Shown: positions 1-64,000 of the stretch, in pieces
How positions within the stretch are numbered: position 1 is the first letter of the stretch
How the letters are laid out: every line of letters begins with the position of its first letter
DNA from: Actinomadura sp. DC4
Lineage (GTDB): Bacteria; Actinomycetota; Actinomycetes; Streptosporangiales; Streptosporangiaceae
Length of the DNA stretch: 64,000 bases
Reading direction: 5' to 3'
Assembly (NCBI RefSeq): GCF_030406325.1
Contig: NZ_JAUEQY010000009.1
Location: 269,974 to 333,973 of the forward strand
The notes under the pieces: generated by a model
Database searches by the model: none
Told to the model about the DNA's origin: nothing
What the model saw: the letters and a program-made list of their open reading frames with translations, nothing else
Translations under genes and position numbers: made by a program

Positions 1-423
1 GACTTCACGACGTGGAAGCATCTGTCCGGCATCCACCAGGAGATGTACGAGAATCGGCTGTTCGCGGCCGGCAGCTGGGGCGCCGACTTCCACCCCCGGC
101 TGGGGCCGCGCCCGGGCGAGATCACGATCGTCCCGCACAAGAACATCGACGTGATCGCCAACACCGACCTCGACGTCCAGCTACGTCAGCACGGCGTCGA
201 GTACGTCGCCATCGGAGGGATGATCGGCACCCTGTGCGTGGAGTCGACGGTGCGCAGTGCGATGGAGCGCGGCTACCACGTGACGACGTTCACGGACGCC
301 ACCGCCGGCATCGGCGGCGAGGCCGCTCACGAGGTGATGATTCAGCGCTACCGGCTGATCTCCCATGCCACCCTCGACGTCGACGATTTCCTCGCCGCGA
401 GTGGCGAGAGCGATCACCACTGA
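1..423 (+). CDS. Isochorismatase-family cysteine hydrolase (5' partial)
   Basis: Open from the first base of the window, so the N-terminus is missing; 140 residues remain. The family hydrolyses amides or vinyl ethers (isochorismate, nicotinamide, N-carbamoyl compounds) with an Asp-Lys-Cys triad. The segment GMIGTLCVESTVRSAMERGY carries the expected nucleophilic Cys in the family's conserved G-x5-C-V-x2-T-x-R pattern, followed by the usual strand VTTFTDATAG. The Asp and Lys of the triad would lie in the missing part. Its stop overlaps the 3' end of the convergent cyanase gene by 10 bases. The substrate cannot be assigned; an N-carbamoyl or nitrogen-release role next to cyanase is possible but only inferred. 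Confidence 0.85.
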   Translation, partial: DFTTWKHLSGIHQEMYENRLFAAGSWGADFHPRLGPRPGEITIVPHKNIDVIANTDLDVQLRQHGVEYVAIGGMIGTLCVESTVRSAMERGYHVTTFTDATAGIGGEAAHEVMIQRYRLISHATLDVDDFLAASGESDHH

Positions 424-857
424 TAGGGCAGGAACTTCCCGTCCAGCGTCACCACGACCCGGTCGCCGGCCGGATCGGGCACGCGCTTGACGTCGAGGCG
501 GAAGTTGACGGCGCTCATGATGCCGTCGCCGAACTCCTCGTGGATGAGTTCCTTGATCGTCGGCCCGTAGACCTGGAGTACCTCGTAGAACCGGTAGATC
601 GTCGGGTCCGCTGGCACCACGGTCTCCAGCGCCCCGCGGGTGGGCTGGAGCCGCAACGCCTGCTGAACATCGTCCTTGAGGTCGAGCAACGATGCCGCCG
701 CCTCGGCCTGCGCGGCGCTCATCGGATGCTCTCCCAGTAGCGCCGACACCGTCCACGCCGGAGGCCGCCCGACCGCCTCGGCGATCTGGTCCCACGTCAC
801 ACCCAGCCGCGCCTTGGCCGCGCGTACCGCCTCGGCCGCTTCCTTCTTGGTCATCAC
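414..857 (-). CDS. cynS: Cyanate hydratase (cyanase)
   Basis: Cyanase converts cyanate and bicarbonate to carbamate and CO2, and the carbamate decays to ammonia. The 147-residue length is close to the family norm (E. coli 156). An N-terminal helical domain (about residues 1-75) precedes the cyanase domain. The catalytic Arg, Glu and Ser are visible as R89, E92 and S115, with exactly the spacing of E. coli R96, E99 and S122, and GDGIMSAVNF surrounds the serine. A GTG at 857 is followed at once by ATG at 854; either could be the start. No cynT carbonic anhydrase or cynR is seen beside it. It probably serves cyanate detoxification and nitrogen recovery. Confidence 0.93.
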   Translation of the reverse strand: MMTKKEAAEAVRAAKARLGVTWDQIAEAVGRPPAWTVSALLGEHPMSAAQAEAAASLLDLKDDVQQALRLQPTRGALETVVPADPTIYRFYEVLQVYGPTIKELIHEEFGDGIMSAVNFRLDVKRVPDPAGDRVVVTLDGKFLPYQW

Positions 858-1052
858 AGTGGTCCTCCCAGGAACCGGGGATCCGGCACAGTTGAAACGC
901 TACGCCGCGAAGATTCCACCCGCGTTACACGGGGGACTCCGGGCCGAAGGCGTGGACGAGCGGATCACTGGTCGAACTCGACGAGTCAATGATCATCAAG
1001 TCGTCGACGTCGACCAACCGCAGGCAGGGCAATGTGCCTAGCATCACGACGC

Positions 1053-2441
1053 ATGGGCAACCTTGACGACATTCAGGCCTGGCTTGACGAGCGGCTTCCG
1101 CTGTTGATCGAGGAGTACGACGTCCCCGGCGCGGCGTGGGCCGTCGCACAGGGCGATCAGGTGGTCGACGGAGCGGCCGGGTTGCTCAGCAAGGCGACGG
1201 GGGTCGAGGCGACCGCGGATTCGGTCTTCCAGATCGGGTCGATCACCAAGCTCTGGACCAGCACGCTGGTCATGCAACTGGCCGATGAGGGCAAGGTCGA
1301 CCTCGACCGGCCGGTGCGCACGTATCTGACGGAGTTCCGCATCGCCGACGACGAGGCGGCCGGGCAGATCACCGTACGGCAGCTGCTCACCCACACCGCC
1401 GGGTTCGAGGGGGACATCTTCACCGACACCGGGGTGGGCGACGACTGTCTGGAGAAGTACGTCGCGACCCTGCACGACGTGCCGCAGCTGTTCCCGCCCG
1501 GCGAGCAGTTCTCCTACAACAACGCCGGCTACTGCGTGCTCGGCCGGCTCGTCGAGGTGCTGCGCGGGCAGCCGTACGACGTGTGCCTGCGCGAGCACCT
1601 CATCGCGCCACTGGGGCTCACCCACACCGCCACCGGGCCGTACGAGGCGATCATGTTCCGCGCCGCGATGGGCCACATCGAGATGGAGCCGGGCACCGGT
1701 TACGTGCCGGCGCCGATGTGGGCCATGGCGCGCTCGAACGCCCCGGCCGGCTCGATGCTCGCGATGCGGCCGCGGGACCTGGTCGCCTTCGCGCGTACGC
1801 ACCTGGAGGACGGCCGGGCGGCCGACGGCACGCGCGTGCTGGCCGAGGGGACCGCGGCCCGGATGCACGAGCGGGAGGTCGACCTGCCCGACCTCGGTCT
1901 CATGGGGACGTCGTGGGGCCTCGGTTTCGAACGGTTCGACACGCCGGCCGGCGCCATCATCGGCCACGACGGCAGCACCATCGGGCAGGGTGCCTTCCTG
2001 CGGATGATCCCCGAGGCCGGGCTGGCCGTCGCGCTCCTGACCAACGGCGGTGACACCGTCTCGCTCTACCGCGATGTCGTGGGCCACGTCCTCGACGAGC
2101 TCAGCGGCGTCGGTCTTCCCGGCCTCCCCGTCCCGCCCGCGGAGCCCCGGCGGATCGACGCCGAGCGGTACGTCGGCACGTATTCGGCTCAGGTCTTCGA
2201 CCTCACCGTCAGCCAGGACGACGAGAGACGGATCTGGATCGAGCAGACCCCCAAGGGCCTGTTCGTAGAGCTGGGCGGGAAGGTCGAGCGGACCGAACTC
2301 GTCCACTACCGCGACGACATGCTGATCCCGGTCCAGGCCGACCGCGGCATGCACATGCCGCACGCGTTCTTGGGCGACGACGGCACCGGCCACGCGCTGT
2401 ACCTGCACCTCGGCCGCGCGGTCCGCCGCGCCGGCGCCTGA
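1053..2441 (+). CDS. Serine hydrolase, class C beta-lactamase / penicillin-binding fold
   Basis: 462 residues from ATG 1053; a GTG-like start at 1032 would add seven unconserved residues. The fold's three motifs are present: S63-I-T-K66 (nucleophile and base), Y155-N-N157 and H305-D-G307. The C-terminal 120 residues form the lipocalin-like beta domain found in DD-peptidase and esterase members. No signal peptide is seen, which suggests a cytoplasmic hydrolase (D-aminopeptidase, DD-peptidase or esterase type) rather than a secreted beta-lactamase. It heads the co-directional run that includes the oligopeptide importer, and it resembles closely the C-terminal half of the fusion at 7846-11139, including the shared stretch TGVGDDCLEKYV / TGRGDDCLEKYV after the LLTHT motif. 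A role in cutting imported D-residue peptides is inferred. Confidence 0.88.
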   Translation: MGNLDDIQAWLDERLPLLIEEYDVPGAAWAVAQGDQVVDGAAGLLSKATGVEATADSVFQIGSITKLWTSTLVMQLADEGKVDLDRPVRTYLTEFRIADDEAAGQITVRQLLTHTAGFEGDIFTDTGVGDDCLEKYVATLHDVPQLFPPGEQFSYNNAGYCVLGRLVEVLRGQPYDVCLREHLIAPLGLTHTATGPYEAIMFRAAMGHIEMEPGTGYVPAPMWAMARSNAPAGSMLAMRPRDLVAFARTHLEDGRAADGTRVLAEGTAARMHEREVDLPDLGLMGTSWGLGFERFDTPAGAIIGHDGSTIGQGAFLRMIPEAGLAVALLTNGGDTVSLYRDVVGHVLDELSGVGLPGLPVPPAEPRRIDAERYVGTYSAQVFDLTVSQDDERRIWIEQTPKGLFVELGGKVERTELVHYRDDMLIPVQADRGMHMPHAFLGDDGTGHALYLHLGRAVRRAGA

Positions 2442-2483
2442 CCCCGAACCCCCGCCACGAGAACGTACGGAAACGGAACAGCC

Positions 2484-4079
2484 ATGAAGCTGACCTCTGT
2501 GGGCATCAACGGCCTCTGCCTCGCCCTGGCCGCAGCCGCGCTCGCCGGCTGCGGGGGCGCCTCGCATCGCGGAGGAAAGGGCGAGGTCGTCGAAGGCGGC
2601 ACCTTCACCCTCGGGCTCTCCTCCGACCCGGGCGGCCTGGACCCGCAGATGGGCGCGGGCACCTCCCTGTTCACCGTCACCCAGTTCGCCTACGACCCGC
2701 TGGTCAGCGTCGACGGCCGGACCGGCGCCATCCAGTCGGCGCTGGCCAAGAGCTGGCAGGCGAAGGGCAAGTCGGTCACGCTGACACTGGCCGACGGCAT
2801 CACCTGTTCCGACGGCACGCGCCTCACCGCCTCCGACGTGGCGGACAACCTCAACTTCGTCGCCGACCCGAAGAACAAGAGCCCCTTCCTGGGGACCTTC
2901 CTCCCGGCGGGCGCCACGGCGAAGGGCGACGACGCCACGCGGGTCGTGACGCTCACGCTGGCCGGGCCGGCCCCGTTCGTCCTCAACGGACTGGCCTCGT
3001 TGCCGATCGTCTGTCCCAAAGGCATGGCCGGACGGTCCTCGCTGAAGACGGCGACGGCCGGCACCGGGCCGTACAAGCTGATCGAGGCCGCGCCGGGCGA
3101 CCACTACACGTACGCGATCCGCGACGGTTACACGTGGGGTCCGAACGGTGCGACGACGGCGACCAAGGGTCTGCCGAAGACCGTCGTGGTCAAGGTGGTC
3201 GAGAACGAGACGACGGCGGCGAACCTCCTGCTGTCGAGCGGGCTGAACGCCGCGCAGATCGCCGGGCCCGACGTTGACCGGCTGGAGAAGGCGGGCCTGT
3301 ACGCCACCAAGACCCCGGCTCTGGTGGGGGAGCAGTGGTACAACCACCACGCCGGCCGCGTCACCGACGACCCCAAGGTACGGATGGCGCTGACCCGGGC
3401 GCTCGACCTCGGCCAGCTGCAGAAGGTGCTCACATCGGGCCGCGGCGCCGCGGCGACCACGCTGGCCACGAACGCGCCGACCGCCTGTCCCGGCGACTCG
3501 GTCTCCCACGCTCTGCCGGCCCGTGACCCGCAGGCGGCGGGCGCCCTGCTCGACCAGGCGGGCTGGGTCAAGGGGAGCGACGGCAGGCGTACGAAGGGCG
3601 GCAAGCCCCTGGCGCTGACCTTCCTGTACCAGAACAACAACGGCAGCGGCGGCGACGCGGCGGCCGAACTGGCGGTCAAGCAGTGGAAGGCGATCGGGGT
3701 GGCGGCCACCGGGCACAGCCAGAGCGAGACGACGCTGACCGGCACGATCTTCGGCGGTGGGAACTGGGACGTCGTCTGGGTCTCGCTCAACGTCAACACC
3801 CCGGACCAGCTCGTGCCGTTCCTCTCCGGGCCGGCGGCGCCGCACGGGAACAACTTCGCCGCGATCTCCGACCCGGACTATGACAAGGCGGTGAAGTCGG
3901 CGACGGCGATCCAGGGCGTGGCCGGGTGCCGCGCCTGGCTCGCCGCGGAGTCCGGCCTGATCACCAAGGCGGACATCGTGCCGTTCGCCGGCAACGTCGT
4001 GCACACGTTCGGCAAGGGCGCGGAGTTCCAGACGCCCGGCCAGCTCGTCCCGACCAGCATCCGCATGCTGGCGAAGTAG
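2484..4079 (+). CDS. Oligopeptide ABC transporter substrate-binding lipoprotein (family 5)
   Basis: 531 residues. A signal peptide ends in the lipobox LAGC, with Cys23 the predicted lipidated residue, so the mature protein is anchored outside the membrane. The family 5 (DppA/OppA/NikA) fold is supported by the N-terminal GGTFTLGLSSDPGGLDPQ segment and the later KVRMALTRALDL block. It captures peptides or peptide-like ligands and passes them to the permeases encoded just downstream (4098, 5097). The gap of 18 bases to the permease gene suggests one transcript. The specificity is not readable from sequence; the context of peptidases and a racemase suggests peptides, possibly with D-residues. 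Confidence 0.93.
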   Translation: MKLTSVGINGLCLALAAAALAGCGGASHRGGKGEVVEGGTFTLGLSSDPGGLDPQMGAGTSLFTVTQFAYDPLVSVDGRTGAIQSALAKSWQAKGKSVTLTLADGITCSDGTRLTASDVADNLNFVADPKNKSPFLGTFLPAGATAKGDDATRVVTLTLAGPAPFVLNGLASLPIVCPKGMAGRSSLKTATAGTGPYKLIEAAPGDHYTYAIRDGYTWGPNGATTATKGLPKTVVVKVVENETTAANLLLSSGLNAAQIAGPDVDRLEKAGLYATKTPALVGEQWYNHHAGRVTDDPKVRMALTRALDLGQLQKVLTSGRGAAATTLATNAPTACPGDSVSHALPARDPQAAGALLDQAGWVKGSDGRRTKGGKPLALTFLYQNNNGSGGDAAAELAVKQWKAIGVAATGHSQSETTLTGTIFGGGNWDVVWVSLNVNTPDQLVPFLSGPAAPHGNNFAAISDPDYDKAVKSATAIQGVAGCRAWLAAESGLITKADIVPFAGNVVHTFGKGAEFQTPGQLVPTSIRMLAK

Positions 4080-4097
4080 CGAAGGGCGGCGGCGGAC

Positions 4098-5093
4098 ATG
4101 TCAGTGGCGTTGACCGCTCCGAGCCCGGCGCGACCGCGCGTATGGGCCCTCCCATGGGTACGGTTCGGTGGCCGGCGCCTGGGACGGCTGCTGGTCTCGC
4201 TGTGGGTCCTGGTCACGGCGTCCTTCGCGATGATCCACCTGATCCCGGGCGACCCGGTACGGGCGGCGCTCGGCCCCACCGCGCCGGCGGACCTCATCGA
4301 GGCTCGCCGGCGTGCCCTGGGCCTGGACGACCCGCTCCTCATCCAGTACCTCCACTACCTGAAGGGGCTGGTCACCGGGGATCTCGGCACGTCGCTCTCC
4401 TCGCAGCTGCCGGTCTCCGGGGTGATCTCCCAGCGGCTGCCGGCCACGCTCCTCCTGGCCGTGTTCGCGTTCCTGGCGGCCGTGGTCGTGGCGATCCCGC
4501 TGGGCGTCGTCACGGGCGTGCTGACCCGGCGGGGTCACGGCCGCCGTACCGAGCTCGCCTTCACCACGACCAGCGTCATCGTGGCGACCATCCCGGACTT
4601 CCTGATCGGCGTCGCGCTGGTCTACGTCTTCGGCATCCGGCTCGGGTGGCTGCCCGTCGCCGGTGACGACACGCCGGCGGCGTACGTGCTGCCGGTGTTC
4701 TCCCTGGCGATCGGGCCGGCGGCGATCCTGTCCCGCATCGTCCGCGTCGAGATGGTCGGCGTGCTCGAGGCGGACTTCGTCCGTACGGCCCGGGCGAAAC
4801 GCCTGCCGGCCCGGACGATCTACCTCGGCCACGCCCTGCCCAACGCCGTCACCGCCGCGCTGACGGTGGGCGGGCTGCTGCTGAGCGCCCTGGTCGCCGG
4901 CACCGTGCTGGTCGAGAACGTCTTCGCCTGGCCGGGCCTCGGCAGCACGATCGTGCGGTCCATCCTCACCAAGGACTACCCGGTGGTGCAGGCGATCGTC
5001 CTCGTGTACGGCGTCGGCGTGCTCATCACCAACCTGGTCGTCGACGTGGCCCTCGCCCTGCTCGACCCCCGCTCGAAGATCCGGGAGGACTGA
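4098..5093 (+). CDS. Peptide ABC transporter permease, DppB/OppB type
   Basis: 331 residues with about six hydrophobic segments, the N-terminal MIHLIPGDPV motif typical of DppB-type permeases, and a cytoplasmic EAA loop around EADFVRTARAKRLPARTIYL that docks on the ATPase. It forms the inner-membrane channel with the permease half of the next gene. It starts 18 bases after the binding-protein gene and ends 3 bases before the next start, so translation is probably coupled. Confidence 0.93.
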   Translation: MSVALTAPSPARPRVWALPWVRFGGRRLGRLLVSLWVLVTASFAMIHLIPGDPVRAALGPTAPADLIEARRRALGLDDPLLIQYLHYLKGLVTGDLGTSLSSQLPVSGVISQRLPATLLLAVFAFLAAVVVAIPLGVVTGVLTRRGHGRRTELAFTTTSVIVATIPDFLIGVALVYVFGIRLGWLPVAGDDTPAAYVLPVFSLAIGPAAILSRIVRVEMVGVLEADFVRTARAKRLPARTIYLGHALPNAVTAALTVGGLLLSALVAGTVLVENVFAWPGLGSTIVRSILTKDYPVVQAIVLVYGVGVLITNLVVDVALALLDPRSKIRED

Positions 5094-5096
5094 CGG

Positions 5097-7037
5097 ATGC
5101 AGCGACGCTGGAGGCGGGTCGTCCGTACGCCGCTGGGGCTCACGGCGACGGTGTTCGTGGCGGTGGTCGTCGCCCTGGCCGTCCTGGGACCGGTGCTGTG
5201 GGGATCCGGCGCCGGCGCCGTCGACACCGACGACATCATGGCCCGGCCGTCCGCCGGGCACTGGGCGGGGACCGACAGCCTCGGCCGGGACATCCTCCTG
5301 CGGGTCCTCGTCGCGTCCCGGCTGTCGATCGCCCTCGCCCTGCTCGCCATCGCGATCGCGGTGCTCGCCGGGCTGCTGCTCGGGTCGGCGCCGTTCGTGC
5401 TCGGACGCCGGTCCGGCCGGCTGGCGTCGGCCGTGGTGAACATCGCCGTCGCGTTCCCCGGGTTGCTGCTGGCGTTGTTCTTCGCGGTCGTGTTCGGCGT
5501 CGGCGCCACCGGCGCGGTCCTGGCCATCGGGCTCGCGGGCGCCCCGGCGTTCGCGCGCCTCACCCAGACGCTCGTCGCCGGGGTTGCGGCGCGGGACTAC
5601 GTCGCGGCCGCCCGGACCATGGGCGTCGGCCGGCTCCGGATCCTCCTCCGCCACGTGCTGCCCAACATCGCCGAGCCGCTGGTCGTCAACGCCACCATCG
5701 GGGCCGGCAACGCACTGCTGTCCTTTGCCGGGCTGTCGTTCCTCGGTCTCGGCGTCCAGTCTCCCTCCTACGACTGGGGCCGGCTGCTCTACGACGGCAT
5801 CGGCGCCATCTACGAGAACGCGGCCGCGGCGCTCGCCCCGGGCGCGGCGGTGCTGCTGGCCGGGCTGGCGTTCAACCTCTTCGGCGAGTCGGTCGCCAAG
5901 GGGCTCGGCATCCCCGTCGGCATCGGCCTGCGCGCGGTGGTGACCACGCGCGCCGAGCCCGAACCCGAGCCCGCGGACCACGGCGATGAGCCCGGAGGCC
6001 GGTCGTCCGACGTGGTGCTCGACGTCCGCGACCTCGAGGTGACCGTTCCCGGCCCGTCGGGTGCGGTACGCCCGGTCCGCGGGGTGTCCTTCGACGTACG
6101 CCGCGGCGAGGCGGTCGGCATCGTCGGGGAGTCGGGCTCCGGCAAGTCCATGACCGCCCTGGCGGTCACCCGGCTGCTCGCCGACGACGGCCGCGTCGAC
6201 GCCTCCCGCCTGGAGTTCCTCGGGAACGACCTGCTGGCGGCGGACACCCCGGTCCGGCGCCGGATGCTGGGCACCTCGCTGGCGATGGTCTTCCAGGACC
6301 CGATGACCGCGTTCAACCCCACTCGCCGGATCGGCGCCCAGCTGGCGGAGGTGGCAACGCACCACCAGGGCATGAGCCGCCGGGAGGCGGTGGCCCGCGC
6401 GGTCGACCGGCTGACCTCGGTACGGATCCCGGACGCGGACAGGCGCGTGCGTCAGTACCCCCACGAGTTCTCCGGCGGGATGCGCCAGCGGGCGATGATC
6501 GGGATGGGACTGATGGGCACCCCGGCCCTGATCGTGGCGGACGAGCCGACCACCGCCCTCGATGTCACCGTGCAGCAGCAGGTGCTGGACCTGCTCGCCG
6601 CGATCCGCGCGGCCGACGACGTCGCGCTGGTCCTGATCAGCCACGACGTCACGGTGGTCGGCGAGGTCTGCGACCGGACCCTGGTGATGTACGCCGGCCG
6701 GATCGTCGAGGACCTGCCGGCCGCCGACCTGGCCACGGCCGCCCGGCACCCCTACACCCGCGCGCTGGTCGACGCGGTGCCCGACATGACCACTGACGTG
6801 GCCAGGCCGCTCGCGACGATCCCGGGCCGCCCGGTCGACCCGGGCGACGTGCCACCCGGCTGTGCCTACGCCGCCCGGTGCCCGCTCGCCGACGCCCGCT
6901 GCCGGGCCGAGGACCCGCCGCTGGTGGCCGGCCCCGGCGACTCGCCGCGCCATCGGGTGGCGTGCTGGCACGCGGGCGAGCCGTTGCCGGACGAACCGGC
7001 CGATCTGGACACCGACGAACTGGTGGAGTCGCCATGA
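5097..7037 (+). CDS. Peptide ABC transporter permease-ATPase fusion (DppC-DppD)
   Basis: 646 residues joining two proteins that are usually separate. Residues 1-285 are a DppC-type permease with an EAA loop (AARDYVAAARTMGVGRLRIL). After a short acidic linker rich in E-P repeats, residues about 303-625 are a DppD-type ATPase with Walker A GESGSGKS, signature FSGGMRQR, Walker B LIVADEPTTALD and the Cys-containing oligopeptide-transporter tail (CAYAARCPLADARC). The fusion fixes one permease half to one ATPase half at 1:1. The start is the ATG three bases after the previous stop. It overlaps the next gene by ATGA. Fusions of this type occur in actinomycetes. Confidence 0.93.
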   Translation: MQRRWRRVVRTPLGLTATVFVAVVVALAVLGPVLWGSGAGAVDTDDIMARPSAGHWAGTDSLGRDILLRVLVASRLSIALALLAIAIAVLAGLLLGSAPFVLGRRSGRLASAVVNIAVAFPGLLLALFFAVVFGVGATGAVLAIGLAGAPAFARLTQTLVAGVAARDYVAAARTMGVGRLRILLRHVLPNIAEPLVVNATIGAGNALLSFAGLSFLGLGVQSPSYDWGRLLYDGIGAIYENAAAALAPGAAVLLAGLAFNLFGESVAKGLGIPVGIGLRAVVTTRAEPEPEPADHGDEPGGRSSDVVLDVRDLEVTVPGPSGAVRPVRGVSFDVRRGEAVGIVGESGSGKSMTALAVTRLLADDGRVDASRLEFLGNDLLAADTPVRRRMLGTSLAMVFQDPMTAFNPTRRIGAQLAEVATHHQGMSRREAVARAVDRLTSVRIPDADRRVRQYPHEFSGGMRQRAMIGMGLMGTPALIVADEPTTALDVTVQQQVLDLLAAIRAADDVALVLISHDVTVVGEVCDRTLVMYAGRIVEDLPAADLATAARHPYTRALVDAVPDMTTDVARPLATIPGRPVDPGDVPPGCAYAARCPLADARCRAEDPPLVAGPGDSPRHRVACWHAGEPLPDEPADLDTDELVESP

Positions 7038-7780
7038 GCGAGCTGCGCTTCGACGACGTCACGGTCCGGTACGGCCGGACGACCGCCGTCGACGGGGTCA
7101 GCCTGACGGTGCCGGAGGGCGCCGTGGTCGGGCTCGTCGGCGAGTCCGGCTCAGGCAAGTCCACGCTGGCCCGGGCCGCCGTCGGCCTGGCCCCGCTCGC
7201 CGGCGGCCGGATCACCCTCGGCGGGGCGCCGGTGCCGACTCGGGGCCGGTCCCGTCCGCTGCAGATCGTCTTCCAGGATCCCTACTCCTCGCTCGACCCG
7301 CGGATGACGGCCGGTGAGAGTGTGGCCGAGGCGATGGCGCCGGGCGGCTCACGCGCCGACCGGCGGGCCGAGGTCGCGCGGCTGCTCGAGCTGGTCCACC
7401 TGGACCCGGCCTGCGCCGGCGTCGTACCGTCGCGGCTGTCCGGCGGCCAGCGGCAGCGGGTCGCGCTGGCGCGGGCCCTCGCGGCGCGCCCGCGCGTGAT
7501 CATCGCCGACGAGATCACCTCCGCCCTGGACGTGTCGGTCCAGGGGGCGGTGCTCAACGTCGTCCGTGAGCTCCAGCGCGAGCTGGGCCTGGCGATGCTG
7601 TTCATCTCCCACAACCTCGCGGTGGTCCGCTACGTCGCCTCGCACGTCGCCGTCATGCGGCACGGCCGGATCGTCGAGCAGGGGCCGACGGCACACGTGC
7701 TCACCGAACCCGGTCACGACTACACCCGCGAACTGCTCGCCGCCGTACCCGGGCGAACGACACGAAGGAGCAGGCCATGA
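7034..7780 (+). CDS. Peptide ABC transporter ATP-binding protein, DppF/OppF type
   Basis: 248 residues starting at the ATG of an ATGA overlap with the fusion gene. Walker A GESGSGKST, signature LSGGQRQRVALARAL and Walker B VIIADEITSALD are all present; the Walker B has Ile where most family members have Pro. It is shorter than typical DppF (about 320 residues) because the C-terminal oligopeptide-transporter extension is nearly absent. It completes the importer as the second ATPase. Confidence 0.92.
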   Translation: MSELRFDDVTVRYGRTTAVDGVSLTVPEGAVVGLVGESGSGKSTLARAAVGLAPLAGGRITLGGAPVPTRGRSRPLQIVFQDPYSSLDPRMTAGESVAEAMAPGGSRADRRAEVARLLELVHLDPACAGVVPSRLSGGQRQRVALARALAARPRVIIADEITSALDVSVQGAVLNVVRELQRELGLAMLFISHNLAVVRYVASHVAVMRHGRIVEQGPTAHVLTEPGHDYTRELLAAVPGRTTRRSRP

Positions 7781-7845
7781 ACGAGCGGAGCGAGTGCATC
7801 AATGAACACGGCGCCCCTGGTCACTCCTCCGACGAAGGAGGACTG

Positions 7846-10800
7846 ATGAGCCGGCGACTGCGCATCGAGGACCTCACCGGCCTGGCGGTGCCGTCGCAGC
7901 CGGTGCTGTCGGCGGACGGCGGCCGGATCGCGTACGTGCTCCGCACCCTGGACGCGGACGGCGACCGCGCCGTCGACGAGCTGTGGCTGGTCGGCACCGA
8001 CGGCGGCACGCCCCGCCGCCTCACCTCCGGCCCGGCCGACACGGCGCCGGCCTGGTCGCCGGACGGCCGCCGGCTCGCCTTCCTCCGCGACGGGCAGGTC
8101 GCCGTGCTCGACGCCGGGGGAGGAGAGCCCGAGCGGGTGATCGACCTGCCGCTCGGGGCCGGGGCTCCGCGCTGGAGCCCGGACGGCCGCCGGCTGGCCT
8201 TCGCCGCGCCGGTCGACCCGGCCGGCGGCACGGGGGGACCGATGGTCACCGACGGACTCGACTACCAGGCCGACGGGGCGGGGATGTACGGCCCCGTACG
8301 TCAGCAGCTGCACGTCCTCGACCTGGACGGCCGCGAGGTCCGGCGGCTCACCGACGGACCGGAGAGCGCGGGGGACCCGGCCTGGTCGCCGGACGGCACC
8401 GTCGTCGCCTTCACCCGCAGGGCCGGTGCCGACAGCGACCTGCGTCACCCCACCCCGGTGCACGTGGTCGAGGTGGACGCGCCGTACGCCCGGCCGCGTG
8501 TGGTCGCCTTCGCCGACGGAGTGGCCGCCACCGTGAGCTGGACCGGAGACGGCTCGGCGCTGCTCGTGGTCGGCTGGGCCGAAGACCCGGTCGGTCACGC
8601 CCGCCTGTACCGCGTCGGCGCCGCCGGAGGCGAGGTCACCGACCTCTCCGGCGCCCTCGATCGCAACGTGATGCCCGGCGCTCCCGCCTATCCCGGCGGC
8701 CTGCCGCTTGAGCACGAGGACCGGATCCTCTTCTGCGTGCGCGACCACGGCTGCACCCACCTGTGGTCGGTCGCGGCCGGCGGCGGTGACGTGCGCCCGG
8801 TCGTGGCCGGGGCCGGCCGGATCGTCTCGGGACTGTCGGCCGGCGGCGGCCGCGCCGCGATCGCGCTCACCACCCCCACGTCATTCGGCGAGATCGCCGT
8901 CGTGGAGCCGGCGACCGGGGCCGAGACCGTGCTGACCGGCCACGGCGCCGCACTCGCCGGCGTGGACCTGTACCCCCGCGAGGAGCGGTGGTTCACGATC
9001 TCCGACGGCACCGAGGTGCAGGCCTGGCTGATGCACGATCCCGCGCGCAGCGGCCCGCGGCCGGTACTCCTCGACGTGCACGGCGGCCCGCACAACGCGT
9101 GGAACGCGGCCGCGGACGAGATCCACCTCTACCACCAGGAGCTGGTCGAGCGCGGCTGGGCGGTGCTGCTCGTCAACCCGCGTGGCAGCGACGGATACGG
9201 CGAGGCGTTCTACGACGGTGTCCGCGGCGGCTGGGGCGTCGCGGACGCGGCCGACTTCCTCGAACCGCTCGACCGGCTCGTCGCCGAGGGGTTCGCGGAC
9301 CCGGAGCGGCTCGCGGTGGCGGGCTACAGCTACGGCGGCTTCATGACCTGCTGGCTGACCGGCCACGACGACCGGTTCGCGGCGGCCGTCGCGGGAGGTA
9401 CGGTCAGCGACCTGGTGAGCATGGGCGGCTCCAGCGACGACTGCCACTTCCTCAGCGCCTACGAGCTGGGCGGCACCCCATGGCAGAAGCCGGCGGAGTA
9501 CGCCGCCATGTCACCGCTCACCCGCGTGGCCGGCGTCCGCACGCCGACCCTGCTGCTCCACGGCGCCGACGACCTGACCTGCCCCCTCGGGCAGGCCCAG
9601 CAGTGGCACACCGCGCTGCGCGAGCAGGGCGTCCCGACGCGGCTCGTCGTCTACCCGGACGCCTCGCACGTGTTCATCCTCCTCGGCCCGCCCTCGCAGC
9701 GGCTCGACTTCAACCACCGCGTGCTGGACTGGCTCGAACGGCACACCGGCCGGGCGCGCGTCGACGGCGCCCACTGGCAGCGGCGGCTGGCCGGGCTCGC
9801 CGAGCGGCACAAGGTGCCCGGCGCGCAGCTCGGCATCCTCCGCATCGGGGCGGGCGAGACCGGCGACGAGCTGGTCGAGGCCGCCCACGGCGTCCTGAAC
9901 GTCCGCACCGGCGTACCGGCCGATACCGACGCGCTGTTCCAGATCGGCTCGATCACCAAGGTGTGGACCGCGACCGTGGCGATGGCCCTGGTCGACGAGG
10001 GGCTGCTCGCGCTGGACACCCCGGTCGCCGAGGTCCTGCCGGAGCTGCGGCTCGCGGGCCCCGACGTCACGAAGTCGGTCACGCTGCGGCACCTGCTCAC
10101 CCACACCAGCGGCATCGACGGCGACGTGTTCACCGACACCGGCCGCGGCGACGACTGCCTGGAGAAGTACGTCGACGTCCTCGGCGAGGCCGGGCAGAAC
10201 CACCCGCTGGGCGCCACCTTCTCGTACTGCAACTCGGGGTACGCGCTGCTGGGCCGGATGATCGAGAAGGTCACCGGGACGACCTGGGACCAGGCGCTGC
10301 GCGACCGGCTGTTCGCCCCGCTCGGGCTGACGCACACGGTGACCCTGCCCGAGGAGGCGCTGCTCTTCTCCGCCGCGGTCGGCCACGAGGACCGCGACGG
10401 TTCGCAGGTCCCGGCATCCATATGGACGCTGCCCCGCTCGATCGGCCCGGCCGGTCTCGTCACCTCGACCGCCGCCGAGGTGCTGGCCTTCGCGCGCCTG
10501 CACCTGACCGGCGGCGTCGCGCCCGGCGGCACGCGCGTCCTCAGCGCGGAGAGCGCCGCCGCCATGGCCGCGCACCAGGCCGACCTGCCCGACAAACAGG
10601 TCCTCGGCGACTCGTGGGGGCTCGGCTGGATCCGGTTCGGCTGGGACGGGCACCGCCTGATCGGCCACGACGGCAACACCCTCGGCCAGGCCGCGTTCCT
10701 GCGGATACTGCCCGAGCAGGGGCTCGCCGTCGTCCTGCTCACCAACGGTGGTCACGGTCGCGACCTCTACCAGGACCTGTACCGGGAGATCTTCGCCGAG

Positions 10801-11139
10801 GTCGCCGGCGTCACGATGCCGCAGCCGTTCGCACCGCCACCGGAACCGGTGACCGTCGACGTGGCGCCGTACGTCGGCGTGTACGAGCGGAGCGGCGTCC
10901 GGATGGAGGTCGAGAACGGCCCGGAGGGCCCACTGCTCCGGACCACCATCACCGGCCCGCTCGCCGAGCTGCTGCCGGACCCGGTGGAGGAGCACCCGAT
11001 GGTCCCGGCCGGTCCGGCGCTGTTCGCCGTCAAGCCGCCCGAGGCGGAGACCTGGGCGCCGGTCACCTTCTACGAGCTGCCGACCGGTGAGCGCTACCTG
11101 CACTTCGGCGTACGCGCCACGCCGAGGGTGGACCGATGA
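7846..11139 (+). CDS. S9 prolyl oligopeptidase fused to beta-lactamase-fold serine hydrolase
   Basis: 1097 residues from ATG 7846, which has a clear GAAGGAGGA ribosome site; an upstream in-frame start at 7777 lacks one and lies in a repeat-like spacer. Residues 1-400 form a beta-propeller with TolB-like WSPDG repeats. Residues about 400-640 are an S9 alpha/beta hydrolase with triad Ser495 (GYSYGGF), Asp575/576 (HGADD) and His608 (DASHVF). Residues about 645-1095 are a class C beta-lactamase/DD-peptidase domain with S702-I-T-K705, a YCN motif and HDG, plus the C-terminal beta domain. The second half resembles the separate gene at 1053. One protein thus has two serine peptidase active sites. 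It is predicted cytoplasmic (no signal peptide), acting on peptides brought in by the importer. It overlaps the M20 gene by 4 bases. Confidence 0.92.
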   Translation: MSRRLRIEDLTGLAVPSQPVLSADGGRIAYVLRTLDADGDRAVDELWLVGTDGGTPRRLTSGPADTAPAWSPDGRRLAFLRDGQVAVLDAGGGEPERVIDLPLGAGAPRWSPDGRRLAFAAPVDPAGGTGGPMVTDGLDYQADGAGMYGPVRQQLHVLDLDGREVRRLTDGPESAGDPAWSPDGTVVAFTRRAGADSDLRHPTPVHVVEVDAPYARPRVVAFADGVAATVSWTGDGSALLVVGWAEDPVGHARLYRVGAAGGEVTDLSGALDRNVMPGAPAYPGGLPLEHEDRILFCVRDHGCTHLWSVAAGGGDVRPVVAGAGRIVSGLSAGGGRAAIALTTPTSFGEIAVVEPATGAETVLTGHGAALAGVDLYPREERWFTISDGTEVQAWLMHDPARSGPRPVLLDVHGGPHNAWNAAADEIHLYHQELVERGWAVLLVNPRGSDGYGEAFYDGVRGGWGVADAADFLEPLDRLVAEGFADPERLAVAGYSYGGFMTCWLTGHDDRFAAAVAGGTVSDLVSMGGSSDDCHFLSAYELGGTPWQKPAEYAAMSPLTRVAGVRTPTLLLHGADDLTCPLGQAQQWHTALREQGVPTRLVVYPDASHVFILLGPPSQRLDFNHRVLDWLERHTGRARVDGAHWQRRLAGLAERHKVPGAQLGILRIGAGETGDELVEAAHGVLNVRTGVPADTDALFQIGSITKVWTATVAMALVDEGLLALDTPVAEVLPELRLAGPDVTKSVTLRHLLTHTSGIDGDVFTDTGRGDDCLEKYVDVLGEAGQNHPLGATFSYCNSGYALLGRMIEKVTGTTWDQALRDRLFAPLGLTHTVTLPEEALLFSAAVGHEDRDGSQVPASIWTLPRSIGPAGLVTSTAAEVLAFARLHLTGGVAPGGTRVLSAESAAAMAAHQADLPDKQVLGDSWGLGWIRFGWDGHRLIGHDGNTLGQAAFLRILPEQGLAVVLLTNGGHGRDLYQDLYREIFAEVAGVTMPQPFAPPPEPVTVDVAPYVGVYERSGVRMEVENGPEGPLLRTTITGPLAELLPDPVEEHPMVPAGPALFAVKPPEAETWAPVTFYELPTGERYLHFGVRATPRVDR

Positions 11140-12245
11140 TGCGCGACATGCTCGCCGACGCCCGGACCCTCATCGAGTGCGAGTCGCCCTCCGCCGACCT
11201 GGCCGCCGTCGCGCGATCGGCCGAGGTCGTCGCGAGGGTCGGCACCGCCCGTCTCGGCGCCGCACCCGAGCGGATCGTGCTGGAGGGCCGGACCCACCTG
11301 CGCTGGCGCCTGGGTACGGGACCGTCGCGGGTGCTGCTGCTCGGCCACCACGACACCGTCTGGCCGGTCGGCACGCTGGCCGGCCACCCGTGCACGGTCG
11401 AGGACGGGGTCCTGCGCGGACCCGGATGCTTCGACATGAAGGCCGGCCTGGTCATGGCGTTCCACGCGGCCGCCGGCCTCGACGGCGTCACACTGCTCGT
11501 GACCGGTGACGAGGAGATCGGCTCGCCCAGCTCCCGCGGGCTGATCGAGCGGGAGGCCAGGGCCGCGACGGCCGCGCTGGTCCTCGAGGCGTCCGCCGGC
11601 GGCGCCCTCAAGACCGAGCGCAAAGGCGTCTCGCTGTACGAGGTGCGCGTGACCGGGCGCGCCGCCCACGCCGGGCTCGAACCGGACCGGGGCGTGAACG
11701 CCACACTGGAGCTCGCCCGCCAGGCGCTGGCGGTCAGCGCGCTCGCCGACCGGGAGGCCGGCACCACGGTCACGCCGACCGTCGCCCGCGCCGGCACCAC
11801 CACCAACACCGTCCCGGCCGAGGGGGCGTTCGCCGTCGACGTACGAGCCGGAACCGTGGCGGAACAGCGACGCGTCGACCGGGCGATGCGCGCCCTGCGG
11901 CCGGTGCTGCCCGGCGCGGGCGTCGAGACGACCGGCGGCCCGAACCGCCCTCCACTCGAGGCGGCGGCCTCGGCGCCGCTCTTTGAGCTGCTCTGCCGGA
12001 TCGCCGCGGACCGGGGACTGCCTGAGCCCACCCGGGCCGCGGTCGGCGGCGCGTCCGACGGGAACTTCACCGCCGGCGTCGGCACGCCCACGCTGGACGG
12101 CCTCGGCGCGGTCGGCGGCGGCGCGCACGCCGCCGACGAACATGTGCTGGTCGAGGAGATGCCACCGCGGACCGTGCTGCTGCGCGCGCTGGCCGAACGG
12201 CTGCTCGCGGACTCGCTCGCCACAGCACGACCCACGATGAGTTGA
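11136..12245 (+). CDS. M20-family metallopeptidase / N-acyl-amino acid hydrolase
   Basis: 369 residues, a normal M20 length. Metal-site motifs are present: GHHDTVW (His and Asp ligands), GCFDMKAG, GDEEIGS (general base Glu and ligand Glu) and a late H in GGGAHAADEH. A dimerisation domain (about residues 165-275, RAAHAGLEPDRGVN) is inserted in the usual place. The closest recognisable type is glutamate carboxypeptidase / N-acyl-L-amino acid hydrolase. With the next two genes (GNAT and racemase) it fits the desuccinylase step of the route that turns D- into L-amino acids through N-succinyl intermediates. That role is from family knowledge and gene order, not proven by sequence. Confidence 0.9.
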   Translation: MMRDMLADARTLIECESPSADLAAVARSAEVVARVGTARLGAAPERIVLEGRTHLRWRLGTGPSRVLLLGHHDTVWPVGTLAGHPCTVEDGVLRGPGCFDMKAGLVMAFHAAAGLDGVTLLVTGDEEIGSPSSRGLIEREARAATAALVLEASAGGALKTERKGVSLYEVRVTGRAAHAGLEPDRGVNATLELARQALAVSALADREAGTTVTPTVARAGTTTNTVPAEGAFAVDVRAGTVAEQRRVDRAMRALRPVLPGAGVETTGGPNRPPLEAAASAPLFELLCRIAADRGLPEPTRAAVGGASDGNFTAGVGTPTLDGLGAVGGGAHAADEHVLVEEMPPRTVLLRALAERLLADSLATARPTMS

Positions 12246-12259
12246 GGAGCGGGAACGTC

Positions 12260-13135
12260 GTGACCGATATCAGCGCAACGGCCGCGGAGCCGGTGCTGGA
12301 CGACGCGGTGCGGGCCGCGGAGGCCGCGGCCCGCGCGGCCGGCGTCTCGGTGCGTGAGCTCACCGACATCGCCGAGCTCACCGGTGTGGTCACCCTGCTC
12401 GGCACCATCTGGGGCCGTTCCGCGAACCCGCCGGTGACCATCGAACTGCTGCGCGCCTTCACCAAGGCCGGCAACTACGTGGCCGGCGCCTTCGACGGCG
12501 ACGACCTGGTCGGCGCCTGCGTGGGCTTCTTCCACGCCCCGGCGGGCGACGCCCTCCACAGCCACATCGCCGGCGTCGCCCCGGCCGCCACCGGTCGCAG
12601 CATCGGCTTCGCGCTCAAACTGCACCAGCGCGCGTGGGCGTTGCTGCGCGGTGTCTCCGAGATCGCCTGGACGTTCGACCCGCTGGTGGCCCGGAACGCC
12701 TACTTCAACCTGGTGAAGCTGGCCGCGCGGCCGGTCGAGTACCTGCCGGACTTCTACGGCCCGATGTCCGATGCCATCAACGGCGACGAGTACTCCGACC
12801 GGCTCCTGGTGAGCTGGCGGCTCCGCGACGGCGCGGTGGCGCTCGCCGGTCTCGGGAGCGGCGCCGGCGACGTCGCCGAGGACGAGCTGAGGGCGGGCGC
12901 CGTCCTCGCGTTGAGCATCGCCGAAGACGGCAGCCCGGTACTCGGCCGGCTCGACGGCGTGACCTCACTCGTCGCCGTGCCCCGGGACATCGCGGCGCTT
13001 CGCACTCACGAACCGGAGCTGGCACGGCGCTGGCGGCTCGCCGTACGCGAGGCGCTCTCCGGTCTGACCGGCCGCGGTGGCCGGATCGACGGCTTCGACC
13101 GTACCGGCTGGTACGTCATACGGAGGGACTCGTGA
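12260..13135 (+). CDS. GNAT-superfamily acyltransferase (COG3375-like), candidate N-succinyltransferase
   Basis: 291 residues from GTG 12260, chosen because GAGGAG lies just upstream; a TTG at 12242 would overlap the M20 stop. The N-terminal half has the GNAT layout, with VGACVGFFHAPAGD and HIAGVAPAATGRSIGFALKL as the acyl-CoA-binding loop region. Proteins of this type are typically encoded next to MenC/NSAR genes, as here, where the stop overlaps the racemase GTG start. In Geobacillus a GNAT protein succinylates D-amino acids in the D-to-L conversion route; this is the most likely role. The second half (about residues 190-291) has no motif I recognise. Confidence 0.82.
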   Translation: MTDISATAAEPVLDDAVRAAEAAARAAGVSVRELTDIAELTGVVTLLGTIWGRSANPPVTIELLRAFTKAGNYVAGAFDGDDLVGACVGFFHAPAGDALHSHIAGVAPAATGRSIGFALKLHQRAWALLRGVSEIAWTFDPLVARNAYFNLVKLAARPVEYLPDFYGPMSDAINGDEYSDRLLVSWRLRDGAVALAGLGSGAGDVAEDELRAGAVLALSIAEDGSPVLGRLDGVTSLVAVPRDIAALRTHEPELARRWRLAVREALSGLTGRGGRIDGFDRTGWYVIRRDS

Positions 13136-14238
13136 AACTCACCGGCGTCGAACTGCGATGGATCTCCATGCCACTCGTCGCGCCGTTCCGCACGTCGTTC
13201 GGCACCCAGACCGTCCGCGACATCCTGCTCGTACGGGTGATGGCGGACGACACCGAGGGCTGGGGCGAGTGCGTGGCGATGACCAGCCCCCGCTACTCGT
13301 CCGAGTACGTCGACGCGGCCGCGGACGTGCTGCGCCGCTTCCTCGTCCCGGCGGTGATGGCGGCCGGGCCGCCGTCGGCCCAGTCCGTCGCCGGGATCCT
13401 CGCGCCGTTCAAGGGCCACCACATGGCCAAGGCGGCACTCGAGATGGCGGTGCTGGACGCCGAGCTGCGCGCCGAGGGCCGCTCGTTCGGCCGCGAGCTC
13501 GGCGCCGTACGCGAGCGGGTCCCGTGCGGGGTCTCGGTCGGGATCATGGACAGCGTTCCCGAGCTCCTCGACGCCGTCGACGGTTACCTCGCCGAGGGAT
13601 ACGTCCGCATCAAGCTCAAGATCGAGCCGGGCTGGGACGTCGAACCGGTCCGCGCGGTCCGCGAGCGGTACGGTGACGACCTGCTGCTCCAGGTGGACGC
13701 CAACACGGCCTACACCCTGGCCGACGCACGGCAACTGGCCCGGCTGGACCCCTTCGACCTCCTGCTGATCGAGCAGCCCCTCGACGAAGAGGACGTGCTC
13801 GGCCACGTGGATCTGGCCCGCCTCATCCGTACGCCGATCTGCCTGGACGAGTCCATCACCTCGGCCCGCGATGCCGCGGCGGCGATCCGGCTGGGCGCCT
13901 GCAGCGTGGTGAACATCAAGCCCGGGCGGGTCGGCGGGTACCTGGAGGCCCGCCGGATCCACGACGTCTGCGCGGCCCACGGCGTACCGGTGTGGTGCGG
14001 CGGAATGCTGGAGACCGGCCTCGGCCGGGCCGCCAACCTCGCGCTCGCGGCGATGCCCGGTTTCACACTGCCCGGCGACACGTCGGCGTCCGGGCGGTAC
14101 TACGCCTCGGACATCACCGAGCCGTTCGTCCTCGACGACGGCCACCTCGGCGTGCCCACCGGCCCCGGGCTCGGCCTGGTGCCGGTGCCGGACCGGCTCG
14201 CCGAGGTCACCAGCGCCACCGAGTGGCTCACCGGCTGA
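13132..14238 (+). CDS. N-acylamino acid racemase / o-succinylbenzoate synthase (enolase superfamily)
   Basis: 368 residues from GTG 13132 (GTGA overlap). Catalytic residues of the MenC/NSAR group are all seen: K161-L-K163 at the first lysine site, metal ligands D189, E214 and D239, and K263 in VNIKPGRVGG. From memory these numbers equal those of the Amycolatopsis N-acylamino acid racemase, and the length also matches. The enzyme removes the alpha proton of an N-acylamino acid, or makes o-succinylbenzoate in menaquinone synthesis. No other men gene is nearby, and the neighbours are a GNAT and an M20 hydrolase, so racemisation of N-succinylamino acids is favoured over a menC role. Confidence 0.9.
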   Translation: MKLTGVELRWISMPLVAPFRTSFGTQTVRDILLVRVMADDTEGWGECVAMTSPRYSSEYVDAAADVLRRFLVPAVMAAGPPSAQSVAGILAPFKGHHMAKAALEMAVLDAELRAEGRSFGRELGAVRERVPCGVSVGIMDSVPELLDAVDGYLAEGYVRIKLKIEPGWDVEPVRAVRERYGDDLLLQVDANTAYTLADARQLARLDPFDLLLIEQPLDEEDVLGHVDLARLIRTPICLDESITSARDAAAAIRLGACSVVNIKPGRVGGYLEARRIHDVCAAHGVPVWCGGMLETGLGRAANLALAAMPGFTLPGDTSASGRYYASDITEPFVLDDGHLGVPTGPGLGLVPVPDRLAEVTSATEWLTG

Positions 14239-14268
14239 CCGGCCGGGCGGGTTGACCGTGCGTCTACC

Positions 14269-15939
14269 GTGACACTTGTGCAGCAGGCCGGCGTCGCGCG
14301 CCCCCGCGCGAGTCTCGGACGGGTCGTCGACGACCTGGGGGCTACCCTGCTCGAACTCGCACACGGCGACCCCCACCGCCCCGGAGAGATCAGCGCCGTC
14401 GTCTTCCACGACCCGCTGGACCAGCCGGTGCTGCCGCCCCACGCGCTGGTGCTCGGCGTCGGGGTGGACGCTCCCGGCCACATCGCCGCGCTTCTGCGCA
14501 CGCTGGGGCACCAGAACGCGGCCGCGCTCGTCCTCCGCGCCCCGGTCCCGCTCACCGACGAGGTCCGCGCCGCCGCCGACGAGGCGGCGGTCGCCGTGCT
14601 CGGCCTGCGCCGCGGCGCTCCGTGGGGTCACCTCAGCGAGATGCTCCGGTCCCTGCTCGCCCGGGGCGCCGGCGTGGAGTCCGCGGAGTCGCTCGGCGGG
14701 CTGCCGGCGGGTGACCTGTTCGCGGTCGCGAACGCGATCGCGGCGCTTCTCGACGCGCCGATCACCATCGAGGACCGCAACTCCCGCGTGCTGGCCTTCT
14801 CCGGCCGCCAGGACGAGGCCGACCCCTCCCGGGTCGAGACCATCCTCGGCCGGCAGGTGCCGGAGCGGTACGCGCGCATGCTGCACGAGGGCGGGGTCTT
14901 CCGGGACCTGCTGCGCAGCGACCAGCCCGTCTTCATCGAACCCATCTCCGACGGCATGGGCGGCTTCACGCTGCCACGCGTCGCCATCTCCGTACGCGCG
15001 GGCGACGAGGTTCTCGGCTCCATCTGGGCGGCGGTACCCGCCCGTCTCAGCGACGAGCGCAACGAGGCGCTGCGCGAGTCGGCCAAGCTGGTCGCGCTGC
15101 ACATGCTCAGGGTCCGTGCCGGCGCCGACGTGCAGCGGCGGGTACGGGCCGACCTGCTGAGCACCGCGCTCGAAGGCGGCGTCGGCGCGGGCGAGGCGCT
15201 CGAACGGCTCGGCCTGTCGAGCCAGCCCCTGCTGGTGCTCGGAGTGGCCCTCGACGAGCGCGGCCCGCACTACGACAACGCCGACAGCGCGGCCGTGGTC
15301 CACGACCGGCAGCGGCTGAGCGACGCGTTCGCCCTGCACCTGTCCGCGATCCACCCCCGGTCCGCGGCGGCGGCGATCGGCGCGGTCACCTACGGGCTGG
15401 TGCCCATGACCGGAGCCGCGGAGACGGCCGAGACCCGCGCGGTGGGGATCCTCCAGGACTTCCTGGACCGCGTGGGAGACCGGCTGCCACCGATCACCGC
15501 GGTCGGCCCGGTGGCACTCGACCTGTCCGACGTGGCCCACAGCCGATCGTGCGTGGACCGGGTCCTGCGGGTGCTCCGCGACCGGCGCCTCCACCGGCGG
15601 ATCGGCCGCTTCGACGAGATGCAGGGCGAAGCACTGATCTCGGAGCTGCGCGACCTCGCCGGAGCGCGGAGCGAGGAGCCGACGGGAGCCTTGGCGCGGC
15701 TGATCGCCTACGACCGCCGCCACCGCGGCAATCTCGTCCAGACACTCCGCGCCTGGCTCGACGCGTTCGGCGACGTCGTCATGGCCGCCGAGTCCGTCGG
15801 CGTCCACCAGAACACCTTCCGCTACCGGTTCCGGCGGGTCGCCGAGGTCGGACAGTGCGATCTCAGCGACCCCGATCAGCGGTTCGCCATGATGGTGCAA
15901 CTGCAGGTACTCCGCGTCGACTCCCCGCCCGACCCCTGA
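14269..15939 (+). CDS. PucR/CdaR-family transcriptional regulator
   Basis: 556 residues from GTG 14269, 30 bases after the racemase stop. The N-terminal and central part looks like a GAF/CdaR sensor region (VANAIAALLDAPITIEDRNS and following). The C-terminal PucR helix-turn-helix is clear at about residues 480-545 (RGNLVQTLRAWLDAFGDVVM, then HQNTFRYRFRRV). Such proteins respond to small metabolites and usually control adjacent catabolic genes. It is the last gene of the peptide locus and is likely its regulator, by position. A small hairpin follows its stop. Confidence 0.92.
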   Translation: MTLVQQAGVARPRASLGRVVDDLGATLLELAHGDPHRPGEISAVVFHDPLDQPVLPPHALVLGVGVDAPGHIAALLRTLGHQNAAALVLRAPVPLTDEVRAAADEAAVAVLGLRRGAPWGHLSEMLRSLLARGAGVESAESLGGLPAGDLFAVANAIAALLDAPITIEDRNSRVLAFSGRQDEADPSRVETILGRQVPERYARMLHEGGVFRDLLRSDQPVFIEPISDGMGGFTLPRVAISVRAGDEVLGSIWAAVPARLSDERNEALRESAKLVALHMLRVRAGADVQRRVRADLLSTALEGGVGAGEALERLGLSSQPLLVLGVALDERGPHYDNADSAAVVHDRQRLSDAFALHLSAIHPRSAAAAIGAVTYGLVPMTGAAETAETRAVGILQDFLDRVGDRLPPITAVGPVALDLSDVAHSRSCVDRVLRVLRDRRLHRRIGRFDEMQGEALISELRDLAGARSEEPTGALARLIAYDRRHRGNLVQTLRAWLDAFGDVVMAAESVGVHQNTFRYRFRRVAEVGQCDLSDPDQRFAMMVQLQVLRVDSPPDP

Positions 15940-15944
15940 TGATC

Positions 15945-15965
15945 GGCCGTTTCGTCGGCCTTCTT
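15945..15965 (+). terminator. Possible terminator after the PucR gene
   Basis: GGCCG and CGGCC pair around a six-base loop, followed by TTCTT. The stem is short (5 bp), so strength is uncertain, but it sits 6 bases after the stop of the last gene in the peptide locus. Confidence 0.45.
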
Positions 15966-16007
15966 ATGGGGGGCGATTAATTCGGTCGCCGTCCTCATGG
16001 CCCGGGG

Positions 16008-16024
16008 CTTTAGGTCCGCTAAAG
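16008..16024. promoter_or_regulatory. 17-bp inverted repeat upstream of the P450 gene
   Basis: CTTTAG and CTAAAG flank a five-base spacer, about 160 bases upstream of the P450 start in a 247-base intergenic region of lower GC. It may be an operator or a small hairpin. No regulator can be matched to it. Confidence 0.35.
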
Positions 16025-16186
16025 GGATGGTCGAACCGACATTGCCCAGCTCAGCCTGTCGAGGTCGGCCGGCGGATCCGGAAGCACGAAATCGGCACGC
16101 CGGAAAGTCGTCGATCGTGGGTACATTGAGCTGGTCGTAGTAATCATCGGCTGCCGGCCGGATGACGGCCGCGATCGGAGTCGACC

Positions 16187-17398
16187 ATGACGGAATCACC
16201 ACCCGTAGCCTCGCCGTTCGTTGAAGCCGCACCGACCGCTCGCTATGCCGCATTCGCCGAGCTCGCGGCGGCCGGGCCCGTACAACAGGTCACGTTGTTC
16301 ACCGGTATCCCGGTATGGGTGATCACCGGGTACGCCGAGACGCGGGAGGCGCTCACCCACCCGGACATCATCAAGGGCAGCAGTGGTGACGGCCCGCACA
16401 ATGACGCGGTCCCGGCCGACCTCGCCGCGGCGATGCACAACAATCTGCTCGGCGCCAATCCGCCCGATCACACCCGGCTGCGGCAGTTGGTGTCCGCCGC
16501 GTTCACCCGGCGCCGCATCGACGCATTGGAGCCGGCGATCCGGCGCATTGTCGACGACCTGCTGGACGATATCTCGGTCGCGGGCCAGAATGGCGCACCG
16601 GTCGACCTGCTGGCCGCCTTGTGTTATCCCCTGCCGCTCACCGTGATCAGCGAACTGCTCGGCGTACCGGAGGACCGCCGGCGCGACTTCCTGGAATGGA
16701 CGACCGTGGCCATTCACGGCCCGGCCCACGCCGCCGACGCCTTCGTCGCCGCGGCGACGTCGTTGATCGGTTACATCCGCGAACTGATAGCGCAGAAGCG
16801 GGTCGACCCGTCCGACGACCTGATCTCGGCAATGGTCGCGGCGCGCGCCGACGGCGACCGGTTGTCCGAGGACGAGCTGACCTCGATGCTCTTCCTGCTG
16901 CTCCTCGCCGGCTACGAGACGACGGCCCATCTGATGTCCGGCGGCACGCGGGCGCTGCTGACCCATCCCGACCAGCTCGACCTCGTACGCGCCGAACCCG
17001 GCCGCTGGCCCGCGGTCGTCGAGGAACTGCTCCGTTTTCACAACCCGGTGCAGGTGACGCCCCCGTACCGGACCGCGGCGCCGGTACTGATCGGCGGCGT
17101 CACCATCCCCGCCGGCGAGATGGTGCTGCCCTCACCGCTCGCCGCCAACCGCGACCCTGGTCAGTTCTCTGAGCCGGAGCGGCTCGATATCACCAGGTCA
17201 CAGGCGCATCTGGCCTTCGGGCACGGCATCCACCACTGTCTCGGCGCACCGCTGGCGCGGCTCGAGGCAAGGATCGCGCTCAGCGCACTGTTCGATCGAT
17301 TCCCGAAAGTGCGCCTCGCCGTACCCCCGGAGGAGCTCACGATGCAGGCCAGCCTGCTCGTCAACGGGCTCACCGCCCTGCCGGTCATCGTGGACTGA
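16187..17398 (+). CDS. Cytochrome P450
   Basis: 403 residues, a normal bacterial class I P450 length. The I-helix oxygen-binding motif is AGYETT, the K-helix ExxR is in EELLRFHNPVQ, and the heme-ligand loop FGHGIHHCLGAPLAR has Cys351 as the axial thiolate. The protein is soluble and needs ferredoxin and reductase partners, which are not encoded nearby. The substrate is unknown. It stands alone between the peptide locus and a cupin gene and does not look like part of a biosynthetic operon. Confidence 0.95.
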   Translation: MTESPPVASPFVEAAPTARYAAFAELAAAGPVQQVTLFTGIPVWVITGYAETREALTHPDIIKGSSGDGPHNDAVPADLAAAMHNNLLGANPPDHTRLRQLVSAAFTRRRIDALEPAIRRIVDDLLDDISVAGQNGAPVDLLAALCYPLPLTVISELLGVPEDRRRDFLEWTTVAIHGPAHAADAFVAAATSLIGYIRELIAQKRVDPSDDLISAMVAARADGDRLSEDELTSMLFLLLLAGYETTAHLMSGGTRALLTHPDQLDLVRAEPGRWPAVVEELLRFHNPVQVTPPYRTAAPVLIGGVTIPAGEMVLPSPLAANRDPGQFSEPERLDITRSQAHLAFGHGIHHCLGAPLARLEARIALSALFDRFPKVRLAVPPEELTMQASLLVNGLTALPVIVD

Positions 17399-17570
17399 GA
17401 GCGTTGCCGCCCCCGTTGATCGGCACGGCCCCGGTCAACGGGGCGCAGCGCCAGGGTCGCGTCCATGCAGGTCACGGGCCCACCCGGCGAGGTGAAGATC
17501 GTCTCGACGGGTAAACTGGGTGGTCTTCGCGGATCCATCGGGCGCGCTGCCGCCGGTAAAAGGAGTCGTC

Positions 17571-18041
17571 ATGGAAGTCACCTCCGCCGTGGTCGTACAG
17601 CCCGGCGAGGCGGCCAGGGTGTCGCTGGCGAACGGTGAGTTCGAACTTCTCACCGACGGGGGCGCGGTCAGCACGAGCCGCCTCACCCTCGGAACCGGCG
17701 CCAACGGGGGATCCCCACACCACCACAAGCTCTCCCACGAGGTCTTCTACGTGCTGGACGGGACGATGCTCTTCCGTCTCGGCGACACTCTGACCTCGGT
17801 GAGAAGGGGCGGCCTGGTCATCGTCCCGCCGGGCATGGTGCACGCCTTCGGCGCGGCGGACGGCGAGGTGGCCGACGTGCTCGTCGTGCTCAGCCCCGGC
17901 ATCGAACGGTTCGGCCTCTTCGAACACCTGGCCGCCATCAGCCGTGGCGAGGCGGAGTTCTCCTCGCTTCTCCCCGAACGGGACCGCTACGACTTCCACC
18001 TCGCGGACCTTCCCAACTGGCGGTCGGCCCCCGCACAGTAG
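17571..18041 (+). CDS. Cupin-domain protein
   Basis: 156 residues from ATG 17571, preceded by AAAGGAG at good spacing. The two cupin motifs are visible: G-x4-PHHHKLSHEVFYVLDGTM (His and Glu metal ligands) and, later, PPGMVHAFG. It is a single-domain small cupin, which can be a dioxygenase, isomerase or sensor; the activity cannot be told. It lies 172 bases after the P450. Confidence 0.85.
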   Translation: MEVTSAVVVQPGEAARVSLANGEFELLTDGGAVSTSRLTLGTGANGGSPHHHKLSHEVFYVLDGTMLFRLGDTLTSVRRGGLVIVPPGMVHAFGAADGEVADVLVVLSPGIERFGLFEHLAAISRGEAEFSSLLPERDRYDFHLADLPNWRSAPAQ

Positions 18042-18067
18042 GGGGCGTCCTCGCGCCGAGCGGCGCG

Positions 18068-18760
18068 GTGGGAGCCGAACCGGCAGAGGTGATCATCCTG
18101 CGATCGAAGCTGTACTCCTGTGTGGCGAGCGATCATTATTGCGTGACATGCGTACGCGGCCTCCCGCCGGACGAGGTGCCGGCCAGGTTGGGCGTCTCCG
18201 GCCAAGGACCGCATCCGCAGTACACCTCACTTGAGGCGGCACGGCATTTCGGCTACGGCGTCCCGGTCGTGCGCGTGCACGCCGGCGGTGATTGGACCCT
18301 CCTGCTGGAGGTCAATCCCAATATCACCGACGCGGCGTTCCAGAAGCAGTTGCTCTCTCGCCTGTCCGTCGGAACCGAGGCGGTCTGCGTGCAGAAGCTG
18401 ATGGACAGTACGGCCAAGGCCACGCATGCGCGCGACGGGGAGGTCCTGGCCACTTACCTTGATTGGGACTTCACACCGGCGAAGGGGCCGGATCCCTCGC
18501 GCCTCAACCGCGGCTTGTCAGAAGTTGGATTCTTCCAGGACGGAAGCGAAGACTACGACCATTGGAACCCTGCGGAGATGGTGTTGCTGGCGGTGGAGCG
18601 CGAGTTCGAAATAAGCGTGTTCCCCGATATTGTCAACGGCCCGCTACCGACGGTGAGGATTCCCGGATGGAATGCTCCGGAACCCGCCCCGCAGAGTCTG
18701 CAGAGGAAGCCGGACTCCACGCCAAGGCGCCCACGGCGGCAGTCGGACAGATCTAATTGA
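18068..18760 (+). CDS. DUF6461-like protein of unknown function
   Basis: 230 residues from GTG 18068 (a GTG at 18089 is also possible). The segment CVTCVRGLPPDEVPARLG and the later WTLLLEVNP resemble actinomycete DUF6461 proteins, which have no known function; I recognise the pattern but could not run a profile. The C-terminal 35 residues are Pro/Arg-rich and probably disordered. Local GC is lower than in the flanks. It is 27 bases after the cupin gene. Confidence 0.65.
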   Translation: MGAEPAEVIILRSKLYSCVASDHYCVTCVRGLPPDEVPARLGVSGQGPHPQYTSLEAARHFGYGVPVVRVHAGGDWTLLLEVNPNITDAAFQKQLLSRLSVGTEAVCVQKLMDSTAKATHARDGEVLATYLDWDFTPAKGPDPSRLNRGLSEVGFFQDGSEDYDHWNPAEMVLLAVEREFEISVFPDIVNGPLPTVRIPGWNAPEPAPQSLQRKPDSTPRRPRRQSDRSN

Positions 18761-18919
18761 GTGCGTACATGTAGTCGGTTGGCGACGACCGGAAAGTTGC
18801 TCGTGTGATTCCTATGCCCTAACGGACTCGCCGACACTTGGCGATATTTGCCATTTCTTGTCAGGAGCTGAAAAGAAACCCTTAAGGCGATCGGCCCCAG
18901 CACCCGCCAAGGAGGCTCC

Positions 18920-19336
18920 ATGCAGTACCGACAACGTGTCCGGCCGGCCTGGACGACGCGGCTTCTCGTCGCGGTCGTCGCCGTCACGTCGGTGTTCGGC
19001 CTGTCCGCGGTCGTCAGCCCGGCGCAGGCATCGGTCTACAGCACCTGCACGATCTCCCGGTGCCCGGACGCCCGGACGGCCAACACGGCCTGGAAGGCCA
19101 AGGGCTACCCGACGACTCGGGGATGGGTCACGTGGACCGGCGGCCAGTGCAGCTACGCCGGCGGCCAGTACTACAACTACGAGGCCGAACTGCCCAGCGG
19201 CCGCACCTACTACGAGTACGACGTCTACCCGCGCACCTGCGGCGCCGCTCGTGACGCCTACCGGATCATCGTCGACAAGGGCCTCGGCAAGGTCTGGTTC
19301 TCCCCGAACCACTACACCGACTTCTACCTGCTCTGA
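18920..19336 (+). CDS. Secreted guanyl-specific ribonuclease (RNase Sa/barnase superfamily)
   Basis: 138 residues with a Sec signal peptide (Arg-rich start, hydrophobic core to about residue 35, cleavage after AQA) and a small mature enzyme of about 100 residues. The RNase Sa-like block runs GGQYYNYEAELPSG, YYEYDVYPR and PNHYTDFYLL; the Glu and Arg of the middle block and the His of NHY are the expected catalytic residues. Ribosome site AAGGAGG. No barstar-type inhibitor gene is adjacent, consistent with a truly exported enzyme. A strong hairpin follows. Confidence 0.85.
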   Translation: MQYRQRVRPAWTTRLLVAVVAVTSVFGLSAVVSPAQASVYSTCTISRCPDARTANTAWKAKGYPTTRGWVTWTGGQCSYAGGQYYNYEAELPSGRTYYEYDVYPRTCGAARDAYRIIVDKGLGKVWFSPNHYTDFYLL

Positions 19337-19351
19337 ACCCCCGCCAGGGCC

Positions 19352-19390
19352 GGCCCCGCGCCACCTCCGACACGGAGGCGGCGCGGGGCC
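19352..19390 (+). terminator. Strong hairpin terminator after the ribonuclease gene
   Basis: An 11-bp arm GGCCCCGCGCC (19352-19362) and an inner CCTCCG pair with their complements, giving 17 pairs of 18 around a three-base loop. It begins 15 bases after the stop. Confidence 0.8.
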
Positions 19391-19397
19391 GTACGGC

Positions 19398-19420
19398 TTA
19401 TGAGGCAAGTTGCCTCATAA
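19398..19420. promoter_or_regulatory. Operator 1 of the TetR regulon
   Basis: Perfect inverted repeat with 11-base arms around one base. Its core is TGAGGCA-N3-TGCCTCA, the same 7-3-7 pattern as the sites at 19446 and 20687. It lies upstream of the NAD(P)-binding protein gene. Confidence 0.75.
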
Positions 19421-19445
19421 CTGGCGTCATGGGAACATTCATCTC

Positions 19446-19462
19446 TGAGACATTATGTCTCA
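19446..19462. promoter_or_regulatory. Operator 2 of the TetR regulon
   Basis: Perfect inverted repeat TGAGACA-N3-TGTCTCA, 29 bases before the chosen start of the NAD(P)-binding protein gene, where it could block RNA polymerase. Confidence 0.75.
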
Positions 19463-19490
19463 CATCGATGGTGTTGCCGTGAGGAGAGCC

Positions 19491-20111
19491 GTGCGTATCG
19501 TCGTTCTGGGATCTACCGGACCCACCGGCCGTCAGGTGCTGAACACCGCACTCCAGCGCGGCCATGACGTCGTCGCGCTCGCCCGGCGGCCCGATGCGCT
19601 GTCCGACCTGGCGCACGACGGCCTGGCGATCAGGCAGGCGGACGTGCGGGTTCCCGACACGGTCACCTCGGCCTGCCGCGACGCCGATGCGGTCATCAGC
19701 GCGCTGGGCGTCAGGAGGGGAGCGCCGGCCGGCACTCTCTCAGCCGGCGCCCGAGCGATCGTCGACGCCGGACCGCCGCGCATCGCCTGGACGGGCACGT
19801 TCGGCGCCGGGGCCTCCGCCCGTCGCGCGGGCCTGCCGTACGACGTGATCCTGCGCCTCGTGCTCGGTGACGGCTTCGCCGACAAGTCGGTCGCGGACGA
19901 GGTGGTCACCGGTTCACAGGGCACGGTGTTCCATCCGGTCATGCTCACCGGCGGGCCGGCGACGGGTACGGCCACGGTCGTCCCGCTGGACCTCCTCGAC
20001 CGGTCCTGGCGGCTCATGCCGCCGAAGGTCTCCCGCGCCGACGTCGCCGCGGCGATGGTCACCGAGGTCGAGAGCCCGGCGTACGCGGGGCGGACCGTCG
20101 CCGTCTATTAG
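19491..20111 (+). CDS. NAD(P)H-binding (NmrA/SDR-like) protein
   Basis: 206 residues from GTG 19491, picked because GAGGAG precedes it and because the upstream ATG at 19455 lies inside operator 2. The N-terminal IVVLGSTGPTGRQVL has the GxxGxxG dinucleotide loop, followed by HDVVALARRPD as the second strand. Such proteins are atypical short-chain reductases or redox sensors. Two TetR-type operators precede it, and the convergent TetR gene overlaps its stop by 4 bases, so it is probably the main target of that repressor. Confidence 0.87.
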   Translation: MRIVVLGSTGPTGRQVLNTALQRGHDVVALARRPDALSDLAHDGLAIRQADVRVPDTVTSACRDADAVISALGVRRGAPAGTLSAGARAIVDAGPPRIAWTGTFGAGASARRAGLPYDVILRLVLGDGFADKSVADEVVTGSQGTVFHPVMLTGGPATGTATVVPLDLLDRSWRLMPPKVSRADVAAAMVTEVESPAYAGRTVAVY

Positions 20112-20674
20112 ACCTGCCAGGTGCCCACGCCGCCGATGAGCCGGTCGATGAAGTCATCGGATACCACGTCCATCTGCGACGTCGTCCGGTAGACGATCGG
20201 CCCGACCAGCATCGCCACCAGATCCACCGGACCGGCGTCGGTCTCGACCTCCCCCGCCTCGGCGGCCGACCGTACGGCGACGAAGATCCGTTCGGTGATC
20301 GTCTTGAGGGACTCGTCACGCCGGTGTGCGATCTCCGGATCCCAGATCGCGGACTGCATCAGCGCGAGCGACATGGCGGCGACCGCGGGTACGGCAAGCT
20401 CATCGGCCATCCGCCGAAGCTCTCGACGCAGCCACCGGCGGACCGGCGCCTCGGGATTCTTGAAGAGTGGGAGATCGGCCCCGCTCATGACGTCGAGCAG
20501 CAACTGTTCGGGCCGAGGCCAGTGCCGGTAGACGGTGGCCCGCCCGACACCCGCCTGCTGAGCCACCCGCTGATGCGTGACCGCGCCGGGCCCCTCGGCC
20601 ACCAGCAGCTCCCGGGCGGCGACGAGCATCGCCTCCCGGCTACGCGCCGCGCGCGGATCCGTCGAGTACCTCAC
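20108..20674 (-). CDS. TetR-family transcriptional repressor
   Basis: 188 residues from GTG 20674; an ATG at 20704 would add ten residues and would place the start within the operator at 20687-20703. The N-terminal helix-turn-helix is clear (ARELLVAEGPGAVTHQRVAQ, then GVGRATVYRHW), followed by a C-terminal ligand domain. The matching operators at its own promoter and before 19491 suggest it represses itself and the NAD(P)-binding protein, released by an unknown ligand. Confidence 0.9.
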   Translation of the reverse strand: MRYSTDPRAARSREAMLVAARELLVAEGPGAVTHQRVAQQAGVGRATVYRHWPRPEQLLLDVMSGADLPLFKNPEAPVRRWLRRELRRMADELAVPAVAAMSLALMQSAIWDPEIAHRRDESLKTITERIFVAVRSAAEAGEVETDAGPVDLVAMLVGPIVYRTTSQMDVVSDDFIDRLIGGVGTWQV

Positions 20675-20686
20675 CGGAACAGCGTA

Positions 20687-20703
20687 CGAGACACGTTGCC
20701 TCA
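20687..20703. promoter_or_regulatory. Operator 3 of the TetR regulon (autoregulatory)
   Basis: CGAGACA-N3-TGCCTCA on the plus strand, the same 7-3-7 pattern as operators 1 and 2 with one mismatch in symmetry. It overlaps the region just upstream of the tetR start. Confidence 0.7.
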
Positions 20704-20869
20704 TCGGCCGTCGACCGGCGCCGCCGGGAGGCTTGGTCGCTCGTTGTCCCCAGTGCGAGCTACCTGAAATGTCCTCCGCAGAGTGAAGCGTGGTATCCGA
20801 TCCGCTCAATAGCCTTTCTTGCCGCCGCGTACCCCGTTCGCGGTCGATTCTCGCTTGAAAGGCGTGAGC

Positions 20870-22468
20870 ATGAAAACTCGTCCACCCCTCAACTCTCATA
20901 AAAGGCGAAACGTCTCGATGACGGTGACGGCCGGAATCGCGGCGGTGATGGGCATGGCGACGTCGTGTTCGGCCGACTCCTCCTCCGCTCAACCGGCGGC
21001 TCAGAAATCATCCTCAGCCCCGGCCACAACGAGTTCGGCCGCGCTCGCGTGGGGCGCATGTCCTCCGCTCGCGCAGGGAGCGAAACGAGACCCGCGCGAG
21101 AAGTGCGGGACGGTGAAGGTGCCGTTGGACTATCGGCATCCGGACGGCAAGACCATCTCGATCGCGGTGTCCCGGATCGCCACGGCCAAGCCGGGCAAGC
21201 GGCGCGGGGTGCTGCTGCTGAACCCCGGCGGACCGGCCCTGGAAGGGCTGGACACGCCCGGAGAGATGGCACCGACGTTGCCCGCGCCGGTCCTCGACGA
21301 GTACGACCTGATCGGGTTCGACCCGCGCGGAGTCGGGCACAGCGCACCGATCAGCTGCCACCTGACCGACCCCAGCCTGTCGAACATGTTCCCCTACCCC
21401 GCCGCCGATGGCTCGATCACGGCCAACGTCACCCTGGCACGTACGACCGCGCGGCAGTGCGCCTCGGCGCTCGGTGACGATGTCGCGTTGTTCACCACGC
21501 GGAACACCGCACGGGACCTGGACCTGGTCCGTCAGGCACTGGGGGAGAAGAAGATCTCCTATTGGGGCCAGTCCTACGGCACGTATCTCGGCACGGTCTA
21601 CCGTTCACTGTTCCCCGCCGACACCGACCGGATGGTTCTGGAGGGCAACGTCGACCCGAACAAGGTCTGGGCGCGGCAGTCCGCCACCTGGGGCAAGGGA
21701 ATGGCCGACCGGTTTCCCGACGCCGCTCGCCTCGCGGCGGCCCACAACGACAGCCTTGAACTCGGTAAGGACGTCGCCCAGGTCAAGAAGGCCTACCTGG
21801 CCCTGGGCGACCGCCTCGACCGTAAGCCCATTCCGCTGCCGGGCTCGAAGTCATCCTTGAACGGGGTGACCTTTCGACAGTTCACGTACGGGCTGCTGTT
21901 GCACAATGAGCTGCTCCCCGTCCTGACGCAGTTCTGGAAGGCCGCAGCCGATATGGCCGCCGGTCAGCCGTCGAGCCAGGACTCCGCGGTGCTGGGGCAG
22001 TTGTTCGCGGACAGCCCACCCGAGCCCGGCGTTCCGGCGGACAACCAGGCCACCATGTTCCTGGCCCTCACCTGCGGGGACGTCCAATGGTCACACGACG
22101 TGGCGAAGTACGCGGCCGGCACCGCCGCCGACCGTGAGAAGTGGCCACTGAGCGCCGGCATGCCCGGCAACATCTGGCCGTGCGCGTTCTGGCACGCCCC
22201 GATCGAGGCGCCGGTGAAGGTCACCTCGCACGGCTCCCGTGACGTACTGCTTCTGCAGAATCGCCGCGACAACGCCACTCCCTGGGAAACCGGACGCGGC
22301 CTGCGCCGGGCACTGGGCTCCCAGGCGGCCTTCGTCGGTGTCGACAACGGCGGCCACTACGTCTACCACTCCGGATCGACGTGCGCCGACGCCGCCACGG
22401 TCGCGTTCCTCGCCGAGGGGAAGCTCCCGGCCAAGGACGTCCACTGCACCGCCAAGCCGCTCAACTGA
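20870..22468 (+). CDS. Secreted S33-type tripeptidyl aminopeptidase (alpha/beta hydrolase)
   Basis: 532 residues from ATG 20870. The N-terminus is a signal sequence ending near ATSCSAD, so it may be a lipoprotein, followed by a Ser/Ala/Pro linker. The alpha/beta hydrolase core has the oxyanion strand GVLLLNPGGPALEG, the DLIGFDPRGVGHS strand, the nucleophile elbow GQSYGTYLG and a late catalytic His in DNGGHYVYHS. The C-terminal TAP-like domain ends with Cys residues. This is the SlpD/SlpE/TAP family of mycelial exopeptidases. Its ribosome site is AAAGG. It is divergent from tetR. Confidence 0.92.
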   Translation: MKTRPPLNSHKRRNVSMTVTAGIAAVMGMATSCSADSSSAQPAAQKSSSAPATTSSAALAWGACPPLAQGAKRDPREKCGTVKVPLDYRHPDGKTISIAVSRIATAKPGKRRGVLLLNPGGPALEGLDTPGEMAPTLPAPVLDEYDLIGFDPRGVGHSAPISCHLTDPSLSNMFPYPAADGSITANVTLARTTARQCASALGDDVALFTTRNTARDLDLVRQALGEKKISYWGQSYGTYLGTVYRSLFPADTDRMVLEGNVDPNKVWARQSATWGKGMADRFPDAARLAAAHNDSLELGKDVAQVKKAYLALGDRLDRKPIPLPGSKSSLNGVTFRQFTYGLLLHNELLPVLTQFWKAAADMAAGQPSSQDSAVLGQLFADSPPEPGVPADNQATMFLALTCGDVQWSHDVAKYAAGTAADREKWPLSAGMPGNIWPCAFWHAPIEAPVKVTSHGSRDVLLLQNRRDNATPWETGRGLRRALGSQAAFVGVDNGGHYVYHSGSTCADAATVAFLAEGKLPAKDVHCTAKPLN

Positions 22469-22626
22469 GCCCATAACAGCGACAGTCGGCTCCGCGTACG
22501 TCCACACGGCACGGCGCGACGTGGTCCACGGACCCACGAGGTTTCGCGGATCCCGGTCGCATCCCAGCGCCCGGGCACCGTGCCCTTTCTCAGGCGTCGA
22601 AGCCGGCCGGCGAGCCGTACGCATGA

Positions 22627-22653
22627 GCCTCCGGCCCTGGCGGCGCCGGAGGC
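22627..22653. terminator. Bidirectional hairpin between convergent genes
   Basis: GCCTCCGGC and GCCGGAGGC pair around a nine-base loop, between the ends of the S33 peptidase gene and the DUF574 methyltransferase gene. The rest of 22469-22766 shows no gene. Confidence 0.55.
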
Positions 22654-22766
22654 GGGAACGATGATCGATATATGAGTTCCGAGGATGCGGCGCTCCCAGC
22701 CCCGATGGCTCGTGAGGCCGGCGCGGCAAGCCCGGCCGAGGGGCAGGGAGATCATCGGCCCGCCGG

Positions 22767-23630
22767 TCAGGGCTTGCGGGCGACTCCGCCCAGGAACGCG
22801 TAGTGGAGGGGCGCGATCTCGGCGGCGGTCTGCACATGCGGGGCCGCCTCCGGGGACGGGCGCCACTGCAGGAGCGGCACCAGGCCGGGTTCGACGAGCT
22901 CCAGGCCGCCGAAGTAGGCGAGGATCTCCTCGCGTGTTCGCCAGCGCCCGGTGCCGAGGCGCTCGTTGAACAGCTTCTCGTCGGCGGTGACCTGCGCGGC
23001 CACCGCCGGGTGCGCGGCGCCGGGATTGTGGAAGTGGGAGATGGCGATGTAGCTGCCCGCGGGGAGCCCGGCCAGGAGCCGGGTGGCGATGCCGCGTGGA
23101 TCCTCGTCGTCGTTCAGATGATGCAGGATCGCGAAGAGCAGCAGGCCGACCGGTTGGTCGAAGTCGATGAGCTGCCGGACCTCGGCGTGGGCCAGGAGCG
23201 CTTCCGGCTCGCGGATGTCGCCCTGCACAATGCTGGTGATTCCGTCCTCGGCGAGCATGGCCCGGCCATGTGTGAGAACGATCGGGTCGTGGTCGATGTA
23301 CACCACGCGCGCCGCCGGAGCGACCGCCTGGGCGATCTGGTGCACGTTCCCCTGCGTGGGCAGGCCGGACCCCAGGTCGATGAACTGCCGGACGCCGGCC
23401 TCGCCGGCGAGGTAGCGCACGGCGCGCTGGAGGAACTCCCGGTTGGCGCGGCCCGTCGCCGGCGCGTCCGGGGAGATCTCCAGAGCCATCTCGGCCACCT
23501 GCCGGTCGACGGCGAAGTTGTCCTTGCCGCCGAGCAGATAGTCATAAACGCGGGCGACGCTGGGCACCGTCGTATCGACGCCTCGCGGCGCCCGCTCCCT
23601 CTCGGTCAAGGCAGTCCTCTCGCGTGTCAC
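22767..23630 (-). CDS. SAM-dependent methyltransferase, DUF574 type
   Basis: 287 residues from GTG 23630. The typical actinomycete DUF574 signature is clear: PSVARVYDYLLGGKDNFAVD, FIDLGSGLPTQGNVHQIAQ (SAM-binding loop) and RVVYIDHDPIVLTHGRA. These proteins are numerous in streptomycetes and relatives, often beside two-component or HTH genes, and their substrates are unknown. No partner gene is seen here. Confidence 0.92.
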   Translation of the reverse strand: MTRERTALTERERAPRGVDTTVPSVARVYDYLLGGKDNFAVDRQVAEMALEISPDAPATGRANREFLQRAVRYLAGEAGVRQFIDLGSGLPTQGNVHQIAQAVAPAARVVYIDHDPIVLTHGRAMLAEDGITSIVQGDIREPEALLAHAEVRQLIDFDQPVGLLLFAILHHLNDDEDPRGIATRLLAGLPAGSYIAISHFHNPGAAHPAVAAQVTADEKLFNERLGTGRWRTREEILAYFGGLELVEPGLVPLLQWRPSPEAAPHVQTAAEIAPLHYAFLGGVARKP

Positions 23631-24273
23631 CGCAACTGATCCAATCTATGGCCCAGCGCTCGGGAAATCCTCGCAATACGGTCATCCGCCGCGATTGCTG
23701 GAGCCGGTCCGTCCGGTCCGGCCAAGCCTGCTTCACCGCGCAAGCCCGGGGACGGGCTCCTGGCAACCGGCGTCCGGGGGAACGCCGGCGTCGGCCCGAG
23801 TGCGGCCGGCCGACGAGCCGCACCGACACGGTCACCACGTCGAGGCATCCCGGACCCTCGCACCCGCCGGCGAGCTTCGTCCAGTCCAAGGCTGGGCGGC
23901 GACCCCGGGAGAGTTCATCGGCGGCGGCGCGGGCGCCAGTCAGCGCGTTCGTGAGGGGGGTCTCCCGGGGCCGTCAATGCGCGCGTCGGGCCTGCGGCTT
24001 CCTGTCTGCGGACGGGACGGTGGCACGGGCGGCGGCCGGCGAGTAGAGGCCCACCACGTGGTGGCCGAAGTCCACCGCCGCCGGTGCCGGCGCGGAGAGG
24101 TTCGGCGTGAACCTCGTGCCGGTCGTGGCATCCACCCCAGTACGTGCCGCCCGGGTGTCACGACGGGGATCGGCGTGGCCGCCGGGGCGACGAGGACGAT
24201 CTGGAAGGCGGACGAGGCGGAGGTCGCGTACGCGGGCGGGGACGCCATGACGCGCCTTCCGCCACGCGACCTC
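23631..24273. other. Gene-poor interval with a possible decayed ORF
   Basis: No intact gene is recognised in these 643 bases. On the minus strand, about 24255 down to the stop at 23974, a segment reads as protein-like only if one frame change is allowed (pieces APAAVDFGHHVVGLYSP and SSAFQIVLVAPAA). I cannot name its family. It may be the remnant of a gene once next to the carbamoyltransferase, or chance in high-GC DNA. Confidence 0.3.
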
Positions 24274-25914
24274 TCAGCCGGTGCGCTCCAGTACGTGGTC
24301 GTCGAGGACAAGGACGTCCAGCTCGCTCCGCATGAACGTGGACAGGGCGTCCTCGGGTGAGCTCACGATGGGCTCGCCGGCCAGGTTGAAGGACGTGTTG
24401 AGCACGGCCGGCGTGCCGGTGCGGTCGCGGAACGCCTCGATCACCTCGTAGTAGCGCGGCGTCCATTCCCGGCGTACGAACTGCGGCCGCGCGGTGCCGT
24501 CGACGTGCACCGTCGCCGGCATCAGCGGGCGTACGCCGTCGCGCACGAGAGTCGCTCCGAGCATGTAGTGGCCTAGGTCGCCGACGTCGTGCGCGAAGAC
24601 GCGGTCGCGGTCCTCGGCCAGCACGCTGGGCGCGAGCGGCCGCCACAGCTCCCTGCCCTTGACCTGGTTCAACCGGCCGACCATCGCGCGGTGCCGCGGG
24701 TCGGCGAGGATGCTCCGGGCGCCCAGCGCCCGCTGCCCGACCTCGGCCCTGCCCTGATACCAGCCCACCAGGCGGCCCGCGGTGAGGTGCTCGGCGACGC
24801 AGTCGACCAGGTCGGAGTCGGAGAGCCGCTGGCCGGCCAGCGGCGCGGTCTCCGCGACCTCCGCCACCTGTCCGGAGTAGTCGCGGCCGAGGTAGGCGCC
24901 CACCCTGCCGTTCACGGTGGACATGCCGGCCATGCCGCCGTCCTTCGCGGCCAGCAGGGCCGCGCCGGCGGCCACGCCACAGTCGTAGGCGAACGGCGGC
25001 ACGTAGAGCTCCTCGACCGACGGGTGGCGCGCGAGCTTCCCGTTGGCGGAGCAGTTCATCGCGACCCCACCGGCCAGGACGACGTTGGCGCAGCCCGTCG
25101 CCGACACGGCGGCGCTGAACAGGGAGCTCAGCGCGGTCTCCAGGGAGGACTGCACGGAGGCCGCGAAGTCCGCGTACGCCATGATCTCCACACCGTCGCC
25201 CTCCCCGTACGGGAAGCACGCGGAGAAGTAGGGCGTGACACTGCGGTTCAGGGCCTCACGCAGTTCCGGCATGGTCCGGTTCGGCACTCGCTCAGCTCCG
25301 GCCAGCCGGTAGCCGTCCGAGGTCACCTCGATCGGCATCGCCATCGCCGGAGCGCCGTACGCGGCCAGGCCCATGAACTTGCCGACGTCGGTGGGCCCGA
25401 GCCCGGTCCACGACGACGCCTTGCTGTAGTAGCGGCCCAGTGACTCGGCGAGGTCCCACTGGGCCAGCTGCTTGAAGTCGTCGGCCTCGGCGTAGTACGT
25501 CGTCGTGGCGGCGTCCTCGCCCCGCCCATCCGTGATGATCACCGTCGCCCGGTCCCAGCCGCTGGTCCAGAACGCGCTGGCGGCGTGCGCCAGATGGTGG
25601 CCGTAAAAACGGATCGGGATCTCCTCGGGAACGCCGATGCGCTTCCGGAAGACATCCAGGGGGAAGCCTCGTCCCTCCAGCGCGAAGTATTTCGGCATAT
25701 CCCAGCCGACGGCGACGCACGAGACGTCGCTCAGCGCGATGCCGGCGTCTTTCAGGCAGGTCATCATGGCGTCACGAGGTGACTCGTTGACCGCGCGCTT
25801 GCGGCGGCTGATCCGTTCCTGCTCGACCAGTGAGATTATCTTACCGTCCTTCAGCAATGCCGCCGAGGCGTCATGTGATCCGGTATTGATCCCAACGATA
25901 TAGGTACTCGACAT
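24274..25914 (-). CDS. Carbamoyltransferase (NodU/CmcH/TobZ family)
   Basis: 546 residues from ATG 25914, with GGAGAAG upstream. The N-terminal ASKHA domain (GINTGSHDASAALLKDGK, EQERISRRKR, then GHHLAHAASAFW with metal-binding His residues) makes carbamoyl-adenylate from carbamoyl phosphate and ATP. The C-terminal domain has the conserved RALGARSILADPR block and SFNLAGEPIVSSPEDAL. The product is an O-carbamoyl ester on a hydroxyl. A slight oddity is AEVGQRALG where most have MEFGPRALG. It is divergent from the small precursor gene at 26138 and shares its promoter region, so it probably tailors the subcluster A product. The acceptor is unknown. Confidence 0.9.
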   Translation of the reverse strand: MSSTYIVGINTGSHDASAALLKDGKIISLVEQERISRRKRAVNESPRDAMMTCLKDAGIALSDVSCVAVGWDMPKYFALEGRGFPLDVFRKRIGVPEEIPIRFYGHHLAHAASAFWTSGWDRATVIITDGRGEDAATTTYYAEADDFKQLAQWDLAESLGRYYSKASSWTGLGPTDVGKFMGLAAYGAPAMAMPIEVTSDGYRLAGAERVPNRTMPELREALNRSVTPYFSACFPYGEGDGVEIMAYADFAASVQSSLETALSSLFSAAVSATGCANVVLAGGVAMNCSANGKLARHPSVEELYVPPFAYDCGVAAGAALLAAKDGGMAGMSTVNGRVGAYLGRDYSGQVAEVAETAPLAGQRLSDSDLVDCVAEHLTAGRLVGWYQGRAEVGQRALGARSILADPRHRAMVGRLNQVKGRELWRPLAPSVLAEDRDRVFAHDVGDLGHYMLGATLVRDGVRPLMPATVHVDGTARPQFVRREWTPRYYEVIEAFRDRTGTPAVLNTSFNLAGEPIVSSPEDALSTFMRSELDVLVLDDHVLERTG

Positions 25915-25990
25915 GGATACTTCTCCTTCGCGCCGAAAAAAGCCTCTCAATAAGGAACACCGCTGTCAAGGTGGACGGATATCGCTATTG

Positions 25991-26006
25991 CCGTAACGCG
26001 TTACGG
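25991..26006. promoter_or_regulatory. Perfect 16-bp palindrome in the divergent promoter region
   Basis: CCGTAACG followed at once by its complement. It is 77 bases upstream of the carbamoyltransferase start, where it could be an operator for that gene. The surrounding 25915-26137 interval is AT-rich for this genome, as expected of a promoter region. Confidence 0.6.
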
Positions 26007-26050
26007 GGCTGCTGACCTGGCAATACAAGTGCCTCATTGCGATAATTCGT

Positions 26051-26074
26051 CGCCTGTCAGGCACCTGACAGGCG
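26051..26074. promoter_or_regulatory. Perfect 24-bp palindrome upstream of precursor A
   Basis: Eleven-base arm CGCCTGTCAGG and its exact complement, two bases apart. It is followed by TTGCCA (26076), a plausible -35 element, and by TGCTAAAA about 18 bases later. It probably binds a dimeric regulator of the precursor gene; the regulator is not identified. Confidence 0.65.
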
Positions 26075-26137
26075 GTTGCCAGTGAGGTGATAGCGCGGTG
26101 TGCTAAAACAAATCGGAACAAGGGGAGGTGAACACAA

Positions 26138-26221
26138 ATGGGTGAGACCACCACGGCCCTCGATGTCGTCGAGGACACGTCGGAATACGACGTGATGCTT
26201 CTCCAGTGCGAGTGCTACTAG
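26138..26221 (+). CDS. Candidate RiPP precursor peptide A (27 residues)
   Basis: Too short for routine gene calling but well supported as translated: GGGGAGGTGA, a near-perfect ribosome site, lies 7-9 bases upstream of ATG. The peptide has seven acidic and no basic residues. The first 16 residues (to TSE) look like a leader, and the end is YDVMLLQCECY, with two Cys flanking a Glu and a terminal Tyr. It is followed by a stable hairpin and then by flavin dehydrogenases, a peptidase, an exporter and a methyltransferase, the usual order of a RiPP operon. It shares an EYD motif near the C-terminus with precursor B at 40882. It matches no precursor family I know; the core boundary and modifications are inference. 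Confidence 0.72.
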   Translation: MGETTTALDVVEDTSEYDVMLLQCECY

Positions 26222-26240
26222 TAAGACACAGGTAAGTCGG

Positions 26241-26283
26241 TGTCGTGGTGCCGGCGCTGGCAGACGGCGACGGCACCACGACA
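26241..26283 (+). terminator. Attenuator-like hairpin after precursor A
   Basis: A 13-bp perfect stem (TGTCGTGGTGCCG with its complement) around a 17-base loop, 19 bases after the precursor stop and 36 bases before the first dehydrogenase gene. No T-run follows, so partial read-through is likely, giving more precursor than enzyme mRNA. Confidence 0.7.
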
Positions 26284-26319
26284 TTCGACCGTTGCCGCCG
26301 AGTGACGTCTGAGGGCCTC

Positions 26320-27471
26320 ATGCTCGTGCGAATCAATCCAGCGGTCCGAGTGATTCCGCCGTCGGAGCTGGTCGGCGATCGCTGGATAGCGGAGAATCTG
26401 CTTGAGAAGAAGCGTTACAACCTTCAGGTGCCCGCGGCCGCGGCGCTCACCGCCGCGTTCCGGCCGCGTACGCCGGACGACCTCGCCGGGCGCCTGGCGG
26501 ACCACGATCCCCAGCGGAGGCCGGCGGCGTACTGGTCGGGTCTGGTCGAGGTGCTGCGCGACCGCGCGCTGATCGTCGAGGCGTCGCGGGCCGCAGGCGA
26601 CCCCCGGCTCGGCTGGCTGGCCGGGCTCCGTGAGAGCTGGAGCCGGTACGGCTGGGCCGAGGCCGCCGAGTACCACACGCTCGCCTACGACTACCCGTGC
26701 GTGGACTACTCCGAGGCGGCGGGCACGTACTTCGACCACGATCGCATGCGCGCCTACCAGGCCGTGGAGCCCGACACCGACCGGTACAAGCTGGACTACG
26801 CCGACCGGCCCGGGCTCCCGCTTCCCCCGCCCGGCGAGGAGATGGCGCCCGGGACGGTGCGCACCGTGTGGGGCGACGAGCGGCTCCGGAGCCGGGTCGA
26901 CGTCGAGGCCCTCTCCCGGGTCCTGTCGCTGTCCTTCGGCGCCACCGGGGTGCGGGTGCCGATCACCGACGCGGCGCCGCTGCTGCGCAGGAGCAGCCCG
27001 TCTGGAGGAGGGCGTAACCCCTCCGAGGGATACGTGGTCGTCCGGGACGTCGCCGGCGTCGAGGCGGGCCGCTACCACGTCACGATGCAGCCGTTCGGCC
27101 TGCGAAGGCTGGAAGACGGCGGCCCCATCGACGACGAGCAGATCCGCAGGATCTTCCCGGAGACCAGCCGGCGGTTCTCCGGCGACGTTCGGGCGCTGGT
27201 CGTCATCACGAGTTTCTTCGAGCGCAACATGTACCGCTATCGCGAGCCGCGCACCTTCCGGACGGTGCACATGGACGCGGGACACATCGCGAGCACGCTG
27301 TCGATGTCGGCGCGCGCGCTGGGACTGAGTGCCGGCGTCTACGACCGTGACGCGGCCGCGGACGTCGAACAGGCCCTGGGGATCCGGGGCATGCGGGAGG
27401 GCTACCTGCTCACCGTCGCCATCGCCGACGGCGCCGAGCCGGCGGAGCACGCACAGGGAGAACGACCATGA
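26320..27471 (+). CDS. SagB-family flavin-dependent peptide dehydrogenase
   Basis: 383 residues from ATG 26320. Residues about 1-190 are a winged-helix-like N-terminal part typical of SagB/ThcOx proteins, with a QVPAAAALTAAF segment. Residues about 215-375 are the nitroreductase-fold FMN domain, with RRSSPSGGGRNPSEGYVVV matching the family's FMN-binding R-x-S-P-SGG-x-N-P-x-E block. Known relatives oxidise azolines to azoles in peptides using FMN. No YcaO cyclodehydratase is encoded in the window, so the substrate bond is open. It overlaps the next gene by 4 bases (ATGA). Confidence 0.85.
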   Translation: MLVRINPAVRVIPPSELVGDRWIAENLLEKKRYNLQVPAAAALTAAFRPRTPDDLAGRLADHDPQRRPAAYWSGLVEVLRDRALIVEASRAAGDPRLGWLAGLRESWSRYGWAEAAEYHTLAYDYPCVDYSEAAGTYFDHDRMRAYQAVEPDTDRYKLDYADRPGLPLPPPGEEMAPGTVRTVWGDERLRSRVDVEALSRVLSLSFGATGVRVPITDAAPLLRRSSPSGGGRNPSEGYVVVRDVAGVEAGRYHVTMQPFGLRRLEDGGPIDDEQIRRIFPETSRRFSGDVRALVVITSFFERNMYRYREPRTFRTVHMDAGHIASTLSMSARALGLSAGVYDRDAAADVEQALGIRGMREGYLLTVAIADGAEPAEHAQGERP

Positions 27472-28547
27472 CGTCGGCTGCAAGCCCGGGGGCCCGCTGG
27501 CCGGCCGGATTCAGGATGAGGCCCGCCGCGGACCCGGAGTCGGCGGAGGTCGAGGTGACCGACGCGGCCACCGGCCGGCGGTTCCACTGGTCTCCCGAGA
27601 CGCTGTCCGAGCACATCATGCGCGGCGACACCGACCTCGCGACGCTGGACGACGGCGACGAGTGGAAGAACGCCCTCAAGACCTCGGACGAACGCCGTGA
27701 GCTCATCCCCGACTGGCGGCACTGGCAGCATCGCCGCTGGCACCCGTCCGACCACTACTACCTCGTCTCACGGCTCGGCGGGCAGGCGCAAGAGGCCGAC
27801 GTCGACGACTCCATCCGCCTCAGCATGATCGATCTCTTCCTGCTGGCGGACGGGCCGCCGCCGGAGGAGCGGCGCCCGGACGGCCCGGTGCTGTCGCTGG
27901 GCACGCCGCCGCCCCTCGGCGAGCAGGAGATCTCCCGGCTGCTCGTGACCCGCCGCAGCGGGCGCTCCTACATCAGGCGGGCGCCCTCGCTGGACAGCCT
28001 CTCGGCCCTGCTCTGGTACGGCCTCGCGGAGGTGCGCGCGGGCCGGCGCGACACCGGCCGGCTCGACCCGGCCACCTACCTGGACTGCTACGGCGCCGCC
28101 TGGGACTTCTACCTCTGCGTCTACAAGGTCGACGGAGCCGAGCCGGGCGTCTACCGGTACGACGTGCTGAACCACGAGCTGATCGGTGTACGGCCCGGTG
28201 ACCACCGCGACGCCATGATCGACGTCCTCCAGGGCATGCACTCGCCGGCGACCGCGGCGTGGACCCTCGGGCTGGTCGCCGACTTCCCCCGCTACCAGTG
28301 GCGCTACCGGCACGAGCACGGCCTGCGGCGTCTCTACCTCGAGGCGGGCGTCCTCGGCCAGCAGCTCATCGTCCTGGCCATGGCGTACGGCCTGAACACG
28401 CTGGTCACGCCCGCGCAGAAGGACCGCGCCTACCTGGCGCTGCACGACCTTCCCGAGGACCGCTTCGCGCCGGTCTACACACTCACGATGGGGCTCTCTC
28501 GCGGCAGCGAGGGCGTCGGCTTCGACAACGCCCCGGGCGCCTCGTGA
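27468..28547 (+). CDS. Second SagB-like protein, degenerate FMN motif
   Basis: 359 residues. Two nitroreductase/SagB landmarks are seen: LLVTRRSGRSYIRRAPSL and, later, EPGVYRYDVLNHELIGV plus LYLEAGVLGQQLIVLAMAYG. The SxGGxxP FMN block of the first paralogue is replaced by DPATYLDCYGAAWDFYLCV, so cofactor binding may be altered or shared in a heterodimer. It is translationally coupled on both sides (ATGA with the previous gene, GTGA with the next), which supports a complex with the 26320 product. The N-terminal 100 residues may be a peptide-binding region. Its catalytic status is uncertain. Confidence 0.78.
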   Translation: MTSAASPGARWPAGFRMRPAADPESAEVEVTDAATGRRFHWSPETLSEHIMRGDTDLATLDDGDEWKNALKTSDERRELIPDWRHWQHRRWHPSDHYYLVSRLGGQAQEADVDDSIRLSMIDLFLLADGPPPEERRPDGPVLSLGTPPPLGEQEISRLLVTRRSGRSYIRRAPSLDSLSALLWYGLAEVRAGRRDTGRLDPATYLDCYGAAWDFYLCVYKVDGAEPGVYRYDVLNHELIGVRPGDHRDAMIDVLQGMHSPATAAWTLGLVADFPRYQWRYRHEHGLRRLYLEAGVLGQQLIVLAMAYGLNTLVTPAQKDRAYLALHDLPEDRFAPVYTLTMGLSRGSEGVGFDNAPGAS

Positions 28548-30406
28548 CCGCGTCACCGGTGCTCGACGGCTCACGGCTCAGGCGGGCGCTGCTCGCCGTC
28601 GAGCGCGACACCGCGCCCAGGCTGTCGCCGGACGGCCGTTCGATCGCGTTCGTGCGGACCGACGACAACGGCCCGGAGCTGTGGATCCGCACCGGCGACG
28701 GCGCCGAGCGCCGGCTCGCCGCGCACCACGGGGAGGCGATCCAGGACCTCCGGTGGACGGCCGACGGCTCGACGCTGCTCTACCGGCACGCCCCGCGCGG
28801 GCGCGAGTCCTGGAGCCTTTCGGGACTGCGCGGTGCCGCCTTCGAGCCGATCACGATCGCCGCGCGGGGATCGGTCACCGGTTACTGGCCCTCCGGCACG
28901 GACCCCGACGCGCTCGCTTACAGCCGGCGCGGCCCGGGGAGCGGTCGCGGGGACCTGTACCGGGCCGACCTCGGCGACCCCGGCGGCGAGCACCGCCGGA
29001 TCGCGGTGAACCCGGGGTTCCACCGCTGGCTCGTGGACGGCGCGCTCCGGCCGCGCGGCGGTACCCGGCTCGCCGAGGACGGCTCGACGACGATCGTGCT
29101 GGGCGGCGACCTCGACACGGGGCGCGACGTGCTCACCGTGCCGGTCGACGCCGTCCCCGACCTGGCCGTGTACGGCTTCAGCCGCGACGGCGATCGTCTC
29201 TTTCTCCTGACGGGCGGTGAGACGGGCACGCGACGGCTGGTGGCGGCCGACTCGGGTGACGGCACGACCTCGACGGTCTTCGAGCACCCGGAGCTGGACG
29301 TCGGCGGCTACCCGATCGGCAACGACGGCGTGTGGTTCGACCCGGTGACCGGGCGGCCGGACGTCTGCGCGGTCATGGACCAGCGGCTGCGCTACCACGG
29401 GCTGACCGAACGGGCGCGCGCCGCCGTCGCGCGCCTCGCCGCCACCGACGAGCACTCCGCGGTCATCATCGACCGGAGCGCGGACGACCGTACCTGGCTG
29501 ATCGTCTACGTTCACGACGACGGCCCGATCGCCTACCACTCCTACGATCCCGTCACCGGGGCGACCGAGCCGCTGTTCGTCAACCGGCCCGACCTCGCCG
29601 GGCACCGGCTGTCACGGCTCGAGGACTTCCGTTTCACCGCGGACGACGGCCGCGAGCTGAGCGGGTACGCGATGCGCCCGCGCGCGGGAACGGCGCCGTT
29701 CCCGACGGTCGTACTCGTCCACGGCGGCCCGGCCAGCCGCGACTACTGGCGGTTCCACGCCGACGCGCAGTACCTGGCGTCGCTCGGCTACCTGTCGCTG
29801 CACGTCAACTACCGGGGGTCGAAGGGCTCCGGCGGCGAGTTCCGGATGGCGGGCCACGGCGAGTGGGGCGGCCGGATGCAGCGGGACCTGTACGACGCGG
29901 TGGCGCACGGCGTGTCGGCGGGGCTGGTGGACCCGGGCCGGGTCGCGTTCTTCGGCGCGTCGTACGGCGGCTACGCCTCACTGCTCGCCGCCTGCACCCG
30001 GCCGGATCTCGTGCGTTGCGCGGTCGCCATCAGCCCGCCCTGCGACCTGGTCTCCTTCACCCAGAAGCCGCCGCCGTACTGGCAGCCGCTCGCCGTACTG
30101 CTCCGGCGGCAGGTGCTCGGCGACCGTGGCGGCCGGCCGCTGGGGGAGCAGGCGCTCCGCCGCCGGTCACCCCTCCAGTCGCTGGACGCCTCGTGCGCGC
30201 CGGTGCTGCTCGCGCACGGCGTACGCGACCCTCGCGTGCCGGTCGCGGAGGTCGACCTGTTCGCGGACCGGGCGCGAGATCTCGGCGTCCCGGTCCGGTA
30301 CCTGCGGTTCGAGGACGAGGGGCACCACGTGAGGTCCAACGTCAACCGGCGGGCCCTCTTCACCGAAGTCGAGCATTTCCTGGAGGCACACCTTGGCGCC
30401 CGCTAG
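28544..30406 (+). CDS. S9 prolyl oligopeptidase-family peptidase
   Basis: 620 residues from GTG 28544. A beta-propeller (residues 1 to about 370, beginning with LSPDGRSIAFVR) precedes an alpha/beta hydrolase with Ser473 (FGASYGGYAS), Asp562 (HGVRDPRVP) and His594 (DEGHH). No signal peptide is seen. Peptidases of this family accept only short peptides through the propeller, which fits removal of a leader from a 27-residue precursor inside the cell. That role is inferred from position. The stop lies within the start of the next gene (14-base overlap). Confidence 0.9.
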   Translation: MTASPVLDGSRLRRALLAVERDTAPRLSPDGRSIAFVRTDDNGPELWIRTGDGAERRLAAHHGEAIQDLRWTADGSTLLYRHAPRGRESWSLSGLRGAAFEPITIAARGSVTGYWPSGTDPDALAYSRRGPGSGRGDLYRADLGDPGGEHRRIAVNPGFHRWLVDGALRPRGGTRLAEDGSTTIVLGGDLDTGRDVLTVPVDAVPDLAVYGFSRDGDRLFLLTGGETGTRRLVAADSGDGTTSTVFEHPELDVGGYPIGNDGVWFDPVTGRPDVCAVMDQRLRYHGLTERARAAVARLAATDEHSAVIIDRSADDRTWLIVYVHDDGPIAYHSYDPVTGATEPLFVNRPDLAGHRLSRLEDFRFTADDGRELSGYAMRPRAGTAPFPTVVLVHGGPASRDYWRFHADAQYLASLGYLSLHVNYRGSKGSGGEFRMAGHGEWGGRMQRDLYDAVAHGVSAGLVDPGRVAFFGASYGGYASLLAACTRPDLVRCAVAISPPCDLVSFTQKPPPYWQPLAVLLRRQVLGDRGGRPLGEQALRRRSPLQSLDASCAPVLLAHGVRDPRVPVAEVDLFADRARDLGVPVRYLRFEDEGHHVRSNVNRRALFTEVEHFLEAHLGAR

Positions 30407-31661
30407 TTCACCCGGCCTGCGGATGCGGTCGCGCTACACGCGCAGCGACCCCAAGGGCCTGTTCCCCCGTCTCACCGGCCTTCCCGAGCTGCCGCACAAC
30501 CGGCTCGGCGCCTTCTGGCGGCCGATCATCGACATGACCGACAGCGACCTGGCGTCGTCCCGGCTCCGCATGATCCGTCCGGTCGCCTCCTGGCTGGCCG
30601 ATCCGGCCTCGGCCGAGCCACTGTGGTTCGCGCGGATCAACGTCGCGGGCCTGCGTCACCAGGTGATCCGGCACTCGGGTCTGAACGCGTACGACTGCCA
30701 GGAGCCGAAGGACCTGGCCGAGGAGCTGCGCACGCCCGAGTGGGAGACGCTGGTACGGGCCATCGACGGGTTCGAGGACCTGGACTACTACGTCCGTACG
30801 ATCGTGCTCTTCCAGCTCGCCCAGCTCTCCTACTGCGAGCTGGGGGTACGGCTGGCCGGTGACGTCGAGCCCGACGGCGATCCCGTTCGCGACCGGTACG
30901 TCTACCAGGTGGCCCGGCTGCACGCGCGCCTGCCCGGCAGCAGGCCGCTCGCCCTGCGGCTCTTCGAGCGGCTCGCCACGTCGTCCAAGGACTCGCTGCT
31001 GGCGCTGCTGTCGTGCTTCCAGGGGATCAGCCACGCGATCCGCAAGGAGGACGACCTCGACCTGGCGTGCCGGTTCGAGCGGTACGGCCACGCGATCACC
31101 GGCCTGCCCGGCGACTGGCACACCTACCTGGTCAAGAGCCGCTTCCACCGGGCGCTGGCCCTGCTCCGCCTGAACGAGCGCCGGTTCGGGGAGATGCGCG
31201 ACGAGCTGGAGACGGCCCTGGACCTCCACGAGAGACTGCGTCCCGAGGTGTCCGGCGAGATCGACACGATGGTCGCGAACGAGAACCGGCGCATCCTGCT
31301 GGAGTCGCAGATCAACGCCGCGATCCGGGCCCGCGGTGACGAGTCCGCGACCCAGGTGCGGGCGCTGTGCGAGGAGATCATCGGGCTCGACCCGTACTGC
31401 GTGCTGGTCAGGCTCGCCGTAGGTGACGGGCACGCGGCCATCGGCGACCACGCCGAGGCGGCGCGCTGGTTCGAGCGGGCCGGCGAACTGGGCACCGGGG
31501 CCGGCGCGATCGGGTGGTTCCGCGCGGGGCAGTGCCACGACTTCCTCGGCGACCGCGGCGCCGCCGTCAACGCCTACGGACGCTGCCTGGAACTCGACGC
31601 GACGGCCGTCGAGCCCCGCGAGTATCTGACCACGGGCCGCCGGCCGGGCGATCCGGCATGA
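30393..31661 (+). CDS. TPR-type protein A1 of unknown function
   Basis: 422 residues from TTG 30393, supported by GGAGG six bases upstream and inside the S9 gene. It opens with a conserved block RYTRSDPKGLFPRLTGLP, then WFARINVAGLRHQVIRHSGL. The middle is alpha-helical, and the C-terminus has two TPR-like hairpins (GDHAEAARWFERAGELGTGA and DRGAAVNAYGRCLELDATA). The same layout appears in 33722 (close paralogue) and more distantly in 42764 and 44028, one pair per subcluster. No catalytic motif is visible. It may bind the precursor or scaffold the enzymes; I do not know the family. Confidence 0.7.
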   Translation: MAPASSPGLRMRSRYTRSDPKGLFPRLTGLPELPHNRLGAFWRPIIDMTDSDLASSRLRMIRPVASWLADPASAEPLWFARINVAGLRHQVIRHSGLNAYDCQEPKDLAEELRTPEWETLVRAIDGFEDLDYYVRTIVLFQLAQLSYCELGVRLAGDVEPDGDPVRDRYVYQVARLHARLPGSRPLALRLFERLATSSKDSLLALLSCFQGISHAIRKEDDLDLACRFERYGHAITGLPGDWHTYLVKSRFHRALALLRLNERRFGEMRDELETALDLHERLRPEVSGEIDTMVANENRRILLESQINAAIRARGDESATQVRALCEEIIGLDPYCVLVRLAVGDGHAAIGDHAEAARWFERAGELGTGAGAIGWFRAGQCHDFLGDRGAAVNAYGRCLELDATAVEPREYLTTGRRPGDPA

Positions 31662-33073
31662 CCGCGGACGTCGCCTCCGACGCGCGGACGCCGGTCCGCC
31701 AGATCGTCGTCCTCGGGCTCCCGTTCCTCCTCGGCGCCTTCTCCTCCTCGATCTCGGGTGTCATCGACACGGCCATGATGGGCCGGTACGGCTCCGCCGA
31801 GCTGGCGGCGGTGGCCGGCGCCTCGGCGATCTTCGACGTCCTCTCGGGCGTGGTGCTCGCCTCGGTCGTCGGCCACCAGATCCTGGCGGCGCGGTTCGCC
31901 GGCCGCGACGACCCCGCCGGGATACGCCGGTCGCTGCGGTCGTCGGTCCGGTACTGCGGCGGGCTGGCGATCCTGCTCACCCTGCTCTGCCTGTTCGGGG
32001 GCGGCTGGCTGACCGGGCTGATCTCGGACGGCCACGGCGACCTCCGCCGGCTCGGCGCGGACTACCTGACCGCCCGGGGCCCGACGCTGCTGCTGCTGGT
32101 GCCCTTCAGCCTCCTGGCCGCGACGTTCAACGCCTACAAGCGGCCGCGCTACGCGATGGTGGCGAGCGTCGTGGTCAACGCCGTCAACATCCTGCTCGAC
32201 TGGTTGTTGATCTACGGGCCCGGCCCGCTGCCGCGGCTCGGCGCGACCGGCAACGGGCTGGCGACCACGATCTCCTGGCTGCTGGGCATCGGCTGCCTGC
32301 TGGTGGCGGCCCGGCGCTTCGGCCTGGCGGACCTGCTGCGGCGGCCCGGCTCCGGCGAGGCCGCCGACTTCGAGACCTCGATTCTCCGGCTCGGCTGGCC
32401 GGCCGTCGTCTCGATGGGGCTGGACTACGCGAGCAACGCCATCTTCTTCGCCATCATCGGCGGGCTCGGCGAGGCCGCCCTGGGCGGCGGCCGGATCGCC
32501 TTCCAGACGATGGTCCTGATCTACGGCGTCGGCACGGCCTTCTCGTCGTCGGCGCGCATCCTCATCGGACGTGCCGCGGGCGCCGGCCGCGTGGAGGACT
32601 TTCCCGCCCTCTGGCGGGGCACCCGGCTGGTCCTGCTGCCGCCCGCCCTGGTCCTGACGGTCGCGCTGGTGGCCGCCCCCCGTTCCGCGGCGCTGCTGTT
32701 CACCTCGTTTCCCGCCGTGGTGACGGCCGCCGCCAGGGCGATGCCGCTGATCGGCCTCTGCGCCCTGCTGATCGCCTGGACGCTCGGCAACGTGAGCGTG
32801 CTCCGCGCGCTCGGCCAGACCCGCTGGGACATGTACGGAAACCTGGTGGCCGCGCTGTGCGTCCAGCTCCCCCTGAGCTGGCTGCTCGCGCGCGTGGCGG
32901 GGTTCGGTATCACCGGCGCGTACGTCGGCGTCGTCGGCTACTGGCTCGTCCGCGGCGCGCTGACCGAGATGCTCGCCCGAAGCGGCATCCGGCGCGAGAC
33001 GCGGCCCGCCGCCGTGGCGGAGGACGACGGCGTCCTGGAGCCCGCCGCCCCGATGCCGGACCCGAGAGCCTGA
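31658..33073 (+). CDS. MATE-family efflux transporter
   Basis: 471 residues with about 12 hydrophobic segments in two halves. The N-terminal QIVVLGLPFLLGAFSSSI and SGVIDTAMMGRYGSAELAAV match the MATE signature region, and YVGVVGYWLV closes the second half. MATE proteins export small molecules by Na+ or H+ antiport. It overlaps A1 by ATGA, and it is the only exporter in subcluster A, so it is probably the product exporter and self-resistance pump. Confidence 0.93.
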   Translation: MTADVASDARTPVRQIVVLGLPFLLGAFSSSISGVIDTAMMGRYGSAELAAVAGASAIFDVLSGVVLASVVGHQILAARFAGRDDPAGIRRSLRSSVRYCGGLAILLTLLCLFGGGWLTGLISDGHGDLRRLGADYLTARGPTLLLLVPFSLLAATFNAYKRPRYAMVASVVVNAVNILLDWLLIYGPGPLPRLGATGNGLATTISWLLGIGCLLVAARRFGLADLLRRPGSGEAADFETSILRLGWPAVVSMGLDYASNAIFFAIIGGLGEAALGGGRIAFQTMVLIYGVGTAFSSSARILIGRAAGAGRVEDFPALWRGTRLVLLPPALVLTVALVAAPRSAALLFTSFPAVVTAAARAMPLIGLCALLIAWTLGNVSVLRALGQTRWDMYGNLVAALCVQLPLSWLLARVAGFGITGAYVGVVGYWLVRGALTEMLARSGIRRETRPAAVAEDDGVLEPAAPMPDPRA

Positions 33074-33104
33074 CCCCTCGCATGGAACGACAAAGGAGCC
33101 GACT

Positions 33105-33701
33105 GTGACCGAACACCTCATCGAGGTCCCGCCGCTGTCCGCGAAGGCCCAGGCGATCGCGGACAAGGGCAGATGGGGCCTCTCGTCGGACCGGCAGACG
33201 GGCGCGCTGCTGCGGACTCTCGCCGCGAGCAAGCCCGGGGGGCGGATCCTGGAGATCGGCGCCGGCGTGGGCGTCGGCTCCGGCTGGCTGCTGGCCGGCA
33301 TGGACTCCGCGGCCCGGCTGACGACCCTGGAGCTGTTCCCCGGCCTGGCCAAGGCCTGTGCGTCGGTGCTCGCCGCCGACGGCCGCGCCGAGGTGGTGCA
33401 CACCGACGCGGTGGACTGGCTCACCGCCTACGCGGGCCCGCCGTTCGACCTGGTCTTCGTCGACACGACCATCCTCAAGTTCGAGCGCCGCGACCTGGTC
33501 TTCGCGCACCTGGCCGACGGGGCCCTGTTCGTCGCCGACGACCTGCTGCCGCAGGAGAAGTGGACCGAGGCCCACTATCCGCGCGTCGAGCGGTTCCGTG
33601 AGGAGATCATGGCCGAACCGGACCTGGTGCCCACGCTGGTGGACTGGGCCTCCGGGCTCGTCATCGCGAGCCACCGCAAGAGCGAAAGGCCGGGGCCCTG
33701 A
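33105..33701 (+). CDS. Class I SAM-dependent O-methyltransferase-like protein
   Basis: 198 residues from GTG 33105, with AAAGGAG upstream. The SAM loop is RILEIGAGVGVGSGWLLAGM, followed by TLELFPGL (acidic end of strand 2) and DLVFVDTTILKF (motif IV). The overall layout is like small YrrM/caffeoyl-CoA O-methyltransferases. It could methylate a hydroxyl or the C-terminal carboxylate of the peptide; the substrate is inferred from context only. Confidence 0.85.
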   Translation: MTEHLIEVPPLSAKAQAIADKGRWGLSSDRQTGALLRTLAASKPGGRILEIGAGVGVGSGWLLAGMDSAARLTTLELFPGLAKACASVLAADGRAEVVHTDAVDWLTAYAGPPFDLVFVDTTILKFERRDLVFAHLADGALFVADDLLPQEKWTEAHYPRVERFREEIMAEPDLVPTLVDWASGLVIASHRKSERPGP

Positions 33702-33721
33702 GCGCGACGGACGGGTTCCGG

Positions 33722-34927
33722 GTGCGGCAGCGCTACACGCGTAGCGACCCCCGGGGCATGTTCCCGCGGGTCACGGGCCGTCCGGCGCTCCCGTACAACC
33801 GGCTCGCGGCCTTCTGGCGGCCGCTCTTCGACCTGACCGACAGCGAGGTCGCGCCGCTGCGGCTGCGGATGATCCGTCCGGTCGCGGCGTGGCTGGCCGA
33901 CCCGGCGTCGGCGGCGTGGCCGTGGTTCTCGCGGATCGGCCTCCCGGGCCTCCGGCGTCAGGTCGTCCGGCACGCGGGCCTGGACCGGTACGACTGTCAT
34001 GACCCACGGGATCTGCCCGAGGAGCTTCGCACGCCCGGGTGGACCACGCTGGCCGAGACGGTGGACCGGTTCGCCGAGCTCGACCATCGGGCCCGCACTC
34101 TCGTGGTCGTTCAGCTCACCCAGCTCTCCTATCACCCGCTCGCGCTGAAACTGGCCGGGGCCGTACGACCTGACGGCGACCCCGAACGGGACCGGTACGT
34201 CTACGAGGTCGCCCGGGTGCACGCCGGGTGTCCCGGCCACGCCGCACGCGCCCTCGCGCTGTTCGAGGACCTGGCCACCTCTTCCGGCGGGGGGCCGGTG
34301 GCGCTGGCCGCGTGCTTCCAGGGCATCGGTCACGCGATCCGCGACGCGAACGACCTCGCGCGGGCCCGGCGGTTCGAGGAACGCGGCCACGACCTGGCGA
34401 AACCGCCGGACGACTGGCACTCCTGTCTGGTCGGGAGCCGGTTCCACCGGGCGGTCGCCCTGCTCCGGCTGAAAGAGGGCGACACCGGAGCCGCGCGGCG
34501 CGCGCTGGCCGTGGCGGCACGCCTCCACGACGACCTGGCGGTCTCGCCGCCGACCGACGCGGACGAGATGATCGTTCGCGAGAACCGGCGCTACCTCCTC
34601 GAACTGGAGCTGGCCGCCGAGACGCGCGGCGTGCCGGGTCCGCGGACCCGCTCGCTCTGCCGCGAGCTGCTCCGGCTCGACCCGTACTGCGTGCACGCGC
34701 GCCTGCTCGCGGGAGACGGGTTCGCGGCCGCCGGGGACCACGCCGAGGCGGCGCTCTGGTACTCGCGCGCCGGTGAGCTCGGCACCGGAGCGGGCGCGAC
34801 CGGCTGGTTCCGCGCCGCGCAGTGTCACGACCTCCTCGGCGATCGCGCCGGCGCCGTCAACGCCATGGGGCGCTGCCTCGAACTCGACGCGACGGCCGTC
34901 GAGGCCCGCGACTACCTGACCGGCTGA
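33722..34927 (+). CDS. TPR-type protein A2 of unknown function (paralogue of A1)
   Basis: 401 residues from GTG 33722, the first standard start; a CTG at 33698 overlapping the previous stop would give an N-terminus aligned better with A1. It is clearly homologous to A1 along its full length (RYTRSDPRGMFPRVTGRP at the start, GELGTGAGATGWFRAAQCHD near the end). It keeps the C-terminal TPR hairpins and has no visible catalytic motif. The duplication with retention of both copies in one operon suggests a heterodimer or two stage-specific partners. Confidence 0.68.
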   Translation: MRQRYTRSDPRGMFPRVTGRPALPYNRLAAFWRPLFDLTDSEVAPLRLRMIRPVAAWLADPASAAWPWFSRIGLPGLRRQVVRHAGLDRYDCHDPRDLPEELRTPGWTTLAETVDRFAELDHRARTLVVVQLTQLSYHPLALKLAGAVRPDGDPERDRYVYEVARVHAGCPGHAARALALFEDLATSSGGGPVALAACFQGIGHAIRDANDLARARRFEERGHDLAKPPDDWHSCLVGSRFHRAVALLRLKEGDTGAARRALAVAARLHDDLAVSPPTDADEMIVRENRRYLLELELAAETRGVPGPRTRSLCRELLRLDPYCVHARLLAGDGFAAAGDHAEAALWYSRAGELGTGAGATGWFRAAQCHDLLGDRAGAVNAMGRCLELDATAVEARDYLTG

Positions 34928-35086
34928 CCCCGCCCGGCCGCGCGCGCCGTCTCCAACGTCGCCCCGGCCAAGGCGTCGCTTCGAAGAATCTGCAAATGCC
35001 GGGGCTTCTCAGGCGCGCCCGCCCAAGATGGCGATGGGCCGCCGGACCGGCGGTGGGCCCGCCGAGGCGAGGAGCGTGGCGGATGG

Positions 35087-37915
35087 ATGAGCCCGTTGGG
35101 TGATCCCGGCCTCGCCGCGCGAGCCGGGTGCGGCCGGCGCTTCGAGTTCGGGCTCCTAGGTCCGCTCACGGTGACGTACGACGGGGCTCCCGTTCAGGTC
35201 AAGGCGGCCAGGCAGCGGGCGCTCCTCGCGTCGCTGCTGGTCGACGCCAACCAGATCGTGCCCGCCGACGAGCTGATCGCCCGCGTGTGGCGGACCGGCT
35301 CCACCGAGAACGCGCGGGCCAATCTGCACACCTACGTCATGCGGCTGCGCCGTGTGCTCGCGGGCGGCGGTGCGCCCGTCCCCATCATGACCAGGCCTGA
35401 GGGATACCTCATCGAGGTGCCGGACGACGCGCTGGACCTGTACCGGTTCGACGTGCTGGTGGACGAGGCGAAGACCGCCGAGCCGGCGCGGGCGTCCGCC
35501 CTGCTGGACGAGGCACTGACGCTCTGGTCCGGCGCACCGCTGTCCGACGTCTCGTCGGAGTTCCTGCACCGTGAGATCGTGCCCGGCCTGGCCGAGCGGC
35601 GGCCGCTGGCGCTGGAGGCGTACGTGGACGCGGAGCTGGCGCTCGGCCGCCACCACGACCTGCTCGTCAGGCTGCGGGACCTGACCGCCCGGCACCCGCT
35701 GCGGGAACGGTTCTGGACGCAGCGGATGATCGCTCTGTACCGCTGTGGACGGCAGGCCGAGGCGTTGGAGTGCTTCCGTACGGTCGGCGCGCTGCTGGCC
35801 GAGGAACTGGGCGTCGAGCCCGGCGCCGAGCTCCAGGAACTGCACCAGGCGATCCTGGCCGGGGATCCACGCCTCGCGACGCCGGCTCCGAGAGTCCGGT
35901 TCCGGCGTGACGACCTGCCGGGCGAGGTTCCCGGCTTCACCGGACGCTGGGCCGAGACGCGGCGCCTCGTCACCGCTATCGACGAGGCCGGACCCGACGC
36001 GGCCGTGGTCGTCCTGGCGATCGACGGGATGGCCGGGGTCGGCAAGACCGCGCTCGCCGTACGCCTGGCCCATCGGTTCGCCGGCCGCCACCCCGACGCA
36101 CGGCTCTTTCTCGACCTGCACGGCCACACCGCCGGTCGCGAGCCCGTCGACCCCGCCGAGGCGCTCGACGTCCTGCTGCGCGCCGTCGGCGTGCCCGGCG
36201 AGCGCATCCCGGAGCGCGCGGAGGAGCGGGCCGCGATGTGGCGGGACGAACTCGCCGGCCGGCGGGCGCTGATCGTCCTCGACAACGCCGCCGGTGCCGC
36301 GCAGGTACGGCCGCTCCTGCCCGGGGGCGGCGGCTGCCTGGTGCTGGTCACGAGCCGGCGTCGGCTCGCCGATCTGGACGCGTCGGAGACGCTGTCCCTC
36401 GACGTCCTGCCGCCCGGGGACGCCACGACGCTGTTCGCCGGGCTGGTCGGGGAGGCGCGGGCGGACGCGGAGACGGACGCGGTCGCCGACGTGGCCGAGG
36501 CGTGCGGGTACCTTCCGCCGGCCATCCGCGCCGCCGCCGGGCGGCTGCGCGGCCGCCCGGCGTGGACCATCGGCCACCTGGCCCGGCGGCTGCGCGAGCA
36601 TCGGCCGCGGCTCGACGCGTTGACGCCGTCGTACGAACACCTGACGCCGGACGGGCGGGACCTGTTCCGCCTGCTGGGCGTGCTTCCCGGCGCGGGCGTC
36701 GACGCCTGCCTCGCCGCCGCGGTGGCCGGGATCGGTCTCGACCGGGCCGACCGGCTGCTCGAAAATCTCGTCGACGTGCACCTGCTCGAGCAGCCCGCAC
36801 CCGGCCGCTACCGCCTGCACGACCTGGTCCGCGGCTTCGCCTGCGCGACGGCGCGCGCGACCCTGCCGGACGCGTCGCGGCGGGAGGCGGCCGGGCGGAT
36901 GCTCGACTACTACCTCCACGTCGCAGGCCTCGCCGACCGGCACTTCGGCGCCGGCCGTCCCACACCGGCGCGCCCGCCCGCTCACGTGCCGCCCATCGCG
37001 GACCAATCCGCGGCGCTGGCATGGTGCGACGAGGAGTACGCGAACCTCGTCGGGGCGGTCGCGTACGCGGCGGCGCACGGCTGGGACGAGCACGCCTGGC
37101 GACTGCCGCACTCGCTGTGGCGGTTCTTCTCCATCCGTCACCACGTCGAGGACTGGATCGCCACCCACCGGCTCGCGCTGGCCGCCGCGGACCGGCGGGG
37201 TGACCGTACCGCCCAGGCCAGGACGCTGAGCTCGCTCGCCGTCGCGTACCTGCGGGTCGGCCGCCACGACGACGCGGCCGGCCATCTCCGGCGCGCCCTG
37301 GCCCACTTCCGCGAGGCCGGCGACCGCTGGGGCGAGGCCGAGTGCCGGAGCCACCTCGGCCACGTCCTCGGGCGGCTGGGCCGCCACGACGAGGCCGCCG
37401 GCCTCATCCACCGGTCCCTCGCCTACTTCCGTGAGGCCGGTGACGGCTGGGGTGAGGCGGGGGCGCTCAACGAGCTCGGCGCGGTCCTCCGGGAGCTGGG
37501 CCGCCACGACGAGGCCGCCGGCCTCCATCGCCGGGCGGTCGTCCGCACCCGTGAGATCGGCGACCGCTGGGGCGAGGCCCGATCGCTCGGCGGCCTCGGC
37601 GCCGCCGTCGCCGGACTGGGCCGGTACGACGAGGCCGCCGGCCACCACCGCCACGCCCTCGCTCTCTTCCGCGCGATCGGCAACGCCTGGTACGAGGCCC
37701 GCAGCCTGGACGACCTCGCCGCCGCCTACCGCGGCCGCGGCGACCACGAACGCGCGGTGACCCTTCATCGGGAGGCCCTGGCCCTGATCCGTACCCTGGG
37801 CGACCGCGACGCCGAGAACGTCATCCTCGCCGGCCTGGCCGAGACCAGCCGCCGCGCGGCGCGGCACGTCCGCGGTGCCGCCGCGGATCCGTCCCACGGC
37901 GTGGTGCCCTGCTGA
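35087..37915 (+). CDS. AfsR/SARP-family regulator with NB-ARC and TPR domains (first)
   Basis: 942 residues. It has an OmpR-type DNA-binding plus BTAD region (residues about 15-270, FGLLGPLTVTYDGAPVQVKA at the start), an NTPase domain with P-loop GMAGVGKTA (K320) and Walker B region RRALIVLDNAA, and C-terminal TPRs. Four or five 40-residue repeats between residues about 725 and 890 are nearly identical. Large SARPs activate secondary metabolism operons, often by binding direct repeats near -35. It lies between the two RiPP-like subclusters. Start ATG 35087 is chosen because the SARP domain begins soon after. Confidence 0.9.
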   Translation: MSPLGDPGLAARAGCGRRFEFGLLGPLTVTYDGAPVQVKAARQRALLASLLVDANQIVPADELIARVWRTGSTENARANLHTYVMRLRRVLAGGGAPVPIMTRPEGYLIEVPDDALDLYRFDVLVDEAKTAEPARASALLDEALTLWSGAPLSDVSSEFLHREIVPGLAERRPLALEAYVDAELALGRHHDLLVRLRDLTARHPLRERFWTQRMIALYRCGRQAEALECFRTVGALLAEELGVEPGAELQELHQAILAGDPRLATPAPRVRFRRDDLPGEVPGFTGRWAETRRLVTAIDEAGPDAAVVVLAIDGMAGVGKTALAVRLAHRFAGRHPDARLFLDLHGHTAGREPVDPAEALDVLLRAVGVPGERIPERAEERAAMWRDELAGRRALIVLDNAAGAAQVRPLLPGGGGCLVLVTSRRRLADLDASETLSLDVLPPGDATTLFAGLVGEARADAETDAVADVAEACGYLPPAIRAAAGRLRGRPAWTIGHLARRLREHRPRLDALTPSYEHLTPDGRDLFRLLGVLPGAGVDACLAAAVAGIGLDRADRLLENLVDVHLLEQPAPGRYRLHDLVRGFACATARATLPDASRREAAGRMLDYYLHVAGLADRHFGAGRPTPARPPAHVPPIADQSAALAWCDEEYANLVGAVAYAAAHGWDEHAWRLPHSLWRFFSIRHHVEDWIATHRLALAAADRRGDRTAQARTLSSLAVAYLRVGRHDDAAGHLRRALAHFREAGDRWGEAECRSHLGHVLGRLGRHDEAAGLIHRSLAYFREAGDGWGEAGALNELGAVLRELGRHDEAAGLHRRAVVRTREIGDRWGEARSLGGLGAAVAGLGRYDEAAGHHRHALALFRAIGNAWYEARSLDDLAAAYRGRGDHERAVTLHREALALIRTLGDRDAENVILAGLAETSRRAARHVRGAAADPSHGVVPC
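37260..37740 (+). repeat. Intragenic 120-bp tandem repeats encoding TPR units
   Basis: Blocks recurring every 120 bases (for example the GGGCCGCCACGACGAGGCCG core near 37380 and 37500, and a variant near 37620) encode 40-residue TPR-like units within the first SARP. The near identity of the DNA suggests recent unit duplication. Confidence 0.8.
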
Positions 37916-37980
37916 GCTCGTCACCGCGACGCCGGGCTCGCGCGGGTAGCCGCGAAAATGACCCACCGGAGGAGCGGGAG

Positions 37981-40779
37981 ATGCGCGTCGAGTTCGGAGT
38001 ATTGGGGGAGATCTGCGCCCGGGTGGACGGCCAGGCGGTCGACTTGGGCCCGCAGCGGCAGCGATGCGTGCTCGGGGTGCTCCTCGCCGATGTCAACCGG
38101 CCCGTCTCCGCCGACCAGCTCGTCGACCGCGTCTGGGGAGCGGATGCGCCGCAGCGGGCCGCGGAGACGCTGCGCAGTTACCTGTCCCGGCTGCGCGTCG
38201 CGGTGCCGGCCGCCGGGGAGTGGGGCATCCGGCGCCGCTCCGGCGGCTATCTCCTCGAGATCGACGAGGCGGCGGTGGACCTGCACCGGTTCCGCCGTCT
38301 GGCGGACCGGGCGCGCGCCGGCGAGGACGCCACCGCCGCGGTGGCGCTGTACGAGCAGGCGCTGGGACTGTGGCGGGGCGACGCGTTCGCCGACCTGGGC
38401 ATCCCCTGGCTGACCGGCCTGCGCCACATGCTCCAGGCCGAGCGTTTCGCGGTGCAGCTGGACTGCCACGACGTCCGGCTACGGCGTGGTGAGGCGGCGA
38501 CGCTGCTCGCCGGCCTCACGGCGCTGGCCGCCGTACAGCCTCTGGACGAACGGCTGGCCGGGCAGCTCGTGCTCGCCCTCTATCGCAGCGGCCGCCAGGC
38601 CGACGCCCTGGAGCACTACGAGCGGATGCGGCGGCGGCTGGCCGACGATCTGGGCGCCGATCCGGGCCCGGCCCTCCAGCGGCTCCACCGCCAGATCCTC
38701 ACCGGCGACCCCGCGCTCACCGAGACCGCCGCGCCATCCGTCCACGTGACCACGGCGCCGCCGGTCCTGCGGCAGCTTCCGGCGCCGCCGCCCTTCTTCA
38801 CCGGCCGGTCCCGGGAGCTGGCCGCCCTCGACCGGGCGCTGGACACACGAGGCGAGGCGGGGAGGACGGTGGTGATCTCCGCGATCGGCGGTGGCGGCGG
38901 CATGGGCAAGACCTGGCTCGCCCTGCACTGGGCCCACCGGAACATCGCAGAGTTCCCGGACGGGCAACTGCACGTCAACCTGCGCGGCTTCGACCCATCG
39001 GGCTCGCCGATGCCGCCGGAGGTGGCCGTACGCACCTTCCTCGACGCCCTCGCCGTGGCCCCGTCGGGCATTCCCGCGGAGCTGGACGCGCAGGCCGCGC
39101 TGTACCGCGGTCTGGTGGCCGACCGGCGGATGCTCATCGTGCTGGACAACGCCCGCGACACCGCGCAGATCGCTCCCCTGCTGCCGGGCGGATCCTCGTG
39201 CACCGTTCTGGTCACCAGCCGCCACCAGCTCACCGGTCTGGTGACCGGCCACGGCGCGCATCCGATCACCCTGGACGTCCTGGAGCCCGCCGAGGCGCAG
39301 CAGGTGCTCACCCGCCACCTGGGCACCGGCAGGGTCGGGGCCGAGCCCGAGGCGGTGGCCGAGCTGCTGGATCACGCCGCCGGGCTGCCGCTCGCGCTCG
39401 GCATCATCGCGGCCCGCGCGGCCATGCGCCCCGGCCTCCCCCTCAGCGTCCTCACCAAGGAACTGGGCCGGGACTACGCCCGGCTGGACTCCCTGGACGC
39501 CGGGGAGGCCACCGCCAACCTCAGGGCGGTGTTCTCCTGGTCCTATCGCACGCTGACCTCACAGGCGGCCCGGCTGTTCCGGCTTCTGGGGATCCACCCC
39601 GGTCCCGACATCGCCGAGCCCAGTGCGGCCAGCCTGGCCGGTCTCACCCTCACCCAGGTGCGCCCGCTGCTGGCCGAGCTGGCCCGCGCGCATCTCATCA
39701 CCGAGCACAGCGCCGGGCGGTACGCCTTCCACGACCTGCTGCGCGCCTACGCCACCGAACAGGCCCACAGCCTCGACACCCCGGACGAGCGGCGTACGGC
39801 ACTGCACCGTGTGCTGGACCACTACGTGCACACCGCGCACACCGCCGCACTGCTGCTCTACCCACACCGCCATCCGATCACCCCGTCCACGCCCCGCGAG
39901 GGGGTCACCCCCACCGGACTGGCCGACCACCAGCAGGCGATGGCCTGGTTCACCGACCAGCACGCGGTGCTGGTCGCGGCCGTCCACGAGGCCGCCGACC
40001 TCGGGTTCGCCACCCACGCCTGGCAGCTGGCCTGGGCGCTGGTGACCTACTTCGACCAGCAGGGGCACTGGCGCGACCTCCTCTCCACGCAGAGTGCCGC
40101 CCTCGACGTGACCCGGCGGGAGGGGGACCGGCTCGGGCAGGCCCACGCCCACTCCGGCCTGGTGCGGGCCTGCACGCGGCTCGGCCGCCATGACGACGCC
40201 CGCGCGAGCCTCGACCGCGCGCTCGCCCTGTTCACCGAGCTCGGGGACCGGATCGGCCAGGCCAACACCCACCGCGGCCTCGGCTGGCTGCTCGAAGCGC
40301 ACGACCGCCACGGCGAGGCCCTCGGCCACGCCCGGCAGGCCCACGACCTGTACCGGGAGGCCGGTCACCGAGCCGGGCTCGCCCACGCCCTCAACGCGAT
40401 CGGGTGGTACCACAGCCTCCTCGGCGACCACCGCCAGGCCCTCGTCCACTGCGAGCGGGCCCTCGAACTGCACCAGGAACTCGATCACCGGCAGGGGCAG
40501 GCCGCCACCTGGGACACCATGGGCCACGCCCACCACCATCTCGGCGACCACGCGAAGGCCGCGGACTGTTACCAGCACGCCCTGAGACTGTTCCGCGAGG
40601 TCGCCGACCGCTACAACGAGGCCGACACGCTCATCCGCCTGGGCGACACCCACCACGCCGTCGGCGACCGCCGCGCGGCCGGCGACGCCTGGGAGCGCGC
40701 CCTGGAGGTCCTGGACGAGCTCGGCCACGCCGGCGCCGACCAGGTCCGGGGCAGGCTCAAGCGGCTGCGGAGGACCTGA
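37981..40779 (+). CDS. AfsR/SARP-family regulator with NB-ARC and TPR domains (second)
   Basis: 932 residues from ATG 37981, with GGAGGAG upstream. It has the same architecture as the previous gene: DNA-binding domain (MRVEFGVLGEICARVDGQAV), BTAD, NB-ARC with P-loop GGGGGMGKTW (K310), and C-terminal TPRs (AHSGLVRACTRLGRHDDARA and following). It is similar but not close to the first SARP. It ends about 100 bases before precursor B, so it is well placed to activate subcluster B, with the first SARP perhaps acting on A; this pairing is inferred. Confidence 0.92.
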   Translation: MRVEFGVLGEICARVDGQAVDLGPQRQRCVLGVLLADVNRPVSADQLVDRVWGADAPQRAAETLRSYLSRLRVAVPAAGEWGIRRRSGGYLLEIDEAAVDLHRFRRLADRARAGEDATAAVALYEQALGLWRGDAFADLGIPWLTGLRHMLQAERFAVQLDCHDVRLRRGEAATLLAGLTALAAVQPLDERLAGQLVLALYRSGRQADALEHYERMRRRLADDLGADPGPALQRLHRQILTGDPALTETAAPSVHVTTAPPVLRQLPAPPPFFTGRSRELAALDRALDTRGEAGRTVVISAIGGGGGMGKTWLALHWAHRNIAEFPDGQLHVNLRGFDPSGSPMPPEVAVRTFLDALAVAPSGIPAELDAQAALYRGLVADRRMLIVLDNARDTAQIAPLLPGGSSCTVLVTSRHQLTGLVTGHGAHPITLDVLEPAEAQQVLTRHLGTGRVGAEPEAVAELLDHAAGLPLALGIIAARAAMRPGLPLSVLTKELGRDYARLDSLDAGEATANLRAVFSWSYRTLTSQAARLFRLLGIHPGPDIAEPSAASLAGLTLTQVRPLLAELARAHLITEHSAGRYAFHDLLRAYATEQAHSLDTPDERRTALHRVLDHYVHTAHTAALLLYPHRHPITPSTPREGVTPTGLADHQQAMAWFTDQHAVLVAAVHEAADLGFATHAWQLAWALVTYFDQQGHWRDLLSTQSAALDVTRREGDRLGQAHAHSGLVRACTRLGRHDDARASLDRALALFTELGDRIGQANTHRGLGWLLEAHDRHGEALGHARQAHDLYREAGHRAGLAHALNAIGWYHSLLGDHRQALVHCERALELHQELDHRQGQAATWDTMGHAHHHLGDHAKAADCYQHALRLFREVADRYNEADTLIRLGDTHHAVGDRRAAGDAWERALEVLDELGHAGADQVRGRLKRLRRT

Positions 40780-40881
40780 GCGGCAGCGGCCCGGCCAGCG
40801 GATTCCACGAATCCGCAGCGTTTCTGCAACGCCGCCGAAGCAGCCTGGTCCCTGCCATCCGTTCCAGGGAGGGAGGGTGAA

Positions 40882-40989
40882 ATGGACGAGCTGCGCAATG
40901 GCGTCGAGCTGCCGGAAAGCGAGGAGGCACTCCTCGCCGACTTCGGTGTGCTGGTCGCGGCCGAGTACGACTACTCGCTCGGCGGCTGA
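40882..40989 (+). CDS. Candidate RiPP precursor peptide B (35 residues)
   Basis: ATG 40882 follows GGGAGGGTGA, a very strong ribosome site. The peptide has nine acidic and one basic residue. A leader-like first half (LPESEEALLADFGVLV, amphipathic) is followed by AAEYDYSLGG at the C-terminus. Two Tyr flank an Asp, candidate sites for the halogenase at 41154 and the HExxH hydroxylase at 45308. The terminal Gly-Gly recalls substrates of E1-like enzymes, one of which is encoded at 46523. A stable hairpin follows the stop. It shares the EYD motif with precursor A. No known precursor family is recognised; translation is well supported, modifications are inferred. Confidence 0.75.
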   Translation: MDELRNGVELPESEEALLADFGVLVAAEYDYSLGG

Positions 40990-41034
40990 TCGGACCCTTA
41001 CTGCCGTGGGCGGAGCTCATCGGCCCGCCTCCGT

Positions 41035-41069
41035 CGCCGGAGGCGACCTGTTCCGGGTCGCCTCCGGCG
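41035..41069 (+). terminator. Attenuator-like hairpin after precursor B
   Basis: A 14-bp perfect stem (CGCCGGAGGCGACC and its complement) around a seven-base loop, 46 bases after the precursor stop and 85 bases before the halogenase start. It mirrors the hairpin after precursor A. Confidence 0.75.
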
Positions 41070-41153
41070 GCCCGCCCGGTCGTTTCGCCGCGCCGGCGCG
41101 TTCATGAAGGCCCGTTGTCCCGAGCGATGCCCTGACAAGGTGGTTCCGATCTC

Positions 41154-42707
41154 GTGAGTGAGTCGCGCGAAGACTGCGATGTGCTGGTGGTCGGTGGCGG
41201 TCCGGCCGGAAGCTGTGCCGCGGGCCTGCTCGCCAGCCGCGGTGTCTCGGTCACGCTCATCGAGGGAGCGAGGTTTCCGCGGAGCCACATCGGCGAGTCG
41301 CTCCTCGCCATGTCGATGCCCTATCTGCGCAGCTGGGGCGTGGGCGACATCGTCGACGGCGCCGGCTTCGTTCTCAAGTCCGGTGCCATCTTCCGGTGGG
41401 GCGGGCAGAAGAACGAGATGCGGCTGGGCATGCCGCATCCCGGTTATGCCTATCAGGTGTCGCGGGACGAATTCGACGACCTGCTGCTGCGGCGCGCGGA
41501 AGCGGCCGGCGTGCGGGTGGAACGGGAGACCTGGGCCCGCGAGCTGTCCTGTGACGGTGCGGGCGACGTCGACGGGGTCCTCACCCAAGAAGGCACTCTC
41601 AAGAGACGGCTGCGGGCGAAGTACGTCATCGACGCCAGCGGGCTGTTCCAGTTCGTACCCCGTTCGCTCGGGCTTCCGTCGGCGGACGACGGTCATCAGC
41701 GTGTCGCCGTGGGCGCCTACTACGAGGGCGCCGGAAGAACAGCGGGCGACCGCCGCAACGACATCATCACCGAGGCCGCCGACGACAGCTGGCTGTGGTT
41801 CATCCCGCTGAGCGATGAGATCACCAGCGTCGGCATGGTCACCGACGCCGACCTGGTCGAGCACCGTCATCCGCAGAAGTCGATCGACCAGGCGATCGGG
41901 GAGACCCACCTGATCAGGGGACTTCTGGAGACGTCGCGGCCGGCCCGCCGGGGCCGCCTGCTGCGGTACACGAACCACGTCGTCACCGCCCCGATGTGGG
42001 ACCGGGGCTATGTGCTGGTCGGTGACAGCGCCATGTTCGTCGATCCCCTGTTCTCGACCGGGGTGCACGGCGCCCTGCTGTCCGCCTCCCATGCGGCCGC
42101 CGCGCTGGTGTCGGTCCTCGCGGGTGACGTCCCGGACGAGCAGGCGGCCCATTGGTATGACCGGGAGATGCGCCGGCACTACGAGCGCGTCAACGAGACG
42201 GTGCGGGTTCTGTACGGAGTGCACCCGGGCAAGGGGCGGTTCTGGGCCCGGCGCGATCTCACCGGCCTCGACGACGAGGGCGCGGAGGCGATCTGCCGGC
42301 GGCTCGGGGCGGTGGGCGCCAAGTTCTTCCTGGACGCCCACCGCGACGAGGGGCTGCGGATGCCGGAGACACTGACCGGCCGGCTCTCGGAGTTCCATGT
42401 CGACATCGGCATCGCCCGGTGCCGGGAGTCCGCCGTTCCGAGTCTGGCCGACGAGGTGAGCCGGACCGGGGAACTGGCCTACAAGGACGGCACCGTGGCA
42501 CCGGGCGTCGTCCTGTCCCACGCGCGGAACCGCACCGTCCGGCCCGCCTACCAGGACGGAAGCCTGATCGCCGGAGTCTGCCGGGCGGTGGATGGCAGAA
42601 CGACCGTCGGCCAGATCGCGCGACGGCTGAGTACGCGGCCGGCGGACCACGCCGTGTGCGCCTCGGCGATCGGGACGCTTCAGCGAGCCGGACTGATCAG
42701 GGCGTGA
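41154..42707 (+). CDS. Flavin-dependent halogenase with PqqD-like C-terminal extension
   Basis: 517 residues from GTG 41154. The FAD loop is VVGGGPAGSCAAG (G14-G19), then GESLL (47-51), and Lys75 in GFVLKSGAIFRWG is placed like the lysine of PltA/CmlS-type halogenases. The halogenase hallmark WxWxIP is present as W213-L-W-F-I-P218. The last 80 residues (from about 435) are not part of the usual halogenase core and look like a PqqD-type winged helix (DGRTTVGQIARRL, then LQRAGLI), a possible leader-peptide binding element. The likely target is Tyr29 or Tyr31 of precursor B. FADH2 would come from the reductase at 47667. Confidence 0.88.
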   Translation: MSESREDCDVLVVGGGPAGSCAAGLLASRGVSVTLIEGARFPRSHIGESLLAMSMPYLRSWGVGDIVDGAGFVLKSGAIFRWGGQKNEMRLGMPHPGYAYQVSRDEFDDLLLRRAEAAGVRVERETWARELSCDGAGDVDGVLTQEGTLKRRLRAKYVIDASGLFQFVPRSLGLPSADDGHQRVAVGAYYEGAGRTAGDRRNDIITEAADDSWLWFIPLSDEITSVGMVTDADLVEHRHPQKSIDQAIGETHLIRGLLETSRPARRGRLLRYTNHVVTAPMWDRGYVLVGDSAMFVDPLFSTGVHGALLSASHAAAALVSVLAGDVPDEQAAHWYDREMRRHYERVNETVRVLYGVHPGKGRFWARRDLTGLDDEGAEAICRRLGAVGAKFFLDAHRDEGLRMPETLTGRLSEFHVDIGIARCRESAVPSLADEVSRTGELAYKDGTVAPGVVLSHARNRTVRPAYQDGSLIAGVCRAVDGRTTVGQIARRLSTRPADHAVCASAIGTLQRAGLIRA

Positions 42708-42763
42708 CCCAGAGCCTCCGGCGAACCGGCCGAAACCGACCCAGTGAACGAGCGAGGCGGGAC

Positions 42764-44023
42764 TTGAGCGAGAGGCTGTCGCTGCACCTGACACTCACCC
42801 GGCCGTTCGTCGACCTGTCGGAGACGGCCGCTGCGTCCGTGCAGACATCGGGCATCGAAGCCGCGTTCAGGCACGTCCTTGAGGACCCGGGCTACTCGTT
42901 GCCGATCCAGTACCACCCTGCCGCCGGCCTCCGGGACCGGATACTGCGGGAGCTGGGAGCACGGGAGTTCTCCTGCGCGCAGCCGTCCGAAGTCGCGCCG
43001 GAGCTGCGTACCGCCCGATGGTCGCGCCTGGTGGAATGGACGGACGGCTTCGAGGACCTGCCGGAGACGCGCCAGAAGTCCGTCATCTCGCTCTGCCAGA
43101 CACTCGGCCTGTACACCGCCGTGACCGCTCTCGCGGCGCGGGCCCTGAACAGCGCGGCCCGTGCCGCGGATCCGCTCGCCACCGACTTCGGCGCCTGGAT
43201 GCTGACCAGGGTCCTGCGGGCGAGGTCACTCGTCCTGCGGTCCCGGACGGCGCACCAGGCGGACATCGCCAATCTGGCGGACATCGCGCTCGCCGACCAC
43301 CTTCAGCTGGAACAACGGATCTCGGCGGGCCTCAGCCTGGTGGTGCAGCACTCGAAAGGCGAATACCAGGATCCCGCGCTCGCGGCCAGGTGGCGGGCCC
43401 ATACCGAACGGCTGTTCTCCGGGTTCCGGCCCGAGGAGCACTGGACGAGTCTCGGTCTGGCCAGCTCGTACTGGCGGGGGATCTGTTTCGTGCCCTTCCA
43501 GCGGGGACTGCGGGAGCAGGTCACCGAGGAGCTGGAGCGGGCCGAGCGGTACGCCGTCGCGATGCCTTCGGGCTCCGTCGGCGAGGACACGATGAGGCGG
43601 CAGTACCTGCACCCGCTGCTGGAGACGCGGATCCGGGAGGCGAACTGGCTGGGGGACCTGGACCTGTCCGTGGCCCGCGCCGAGCGCCTGATCGAGCTCG
43701 ATCCGCTCGAACCCAAGGTCTACATCACGGCCGGTGACGTTCACCTGCGCGCCGGCGACCGTGGACGCGCGGTCGAACGCTACCGGCAGGCCGCGGTGCT
43801 CGGCCCGCCCTACACGGTGCTGTCCCGGTACAAGCTCGGCTGCGCGCTGGAGGCGGCGGGAGACCTCGACGGTGCGCTGAGTGAGTTCGTCGCGGCTCTG
43901 CGCGCGGAACCGGGCGCCGTCACCTGCGCGCGGGCGGCCCAGCGGCTGGCCCGGCTGCGCGACGACGCCTCCAGCGCGTCCTGGGCCGGACGGCTGGCGT
44001 CCACCGGCGGAAGCGGACGGTGA
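42764..44023 (+). CDS. TPR-type protein B1 of unknown function
   Basis: 419 residues from TTG 42764, with GAGGCGG just upstream; no ATG or GTG is in frame nearby. Its layout follows A1/A2: an N-terminal region ending in a conserved ELRTARWSRLVEWTDGFEDL block (compare ELRTPEWETLVRAIDGFEDL in A1), a helical middle, and C-terminal TPR hairpins (DRGRAVERYRQAAVLGPP, GDLDGALSEFVAALRAEPGA). No catalytic residue pattern is seen. It is 4 bases from the next gene. The family is unknown to me; a scaffold or precursor-binding role is inferred. Confidence 0.7.
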   Translation: MSERLSLHLTLTRPFVDLSETAAASVQTSGIEAAFRHVLEDPGYSLPIQYHPAAGLRDRILRELGAREFSCAQPSEVAPELRTARWSRLVEWTDGFEDLPETRQKSVISLCQTLGLYTAVTALAARALNSAARAADPLATDFGAWMLTRVLRARSLVLRSRTAHQADIANLADIALADHLQLEQRISAGLSLVVQHSKGEYQDPALAARWRAHTERLFSGFRPEEHWTSLGLASSYWRGICFVPFQRGLREQVTEELERAERYAVAMPSGSVGEDTMRRQYLHPLLETRIREANWLGDLDLSVARAERLIELDPLEPKVYITAGDVHLRAGDRGRAVERYRQAAVLGPPYTVLSRYKLGCALEAAGDLDGALSEFVAALRAEPGAVTCARAAQRLARLRDDASSASWAGRLASTGGSGR

Positions 44024-44027
44024 TGGC

Positions 44028-45311
44028 ATGACATCCGCAGTTCCCAGGCTGCTGGTCGCCGCCCGGCCCGAGGCGGGGCCCGACGCTCCGTCCCGGCTTC
44101 TCCTGTCCGGCTATCTGGACCTCGGGCACCGGCCGGACGGCCCGCGTCACGCCGAGGGCGTGGCACTCGCCTACGACGAGTACGTGAGCGGTCCGACGAC
44201 GATGCCGTTGCGAAGGCAGCCGCCGGGGTCGATGCGCCGCGCGCTGGCGGAGGAGTGGCCGCACGAGCGGGTCGGGACCGAGCACCCGGCCGACCGGCCA
44301 CGCGACGAACGCTCGCCGCGATGGCAGCACCTGTGCGACGGCCTGGAGGCATGGCCGGACCTTCCGGCTGAGCGCCGGGCCGCGCTGCTGGGACTGTGCA
44401 ACGCCCTCGGCTACTTCGGGGTCACCGTGGATCTGGGTGGCCGTGTCCTCGGCGCCGGCGGGGAGATGACGACCGGCCACGCGGCGCAGATTCTGCTGGT
44501 CGCCGCTGCCGCCGCCAGGATCGGCGGATCGGCCGGCGAGTCCCTCGTCGAGCTCTGCGCCCGGGGAGACCGCCAGGCGAGGATCCTCGCCCGTACGTAC
44601 CTGGTGGGTCCACGCGCCTCGGCCGACGCCGTGGAAAGCCTGCTGGCCGACCTGCGCGCACCCTCCGTCGACCGCCTCGTGTGCTGCCTCGGCCTGCTGG
44701 CCTGCGCCTGGTCGTTCGACCGTGCCGGAGACCTGCGCCGGTTCTCCGCCTTCGTCGCCGAGGCACACGATGCCGCCGGGACACGGCCGGCGACGCACGC
44801 CTGGGAGGACTGCCGGCGATCGGTGGCCGAGGCACGGACGGTGGTCGCGCTGCGGTCCGGCGAGGTGGAGCGGGCGGTCGAGATCCATCGGGAGATCATC
44901 GAGAGCGACCCGTTCGACGCGCAGGCCTGCCTGGAACACGCCTCACTGCTGGAGCGCCTCGACCTCCGGAACGCGGCGGCCTGGTACCAGCGGGCCGTAC
45001 GCCTCGGGGCGCCGCTGACCGGCCTCGCGTTCGAGAGAGCGGGCGACGCGCAGCTGCGGGGCGGTGATCCGGTGGCCGCCTTCGACTCCTACGCGAGCTC
45101 GGTCTCGAACGCCGGCGGCAGCCCGTCCGCCCTCCGGAGGCTGGCCGAATGCGCGGGCCGGATCGGCCAGCGCGAGGTCGCGCGGTGGGCGCTGGAGCGA
45201 CTGGACTCATCGGAGGAGCGGCACGCGACCCCGGCATGGTCAGTGGGCACGTTCACGCCCGGTCCGATCCTGCGGTACGCCGCTCCCATGCGGAAGGGCG
45301 GCCGGTCATGA
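44028..45311 (+). CDS. TPR-type protein B2 of unknown function
   Basis: 427 residues from ATG 44028. It shares with B1 and A1/A2 the mid-protein block (RSPRWQHLCDGLEAWPDLPA) and the C-terminal TPR-like hairpins (LDLRNAAAWYQRAVRLGAPL, then RGGDPVAAFDSYASSV). The first 60 residues differ (LLVAARPEAGPDAPSRLLLS). It overlaps the HExxH gene by ATGA, which suggests a functional complex with that enzyme. The activity is unknown. Confidence 0.68.
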   Translation: MTSAVPRLLVAARPEAGPDAPSRLLLSGYLDLGHRPDGPRHAEGVALAYDEYVSGPTTMPLRRQPPGSMRRALAEEWPHERVGTEHPADRPRDERSPRWQHLCDGLEAWPDLPAERRAALLGLCNALGYFGVTVDLGGRVLGAGGEMTTGHAAQILLVAAAAARIGGSAGESLVELCARGDRQARILARTYLVGPRASADAVESLLADLRAPSVDRLVCCLGLLACAWSFDRAGDLRRFSAFVAEAHDAAGTRPATHAWEDCRRSVAEARTVVALRSGEVERAVEIHREIIESDPFDAQACLEHASLLERLDLRNAAAWYQRAVRLGAPLTGLAFERAGDAQLRGGDPVAAFDSYASSVSNAGGSPSALRRLAECAGRIGQREVARWALERLDSSEERHATPAWSVGTFTPGPILRYAAPMRKGGRS

Positions 45312-46495
45312 CAGTGGTGAACGAGCGTGCGCTCGACCCCGGCGCGGTGGATGACGGCGTCTGGGACGCCATGGTGACCCGCAACCTCACGCGACTGCCG
45401 GAACTGGTGGAACTCGGCCGGACACTGCGTGGGGAGGGGGTCGGTGAGCGGCACGTCGACGCCCTCGCGTCGGCCGTCGACGCGCTTCCCCGGGCGAAGA
45501 GCGCGGCGGTCGTCGCGGACCCGCTGTACAGCCACTGGTCCTCGAAGGTGAGCAGAAACTCCGACGCCCGATGGATCCTCGAACTCGGCCGGCTGATCCT
45601 GCTGCCCCATCTGCGGGGCGGAACCCTCCCCGCGAGCGGGGTCTTCGTGCCGGTGCACGCGGACGCGGCGGTCCACGTACCCGGGCTGGACCGCGTACGG
45701 GCGCCCGGCACGCTCGCCGGCGCCATCACCCGGCTCGCCGTCGAAGAGGACCTGCTGGTCATGGGGGCTCCGGAGACGACGGTGGTCGGCCCGGTGGACC
45801 GGCTCGTGGACGCGGAACGCCGGCGTCGGAGCGGAGCGGCCGGCGTGTTCGCCGACGGTTCGGACCCCTGGGCGACGGGGGTGCTCACCGCGATGAACGA
45901 CGCGCCACGGGTCGGCCCGTACCCGCGCCGTGACATCACCCCGCTGCCGGAGCCGGGCGATGACCTCCGGGCCACCTTCGCCGAGGCGCTGCGACTGCTG
46001 GCCGGGACCTGGCCGGAGGCCCACGCCGAGGTGACTCGGTACACCACGCTGATCGTCCCGTTCCATAGCCGGTATCTGCTCGGCTGGTCGACACCCCTCT
46101 TCCAGGGGGCGGCCTTCATCCGCGCGGCGCCCGGGGACGTGCTGTTCACCTTCGAGCGGATCGTGCACGAGTCGGCGCACCAGAGGCTGTTCGCGATCCA
46201 GCGGTCGGTGCGCATCCACGACGACCCGCCGGGCAGACGCCTTCCCTCGGCTCTCAGGAAGGACCCGCGTCCGACCGCGGGTGTCTACCACGCCGCCTTC
46301 GTCTGCGGCCGGCTCGTCCAGGCGTTCGCCCGCGCACTCGAGCGCCCCCTCGGCGAGCAGTGGGAACAGCGGTACGAACAGCTCACCGGGGCCTACTTCG
46401 ACATGTCCGAGACCCTGCACACCCACGCGTCGCTGACGCGGATCGGACGCGACATGCTCACCAACCTCGATGGCCGCGTACGCGCGGCGATCTGA
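45308..46495 (+). CDS. HExxH-type peptide beta-hydroxylase (mod_HExxH family)
   Basis: 395 residues. The motif H287-E288-S-A-H291 (RIVHESAHQRLFAI), then RKDPRPTAGVYHAAFVCGRL, matches the family first annotated as HEXXH putative RiPP modification proteins and later described as 2-oxoglutarate- and iron-dependent peptide beta-hydroxylases. In that family the HExxH His residues bind iron rather than acting in proteolysis. It likely hydroxylates a beta carbon of a core residue of precursor B (Asp30 or a Tyr are candidates). It is coupled to B2 by a 4-base overlap. The site and product are inferred. Confidence 0.83.
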   Translation: MTVVNERALDPGAVDDGVWDAMVTRNLTRLPELVELGRTLRGEGVGERHVDALASAVDALPRAKSAAVVADPLYSHWSSKVSRNSDARWILELGRLILLPHLRGGTLPASGVFVPVHADAAVHVPGLDRVRAPGTLAGAITRLAVEEDLLVMGAPETTVVGPVDRLVDAERRRRSGAAGVFADGSDPWATGVLTAMNDAPRVGPYPRRDITPLPEPGDDLRATFAEALRLLAGTWPEAHAEVTRYTTLIVPFHSRYLLGWSTPLFQGAAFIRAAPGDVLFTFERIVHESAHQRLFAIQRSVRIHDDPPGRRLPSALRKDPRPTAGVYHAAFVCGRLVQAFARALERPLGEQWEQRYEQLTGAYFDMSETLHTHASLTRIGRDMLTNLDGRVRAAI

Positions 46496-46522
46496 CGACG
46501 CTGGGACCAGGAGGTCGGCACG

Positions 46523-47683
46523 GTGGACCGCAGTGCGATGGAAGGGGAGACCCGGCGCAGGCTCCGGCTGAGGGCCAGCACCCAGCGGATCGTGAGCGGG
46601 GACTCGCTCGTCCTGGCGCTCGGCTCCGCGCGCGCCCGCCTCCGGCCGTTCGACCAGACCGCGGAGAAGGTGCTCTGGCGCCTGGCCGACGGCGTCGACG
46701 TGGTCGAAGAACTGCGCTCGCTGCCCGGCGAGCGCAGGCCGGCGTTCGCCGAGTGGTTCGACACCCTGCGCCGTGGAGACCTCCTGGAACCGGCCGACGC
46801 CGATGGGACGACCCTCGCCGACACCGATCTGCTCCGCTTCGACCGTCTGCTGAACCGGCTGGCGACCTATGAGTCCCCGGACCGTGATCGCTGGAAGATC
46901 CTGGAGAGCCTGCGTGGCAGGACGGTCGCGGTGCTCGGTGTCGGCGGGCTCGCCTCATGGGTGCTCTACAACCTCGTGTGCTGCGGAGTCGGGCGGCTCC
47001 GGCTGATCGACGCGGACGTGGTCGAGCTGTCCAACCTCAACCGGTCGATCCTGTTCGCCGAGGCGGACGTGGGCCGCCGGAAGATCGACGCGGTACGGGA
47101 CTCGCTGCTGCGCTTCGCGCCACGTACGGTCATCGAGGGCGTCGAACTCCAGGTCACCTGCGCCGACGATCTGGCCGAGGCGTTGTCCGGCGTGGACCTT
47201 CTGATCGCGACCGGAGACAAGCCCGCGTGGCTGATCCGCGAGTGGGTCGTCGTCGCCGGGCGACGGCTCGGGATCCCGACGCTGCATCCGGGCCGTGGGA
47301 GGGTGGGCCCGTTCGATCTGAACGACGGCCGCGGCTGCGCGCTGTGCGAGTGGGCGGATCTGGTGAGCCGTCACCCCGGTGCGCCGGCGCAGCTCGCCAC
47401 GCTGCGGCGGCTGCCCCAATCCGATCCCGGGCCCATCAGCCCGGTCGGCGGGATGACCGCGGCGTTCACGGCCCAGGAGGCGTTCCGCTACCTGGTCGGG
47501 GTGGAACCGGTGACCGCCGGCCGTGCCTGGCAGCTCAACCCCGACCTGACCTCACGGCTGACCGGGGCCGTACGCAACGACAGGTGCCCCACCTGCGGTT
47601 CGCCGGATGATCCGGCCCGTGTGGGGCCGCCCTCCGAGCTGATTCCCGGCGTCGGAGCGGCCGGTCATGACACGCGTGCGTGA
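46523..47683 (+). CDS. ThiF/E1-like adenylating enzyme with N-terminal winged-helix (RRE-like) domain
   Basis: 386 residues from GTG 46523, with AGGAGG upstream. Residues 1-95 resemble a PqqD-type peptide recognition element (FDQTAEKVLWRLADGVDVVE, LRRGDLLEP). Residues about 130-380 are an E1/ThiF domain with nucleotide loop GVGGLASWVL, DADVVELSNLNR, VGRRKIDAV and LIATGDKPAWLIRE. Cys pairs CALC and CPTC form a likely zinc site. Relatives either adenylate a peptide C-terminus (MccB) or deliver leader peptides to a YcaO (ocin-ThiF). No YcaO is seen, and precursor B ends in Gly-Gly, so C-terminal activation is possible. It overlaps the flavin reductase gene by 17 bases. Confidence 0.85.
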   Translation: MDRSAMEGETRRRLRLRASTQRIVSGDSLVLALGSARARLRPFDQTAEKVLWRLADGVDVVEELRSLPGERRPAFAEWFDTLRRGDLLEPADADGTTLADTDLLRFDRLLNRLATYESPDRDRWKILESLRGRTVAVLGVGGLASWVLYNLVCCGVGRLRLIDADVVELSNLNRSILFAEADVGRRKIDAVRDSLLRFAPRTVIEGVELQVTCADDLAEALSGVDLLIATGDKPAWLIREWVVVAGRRLGIPTLHPGRGRVGPFDLNDGRGCALCEWADLVSRHPGAPAQLATLRRLPQSDPGPISPVGGMTAAFTAQEAFRYLVGVEPVTAGRAWQLNPDLTSRLTGAVRNDRCPTCGSPDDPARVGPPSELIPGVGAAGHDTRA

Positions 47684-48206
47684 CGCGGTCGGACGACTCG
47701 CCGTCGACGCCGACCGCGTGGCCGCCGATGACCACAGAGAACTCATGAGCCGTTTCCCGGCCGGAGTGGCGATCGTGACCACCGCTGATCGCGACGGGGT
47801 TCCGTACGGCCTGACCTGTACCGCGTTCGCCAGCGTGGGGCTGGACCCGCCCACGCTGCTGGTGTGCCTGCACCGGGACAGCCGGACGCTGCGGGCACTG
47901 CGCTCACGTGGAGCGTTCGCGGTGCATCTGCTGGACGCCGATTCGGCGGACACGGCCGCCTCGTTCGCGGAACGCGACGGTGACCCCTTCGCGGTGGTCG
48001 CGTGGGCGCCGTCGGCGCGGTTCGGCATCCCGATCGTGAGCGGCCGCACCGTCGGGCACGCGGAGTGCGTCGTGGCCGGGAGCACCGACGCGAGCGACCA
48101 CGTGGTGGTGTTCGGAGAGGTCGTCGCCACCTCACTGGGCGCCGGCGACCCGATGGTCTACGGCCTGCGGGAGTTCGTCCGCTGGCCGGGGCGTCCGGCG
48201 AGCTGA
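47667..48206 (+). CDS. Flavin reductase (HpaC-like, FMN/FAD)
   Basis: 179 residues from ATG 47667. The segment RFPAGVAIVTTADRDGVPYG and then CTAFASVGLDPPTLLVCLHR is the typical flavin reductase domain, ending with VYGLREFVRW. It reduces FAD or FMN with NAD(P)H. Co-transcription with the halogenase operon makes it the natural supplier of FADH2 for the 41154 halogenase. Confidence 0.92.
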   Translation: MTRVRDAVGRLAVDADRVAADDHRELMSRFPAGVAIVTTADRDGVPYGLTCTAFASVGLDPPTLLVCLHRDSRTLRALRSRGAFAVHLLDADSADTAASFAERDGDPFAVVAWAPSARFGIPIVSGRTVGHAECVVAGSTDASDHVVVFGEVVATSLGAGDPMVYGLREFVRWPGRPAS

Positions 48207-48215
48207 GGGAGCACC

Positions 48216-49490
48216 GTGGCGGCCGGCGGACGGCGGAGGACATGGTTGACCGTGTCGCGGACGGAGGAGCGGCCGGCTCGCGCGGTGTTCCGATCGCGGG
48301 TGTTCGTGCTGATGTGGTCCGGCTTCGTGATCTCCACGGTGGGAGACCAGCTCTACCGGGTCGCCCTGGCCGTCGGTGTCTCCTCCCGCGGGGCGGGTGC
48401 CCTGGCCTCTCTCGGCCTGGTGCTGGCGCTGCCGACCGCCCTGTTCGGGCTGCTGTCCGGCGTGTTGATCGACCACACGAACAAGTTCCGGCTGCTCATC
48501 AGAACGGATCTGCTGCGTGCGGCGATCGTCGCCGCTCTGGGCTGCGTCTTCCTGTCGGCGCGGCCTCCGTTGCCCGGCGTCCTGGCGCTGGCGGGCCTGC
48601 TCGGGGTGGTGAGCGTGCTGTTCGCGCCGGGTCTTCAGGCCCTGCTGCCCGAGATGAGCAGTGGCACCGACGAGATGGTCGCCATGGACACCTGGATCCT
48701 GGGTGCGGCCGGTTCGGCGGCCGTCATCGGTCCCGCCGTGTCGGGCGCCCTGCTGGCGATCGTCGATCCCGAGATCTTGATGTGGGCGGACGCGGCGACG
48801 TTCGTCTGCTCTGCGGTCATGCTGGCCGGCGCCCGCCGGCGCATGCACGCCGGGGCCCCGCGGCCCGATCCGCCGAGGGCGGCGGGCACGCGGGTCAAGG
48901 CCGCCGCCGACGGGCTGAGGTTCGTGCTCCGACACGACGTCCTGCGGCCGTGTTTCCTGACATTCCCGCTGATGGAATTCGCGGCCTACTGCATTCCGTT
49001 TCTGCTGCCGCTCATCATCTCCGCGCATTACGGGCACATGCGTAGCGACATCTACGGGCTGTGCCTGGCGGCGCTCGGTGGCGGACGGCTGCTCGGCATG
49101 ATCCTGGTCAACCGTTCCGCACTGAAGAGAAATCGAGGCCGGATATTGCGCGGAAACTTCATCCTCCAGGGCATTCCCATAGTGGGTGTCGCCGCCTATG
49201 GCCGGCCATTGCTGATTCCCGCGGCGCTTGTCGTGGTGGGTGTCGCATCCGGGGCGGCACAGGTGTCCATGTCCTCGTACGTGCAGGTCGAGGTCGCTCC
49301 GCAGATGCGAGGGCGGGTCTTCAGCAGCCTGCTGTCGATGACGTCGTGGTTGCAACCGCTGGGGGCGCTCGTCTTCGGGAGCGTCGCCGCCGCTTTCGGG
49401 GCGTCCGTCGCCTTCGCGCTGATCGGCGCGATACTCGTCCTCGGGGGCACCAGACTCCTGCTCTCGACGTCGCTGGCGAGTGTCCGGTGA
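48216..49490 (+). CDS. MFS-family exporter
   Basis: 424 residues from GTG 48216 (GTG 48252 is also possible). About twelve hydrophobic segments; the first is VFVLMWSGFVISTVGDQLYR, and LIDHTNKFRLLI is the loop 2-3 region of the enterobactin exporter-like MFS group. It is the only exporter in subcluster B and probably exports its product. It overlaps the M16 gene by 4 bases. Confidence 0.9.
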   Translation: MAAGGRRRTWLTVSRTEERPARAVFRSRVFVLMWSGFVISTVGDQLYRVALAVGVSSRGAGALASLGLVLALPTALFGLLSGVLIDHTNKFRLLIRTDLLRAAIVAALGCVFLSARPPLPGVLALAGLLGVVSVLFAPGLQALLPEMSSGTDEMVAMDTWILGAAGSAAVIGPAVSGALLAIVDPEILMWADAATFVCSAVMLAGARRRMHAGAPRPDPPRAAGTRVKAAADGLRFVLRHDVLRPCFLTFPLMEFAAYCIPFLLPLIISAHYGHMRSDIYGLCLAALGGGRLLGMILVNRSALKRNRGRILRGNFILQGIPIVGVAAYGRPLLIPAALVVVGVASGAAQVSMSSYVQVEVAPQMRGRVFSSLLSMTSWLQPLGALVFGSVAAAFGASVAFALIGAILVLGGTRLLLSTSLASVR

Positions 49491-51967
49491 CGCCGTCCGC
49501 GCAGCTCGTCGACGTGGGCGAGTGGAGCTACCGGGACAGCGTCGTCGTTCCCGGTTCCGGGCTCGTCTCCCTGTGGGCCCATTCCACCGGAGCCACCCAT
49601 CTGCACGGCTGGCAGGTGCCGGGAGACGCGGCCTTCGGCCTGACCTTCCGCACCGAGTCCGGGGACGACCGCGGCGCCGCGCACGTCCTCGAGCATCTGG
49701 TGGGGACCGGCTCGCGGAAATACCATTCCACCTGCGCGCTTTACATGTCGATGTTCCGCACGATGTCGGATTTCCTCAACGGATTCACTGAGACCGGGCG
49801 TACCAGCTATACCTTCGTCTCCGCCGACGTCACCGACTACGCCGTCATCCTGGACGTACTGCTCGATGCCGTCTACTTTCCCGCACTCGGCGAGCGTGAG
49901 TTCCTGCGTGAGGCCGCTCGCCATATACATCCCGGGGAAAGTGGCAGAGAAGGCGTCATCTCGGGCGTGGTGTTCCACGAGATGTGGCTCAAACGGGAGC
50001 GCGAGGACGAATGGATCTCCCGTCTGCTGACGCGGCACACGTCGCCGAGGAGTTTCGCCCAGTACCGCCACGAAGGCACGCCGGACGCCGTGGCGCGGCT
50101 GACGTACGAGGAATGCCTCGACTACCACGAGCGGTGGTACCGCCCGGCCAACGCCCACAGCTTCTCGTCCGGCGACGTGCTGCCGGCCGTACTGCGCGCC
50201 CTCGACGCCGCCCACCACGCGTGCGCGGCCGGGAAACGGATCGCGGACAGTCCCGGCGGACCGGTGGCGCCGCTCTCCGGCCCTCATCGGCTCCGCGACA
50301 TGCGCTGGACGGCACTGCGGATCGGTCTCCCCGGCGGCACGCTGACGGACTGGCTGTCCGCGCTGCGGCTGGCCGGAGCGTACGCCGCGACCGGCGCGAA
50401 GCCGCGGCCCGACGTGCTCGGCCCCCCGGCGCTGGTCGACGGCCGGCCTGCGCTGTGGTGCGCGCTACGTGGCGGTGAACCTCACAAGATCGACCGGCTG
50501 TGGCCGGTGGCCGGCGGCGAACCGCGGCACACGTCACCGGAGGCGCTGGCCGCGCACCTCGGTGCCCGGTACCGCGACCTCCCGGCCGAACTGCGCTGGG
50601 GCCTGGCGCTGGCACCGCTGCGCGTCGCCGGCGTGGACCAGATCGCCTTCTGGGGGTCCGGCGACCAGGACCCGCCGCCGGAGGGCCCTCTCGACATCCG
50701 CGTGGTCGAGCTCACCGGACGCGGCGACGATGTCTCCTCGGCCTGGTCGGCCGATCGGGCGGCCGAGGACGACCGCGTCTGGCGAACGACGACACGGTCC
50801 GACGACGAGTCGCTGCCCTTGCGACGGCTCGGCGAGCGCGGCGGATGCGGGCTGGAGGCCATGGAGATCCGGTCCGCGGGACTGTCGTACCTCCTGCGGC
50901 CGGGAGAGGATCGGCGCTATCGGCACCTCGAACTGCCCGTACGGGAGCAGGCGCTGTCTCTGCTGCACCCGCTCGGTGAGATCCTCCGGCGGCGTGACGG
51001 GGTGCCGGCCGACCCGCTCGGCCCGTGCGCTGTGCGAACGGATGAGGAGAACCGCCCGGTCGTCGACCTGGTCGTCCCGATCGGCGGCGGCGTCCAGGAT
51101 GAGCTGCTGCCCGCGGATCTCGCGCCCGCCCTCGCGAAGGCGGCGGCGCTGTGGCGGAGGCAACTCGCCGCAGCCGTCATCACCCGGCCCGCCGACATCG
51201 CCCGCAGGATCTGTCTCGGTTCGCTGAGCGCCGCAGGCCGCGCGGTCGACCTGCTCAACGGGCACGCGGCGGCGGTGAACCTCGGGAACGCCCTGGCGGA
51301 CGAGGATCGGCTGCGCGCCGGCATCGAGAGCCTGCGGGAGCTGGTCGGCGCCGCCGGAGTCTCTCTCGTCATCGTGGGCGAAGAACCGCCGGGGGTTTCT
51401 GTACGCTCCGGGCGGCTGCCCGACGCTCCGAGCGTCGAGGCCGTGCCGCCCGACATCCCGGACGGGCTCCTGCGAAGCGGCGTCACCTGCGCCGCCTGGG
51501 ACGCGTCCGGCATTCCGGACGGTGACTGGCCGGCCCTCCTGGTGGCGGCCGGACACGTACACCGCTTCCTGCATCACAACGTGCGTGAGCTCGGCGGCGC
51601 CTACGCGGTGGGCGCGCAGGCGGACGTGCTCATCAAGACGATGTGCGTGTGGTCGCAGGCCGATCCCGCACCGCGACGCACCCTCGACCTCTACCGCACG
51701 CTCTGGGCCGGCGCGCTGCGCGAGATGTCGCGGGACGACCTGGAGACGGCCAAGCTCATCGCGGTACGGACGGAGCGCGGCCGCCGTAAGACGCTGACTT
51801 ACCTCAGCGGAGTCGCGCGGTCCTCCCCGTCGCTGAACCACGACTTCGCCGGCCTGGTCGACAAAGTGGACCTGGAGTCGCTGCGGCGGGTCGCGGCGGA
51901 GATCGCCACCTCGAGGTGGCAGGCCCTGGGATGGCCTCGGAACGCCGACCGGGCGGTCCTGCTGTGA
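49487..51967 (+). CDS. M16-family (insulinase/PreP-like) metallopeptidase
   Basis: 826 residues from GTG 49487. The inverted zinc motif is H66-V-L-E69-H70 (AHVLEHLVGTGSRKY), and the third ligand is Glu165 in GVVFHEMWLK, spaced as in M16 enzymes. The length and layout suggest a one-chain, multi-domain M16C-like enzyme (PreP is about 970 residues), which encloses short peptides. The C-terminal half is divergent. It is probably the leader-removing or degrading peptidase for precursor B; it may also remove misprocessed peptide. It overlaps the methyltransferase by GTGA. Confidence 0.87.
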   Translation: MTPSAQLVDVGEWSYRDSVVVPGSGLVSLWAHSTGATHLHGWQVPGDAAFGLTFRTESGDDRGAAHVLEHLVGTGSRKYHSTCALYMSMFRTMSDFLNGFTETGRTSYTFVSADVTDYAVILDVLLDAVYFPALGEREFLREAARHIHPGESGREGVISGVVFHEMWLKREREDEWISRLLTRHTSPRSFAQYRHEGTPDAVARLTYEECLDYHERWYRPANAHSFSSGDVLPAVLRALDAAHHACAAGKRIADSPGGPVAPLSGPHRLRDMRWTALRIGLPGGTLTDWLSALRLAGAYAATGAKPRPDVLGPPALVDGRPALWCALRGGEPHKIDRLWPVAGGEPRHTSPEALAAHLGARYRDLPAELRWGLALAPLRVAGVDQIAFWGSGDQDPPPEGPLDIRVVELTGRGDDVSSAWSADRAAEDDRVWRTTTRSDDESLPLRRLGERGGCGLEAMEIRSAGLSYLLRPGEDRRYRHLELPVREQALSLLHPLGEILRRRDGVPADPLGPCAVRTDEENRPVVDLVVPIGGGVQDELLPADLAPALAKAAALWRRQLAAAVITRPADIARRICLGSLSAAGRAVDLLNGHAAAVNLGNALADEDRLRAGIESLRELVGAAGVSLVIVGEEPPGVSVRSGRLPDAPSVEAVPPDIPDGLLRSGVTCAAWDASGIPDGDWPALLVAAGHVHRFLHHNVRELGGAYAVGAQADVLIKTMCVWSQADPAPRRTLDLYRTLWAGALREMSRDDLETAKLIAVRTERGRRKTLTYLSGVARSSPSLNHDFAGLVDKVDLESLRRVAAEIATSRWQALGWPRNADRAVLL

Positions 51968-52809
51968 GCACTTCGTCGGAAGGGATGGGCAGGATGACGC
52001 AGACCCGCTCCGAGAGCGCGGACGAGATCCGTTCGAGGGATGCCGATGAGAGTTATGGGCCCGTGTTCGCCGCCGTTTACGACGCCGAGTGGAAGCGGCA
52101 CGTTCCGGTCGTCGGAGCGGCCCTGATCAGGTTCGCCGAGACCGATGACGACATCTCGGTGAACCGCCCGGTACTCGACGTCTGCTGCGGTACCGGGCAC
52201 GTGTCCTGCCACCTGGCGAACCACGGTTTCGACGTCGTGGGTATTGACGCGTCTCCGCACATGATCGGGAGAGCCAGGGAGAACGCCGAGAAGACCGACG
52301 ATGCTCACAGGCTTCGGTTCGCGGTCCAGGACGCGACGGAGATGAACGTCGGCCGCGGGTTCGGGCTGGCGGTCTCGACGCTCGACGCGATGAACCACTT
52401 GACGGACCTCGCCGAACTGCGGAAATGCTTTTCCTCGGTCCGTACGGCATTGGCCCCGGGTGGTGTGTTCGTCTTCGACATGCACACCGTGTCCGGCCTT
52501 CGCGAACTGAACCGCGTCGAGGTACGAGAGACCCCGGACACCTTGTTCGTGGCCCGAACCATTTATGACCCGTACGCCGAGGTCCTGGTCGCCCGGATAT
52601 CCGGGTGCCGGCGGGACGGCGCCACCTGGCAGCGCTTCACGCATTCGGTGCGAGAGCGTGCGTATCCTTCTCGTTCCATCGAGGAGGCACTCCACGACGC
52701 GGGCTTCGACCGGGTCCACGCCGCCGAGCCGGCCGACCTCCACACCCCGCTGCCGAACGCGGATGACCTGCCGCGCGCGTTCTACGTGGCCCGGAACTCC
52801 ACTTCATGA
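51964..52809 (+). CDS. Class I SAM-dependent methyltransferase
   Basis: 281 residues from GTG 51964 (GTGA overlap); ATG 51994 is an alternative. The SAM loop is VLDVCCGTGHVSCHLANHG, then GIDASPHMIGRAREN and FAVQDATEMN. The C-terminal half is like small-molecule N- or O-methyltransferases. It may methylate the subcluster B product. It is the last gene of the operon; a hairpin follows. Confidence 0.88.
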   Translation: MSTSSEGMGRMTQTRSESADEIRSRDADESYGPVFAAVYDAEWKRHVPVVGAALIRFAETDDDISVNRPVLDVCCGTGHVSCHLANHGFDVVGIDASPHMIGRARENAEKTDDAHRLRFAVQDATEMNVGRGFGLAVSTLDAMNHLTDLAELRKCFSSVRTALAPGGVFVFDMHTVSGLRELNRVEVRETPDTLFVARTIYDPYAEVLVARISGCRRDGATWQRFTHSVRERAYPSRSIEEALHDAGFDRVHAAEPADLHTPLPNADDLPRAFYVARNSTS

Positions 52810-52822
52810 TCTCCGGCCGGGA

Positions 52823-52847
52823 GCCGGGAGGTGAGATCCCTCCCGGC
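52823..52847. terminator. Bidirectional hairpin ending subcluster B operon
   Basis: GCCGGGAGG and its exact complement around a seven-base loop, between the convergent methyltransferase and decarboxylase genes. Confidence 0.6.
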
Positions 52848-52880
52848 CACCCGACAGGGTGAAATCCGGAGGCGGTGCCC

Positions 52881-54089
52881 CTATACGGCGCGGTCGAGCA
52901 GGTACGCCGACGGTGCGCTGATCCCGTTGAACGCCTCGGCCGCGTACACGAGTGTGTACGCGCCGGTCTGCCAGATGGCCACCGTGTCCCCTACGTCCAG
53001 ATCGTGGGAGAGCTCGACGCCGAACATGATGGTGTCCTGGCTGTCGCAGCTGGGGCCCGTGAGATGTGTGGTCCGGGTGCTTCCCTGGCCCCGCGAATCG
53101 GTCACCGGGTATCGGAGCGTGTTCGATGTCTCGAGCGACTCCATGAAGCCGTTGAAGGCACCGGCGTCCAGGTGAACCCAGCGTGCTCCGTCGCGCTCGG
53201 CGACGCCGATGACGGAGGCGACCATGACGCCGGCGGGGGCGGCCAGGAATCGGCCCGGCTCGACCACGGTCCGCACCGGATAGGGGAGCTGGCCGATCGC
53301 GCGGCCGATGCTCTTGCCGATCGCCGCCATCGAGGGCACCGCGGTGCCGTCGTACTGGACGGGGAACCCCCCGCCCATGTTCAGCATCTGGATCCGGACC
53401 TCGTTGTCGGCCAGAGCACGCATGACGGCCGCCGCCTCGGCGATGGCCGTCTCCCAGGCCGTTGCCTCTGTCATCTGGGAGCCGACGTGGAAGGTGATCC
53501 CGTAGGGGACGAGCCCCAGGGAGGCGGCGTAGAGCATCAGCCGGGCGGCATGGTCGGCGGGGACGCCGAACTTGCCCTCGCTCGGGACGGCCGACTGCGC
53601 CGCCCGGGTCTTCAGCCGCACGTAGACGCGACTGCCCGGTGCCAGTTCGGCCAGCTTCTCCGCTTCGCGTTCGGAGTCGAAGGCGAACCGATCCAGACCG
53701 GCGGCGAAAGCGTGGGAGACGTCGTCCGGCCGCTTCACCGGGTTGGAGAACAGCACCTCGGCGGCGTCGGCGGCGCTCGCGGCGATCTCGAGGTCGCGGA
53801 GCACGGCCAGCTCCCCGTAGGAGGCGACGACGAAGCCACCGCCGAGATCCTTGACCTTCTGCAAAAGCCTGCCATCCGCGTTGCACTTCATCGCGAATTT
53901 GATTTCCGTCCCGCGGGGGAGCGCGAGCCGAAGGTGCTCGTACGCCTCGGTGACCGTGGTCAGGTCGAGTCCGAGAAAAGGTGTCTCATAGGGAAGGCCG
54001 AAGACCTTCGACCCGAAATGATCTGCGAGGGAACTGCCGGGAGCAGGTTCAGGGCCGTCTGGCGCCCTGACCGCGAGTGATTTTCTCAT
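52881..54089 (-). CDS. Type III PLP-dependent decarboxylase (ornithine decarboxylase-like)
   Basis: 402 residues from ATG 54089, with AAGGGAT upstream; the longer open frame to 54239 has no good start. PLP lysine K68 is in FAMKCN; HVGSQ, GGGFPVQY, EPGRFLAA and GPSCDSQDT are the further landmarks of alanine-racemase-fold decarboxylases. CDSxD near the end is the ornithine decarboxylase form rather than the CESxD of diaminopimelate decarboxylase. It would give a diamine such as putrescine or cadaverine. It faces subcluster B and is divergent from the HTH gene. A possible use of the amine is capping the Gly-Gly end activated by the E1-like enzyme; this is speculation. Confidence 0.88.
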   Translation of the reverse strand: MRKSLAVRAPDGPEPAPGSSLADHFGSKVFGLPYETPFLGLDLTTVTEAYEHLRLALPRGTEIKFAMKCNADGRLLQKVKDLGGGFVVASYGELAVLRDLEIAASAADAAEVLFSNPVKRPDDVSHAFAAGLDRFAFDSEREAEKLAELAPGSRVYVRLKTRAAQSAVPSEGKFGVPADHAARLMLYAASLGLVPYGITFHVGSQMTEATAWETAIAEAAAVMRALADNEVRIQMLNMGGGFPVQYDGTAVPSMAAIGKSIGRAIGQLPYPVRTVVEPGRFLAAPAGVMVASVIGVAERDGARWVHLDAGAFNGFMESLETSNTLRYPVTDSRGQGSTRTTHLTGPSCDSQDTIMFGVELSHDLDVGDTVAIWQTGAYTLVYAAEAFNGISAPSAYLLDRAV

Positions 54090-54255
54090 CGATCCCTTGG
54101 TTCTGAAATGGACATATTGCTCGCCAGTGGACGGAGTGCGGGGAAGAAACAGTGCAGGAACCCTCTCCGTGCCCTCCCGGCCGGCTGGGGCCACAGGCCC
54201 GGTTTGTCGTACTTTCTTTCTTGTTCTGGCTGCCTGCACGCTTCTTCACGGCAGG

Positions 54256-54384
54256 CATCACCTGTCGGTAAACTAACGTTGATTCCATCACCTTTAGGCG
54301 ATGGATGTGGACGAGGCTAAGAATGTCTCATCGTAATGTCAACTCAGGTTTGTGAGCAGAGGTGAACATCGAATGAAGGTGATG
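54256..54384. promoter_or_regulatory. Divergent promoter with repeated CATCACC half-sites
   Basis: CATCACC occurs at 54256 and 54286, its complement GGTGATG at 54378, and a variant GGCGATG at 54297. The 54285-54304 pair forms an imperfect inverted repeat around TTTA. These lie between the decarboxylase and HTH gene starts and may be binding sites for the HTH protein. Confidence 0.45.
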
Positions 54385-54407
54385 TGAGAGCGGGAGGGAG
54401 GGGCTCT

Positions 54408-54857
54408 GTGGAGAAGGACCGAGAGGTGCGGGGCGAGCAGATGACACTCGCAGATCGGATTGACCTGCTGTTTCGCACGGTCCATCCCGCGGGCGGTAAG
54501 CCGTACTCCCTGGAGTACGTCGCCTCCGGGATCGAAAAGATCACCGGGGAGAAGATCTCGGCCAACGCGATCTGGAAGCTGCGCAAGGGCAAGAGCGCCA
54601 ACCCGACCAAGAAGACGATCGAGGGGCTGGCCGGCTTCTTCGGTGTGCCGCCGAGCTACTTCTTCGACGAGGCGCCGGAGCGGGCAGGGGAGGAGCTCCG
54701 GTTGCTCGCGGCGATGCGCGACGGCAGGGGCGCCCGGCTTCGCAGTTTTCTCGACCTGTCACCGGCAGGCCAGGAGATGGTGGCCGAGCTGATCGCCTAC
54801 GCGGCTCACATGGAGCAGGGCAAGGACGACACCAGCGATCAGAAGGACACGGAATAA
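54408..54857 (+). CDS. XRE/EspR-like helix-turn-helix regulator
   Basis: 149 residues from GTG 54408, preceded by GGAGGGG; ATG 54441 would give 138 residues. The DNA-binding part is MTLADRIDLLFRTVHPAGGK then ISANAIWKLRKGK and TIEGLAGFFGVPPSYFFDE, as in EspR-like regulators of actinomycetes. The C-terminal part has a dimerisation-like helix (SPAGQEMVAELIAYAAHME). It is divergent from the decarboxylase and may control it, or the end of subcluster B. Confidence 0.85.
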   Translation: MEKDREVRGEQMTLADRIDLLFRTVHPAGGKPYSLEYVASGIEKITGEKISANAIWKLRKGKSANPTKKTIEGLAGFFGVPPSYFFDEAPERAGEELRLLAAMRDGRGARLRSFLDLSPAGQEMVAELIAYAAHMEQGKDDTSDQKDTE

Positions 54858-55313
54858 CCCCGAACCGCGGCCGCGCCCACCGGCCGACGTCCTGGACGAA
54901 GAACCTCTCGTGTGCCGCGAACCGCTCCGAGTCCCACATATCTGCCCTCGTCTGGGCCGCTGACGCGTCGTCCATCGGCACGAGCGTTTGCTCGTGTTCT
55001 CCGGCGATCGGCGCCGGTGACCTCGTCTGCCGGATCCGCCTGGTCGGCGGGACTGCGGTTCCGTGACCTTTGTCGAAGGTGTCCGCGCTCCGTTTTCCGG
55101 TGGTCTGGCCGTGCGTTTTGAAGTAGTGACTCTGTAAGTGGTCTACCAACTCCGTCAGCCTGGAATGCCTGGTCAGATTCCACTTCTCGCTACCGTGCCC
55201 TCGCCGAGACCTCCCCGGTGGGGGAGGAACGTTGATCTCCGCCGAAAATTCCGTACAGGCACGTCAGGTGGCATTATATTGATTCAGTGTTTATGCGGTG
55301 ATATTCCCTGAAC
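54858..55313. other. Intergenic interval without recognised gene
   Basis: About 455 bases with mixed GC. No open frame resembles a known protein. The last 100 bases before 55314 are AT-rich (for example GGCATTATATTGATTC), consistent with an old promoter of the P450 pseudogene. Confidence 0.5.
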
Positions 55314-56018
55314 ATGACGGCAATCGCTGGTGGATGGGAATTCGATCATGTTGATCCATGGCTGGCGCCACGCCTCAACGAGGTTTCAGCCGAGCTCCGA
55401 GGCGACTGCCCGGTCGTGCACAGCACCGAGTACCGCGGCTTCTGAGCGGCACTCACCCACGAGGCCGTCAAGGAAGTGACCAGCGATCCGCAGACCTACA
55501 CCAGCACCGGTTGCGTCACCATCCCCAGGGTCCATTCCATCCTGCAGCCGCTCCTCGACTTCGACCCGCCCGAGCACACCGCCTACCGCAGGATCGTCCA
55601 GCGGCAGTTCACCCGGCAGGGCGCCGCTCGCTACGAGCCGCTCCTGCGCCGGCTGGTACGCGAACGCCTCAGCGAACTGATCGAGCAGGGCGGCGCCGAC
55701 CTCATCGCCACACTGGCCCGCAACGTGCCGCCGATGGCGATCGCCATGATCCTCGGGCTCCCGCCCGAAGATGGCGAACGGTTCATGTACTGGGTGGAAC
55801 GGCAACTCATGACGGCGGCCACGGGCGATCTCGCGGAGACCGAGCGGGTGACTGAGGAGTTCACCGAATACATCGCCGACCACCTGGGCGGCGCGCGCGA
55901 GGAGAACGCCGTCATCGGTGCGATCGACGAAGGCCGGTTCAACGGGCGGCCGCTCACCCAGGAGGAGCAGGTGGGCATGATCGCGCTGCCGGTCGTCTTC
56001 TCACCAGTCCAGCCCTGA
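55314..56018 (+). pseudogene. Cytochrome P450 pseudogene (nonsense codon and missing C-terminus)
   Basis: One frame from ATG 55314 reads as P450 N-terminal half, with a TGA at 55443-55445 where relatives have Trp (RGF-stop-AALTHEAV), a TGG to TGA change. The frame goes on through LLDFDPPEHTAYRRIVQRQF and TLARNVPPMAIAMILGLPPE, then stops at 56016-56018 just as the I-helix should begin. ExxR and the heme Cys loop are absent. The product cannot bind heme; this is a decayed gene. Confidence 0.85.
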
Positions 56019-56072
56019 TCGGCGTCTACGGCCGCACTGTCATCGATCGATGCCGCAGTAAGGAGTTTCGCC

Positions 56073-56921
56073 GTGAGACGCCTGCCATCGCTCGCCGCCG
56101 CACTGATCGCCGCCACCATCGCGGCCGCGCCCGCACAGGCCCGCACGCCCGCGCACTGCTCGACGCATGTGCTGCACGTACGGCTCGCCGACGGCGGCCC
56201 CGCCGCGTACCGGATGTGGGGCGAACTGTGCTACCAGGGAAGAATCACGCCCAAGACGGTGCAGTCGCTCATCCCAGGTGGGACCTACAACCACACCTAC
56301 GGGGACTTCCCGTACCGGGGCGGCGTCTACTCCTACGTACGGGCGGCGACCTCGGCCGGCTACGCGACGTTCGACGTCGACCGGATCGGCAGCGGACACA
56401 GCACCCACCCGCCGTACACCGACCTGACCCTCGCAGGTGAGGCGACGTCGACGCACGACGTCGTGACCGCCCTGCGGTCGGGCGCCGTCGACGGTCACGC
56501 GTTCCGGCATGTCATCACGGCCGGGCACTCGTTCGGCTCGGCGGTCGGGGTGGTGGAGGCGGTGCACTATCGCGACGTCGACGGTGTCATCAGCATCGGC
56601 GGCGGCCACGCCATGTTCCGACGCGGCGGGAGCCATCCTCGACGCGGCCCAGGAGGCGAACCTCGATCCGAAGTTCGCCGGGCTCGGCTACGACGGATAT
56701 CTGACCACCGTCCCGGGCGTGCGAGGCCACCTTTACCACGACTCCCGCACCTCGACTCCCGGGGATGAACGCCCTGGACGAGAGGCTGAAGGACGTCCAT
56801 GCGAGCCACGACGTGCCCGACATCTTCGCCTACAACCTTCCGGCCACGCCCGCCGACGCGATCAGCAGGCGGCTGACGGTGCCCACGGCATGTCGCCGGC
56901 CGATGCACCGGGCCGGGCGCG
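56073..56921 (+). pseudogene. Secreted alpha/beta hydrolase pseudogene (two frameshifts)
   Basis: It begins well: AAGGAG before GTG 56073, a signal peptide (LAAALIAATIAAAPAQA) and a hydrolase core with nucleophile elbow AGHSFGSAVG. The frame shifts near 56625 (continuing as ILDAAQEANLDPKFAGLGYD) and again near 56755 (continuing as MNALDERLKDVHASHDVPDI). The three pieces together read as one protein of about 280 residues. The end runs into the convergent DUF4157 gene. Confidence 0.75.
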
Positions 56922-59045
56922 TCAGGTCCAGCCGGTCTCCTTGCGGAGCTCGTCGCGCTGGTCGTCCGGCAGATATGCGGTGTTGAGCTCGAACGCCCGC
57001 TTTCCCAGCTCTACGAACTTGCCGTCCCAGTTGGCGACGTCCGCCGTACGGAACTCGAACTGCGTGCCGCCGGACTCCAGCCGGCCCGGATCGTTCGCCG
57101 GCGCGCCTTCGATCTTCAGTGGGTCGGGCTTCTCGGGGCTGCTGCCGGGCTGGATGGCATAGAAGTCCTTGTCGCTCATCTTGCCCCTGACGACGTCGAT
57201 CATGAGGTCGACGATCGAACCTTTGTACTTGAGGACCTTCTCGTTGGCCTTTTCGTTGAACTCCAGCTCTTCCACGGCGCTGTTGATGATGCCGACGATC
57301 GTCGCCTCTTCGGCCCGGACCAGTTCGCCGAACACTTCGACGAAGATCTCCTGGTGACGCTGCACAAGACCGGCCCTCCGGAAGACCTCGGTGAGATCCG
57401 TACGCGCCAGAAGAGCCACCGCGTTCTTTTCGTGGAGCTTCTCCGGTATCTCCCATCGCGCGGCGAGGTAGTAGGAGATGACCACCCGGAAGATGCTCAT
57501 CGTCGTCTCTCTCAGTATCGTCCGGAGAGCCTCCATCCGCGGATCGATCAGGTATTCGTAGACACTGATGTCATCGTTGCTTTCGGCGAGCCAGTCGAAC
57601 TCCTCCACCTTCTGAGCAAGACGGAACCTGCCCTCCTTCGCGGACTCGACCGGAACCTTGACCTCTTCCTCTTCCTTGCTCTTTTTCTTCTTCTTTTTCT
57701 TCTCCGTTTGTTTTTTCGCACCCTTGTCGCGGGCGGGCTTCCCCTTGCCCTCCTCCTCCTTGAGGATCTCTGCCTGATTGGTCTCCTTCTGCAGGCCGTC
57801 GACGATGGCATCGATCACGGGGGAGAGCGGGCCGTCGATGAGCGCACTGATCCTCTGCTGTATCCAGAGGGGGCCGCCGGTGGCGAATCCGCCCGTCGTA
57901 CTGAGCCGATGCAACTGGTCGAGCTTCGAAGGGAAGACTCCGAGGGTGAACTGGACAGAAAGGCCGCGATAGGTCGAGTAGGAGAAATTGTCCGAAATGC
58001 TCTTTGGGAGGCCCGTATAGAAACCCGGGCCGGCCTGTCCCTTGTTGTTGATATTTATTTCTCTTTTGATGTCCTGTGTGTGCTTGACGAACTCGCCCTT
58101 CGCATTCTTCTTCAGTTCGTCCAACCCTGGTGTTCTGGTGGTATATTCAGGAATGCTTATACCGAGCTTGGGGAGTTTGTTGTCGTACAGCTTCGACCGG
58201 TTCTCGTGAAGATACTTCGCCAGCTCCCAGCCGTACTGTGAGTTGTCGACTTTGACATCGATCTCGTCCGCCTTGTAGATCACTTTCTTGTTGTCGTACT
58301 CGTACGCGCCCTGCCGCAGGCTCTGCTCCTGATCGTCGGACTTCTTCTCATAGATCGGCACGTTGTGCTCCAGCTCCAGGCCGACCGAACGCTGGACGAC
58401 AGAGCCTCTCGCGGGAGTGGTGGTGCCGGGCCGTCCCCTGCCCGGGGAGCCATGGGGGCGCGACGTCATGGTCACCGCGGCGCCGGCGGCCTCGGCCTCG
58501 CGCTCCTGCGGGTCACCCGGGCGGCTGACCTTCACTCCGTCGCCGCGGTCGGTTCCGGAGGCCCGGTGGGCGCTCTGTTGCAGGACATGCGCGACCTCGT
58601 GGCCGAGCAGCCGGAGACCGTCGGCCGAGCCGGGGGCGTACCAGCCCCGCGCGAAGGCGATGTGGGAGCCCATCGTGTACGCCCTGGCGCCCACCGACTC
58701 GGCCGAGCGGTGCGCCGTCTCGTCGGTGTGGACGCGCACCGACGACAGGTCAGCGCCGAACGCGGACTCCAGCCGCGCGCGGACCGGCGGGGCGAGCGGC
58801 CGGCCCGGCGCGCTCTGGATCGCCTCCGGCCGAGACGGGACCCGCCCCAGAACCGACGCCGTCGCCCGGTTGCCGACCTGGCGCTGCAGGACGGCGACGT
58901 CGGCGGCGCTCACCGCCCCACCCGACCTCGCCGCGGCGGCCAGCGCGCCGAGAGCCGGGCCGGCGGCGGTCTCGCGGGACCTCATGGCCTGCGGTTCGCG
59001 GGCCGGCGTGGGGTCGGTCTCGATCCGGCGTGCCCGAGCGCGCAT
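56922..59045 (-). CDS. DUF4157 (eCIS-core) protein with large C-terminal domain
   Basis: 707 residues from ATG 59045, with GGAGG upstream. After a variable region (residues 1-75), the eCIS-core domain is plain: LAPPVRARLESAFGADLSSV, RVHTDETAH, GARAYTMGSHIAFARG and GHEVAHVLQQ (HExxH, about residues 148-152). The rest is a unique domain of about 490 residues, including a lysine run (KKQTEKKKKKKKSKEEEE) and many charged helices; base composition there falls well below the flanks. DUF4157 proteins are often effectors loaded on contractile injection particles or polymorphic toxins. No eCIS tube, sheath or immunity-like gene is nearby. The C-terminal function is unknown. Confidence 0.85.
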   Translation of the reverse strand: MRARARRIETDPTPAREPQAMRSRETAAGPALGALAAAARSGGAVSAADVAVLQRQVGNRATASVLGRVPSRPEAIQSAPGRPLAPPVRARLESAFGADLSSVRVHTDETAHRSAESVGARAYTMGSHIAFARGWYAPGSADGLRLLGHEVAHVLQQSAHRASGTDRGDGVKVSRPGDPQEREAEAAGAAVTMTSRPHGSPGRGRPGTTTPARGSVVQRSVGLELEHNVPIYEKKSDDQEQSLRQGAYEYDNKKVIYKADEIDVKVDNSQYGWELAKYLHENRSKLYDNKLPKLGISIPEYTTRTPGLDELKKNAKGEFVKHTQDIKREININNKGQAGPGFYTGLPKSISDNFSYSTYRGLSVQFTLGVFPSKLDQLHRLSTTGGFATGGPLWIQQRISALIDGPLSPVIDAIVDGLQKETNQAEILKEEEGKGKPARDKGAKKQTEKKKKKKKSKEEEEVKVPVESAKEGRFRLAQKVEEFDWLAESNDDISVYEYLIDPRMEALRTILRETTMSIFRVVISYYLAARWEIPEKLHEKNAVALLARTDLTEVFRRAGLVQRHQEIFVEVFGELVRAEEATIVGIINSAVEELEFNEKANEKVLKYKGSIVDLMIDVVRGKMSDKDFYAIQPGSSPEKPDPLKIEGAPANDPGRLESGGTQFEFRTADVANWDGKFVELGKRAFELNTAYLPDDQRDELRKETGWT

Positions 59046-59373
59046 GGGTCCTCCTGACGTCCGTACGGGGCCGCGTCACGGCCCCGCCCGCCGGCGGGCG
59101 GCCGGCGCTCAATCGGTACAACCGTCGCACGGATCACCGGCATAGGTCACTGTGATCTCCGAGCCGGGTTGAGCACAGGCGCCCTGGCTTGTGACGAGCC
59201 CGGAGGCGGACCGCGGCGGCGTTCAGCGATCCCGCAACTAGGGCCTGTGGGCGCCGTAACTCCGACTTGGGCGTGTATGCGTGTAGGAGGGCCACCGAGC
59301 CGGTCTCGCCGGGTTCTGGGAGCGCGCGGAGCGCGTGCCGCTCGAATATTGGATCGTGTGGCCTGAGCTGCGG
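59046..59373. other. Intergenic interval without recognised gene
   Basis: About 330 bases; no open frame on either strand resembles a protein family I know. It borders transposase remnants to the right. Confidence 0.5.
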
Positions 59374-59624
59374 CTATGCGGCGTGGTGGTATTCGCTGAT
59401 CACGCCCGCTACGACGGGTCTTCGCCGGATGGTCCGCAGGTCGGTAAGGTCGGTCGCGTCCCGGGTCGGCAGCGTTCGAAGGCCCGGAGGTCGGGGGCCC
59501 GCGACTGGTGCGGTCGGGCAGTGTCGTAGTGCGGATTGCGGTCACTCCGCCAGGTGCAGTCTTCGATGAACACCGGCACGTACAGCCGTTTGAGCGGCAC
59601 GGTTCCTACCACCGGGGAAGTCAT
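59374..59624 (-). mobile_element. Integrase-type transposase remnant (C-terminal, frameshifted)
   Basis: Minus-strand pieces NPHYDTARPHQSRAPDL and, in another frame, RRPVVAGVISEYHHAA followed by a stop at 59374 match the end of IS481/IS3-like integrases (the HYNxARPHQS motif and the GGxIxEYxxAA end). Everything upstream is missing and one frameshift separates the pieces. Confidence 0.6.
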
Positions 59625-59681
59625 GGTGGCGGCGAGGGTCTGGCCCCACCTGCGGTGCCGGGCAAGGTACCGTCCTGGGAA

Positions 59682-59942
59682 TCATCCGGCGGCGGTGATG
59701 GCATCGCGGCAGAACTCCACCTCGCCCAGGTCGATGACCACCGACGGCGGGGTCGCGGCGAGCACCGCGATGGTGCCCAGCCGGTCCGCGGTCGCGATAT
59801 CGATCTCACCGGCCACACCGATGACCACGCACGGGCCTTGATGCTCCGTCCGTATCCGCAGCCGGTTCTGCGGCGTCTGGCCGTCTAGGTCGGGCCGGTT
59901 GTGGGTGTTGAGGTCGCGGCCGGGAGTGTTCGGGCTGATCAC
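59682..59942 (-). pseudogene. STAS-domain anti-sigma factor antagonist, truncated
   Basis: 86 residues. RLRIRTEHQGPCVVIGVAGE and IDIATADRLGTI, then SVVIDLGEVEFC are a STAS domain start, but the frame ends at FCRDAITAAG just where the phosphorylatable Ser/Thr loop (DSTG) should be. A frameshift or insertion of the neighbouring transposase DNA probably broke it. Confidence 0.65.
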
Positions 59943-60000
59943 GGTCGTACCTCAGGTCCGCGCCGGTTTGTTCAGCGCTGCTCGGGTCCGCCGCGCAGGT

Positions 60001-60321
60001 TCAGTGGTCTTGGGCTTTCTGGGTGTTGTTGAGGCGGAGCGCTTCGGCGAGTTGGTCTTCCAGGATGATGATGCGGCAGGCGGCGTCCAGGGGCATGCCC
60101 TGGTCCAGGAGTTCGCGGGCACGGGCGGCCAGGCGGAGCTGGTAGCGGGAGTAGCGGCGGTGCCCGCCGGCCGAACGCTGGGGGACGATCAGTTTCGCCT
60201 CGTCCAGGCTGCGCAGGAAACCCGGTGTGGTGCCGAGCATCTCCGCGGCGCGGCCCATGGTGTAGGCGGGGTAGTCCTCATCGTCGAGTTTGTCTGCCAT
60301 GTGCTGCTGGGCTGGGTCCAT
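60001..60321 (-). CDS. MerR-like short transcriptional regulator
   Basis: 106 residues from ATG 60321, with GGAGG upstream. The MerR winged helix is clear: YTMGRAAEMLGTTPGFLRSL and AGGHRRYSRYQLRLAARARE. The usual C-terminal effector domain is missing, as in small HspR-like actinomycete proteins; LDAACRIIILEDQLAEA follows. It looks intact though it lies among decayed genes. A hairpin lies 19 bases upstream of its start. Confidence 0.88.
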   Translation of the reverse strand: MDPAQQHMADKLDDEDYPAYTMGRAAEMLGTTPGFLRSLDEAKLIVPQRSAGGHRRYSRYQLRLAARARELLDQGMPLDAACRIIILEDQLAEALRLNNTQKAQDH

Positions 60322-60339
60322 TGAGCCTCCATGCCATGA

Positions 60340-60367
60340 GGGCCCCGGTGCCGTAGCACCGGGGCCC
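60340..60367. terminator. Strong hairpin upstream of the MerR-like gene
   Basis: GGGCCCCGGTGC and its complement pair perfectly (12 bp) around CGTA. It lies in the 5' region of the minus-strand MerR gene; on the plus strand a TTTT follows 6 bases later. It could be a terminator for plus-strand transcripts or a 5'-leader structure. Confidence 0.6.
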
Positions 60368-60602
60368 AGGGTTTTAGGTATCAACACCATCTACCGACGA
60401 CAGCGTCGGCTTGTCGTTTCCGCACCGGCCACTTGAAATGGCCGATCGTGCGGGGATCGCGTAAGCGTGACCGAGGACCACCTCGCGTTCTGATGGGACT
60501 GCGGTACCCGCGCGGCGAGACACAACCAGCAGCGGGCGATCCGACGGCGTATGACCCTCCCCTTCTCCTCTGATCTTCCTAAAACCTTTCCGTACCGACC
60601 TA

Positions 60603-60704
60603 GGACCTTCAGGGACCTGCGAACCTCGTCCCAGCGCGTCCGACGGCCGCTTGCCACCGCCCGGAGCCACTTACCGTTACCAGCCCCGGCACACCTGACG
60701 TCGT
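60603..60704. repeat. Direct repeat, copy 1 (102 bp)
   Basis: Begins GGACCTTCAGGGACCTGCGA and ends CACCTGACGTCGT; matches 60742-60844 closely, with about eight differences and one indel. No coding function is recognised. Confidence 0.8.
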
Positions 60705-60741
60705 GCCCTTCCTTCTCCAGTCAGCGACCCGGAGACTTCCT

Positions 60742-60844
60742 GGACCTTCTGGGACCTGCGAACCTCGCCCCAGCGCGCCCGACGGGCCACTCGCCACCGC
60801 CCGGAGCCACTTACCGTTACCAGCCCCAGCACACCTGACGTCGT
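60742..60844. repeat. Direct repeat, copy 2 (103 bp)
   Basis: Second copy of the 60603 unit, 37 bases after the first copy. The rest of 60391-61087 holds no gene I recognise. Confidence 0.8.
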
Positions 60845-61087
60845 ACTCACCATGTTCACGGGTAGTTCGTTGTCTCCCGTGCCTCTTTGATGTTCTCTTT
60901 CTTCGCAACAAGGGGAACACTACCCAGCCCGGCGGCGAATGTCTACTCCGGCCACGGGAGATTTTCTTTGGTTCTCTGGACCGGCTGCGCACCGGCCTGG
61001 CGATAGCCCTCACCGTTTTCCACCACTGCCGGTACGGCCGCCTCCTGCGCCTGATCGCCGGCGGGCGAGAACCCGGCCGTCAGCGCC

Positions 61088-61350
61088 CTTGCTCGCCGAG
61101 GACTACACGCTGGTGACCAGGATGCTGATCAAACTGGACGACGCCCAGCTCGGCTGCCTGACCGCCGACCGGGCACGCGCGATCGCCGGCACGGCCGACA
61201 GCCCGCTGATCACCGCTGAGGCGGCCCGTAACCTGGCCGTCCTGGCGCGCAAGGCCGGCTGGCATTCCCAGGCCATGCCATCGCCTTGTCCGCGGCCGAC
61301 CGGCCAGAGCTGCGCCGGGGCGGACCCGCTGCACGTGGCGACCGCGTGAG
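61088..61350 (+). pseudogene. Fragment of an XRE/TPR-type regulator
   Basis: ADSPLITAEAARNLAVLARK and GWHSQAM are typical of the C-terminal part of actinomycete HTH regulators with TPR-like tails. The N-terminal DNA-binding part is absent, and after GWHSQAM the frame shifts (AADRPELR appears in another frame). Confidence 0.55.
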
Positions 61351-61543
61351 AGGTGCCGTAGAACTCGGCGCCCTGTTGCTCGAACCGGGTGAGGAACTGG
61401 CCGGCGGGGCCGATCCGCCCCGCCGCGACGGCCACGGTCAGGTTGCCCAGTTCCCGCCCCCCTCTGCGTCAGGCTGAGGTGGGACACAAGAGGACGAAGT
61501 TCACTAACTGACACGATCATGGCGAGAACGGGTACCGGGCAGA

Positions 61544-62930
61544 GTGACGATGACCGGCCAGGACCTCCCTTCCGGTGATGGGCCGCGGGCCGATCGGCCC
61601 AAGCGGCGGACGTTCACCGCCGCTTACAAGCTGCGGATGGCCGAGAAGTACGACGCGGCCGAGCATGGCGAGAAGAGCGCGTTGCTGCGCCGTGAAGGGC
61701 TTTATGAATCCAGCATCCAGCTGTGGCGTCGTCAGCGGGACGCCGGTGAACTGACCGCCTCGGGAACTCCTCGCCCGCCACCAAGAAGGAGAAAACGCCG
61801 GAGCAGGCCGAGTTGGAGCAGTTGCGTAAGGAAAGGCGCGACTGGAGCGGCTGAACGCCGCGATGGGCAAGAAGCCGGCCCAGACCGAGGCTGCGCTGGA
61901 CATTATGGGAAAAGGTATCGCGCTCTTAGAGATGACTCCCGAGGGAGCGGACACCGACAATTCGTGACCCGTTGCCGGGACGAAACTTTTGCCTGCTGGT
62001 CGAGTATCTGCCGATTCGGACCTCGTGTGTTGTCGGGTGTGCCGTGCGGGAGTTTCTACCGGCGGCGGAAGCCGGTGCCGGAAGGAGTGCGCCGGCTGTG
62101 CGGCCGGTGCCGCCGAACGCGCTGAGCGAGACCGAACGGGCCGAGCTCATCGAGGTGCTCAACAGCGACCGGTTCGCCGACAAGGCACCCCGGCAGGTGT
62201 GGGCCGCGCTGCTGGACGAGGGGATTAACCTGGCGTCGCCCTCGACGATGTACCGGGAGCTGCGCAGGCGAGGTCCGGGAGCGGCGCGCTCAGGCCCGCC
62301 ACGAGGCGAAGAAGAAGCCGTATCTGGCCGCCCGCGCCCCCAGCGAGATCTGGAGTTGGGACATCACGAAACTGCCCGGACCCGGTCCACGGCAGTTCTA
62401 TGACCTGTATGTGATGCTCGACGTCTGCCCGGCACCATCCATTCCGATAACGGGACTTCGATGACCTCCAATCCGGTGAGTGTGCTGCTGGAGGATCTGG
62501 ACATCATCAAGTCCCACTCCCGCCCAAAGGTGAGTAACGACAACCCCCTACAGCGAGGCGCAGTTCGAAACATTGAAGTACTGCCCGGTGCCATCATTTC
62601 TTCGATTACTACCATCACCGGCATTACCATGCGGGGATCGGGCTTCACACGCCGTTCACCGCCCACATCGGCGCCGCGCCGGCGATCCAGCACAAGCGAG
62701 CCGAAACGATCGAGGCGTTCCGTGCGGCCTACCCGCGACGGTTCACCCGCACGCCCACGCTGCCCACGATCCCCGAGGTCGCGTGGATCAACCGATCCGA
62801 CGAAGACACCGCCGGCCAGGCCGGCCCTGACCACGCGGAACACGCCGCCTACGGTCTGTCCGGCGGATCATGCTGGTCGGCCCACCGGGCTGAAGCTGTA
62901 TCGACCCGCCGGACAGGGAGGTGGGTGAAG
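61544..62930 (+). mobile_element. Degenerate IS3-family insertion sequence
   Basis: OrfA-like start RRTFTAAYKLRMAEKYDAAE and YESSIQLWRRQRDAGEL, then OrfB pieces in several frames: APRQVWAALLDEGINLASPS, WSWDITKLPGPGPRQFYDLY (first Asp), HSDNGTSMTSNPVSVLLED (second Asp), YSEAQFETLKYCP (Glu) and HTPFTAHIGAAPAIQHKRAE. Large internal deletions and several frameshifts mean it cannot make transposase. Terminal repeats were not found by eye. Confidence 0.8.
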
Positions 62931-62992
62931 CAGGTTCGGGCCGTCGATAAATCCCTCGACATGGGTCACGGTGATCGGGGACGCTTCGCGCG

Positions 62993-63499
62993 ATGACAAG
63001 AATCGATGACACACCGCCCGCGTGGGACGAGCGCACGCAGCTCACCACGTTTCTCGACTACGCACGTGACACCGCCCGCGCCAAATGCGATGGCGTCTCT
63101 GCGGAGAATGCTCGCAAGGCGCTCCTGCCGGGCTCACCGCTGATGACCATGAGCGGAGTGATCAACCACCTGCGCTGGGTCGAGTACTACTGGTTCCAGA
63201 TGGTCTTCCTCGGCGAGGAAGACCGGGGTCCCTGGACCGAGGAGGACCCCGACCGCGAGATGCGTATAGCCGTCGACTTCCCGCTCACGCAGTTGCTCGA
63301 TGAATACGCCGAGCAGAGCGCCCGCTACCGCGAACTGGTCGCCGGGAACGGCCTGGACAAGCAGGCACAGCGAGCCATCCGCAACGGCCTCCACGTCGAC
63401 TTGCGCTGGATCCTCCTCCACCTCACCGAGGAGACGGCCCGCCACAACGGCCATCTGGACATCATGCGGGAGATGCTCGACGGCACGACCGGCGGCTAG
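62993..63499 (+). CDS. DinB-family (DUF664) protein
   Basis: 168 residues. The four-helix DinB layout is suggested by TMSGVINHLRWVEYYWFQMV (metal-binding His) and by LLHLTEETARHNGHLDIMRE (two more His). Such proteins are mycothiol-, bacillithiol- or metal-dependent and often of unknown substrate. It is intact among transposon remnants. Confidence 0.88.
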   Translation: MTRIDDTPPAWDERTQLTTFLDYARDTARAKCDGVSAENARKALLPGSPLMTMSGVINHLRWVEYYWFQMVFLGEEDRGPWTEEDPDREMRIAVDFPLTQLLDEYAEQSARYRELVAGNGLDKQAQRAIRNGLHVDLRWILLHLTEETARHNGHLDIMREMLDGTTGG

Positions 63500-63511
63500 A
63501 TCTGGCGGAGA

Positions 63512-63865
63512 TCACGGGTGGAGACAGAGTCGGATCGAGGCGACGGTGACGGTGCCGTGGAGGATGTCGCCACGCTTGTCGAACCTCGTGGCCACAGCTC
63601 GGGAGTTCTTCAACGCGTTGACCGTCCGCTCGACTTCGTTCCTTCGCCTGTAGATCGTCTTGTCGAAGCCGGCGGGCCGACCGCCTTTGCTGCCCCTTCG
63701 TTGGCGGTTGGCCCGCTGGTTCTTCGGTTCGGGGATGGTGTGCTTGATCTGGCGTCGTCGCAGGTAGCGGCGTAGATCTCGCCATGGCACCCCAGTGCGC
63801 AGTCGGTACAGGATTCCGTTGATGACTCTGCGGTGGCTGGCCCACCGTGTCCCTGCCGAAAACCC
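63512..63865 (-). mobile_element. IS5-family transposase remnant with internal deletion
   Basis: In one frame, the N-terminal WASHRRVINGILYRLRTGVP is joined directly to YLRRRQIKHTIPEPKNQRAN and KGGRPAGFDKTIYRRRNEVE, the C-terminal part of IS5-type DDE transposases. About half of the usual protein between these is missing, so it is inactive. Confidence 0.8.
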
Positions 63866-63877
63866 CGTCCATTCAGG

Positions 63878-64000
63878 TCAAGCGGCATTTTCGTACTCGT
63901 TGAGTATTCCGCCGAGGCGTTGGCGTCTTCGCACGTCCAGCCGGGTGATCTGGTCGGGTTCGGTGATGGGCGGGGGCAGCGGAGTGCGCGGGCGGGCGTT
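63878..64000 (-). mobile_element. Integrase-type transposase, C-terminal end (partial at window edge)
   Basis: A minus-strand frame open to the window edge ends DQITRLDVRRRQRLGGILNE followed by YENAA and a stop at 63878. This matches the C-terminus of IS481/IS3-like integrases. It may be intact or a fragment; the rest lies outside the window. Confidence 0.65.

What the first reader, a model, noticed from the sequence alone, without database searches (positions are those of the whole stretch)
24274..54857. Two parallel RiPP-like subclusters around two SARP regulators
Seen: two tiny acidic ORFs (26138, 40882), each with a very strong ribosome site and a hairpin after it. Each is followed by a flavoenzyme (SagB-like / halogenase), a pair of TPR-type proteins, one peptidase (S9 / M16), one exporter (MATE / MFS) and one SAM methyltransferase. 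Two large SARPs lie between them. Family knowledge: these enzyme types act in RiPP pathways. Inference: the two halves are versions of one pathway plan or build two parts of one compound. No YcaO, LanB/M/KC, radical SAM or lasso genes are in the window, so no standard class fits.
Basis: partly seen in the sequence, partly recalled or inferred. Interest (0 to 1): 0.9.

Follow-up and report, generated by a model that had tools for sequence, protein, structure and literature searches.

The report
Twin TPR-linked peptide product clusters
This actinomycete genome holds, side by side, two gene clusters that each carry their own conserved tiny peptide gene and enzymes predicted to turn that peptide into a small natural product, and both likely belong to an unnamed group in which helical-repeat (TPR) proteins would hold the peptide for the enzymes.

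Summary
The two acidic mini-genes are real. In 64 kb only three ATG ORFs of 20-45 codons have a six-base ribosome-site match; these are two of them. Both have relatives with the same conserved tail (16 database hits for B, 6 for A, query members included), and a strong RNA hairpin follows each. The halves are not one plan split in two: type B occurs without A (L101, L023, partly L022), type A without B (L102), and their TPR proteins lie on different branches. The same TPR family sits beside two further precursor types. So the window joins two different members of a TPR-linked RiPP group. Predicted chemistry: A, YcaO-free desaturation of a tail Tyr; B, E1 activation, beta-hydroxylation and chlorination of an EYDY core. 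No product is known; the TPR role is inferred. New variant of a known kind; interest 0.72.

The parts
26138..26221 (+). precursor A, MGETTTALDVVEDTSEYDVMLLQCECY
   Evidence: ORF with strong ribosome site; homologue at same place in L102; 6 database matches, 7-row alignment
26222..26300 (+). hairpin after precursor A
   Evidence: z -6.5, 0 of 200 shuffles as good; no T run
26320..27471 (+). SagB-like flavoenzyme 1 (nitroreductase fold)
   Evidence: PF00881 35.5 bits, cut-off 23.5; TIGR03605 71.6, below its cut-off 78.4
27468..28547 (+). SagB-like flavoenzyme 2
   Evidence: PF00881 27.7 bits, cut-off 23.5; TIGR03605 55.1, below cut-off
28544..30406 (+). S9 prolyl-oligopeptidase-type peptidase
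   Evidence: PF00326 126.7 bits; GASYGG motif
30423..31661 (+). TPR protein 1
   Evidence: PF07719 27.1, cut-off 27; full-length family alignment A6
31658..33073 (+). MATE exporter
   Evidence: PF01554 121.5 bits
33105..33701 (+). SAM methyltransferase 1
   Evidence: PF13578 29.3 bits, cut-off 26.3
33722..34927 (+). TPR protein 2
   Evidence: 61% identical to TPR1; below Pfam TPR cut-offs
35087..37915 (+). SARP-type regulator 1
   Evidence: PF03704 131.4 bits
37981..40779 (+). SARP-type regulator 2
   Evidence: PF03704 124.9 bits
40882..40989 (+). precursor B, MDELRNGVELPESEEALLADFGVLVAAEYDYSLGG
   Evidence: homologues in L101 and L023 at the head of the cluster; 16 database matches incl. own and both query relatives, alignment A5
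40990..41085 (+). hairpin after precursor B
   Evidence: z -3.5, 1 of 200 shuffles as good; no T run
41154..42707 (+). flavin-dependent halogenase-like enzyme
   Evidence: PF04820 119.6 bits; WLWFIP and KSGAIFRWG motifs (meaning of motifs recalled)
42764..44023 (+). TPR protein 3
   Evidence: PF07719 33.4 bits; model pLDDT 91.9
44028..45311 (+). TPR protein 4
   Evidence: homology to relatives' second TPR gene; below Pfam cut-offs; long branch in tree
45308..46495 (+). aKG-HExxH-type peptide beta-hydroxylase
   Evidence: TIGR04267 78.3 bits, cut-off 40; HESAH motif; PDB ChlH E 8e-7
46523..47683 (+). E1/ThiF-type adenylyltransferase with N-terminal RRE-like domain
   Evidence: PF00899 110.2 bits; best PDB matches PaaA and MccB; model aligns with both end to end
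47667..48206 (+). flavin reductase
   Evidence: PF01613 125 bits
48252..49490 (+). MFS exporter
   Evidence: PF07690 72.2 bits
49487..51967 (+). M16 metallopeptidase
   Evidence: PF00675 29.9 bits, cut-off 22.3; HVLEH motif
51994..52809 (+). SAM methyltransferase 2
   Evidence: PF13649 67.1 bits; NF041820 73.0, below its cut-off 175

Best explanation
The stretch holds two separate gene clusters, each with its own conserved short peptide gene, that are predicted to make two different ribosomal peptide products (RiPPs), with TPR proteins that would likely hold the peptide for the enzymes. Cluster A (26138-34927): the 27-aa precursor would be bound by the TPR pair through its acidic DVVEDTSEYDVML part. 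The two SagB-like flavoenzymes would then oxidise the tail without making an azole, most likely by desaturating a tyrosine (dehydrotyrosine) in YDVMLLQCECY. The methyltransferase would cap it, the S9 peptidase trim it and the MATE protein export it. Cluster B (40882-52809): the 35-aa precursor (core EYDY, short variable tail SLGG) would be bound by the E1 protein's RRE-like domain and the TPR pair. The E1 would adenylate a carboxylate, in pantocin fashion most likely that of the conserved Glu28; the HExxH enzyme would beta-hydroxylate Asp30 or a Tyr; the halogenase with its flavin reductase would chlorinate Tyr; then methylation, M16 trimming and MFS export. The hairpins after the precursors would keep precursor mRNA above enzyme mRNA, and the two SARPs would switch the operons on. 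Shown: gene content, conservation of the precursors, separate occurrence of the two types, hairpins. Inferred: every chemical step, the TPR role and the regulation.
Confidence: 0.7

Rival explanations
1. One reading: the halves are versions of one plan, or build two parts of one compound (for example a two-component product).
For: Adjacent in one stretch with two SARPs between; both halves use the same TPR family (26% identity TPR1-TPR3 over 385 columns); each half has one exporter, one peptidase and one methyltransferase.
Against: Types A and B stand apart in L102 and in L101/L023; their TPR proteins are on different branches; the precursors are not alike beyond chance (A-B p 0.19). A joint product in this one strain is not excluded.
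Confidence: 0.13
2. The TPR proteins are cytoplasmic sensors or regulators of the mature peptide (like Rap or NprR), not part of the modification machinery.
Against: They sit inside the biosynthetic operons with 4-base overlaps to MATE and HExxH genes, occur in pairs or threes, and show no DNA-binding Pfam domain; two SARPs already regulate.
Confidence: 0.15
3. Precursor B is a ThiS/MoaD-like small carrier: the E1 would adenylate its C-terminal Gly-Gly and load sulfur for another product.
For: Precursor B ends in GG and lies in an operon with a ThiF-type E1.
Against: Gly-Gly is present in 3 of 17 aligned rows (two different sequences, the window's counted twice), the tail is the most variable part; the E1 has an RRE-like domain and is nearest to MccB and PaaA.
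Confidence: 0.04
4. The SagB-like pair oxidises azolines made by a YcaO encoded elsewhere in the genome, on the two cysteines of QCECY.
For: The genome has two YcaO matches on contig C45; five of seven precursor A rows have QCECY.
Against: YcaO matches lie next to LanB-type matches on C45, so they look like parts of another cluster; the L102 and P0045 tails have no Cys, Ser or Thr in YDVMLIQGRIY, yet L102 keeps both SagB genes.
Confidence: 0.1
5. The short ORFs are not precursors but regulatory leader peptides or chance ORFs in front of ordinary operons.
For: Strong hairpins right after both ORFs.
Against: Amino-acid conservation across genera with conserved tails and variable starts; in type D the tail residue covaries with the presence of a JmjC gene.
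Confidence: 0.03

Closest known systems
Pantocin A (PaaP, PaaA, PaaB, PaaC)
   Same: Cluster B: short precursor (35 against 30 aa) with a conserved core and variable flanks, RRE-bearing E1 enzyme with R174 and K187 kept, an iron/2-oxoglutarate-type oxygenase, one exporter (PMC12250964, passages and section 3.2).
   Different: Core EY[NDT]Y instead of EEN; HExxH-type hydroxylase instead of PaaB; extra TPR pair, halogenase, flavin reductase, M16 peptidase and methyltransferase.
Microcin C-type E1 (MccB) pathways
   Different: MccB acts on a seven-residue peptide without a long leader (recalled); here the precursor is 35 aa with a variable C-terminus.
aKG-HExxH hydroxylase RiPPs (ChlH, BpmH, PesO, PflC)
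   Same: TIGR04267 over its cut-off, ChlH is the only PDB match; the pes cluster also has M16 peptidases (PMC13060819, passages).
   Different: Those clusters are built on radical SAM or MNIO enzymes; none of that kind was recognised in the window (radical SAM tested; MNIO not tested).
PflD nitroreductase domain (dehydrophenylalanine)
   Same: Nitroreductase-fold enzyme in a RiPP setting without YcaO (PMC12636437, passages).
   Different: PflD is fused to an MNIO; cluster A has two stand-alone SagB-like proteins and different precursors.
Graspetide loci with TPR proteins and SagB-like nitroreductases
   Same: TPR proteins and SagB-like genes noted beside precursors; TPR role stated as unclear (PMC8939145, passages).
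   Different: Those loci are defined by ATP-grasp ligases; whether their TPR family is the same was not tested.
Biphenomycin and pbs clusters
   Same: HExxH and JmjC hydroxylases, MFS exporter, aromatic core peptides (PMC12257519, passages).
   Different: Built on MNIO, B12 radical SAM and an arginase with TPRs; the window's TPR proteins match only TPR families in Pfam.

Membership tests
RiPP gene cluster | short conserved precursor gene beside tailoring enzymes | tested here: met
   Precursors conserved with their enzymes in L101, L023 (B) and L102 (A)
RiPP gene cluster | precursor peptide is actually modified and released | not testable with these tools
   needs expression and mass spectrometry
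RRE-E1 enzymes (MccB, PaaA) | N-terminal RRE-like domain plus E1 adenylation domain | tested here: met
   model aligns to MccB over 12-359 and to PaaA over 16-352
RRE-E1 enzymes (MccB, PaaA) | ATP-site residues R174 and K187 of PaaA | tested here: met
   ungapped alignment; invariant in 18 relatives
Pantocin A family | EEN core in the precursor | tested here: not met
   conserved core is EY[NDT]Y in 17 rows
aKG-HExxH peptide beta-hydroxylase | TIGR04267 above curated cut-off and HExxH motif | tested here: met
   78.3 bits, cut-off 40; HESAH
SagB family peptide dehydrogenase | TIGR03605 above curated cut-off | tested here: not met
   71.6 and 55.1 bits, cut-off 78.4
TOMM / azole RiPP (SagBCD type) | YcaO cyclodehydratase in the cluster | tested here: not met
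   no YcaO match in the window; two on C45
Lanthipeptide | LanB dehydratase or LanC cyclase domain in the cluster | tested here: not met
   PF04738 and PF05147 matches lie on other contigs
Flavin-dependent halogenase | Trp_halogenase family, WxWxIP motif and catalytic Lys | tested here: met
   PF04820 119.6 bits; WLWFIP, KSGAIFRWG (role of motifs recalled); activity not tested
Graspetide | ATP-grasp ligase | not tested
   no family search for ATP-grasp was run
ThiS/MoaD-like sulfur carrier | conserved C-terminal Gly-Gly | tested here: not met
   3 of 17 rows

The most novel reading that the evidence does not exclude
The window carries two members of an undescribed RiPP superclass whose common mark is not an enzyme but TPR carrier proteins that hold an acidic mini-precursor and hand it to interchangeable chemistry: a YcaO-free SagB pair (A), E1+HExxH+halogenase (B), E1+cupin+B12 radical SAM+P450 (C), YcaO with or without JmjC (D). 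Product A is a dehydrotyrosine peptide and product B a chlorinated, beta-hydroxylated, E1-cyclised Glu-Tyr-Asp-Tyr peptide.
Probability: 0.4. Interest if true: 0.85.

Novelty: new variant of a known kind. Interest (0 to 1): 0.72.

Why it matters
RiPP mining relies largely on class-defining enzymes or RRE domains. A TPR protein family that tracks 25-55 aa precursors across four different enzyme sets would give a class-independent handle for finding them, and would bear on what the TPR proteins noted beside other RiPP loci do (role stated as unclear in PMC8939145, passages). The window offers two direct tests: what nitroreductase-type enzymes do without YcaO, and what an RRE-E1 enzyme does to an aromatic core together with a halogenase and a HExxH hydroxylase.

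Tried and rejected
Gly-Gly carrier idea for precursor B: rejected, GG is not conserved. Azole formation in A with a YcaO acting in trans: the genome's YcaO matches lie on C45 with LanB-type matches, and L102's tail has no Cys, Ser or Thr. One common leader motif for all types: supported only for A-D. Hairpins as intrinsic terminators: the consensus scan of 25900-41200 reports no terminator-like site at either hairpin. Larger sample of type B in the class: of 394 genomes only the own one at E <= 1e-40, but the listed draw leaned to the same family. Genus: 7 other genomes, none with the E1 at E <= 1e-30 or SagB1 at E <= 1e-20. More type A loci: 12 of 338 genomes at E <= 1e-20, own included; G109 has the type A cluster; of the others I fetched G150, G244, G207, G080, G173 and G225: G150 has the SagB pair with an E1 and no TPR match, the rest show a single SagB1-like gene (G225 also weak MT2 and MFS matches); G043, G071, G230 and G262 were not fetched in full. 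L120 (E1, MFS, weak TPR match): no precursor like the others was recognised. TPR-hit regions without a cluster: G150:C34, G161, G244:C403. L121-L123 have an E1 without a TPR match. Most of the 116 of 297 genomes with a TPR match at E <= 0.001 were not examined; many match only the generic repeats. A terminal look at folds by Foldseek gave only TPR proteins with modest TM-scores. Papers: ten searches of one open-licence library; judged by listings and, for six papers, by passages, none describes this combination; that is no proof of absence. The RRE paper PMC12710340 (passages) does not mention TPR.
Full report
WHAT IS THERE. The window lies at G000:C101:269974-333973 of a 10.67-Mb genome in 101 contigs; two relatives with type B clusters are Nonomuraea. 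Two short ORFs stand out: in all 64 kb only three ATG ORFs of 20-45 codons have a six-base Shine-Dalgarno match, and the two at 26138 and 40882 are the only acidic ones with coding-like GC3. Each is followed by a hairpin that beats at least 199 of 200 shuffles, though without a T run. The genes behind are packed, several with 4-base overlaps.

HALF A (26138-34927): precursor A, two SagB-like flavoenzymes, S9 peptidase, TPR1, MATE, methyltransferase, TPR2. HALF B (40882-52809): precursor B, halogenase-like flavoprotein, TPR3, TPR4, aKG-HExxH hydroxylase, E1/ThiF enzyme, flavin reductase, MFS, M16 peptidase, methyltransferase. Two SARPs sit between. Its absence claims hold for YcaO, radical SAM, LanB and LanC; ATP-grasp and lasso genes were not tested.

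ARE THE PRECURSORS REAL? Precursor B: a profile of three sequences (window, L101, L023) found 16 proteins among 5.8 billion at E 4e-21 to 2e-7; one is the window's own and two are the query relatives, so 13 are new. In the 17-row alignment (the window's sequence twice) ten columns are invariant, nine of them in the C-terminal half, LL..FG.L..AEY.Y, followed by 2-5 variable residues. Precursor and E1 gene are on one contig in L101/L021 and L023, and by equal contig length and organism name in N. angiospora and Streptomyces sp. NBC_01013. Precursor A: L102 carries a 40-aa homologue at the same place before SagB1; six database proteins match, one of them L102's own. Five of seven aligned rows end in QCECY, two in QGRIY.

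ARE THE HALVES ONE SYSTEM? The evidence says no. L101 (Nonomuraea sp. MG754425) has precursor B, MFS, halogenase, TPR pair, three HExxH genes, E1, M16, methyltransferase and flavin reductase, and no type A gene in the 20 kb fetched. L023 (N. cypriaca) has precursor B, MFS, TPR pair, two HExxH genes, E1 and a diverged M16; no halogenase, methyltransferase or flavin reductase of this kind was recognised. L022 (Nocardia tenerifensis, a 7-kb contig that starts inside a TPR gene) has the same core order. L102 has precursor A, SagB1, SagB2, S9, TPR, MATE, a flavin-reductase-like gene, TPR, methyltransferase, a third TPR and a TIGR03975 RiPP radical SAM methyltransferase (611 bits, cut-off 281.85), and no E1, HExxH or halogenase. 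A maximum-likelihood tree of 21 TPR proteins puts window TPR1/2 with L102 (100/100) and TPR3 with L101 (96/91); TPR4 is a long branch of unsure place. Two distinct cluster types are thus neighbours here.

A WIDER GROUP. The same full-length TPR family lies beside two more conserved mini-precursors. Type C (L111-L113): tail ...AAAIL[ST]YE[YE], with E1, TPR, cupin, B12 radical SAM, MFS, P450 and SARP in 3 of 3. Type D (L114-L118, L142-L144): tail EFDVL[GA][NT]KSY, with YcaO, TPR, MFS and hydrolase in 8 of 8. Of the 15 other genomes with a TPR3 match at E <= 7.6e-10, 13 have such a cluster at the match and 2 do not. In reverse, the type D YcaO protein hits 8 of 338 family genomes at E <= 1e-60, the same 8 that carry the type D TPR. 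In the tree A and D TPRs form one clade (100/99), and only A and D precursors resemble each other beyond chance (p 0.0065 of six comparisons). TPR is not universal: L134 has the SagB pair with an E1 and no TPR match.

LIMITS. No product is known. The SagB-like proteins miss their family cut-offs. Type A rests on one full relative locus plus small database proteins without context. The roles of the SARPs, the hairpins and the divergent carbamoyltransferase-like gene are untested.

NOVELTY. RiPPs, RRE-E1 enzymes, HExxH hydroxylases and YcaO-free nitroreductases are each known; TPR proteins beside graspetide loci have been noted with unclear role (PMC8939145, passages). The ten library searches listed under Tried and rejected showed no paper that describes these precursors or this combination. 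Verdict: new variant of a known kind.

Noticed in passing
L114-L118, L142-L144 (type D loci): A JmjC gene is present in 6 of 8 type D loci, all with tail NKSY; the 2 loci without it (L114, L118) have TKSY, so the JmjC enzyme likely acts on the Asn (chance 1 in 28 if loci were independent).
   Followed up: partly
L111-L113 (type C loci): A third conserved precursor type (54-60 aa, tail AAAIL[ST]YE[YE]) with E1, TPR, cupin, B12 radical SAM, P450 and SARPs; the L111 precursor is also followed by a strong hairpin (z -6.4).
   Followed up: partly
L134 9205-19112: SagB pair with an E1-like enzyme and an S9 peptidase but no TPR match; candidate precursor 9205-9348 is unlike precursor A.
   Followed up: partly
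40882-40989 and 45308-46495, against L101 and L023: The window has one HExxH gene and a core EYDY; L101 (three) and L023 (two) have EYNY, so an extra HExxH enzyme may go with the Asn; only three loci.
   Followed up: no
24274-25950 (-): NodU-like carbamoyltransferase gene (143.5 bits, far below the NodU cut-off of 1000) divergent from precursor A; not found in L102.
   Followed up: no
52881-54239 (-): PLP-dependent Orn/DAP/Arg decarboxylase-type gene at the far end of half B, not found in L101 or L023.
   Followed up: no
56922-59045 (-): Large protein with an HEVAH-type motif in a region that looks like a DUF4157 domain (name recalled, no family search run).
   Followed up: no
G000:C45:73945-81362 (same genome, outside the window): LanB-type and YcaO matches together, thiopeptide-like: the strain carries other RiPP-type loci.
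   Followed up: no
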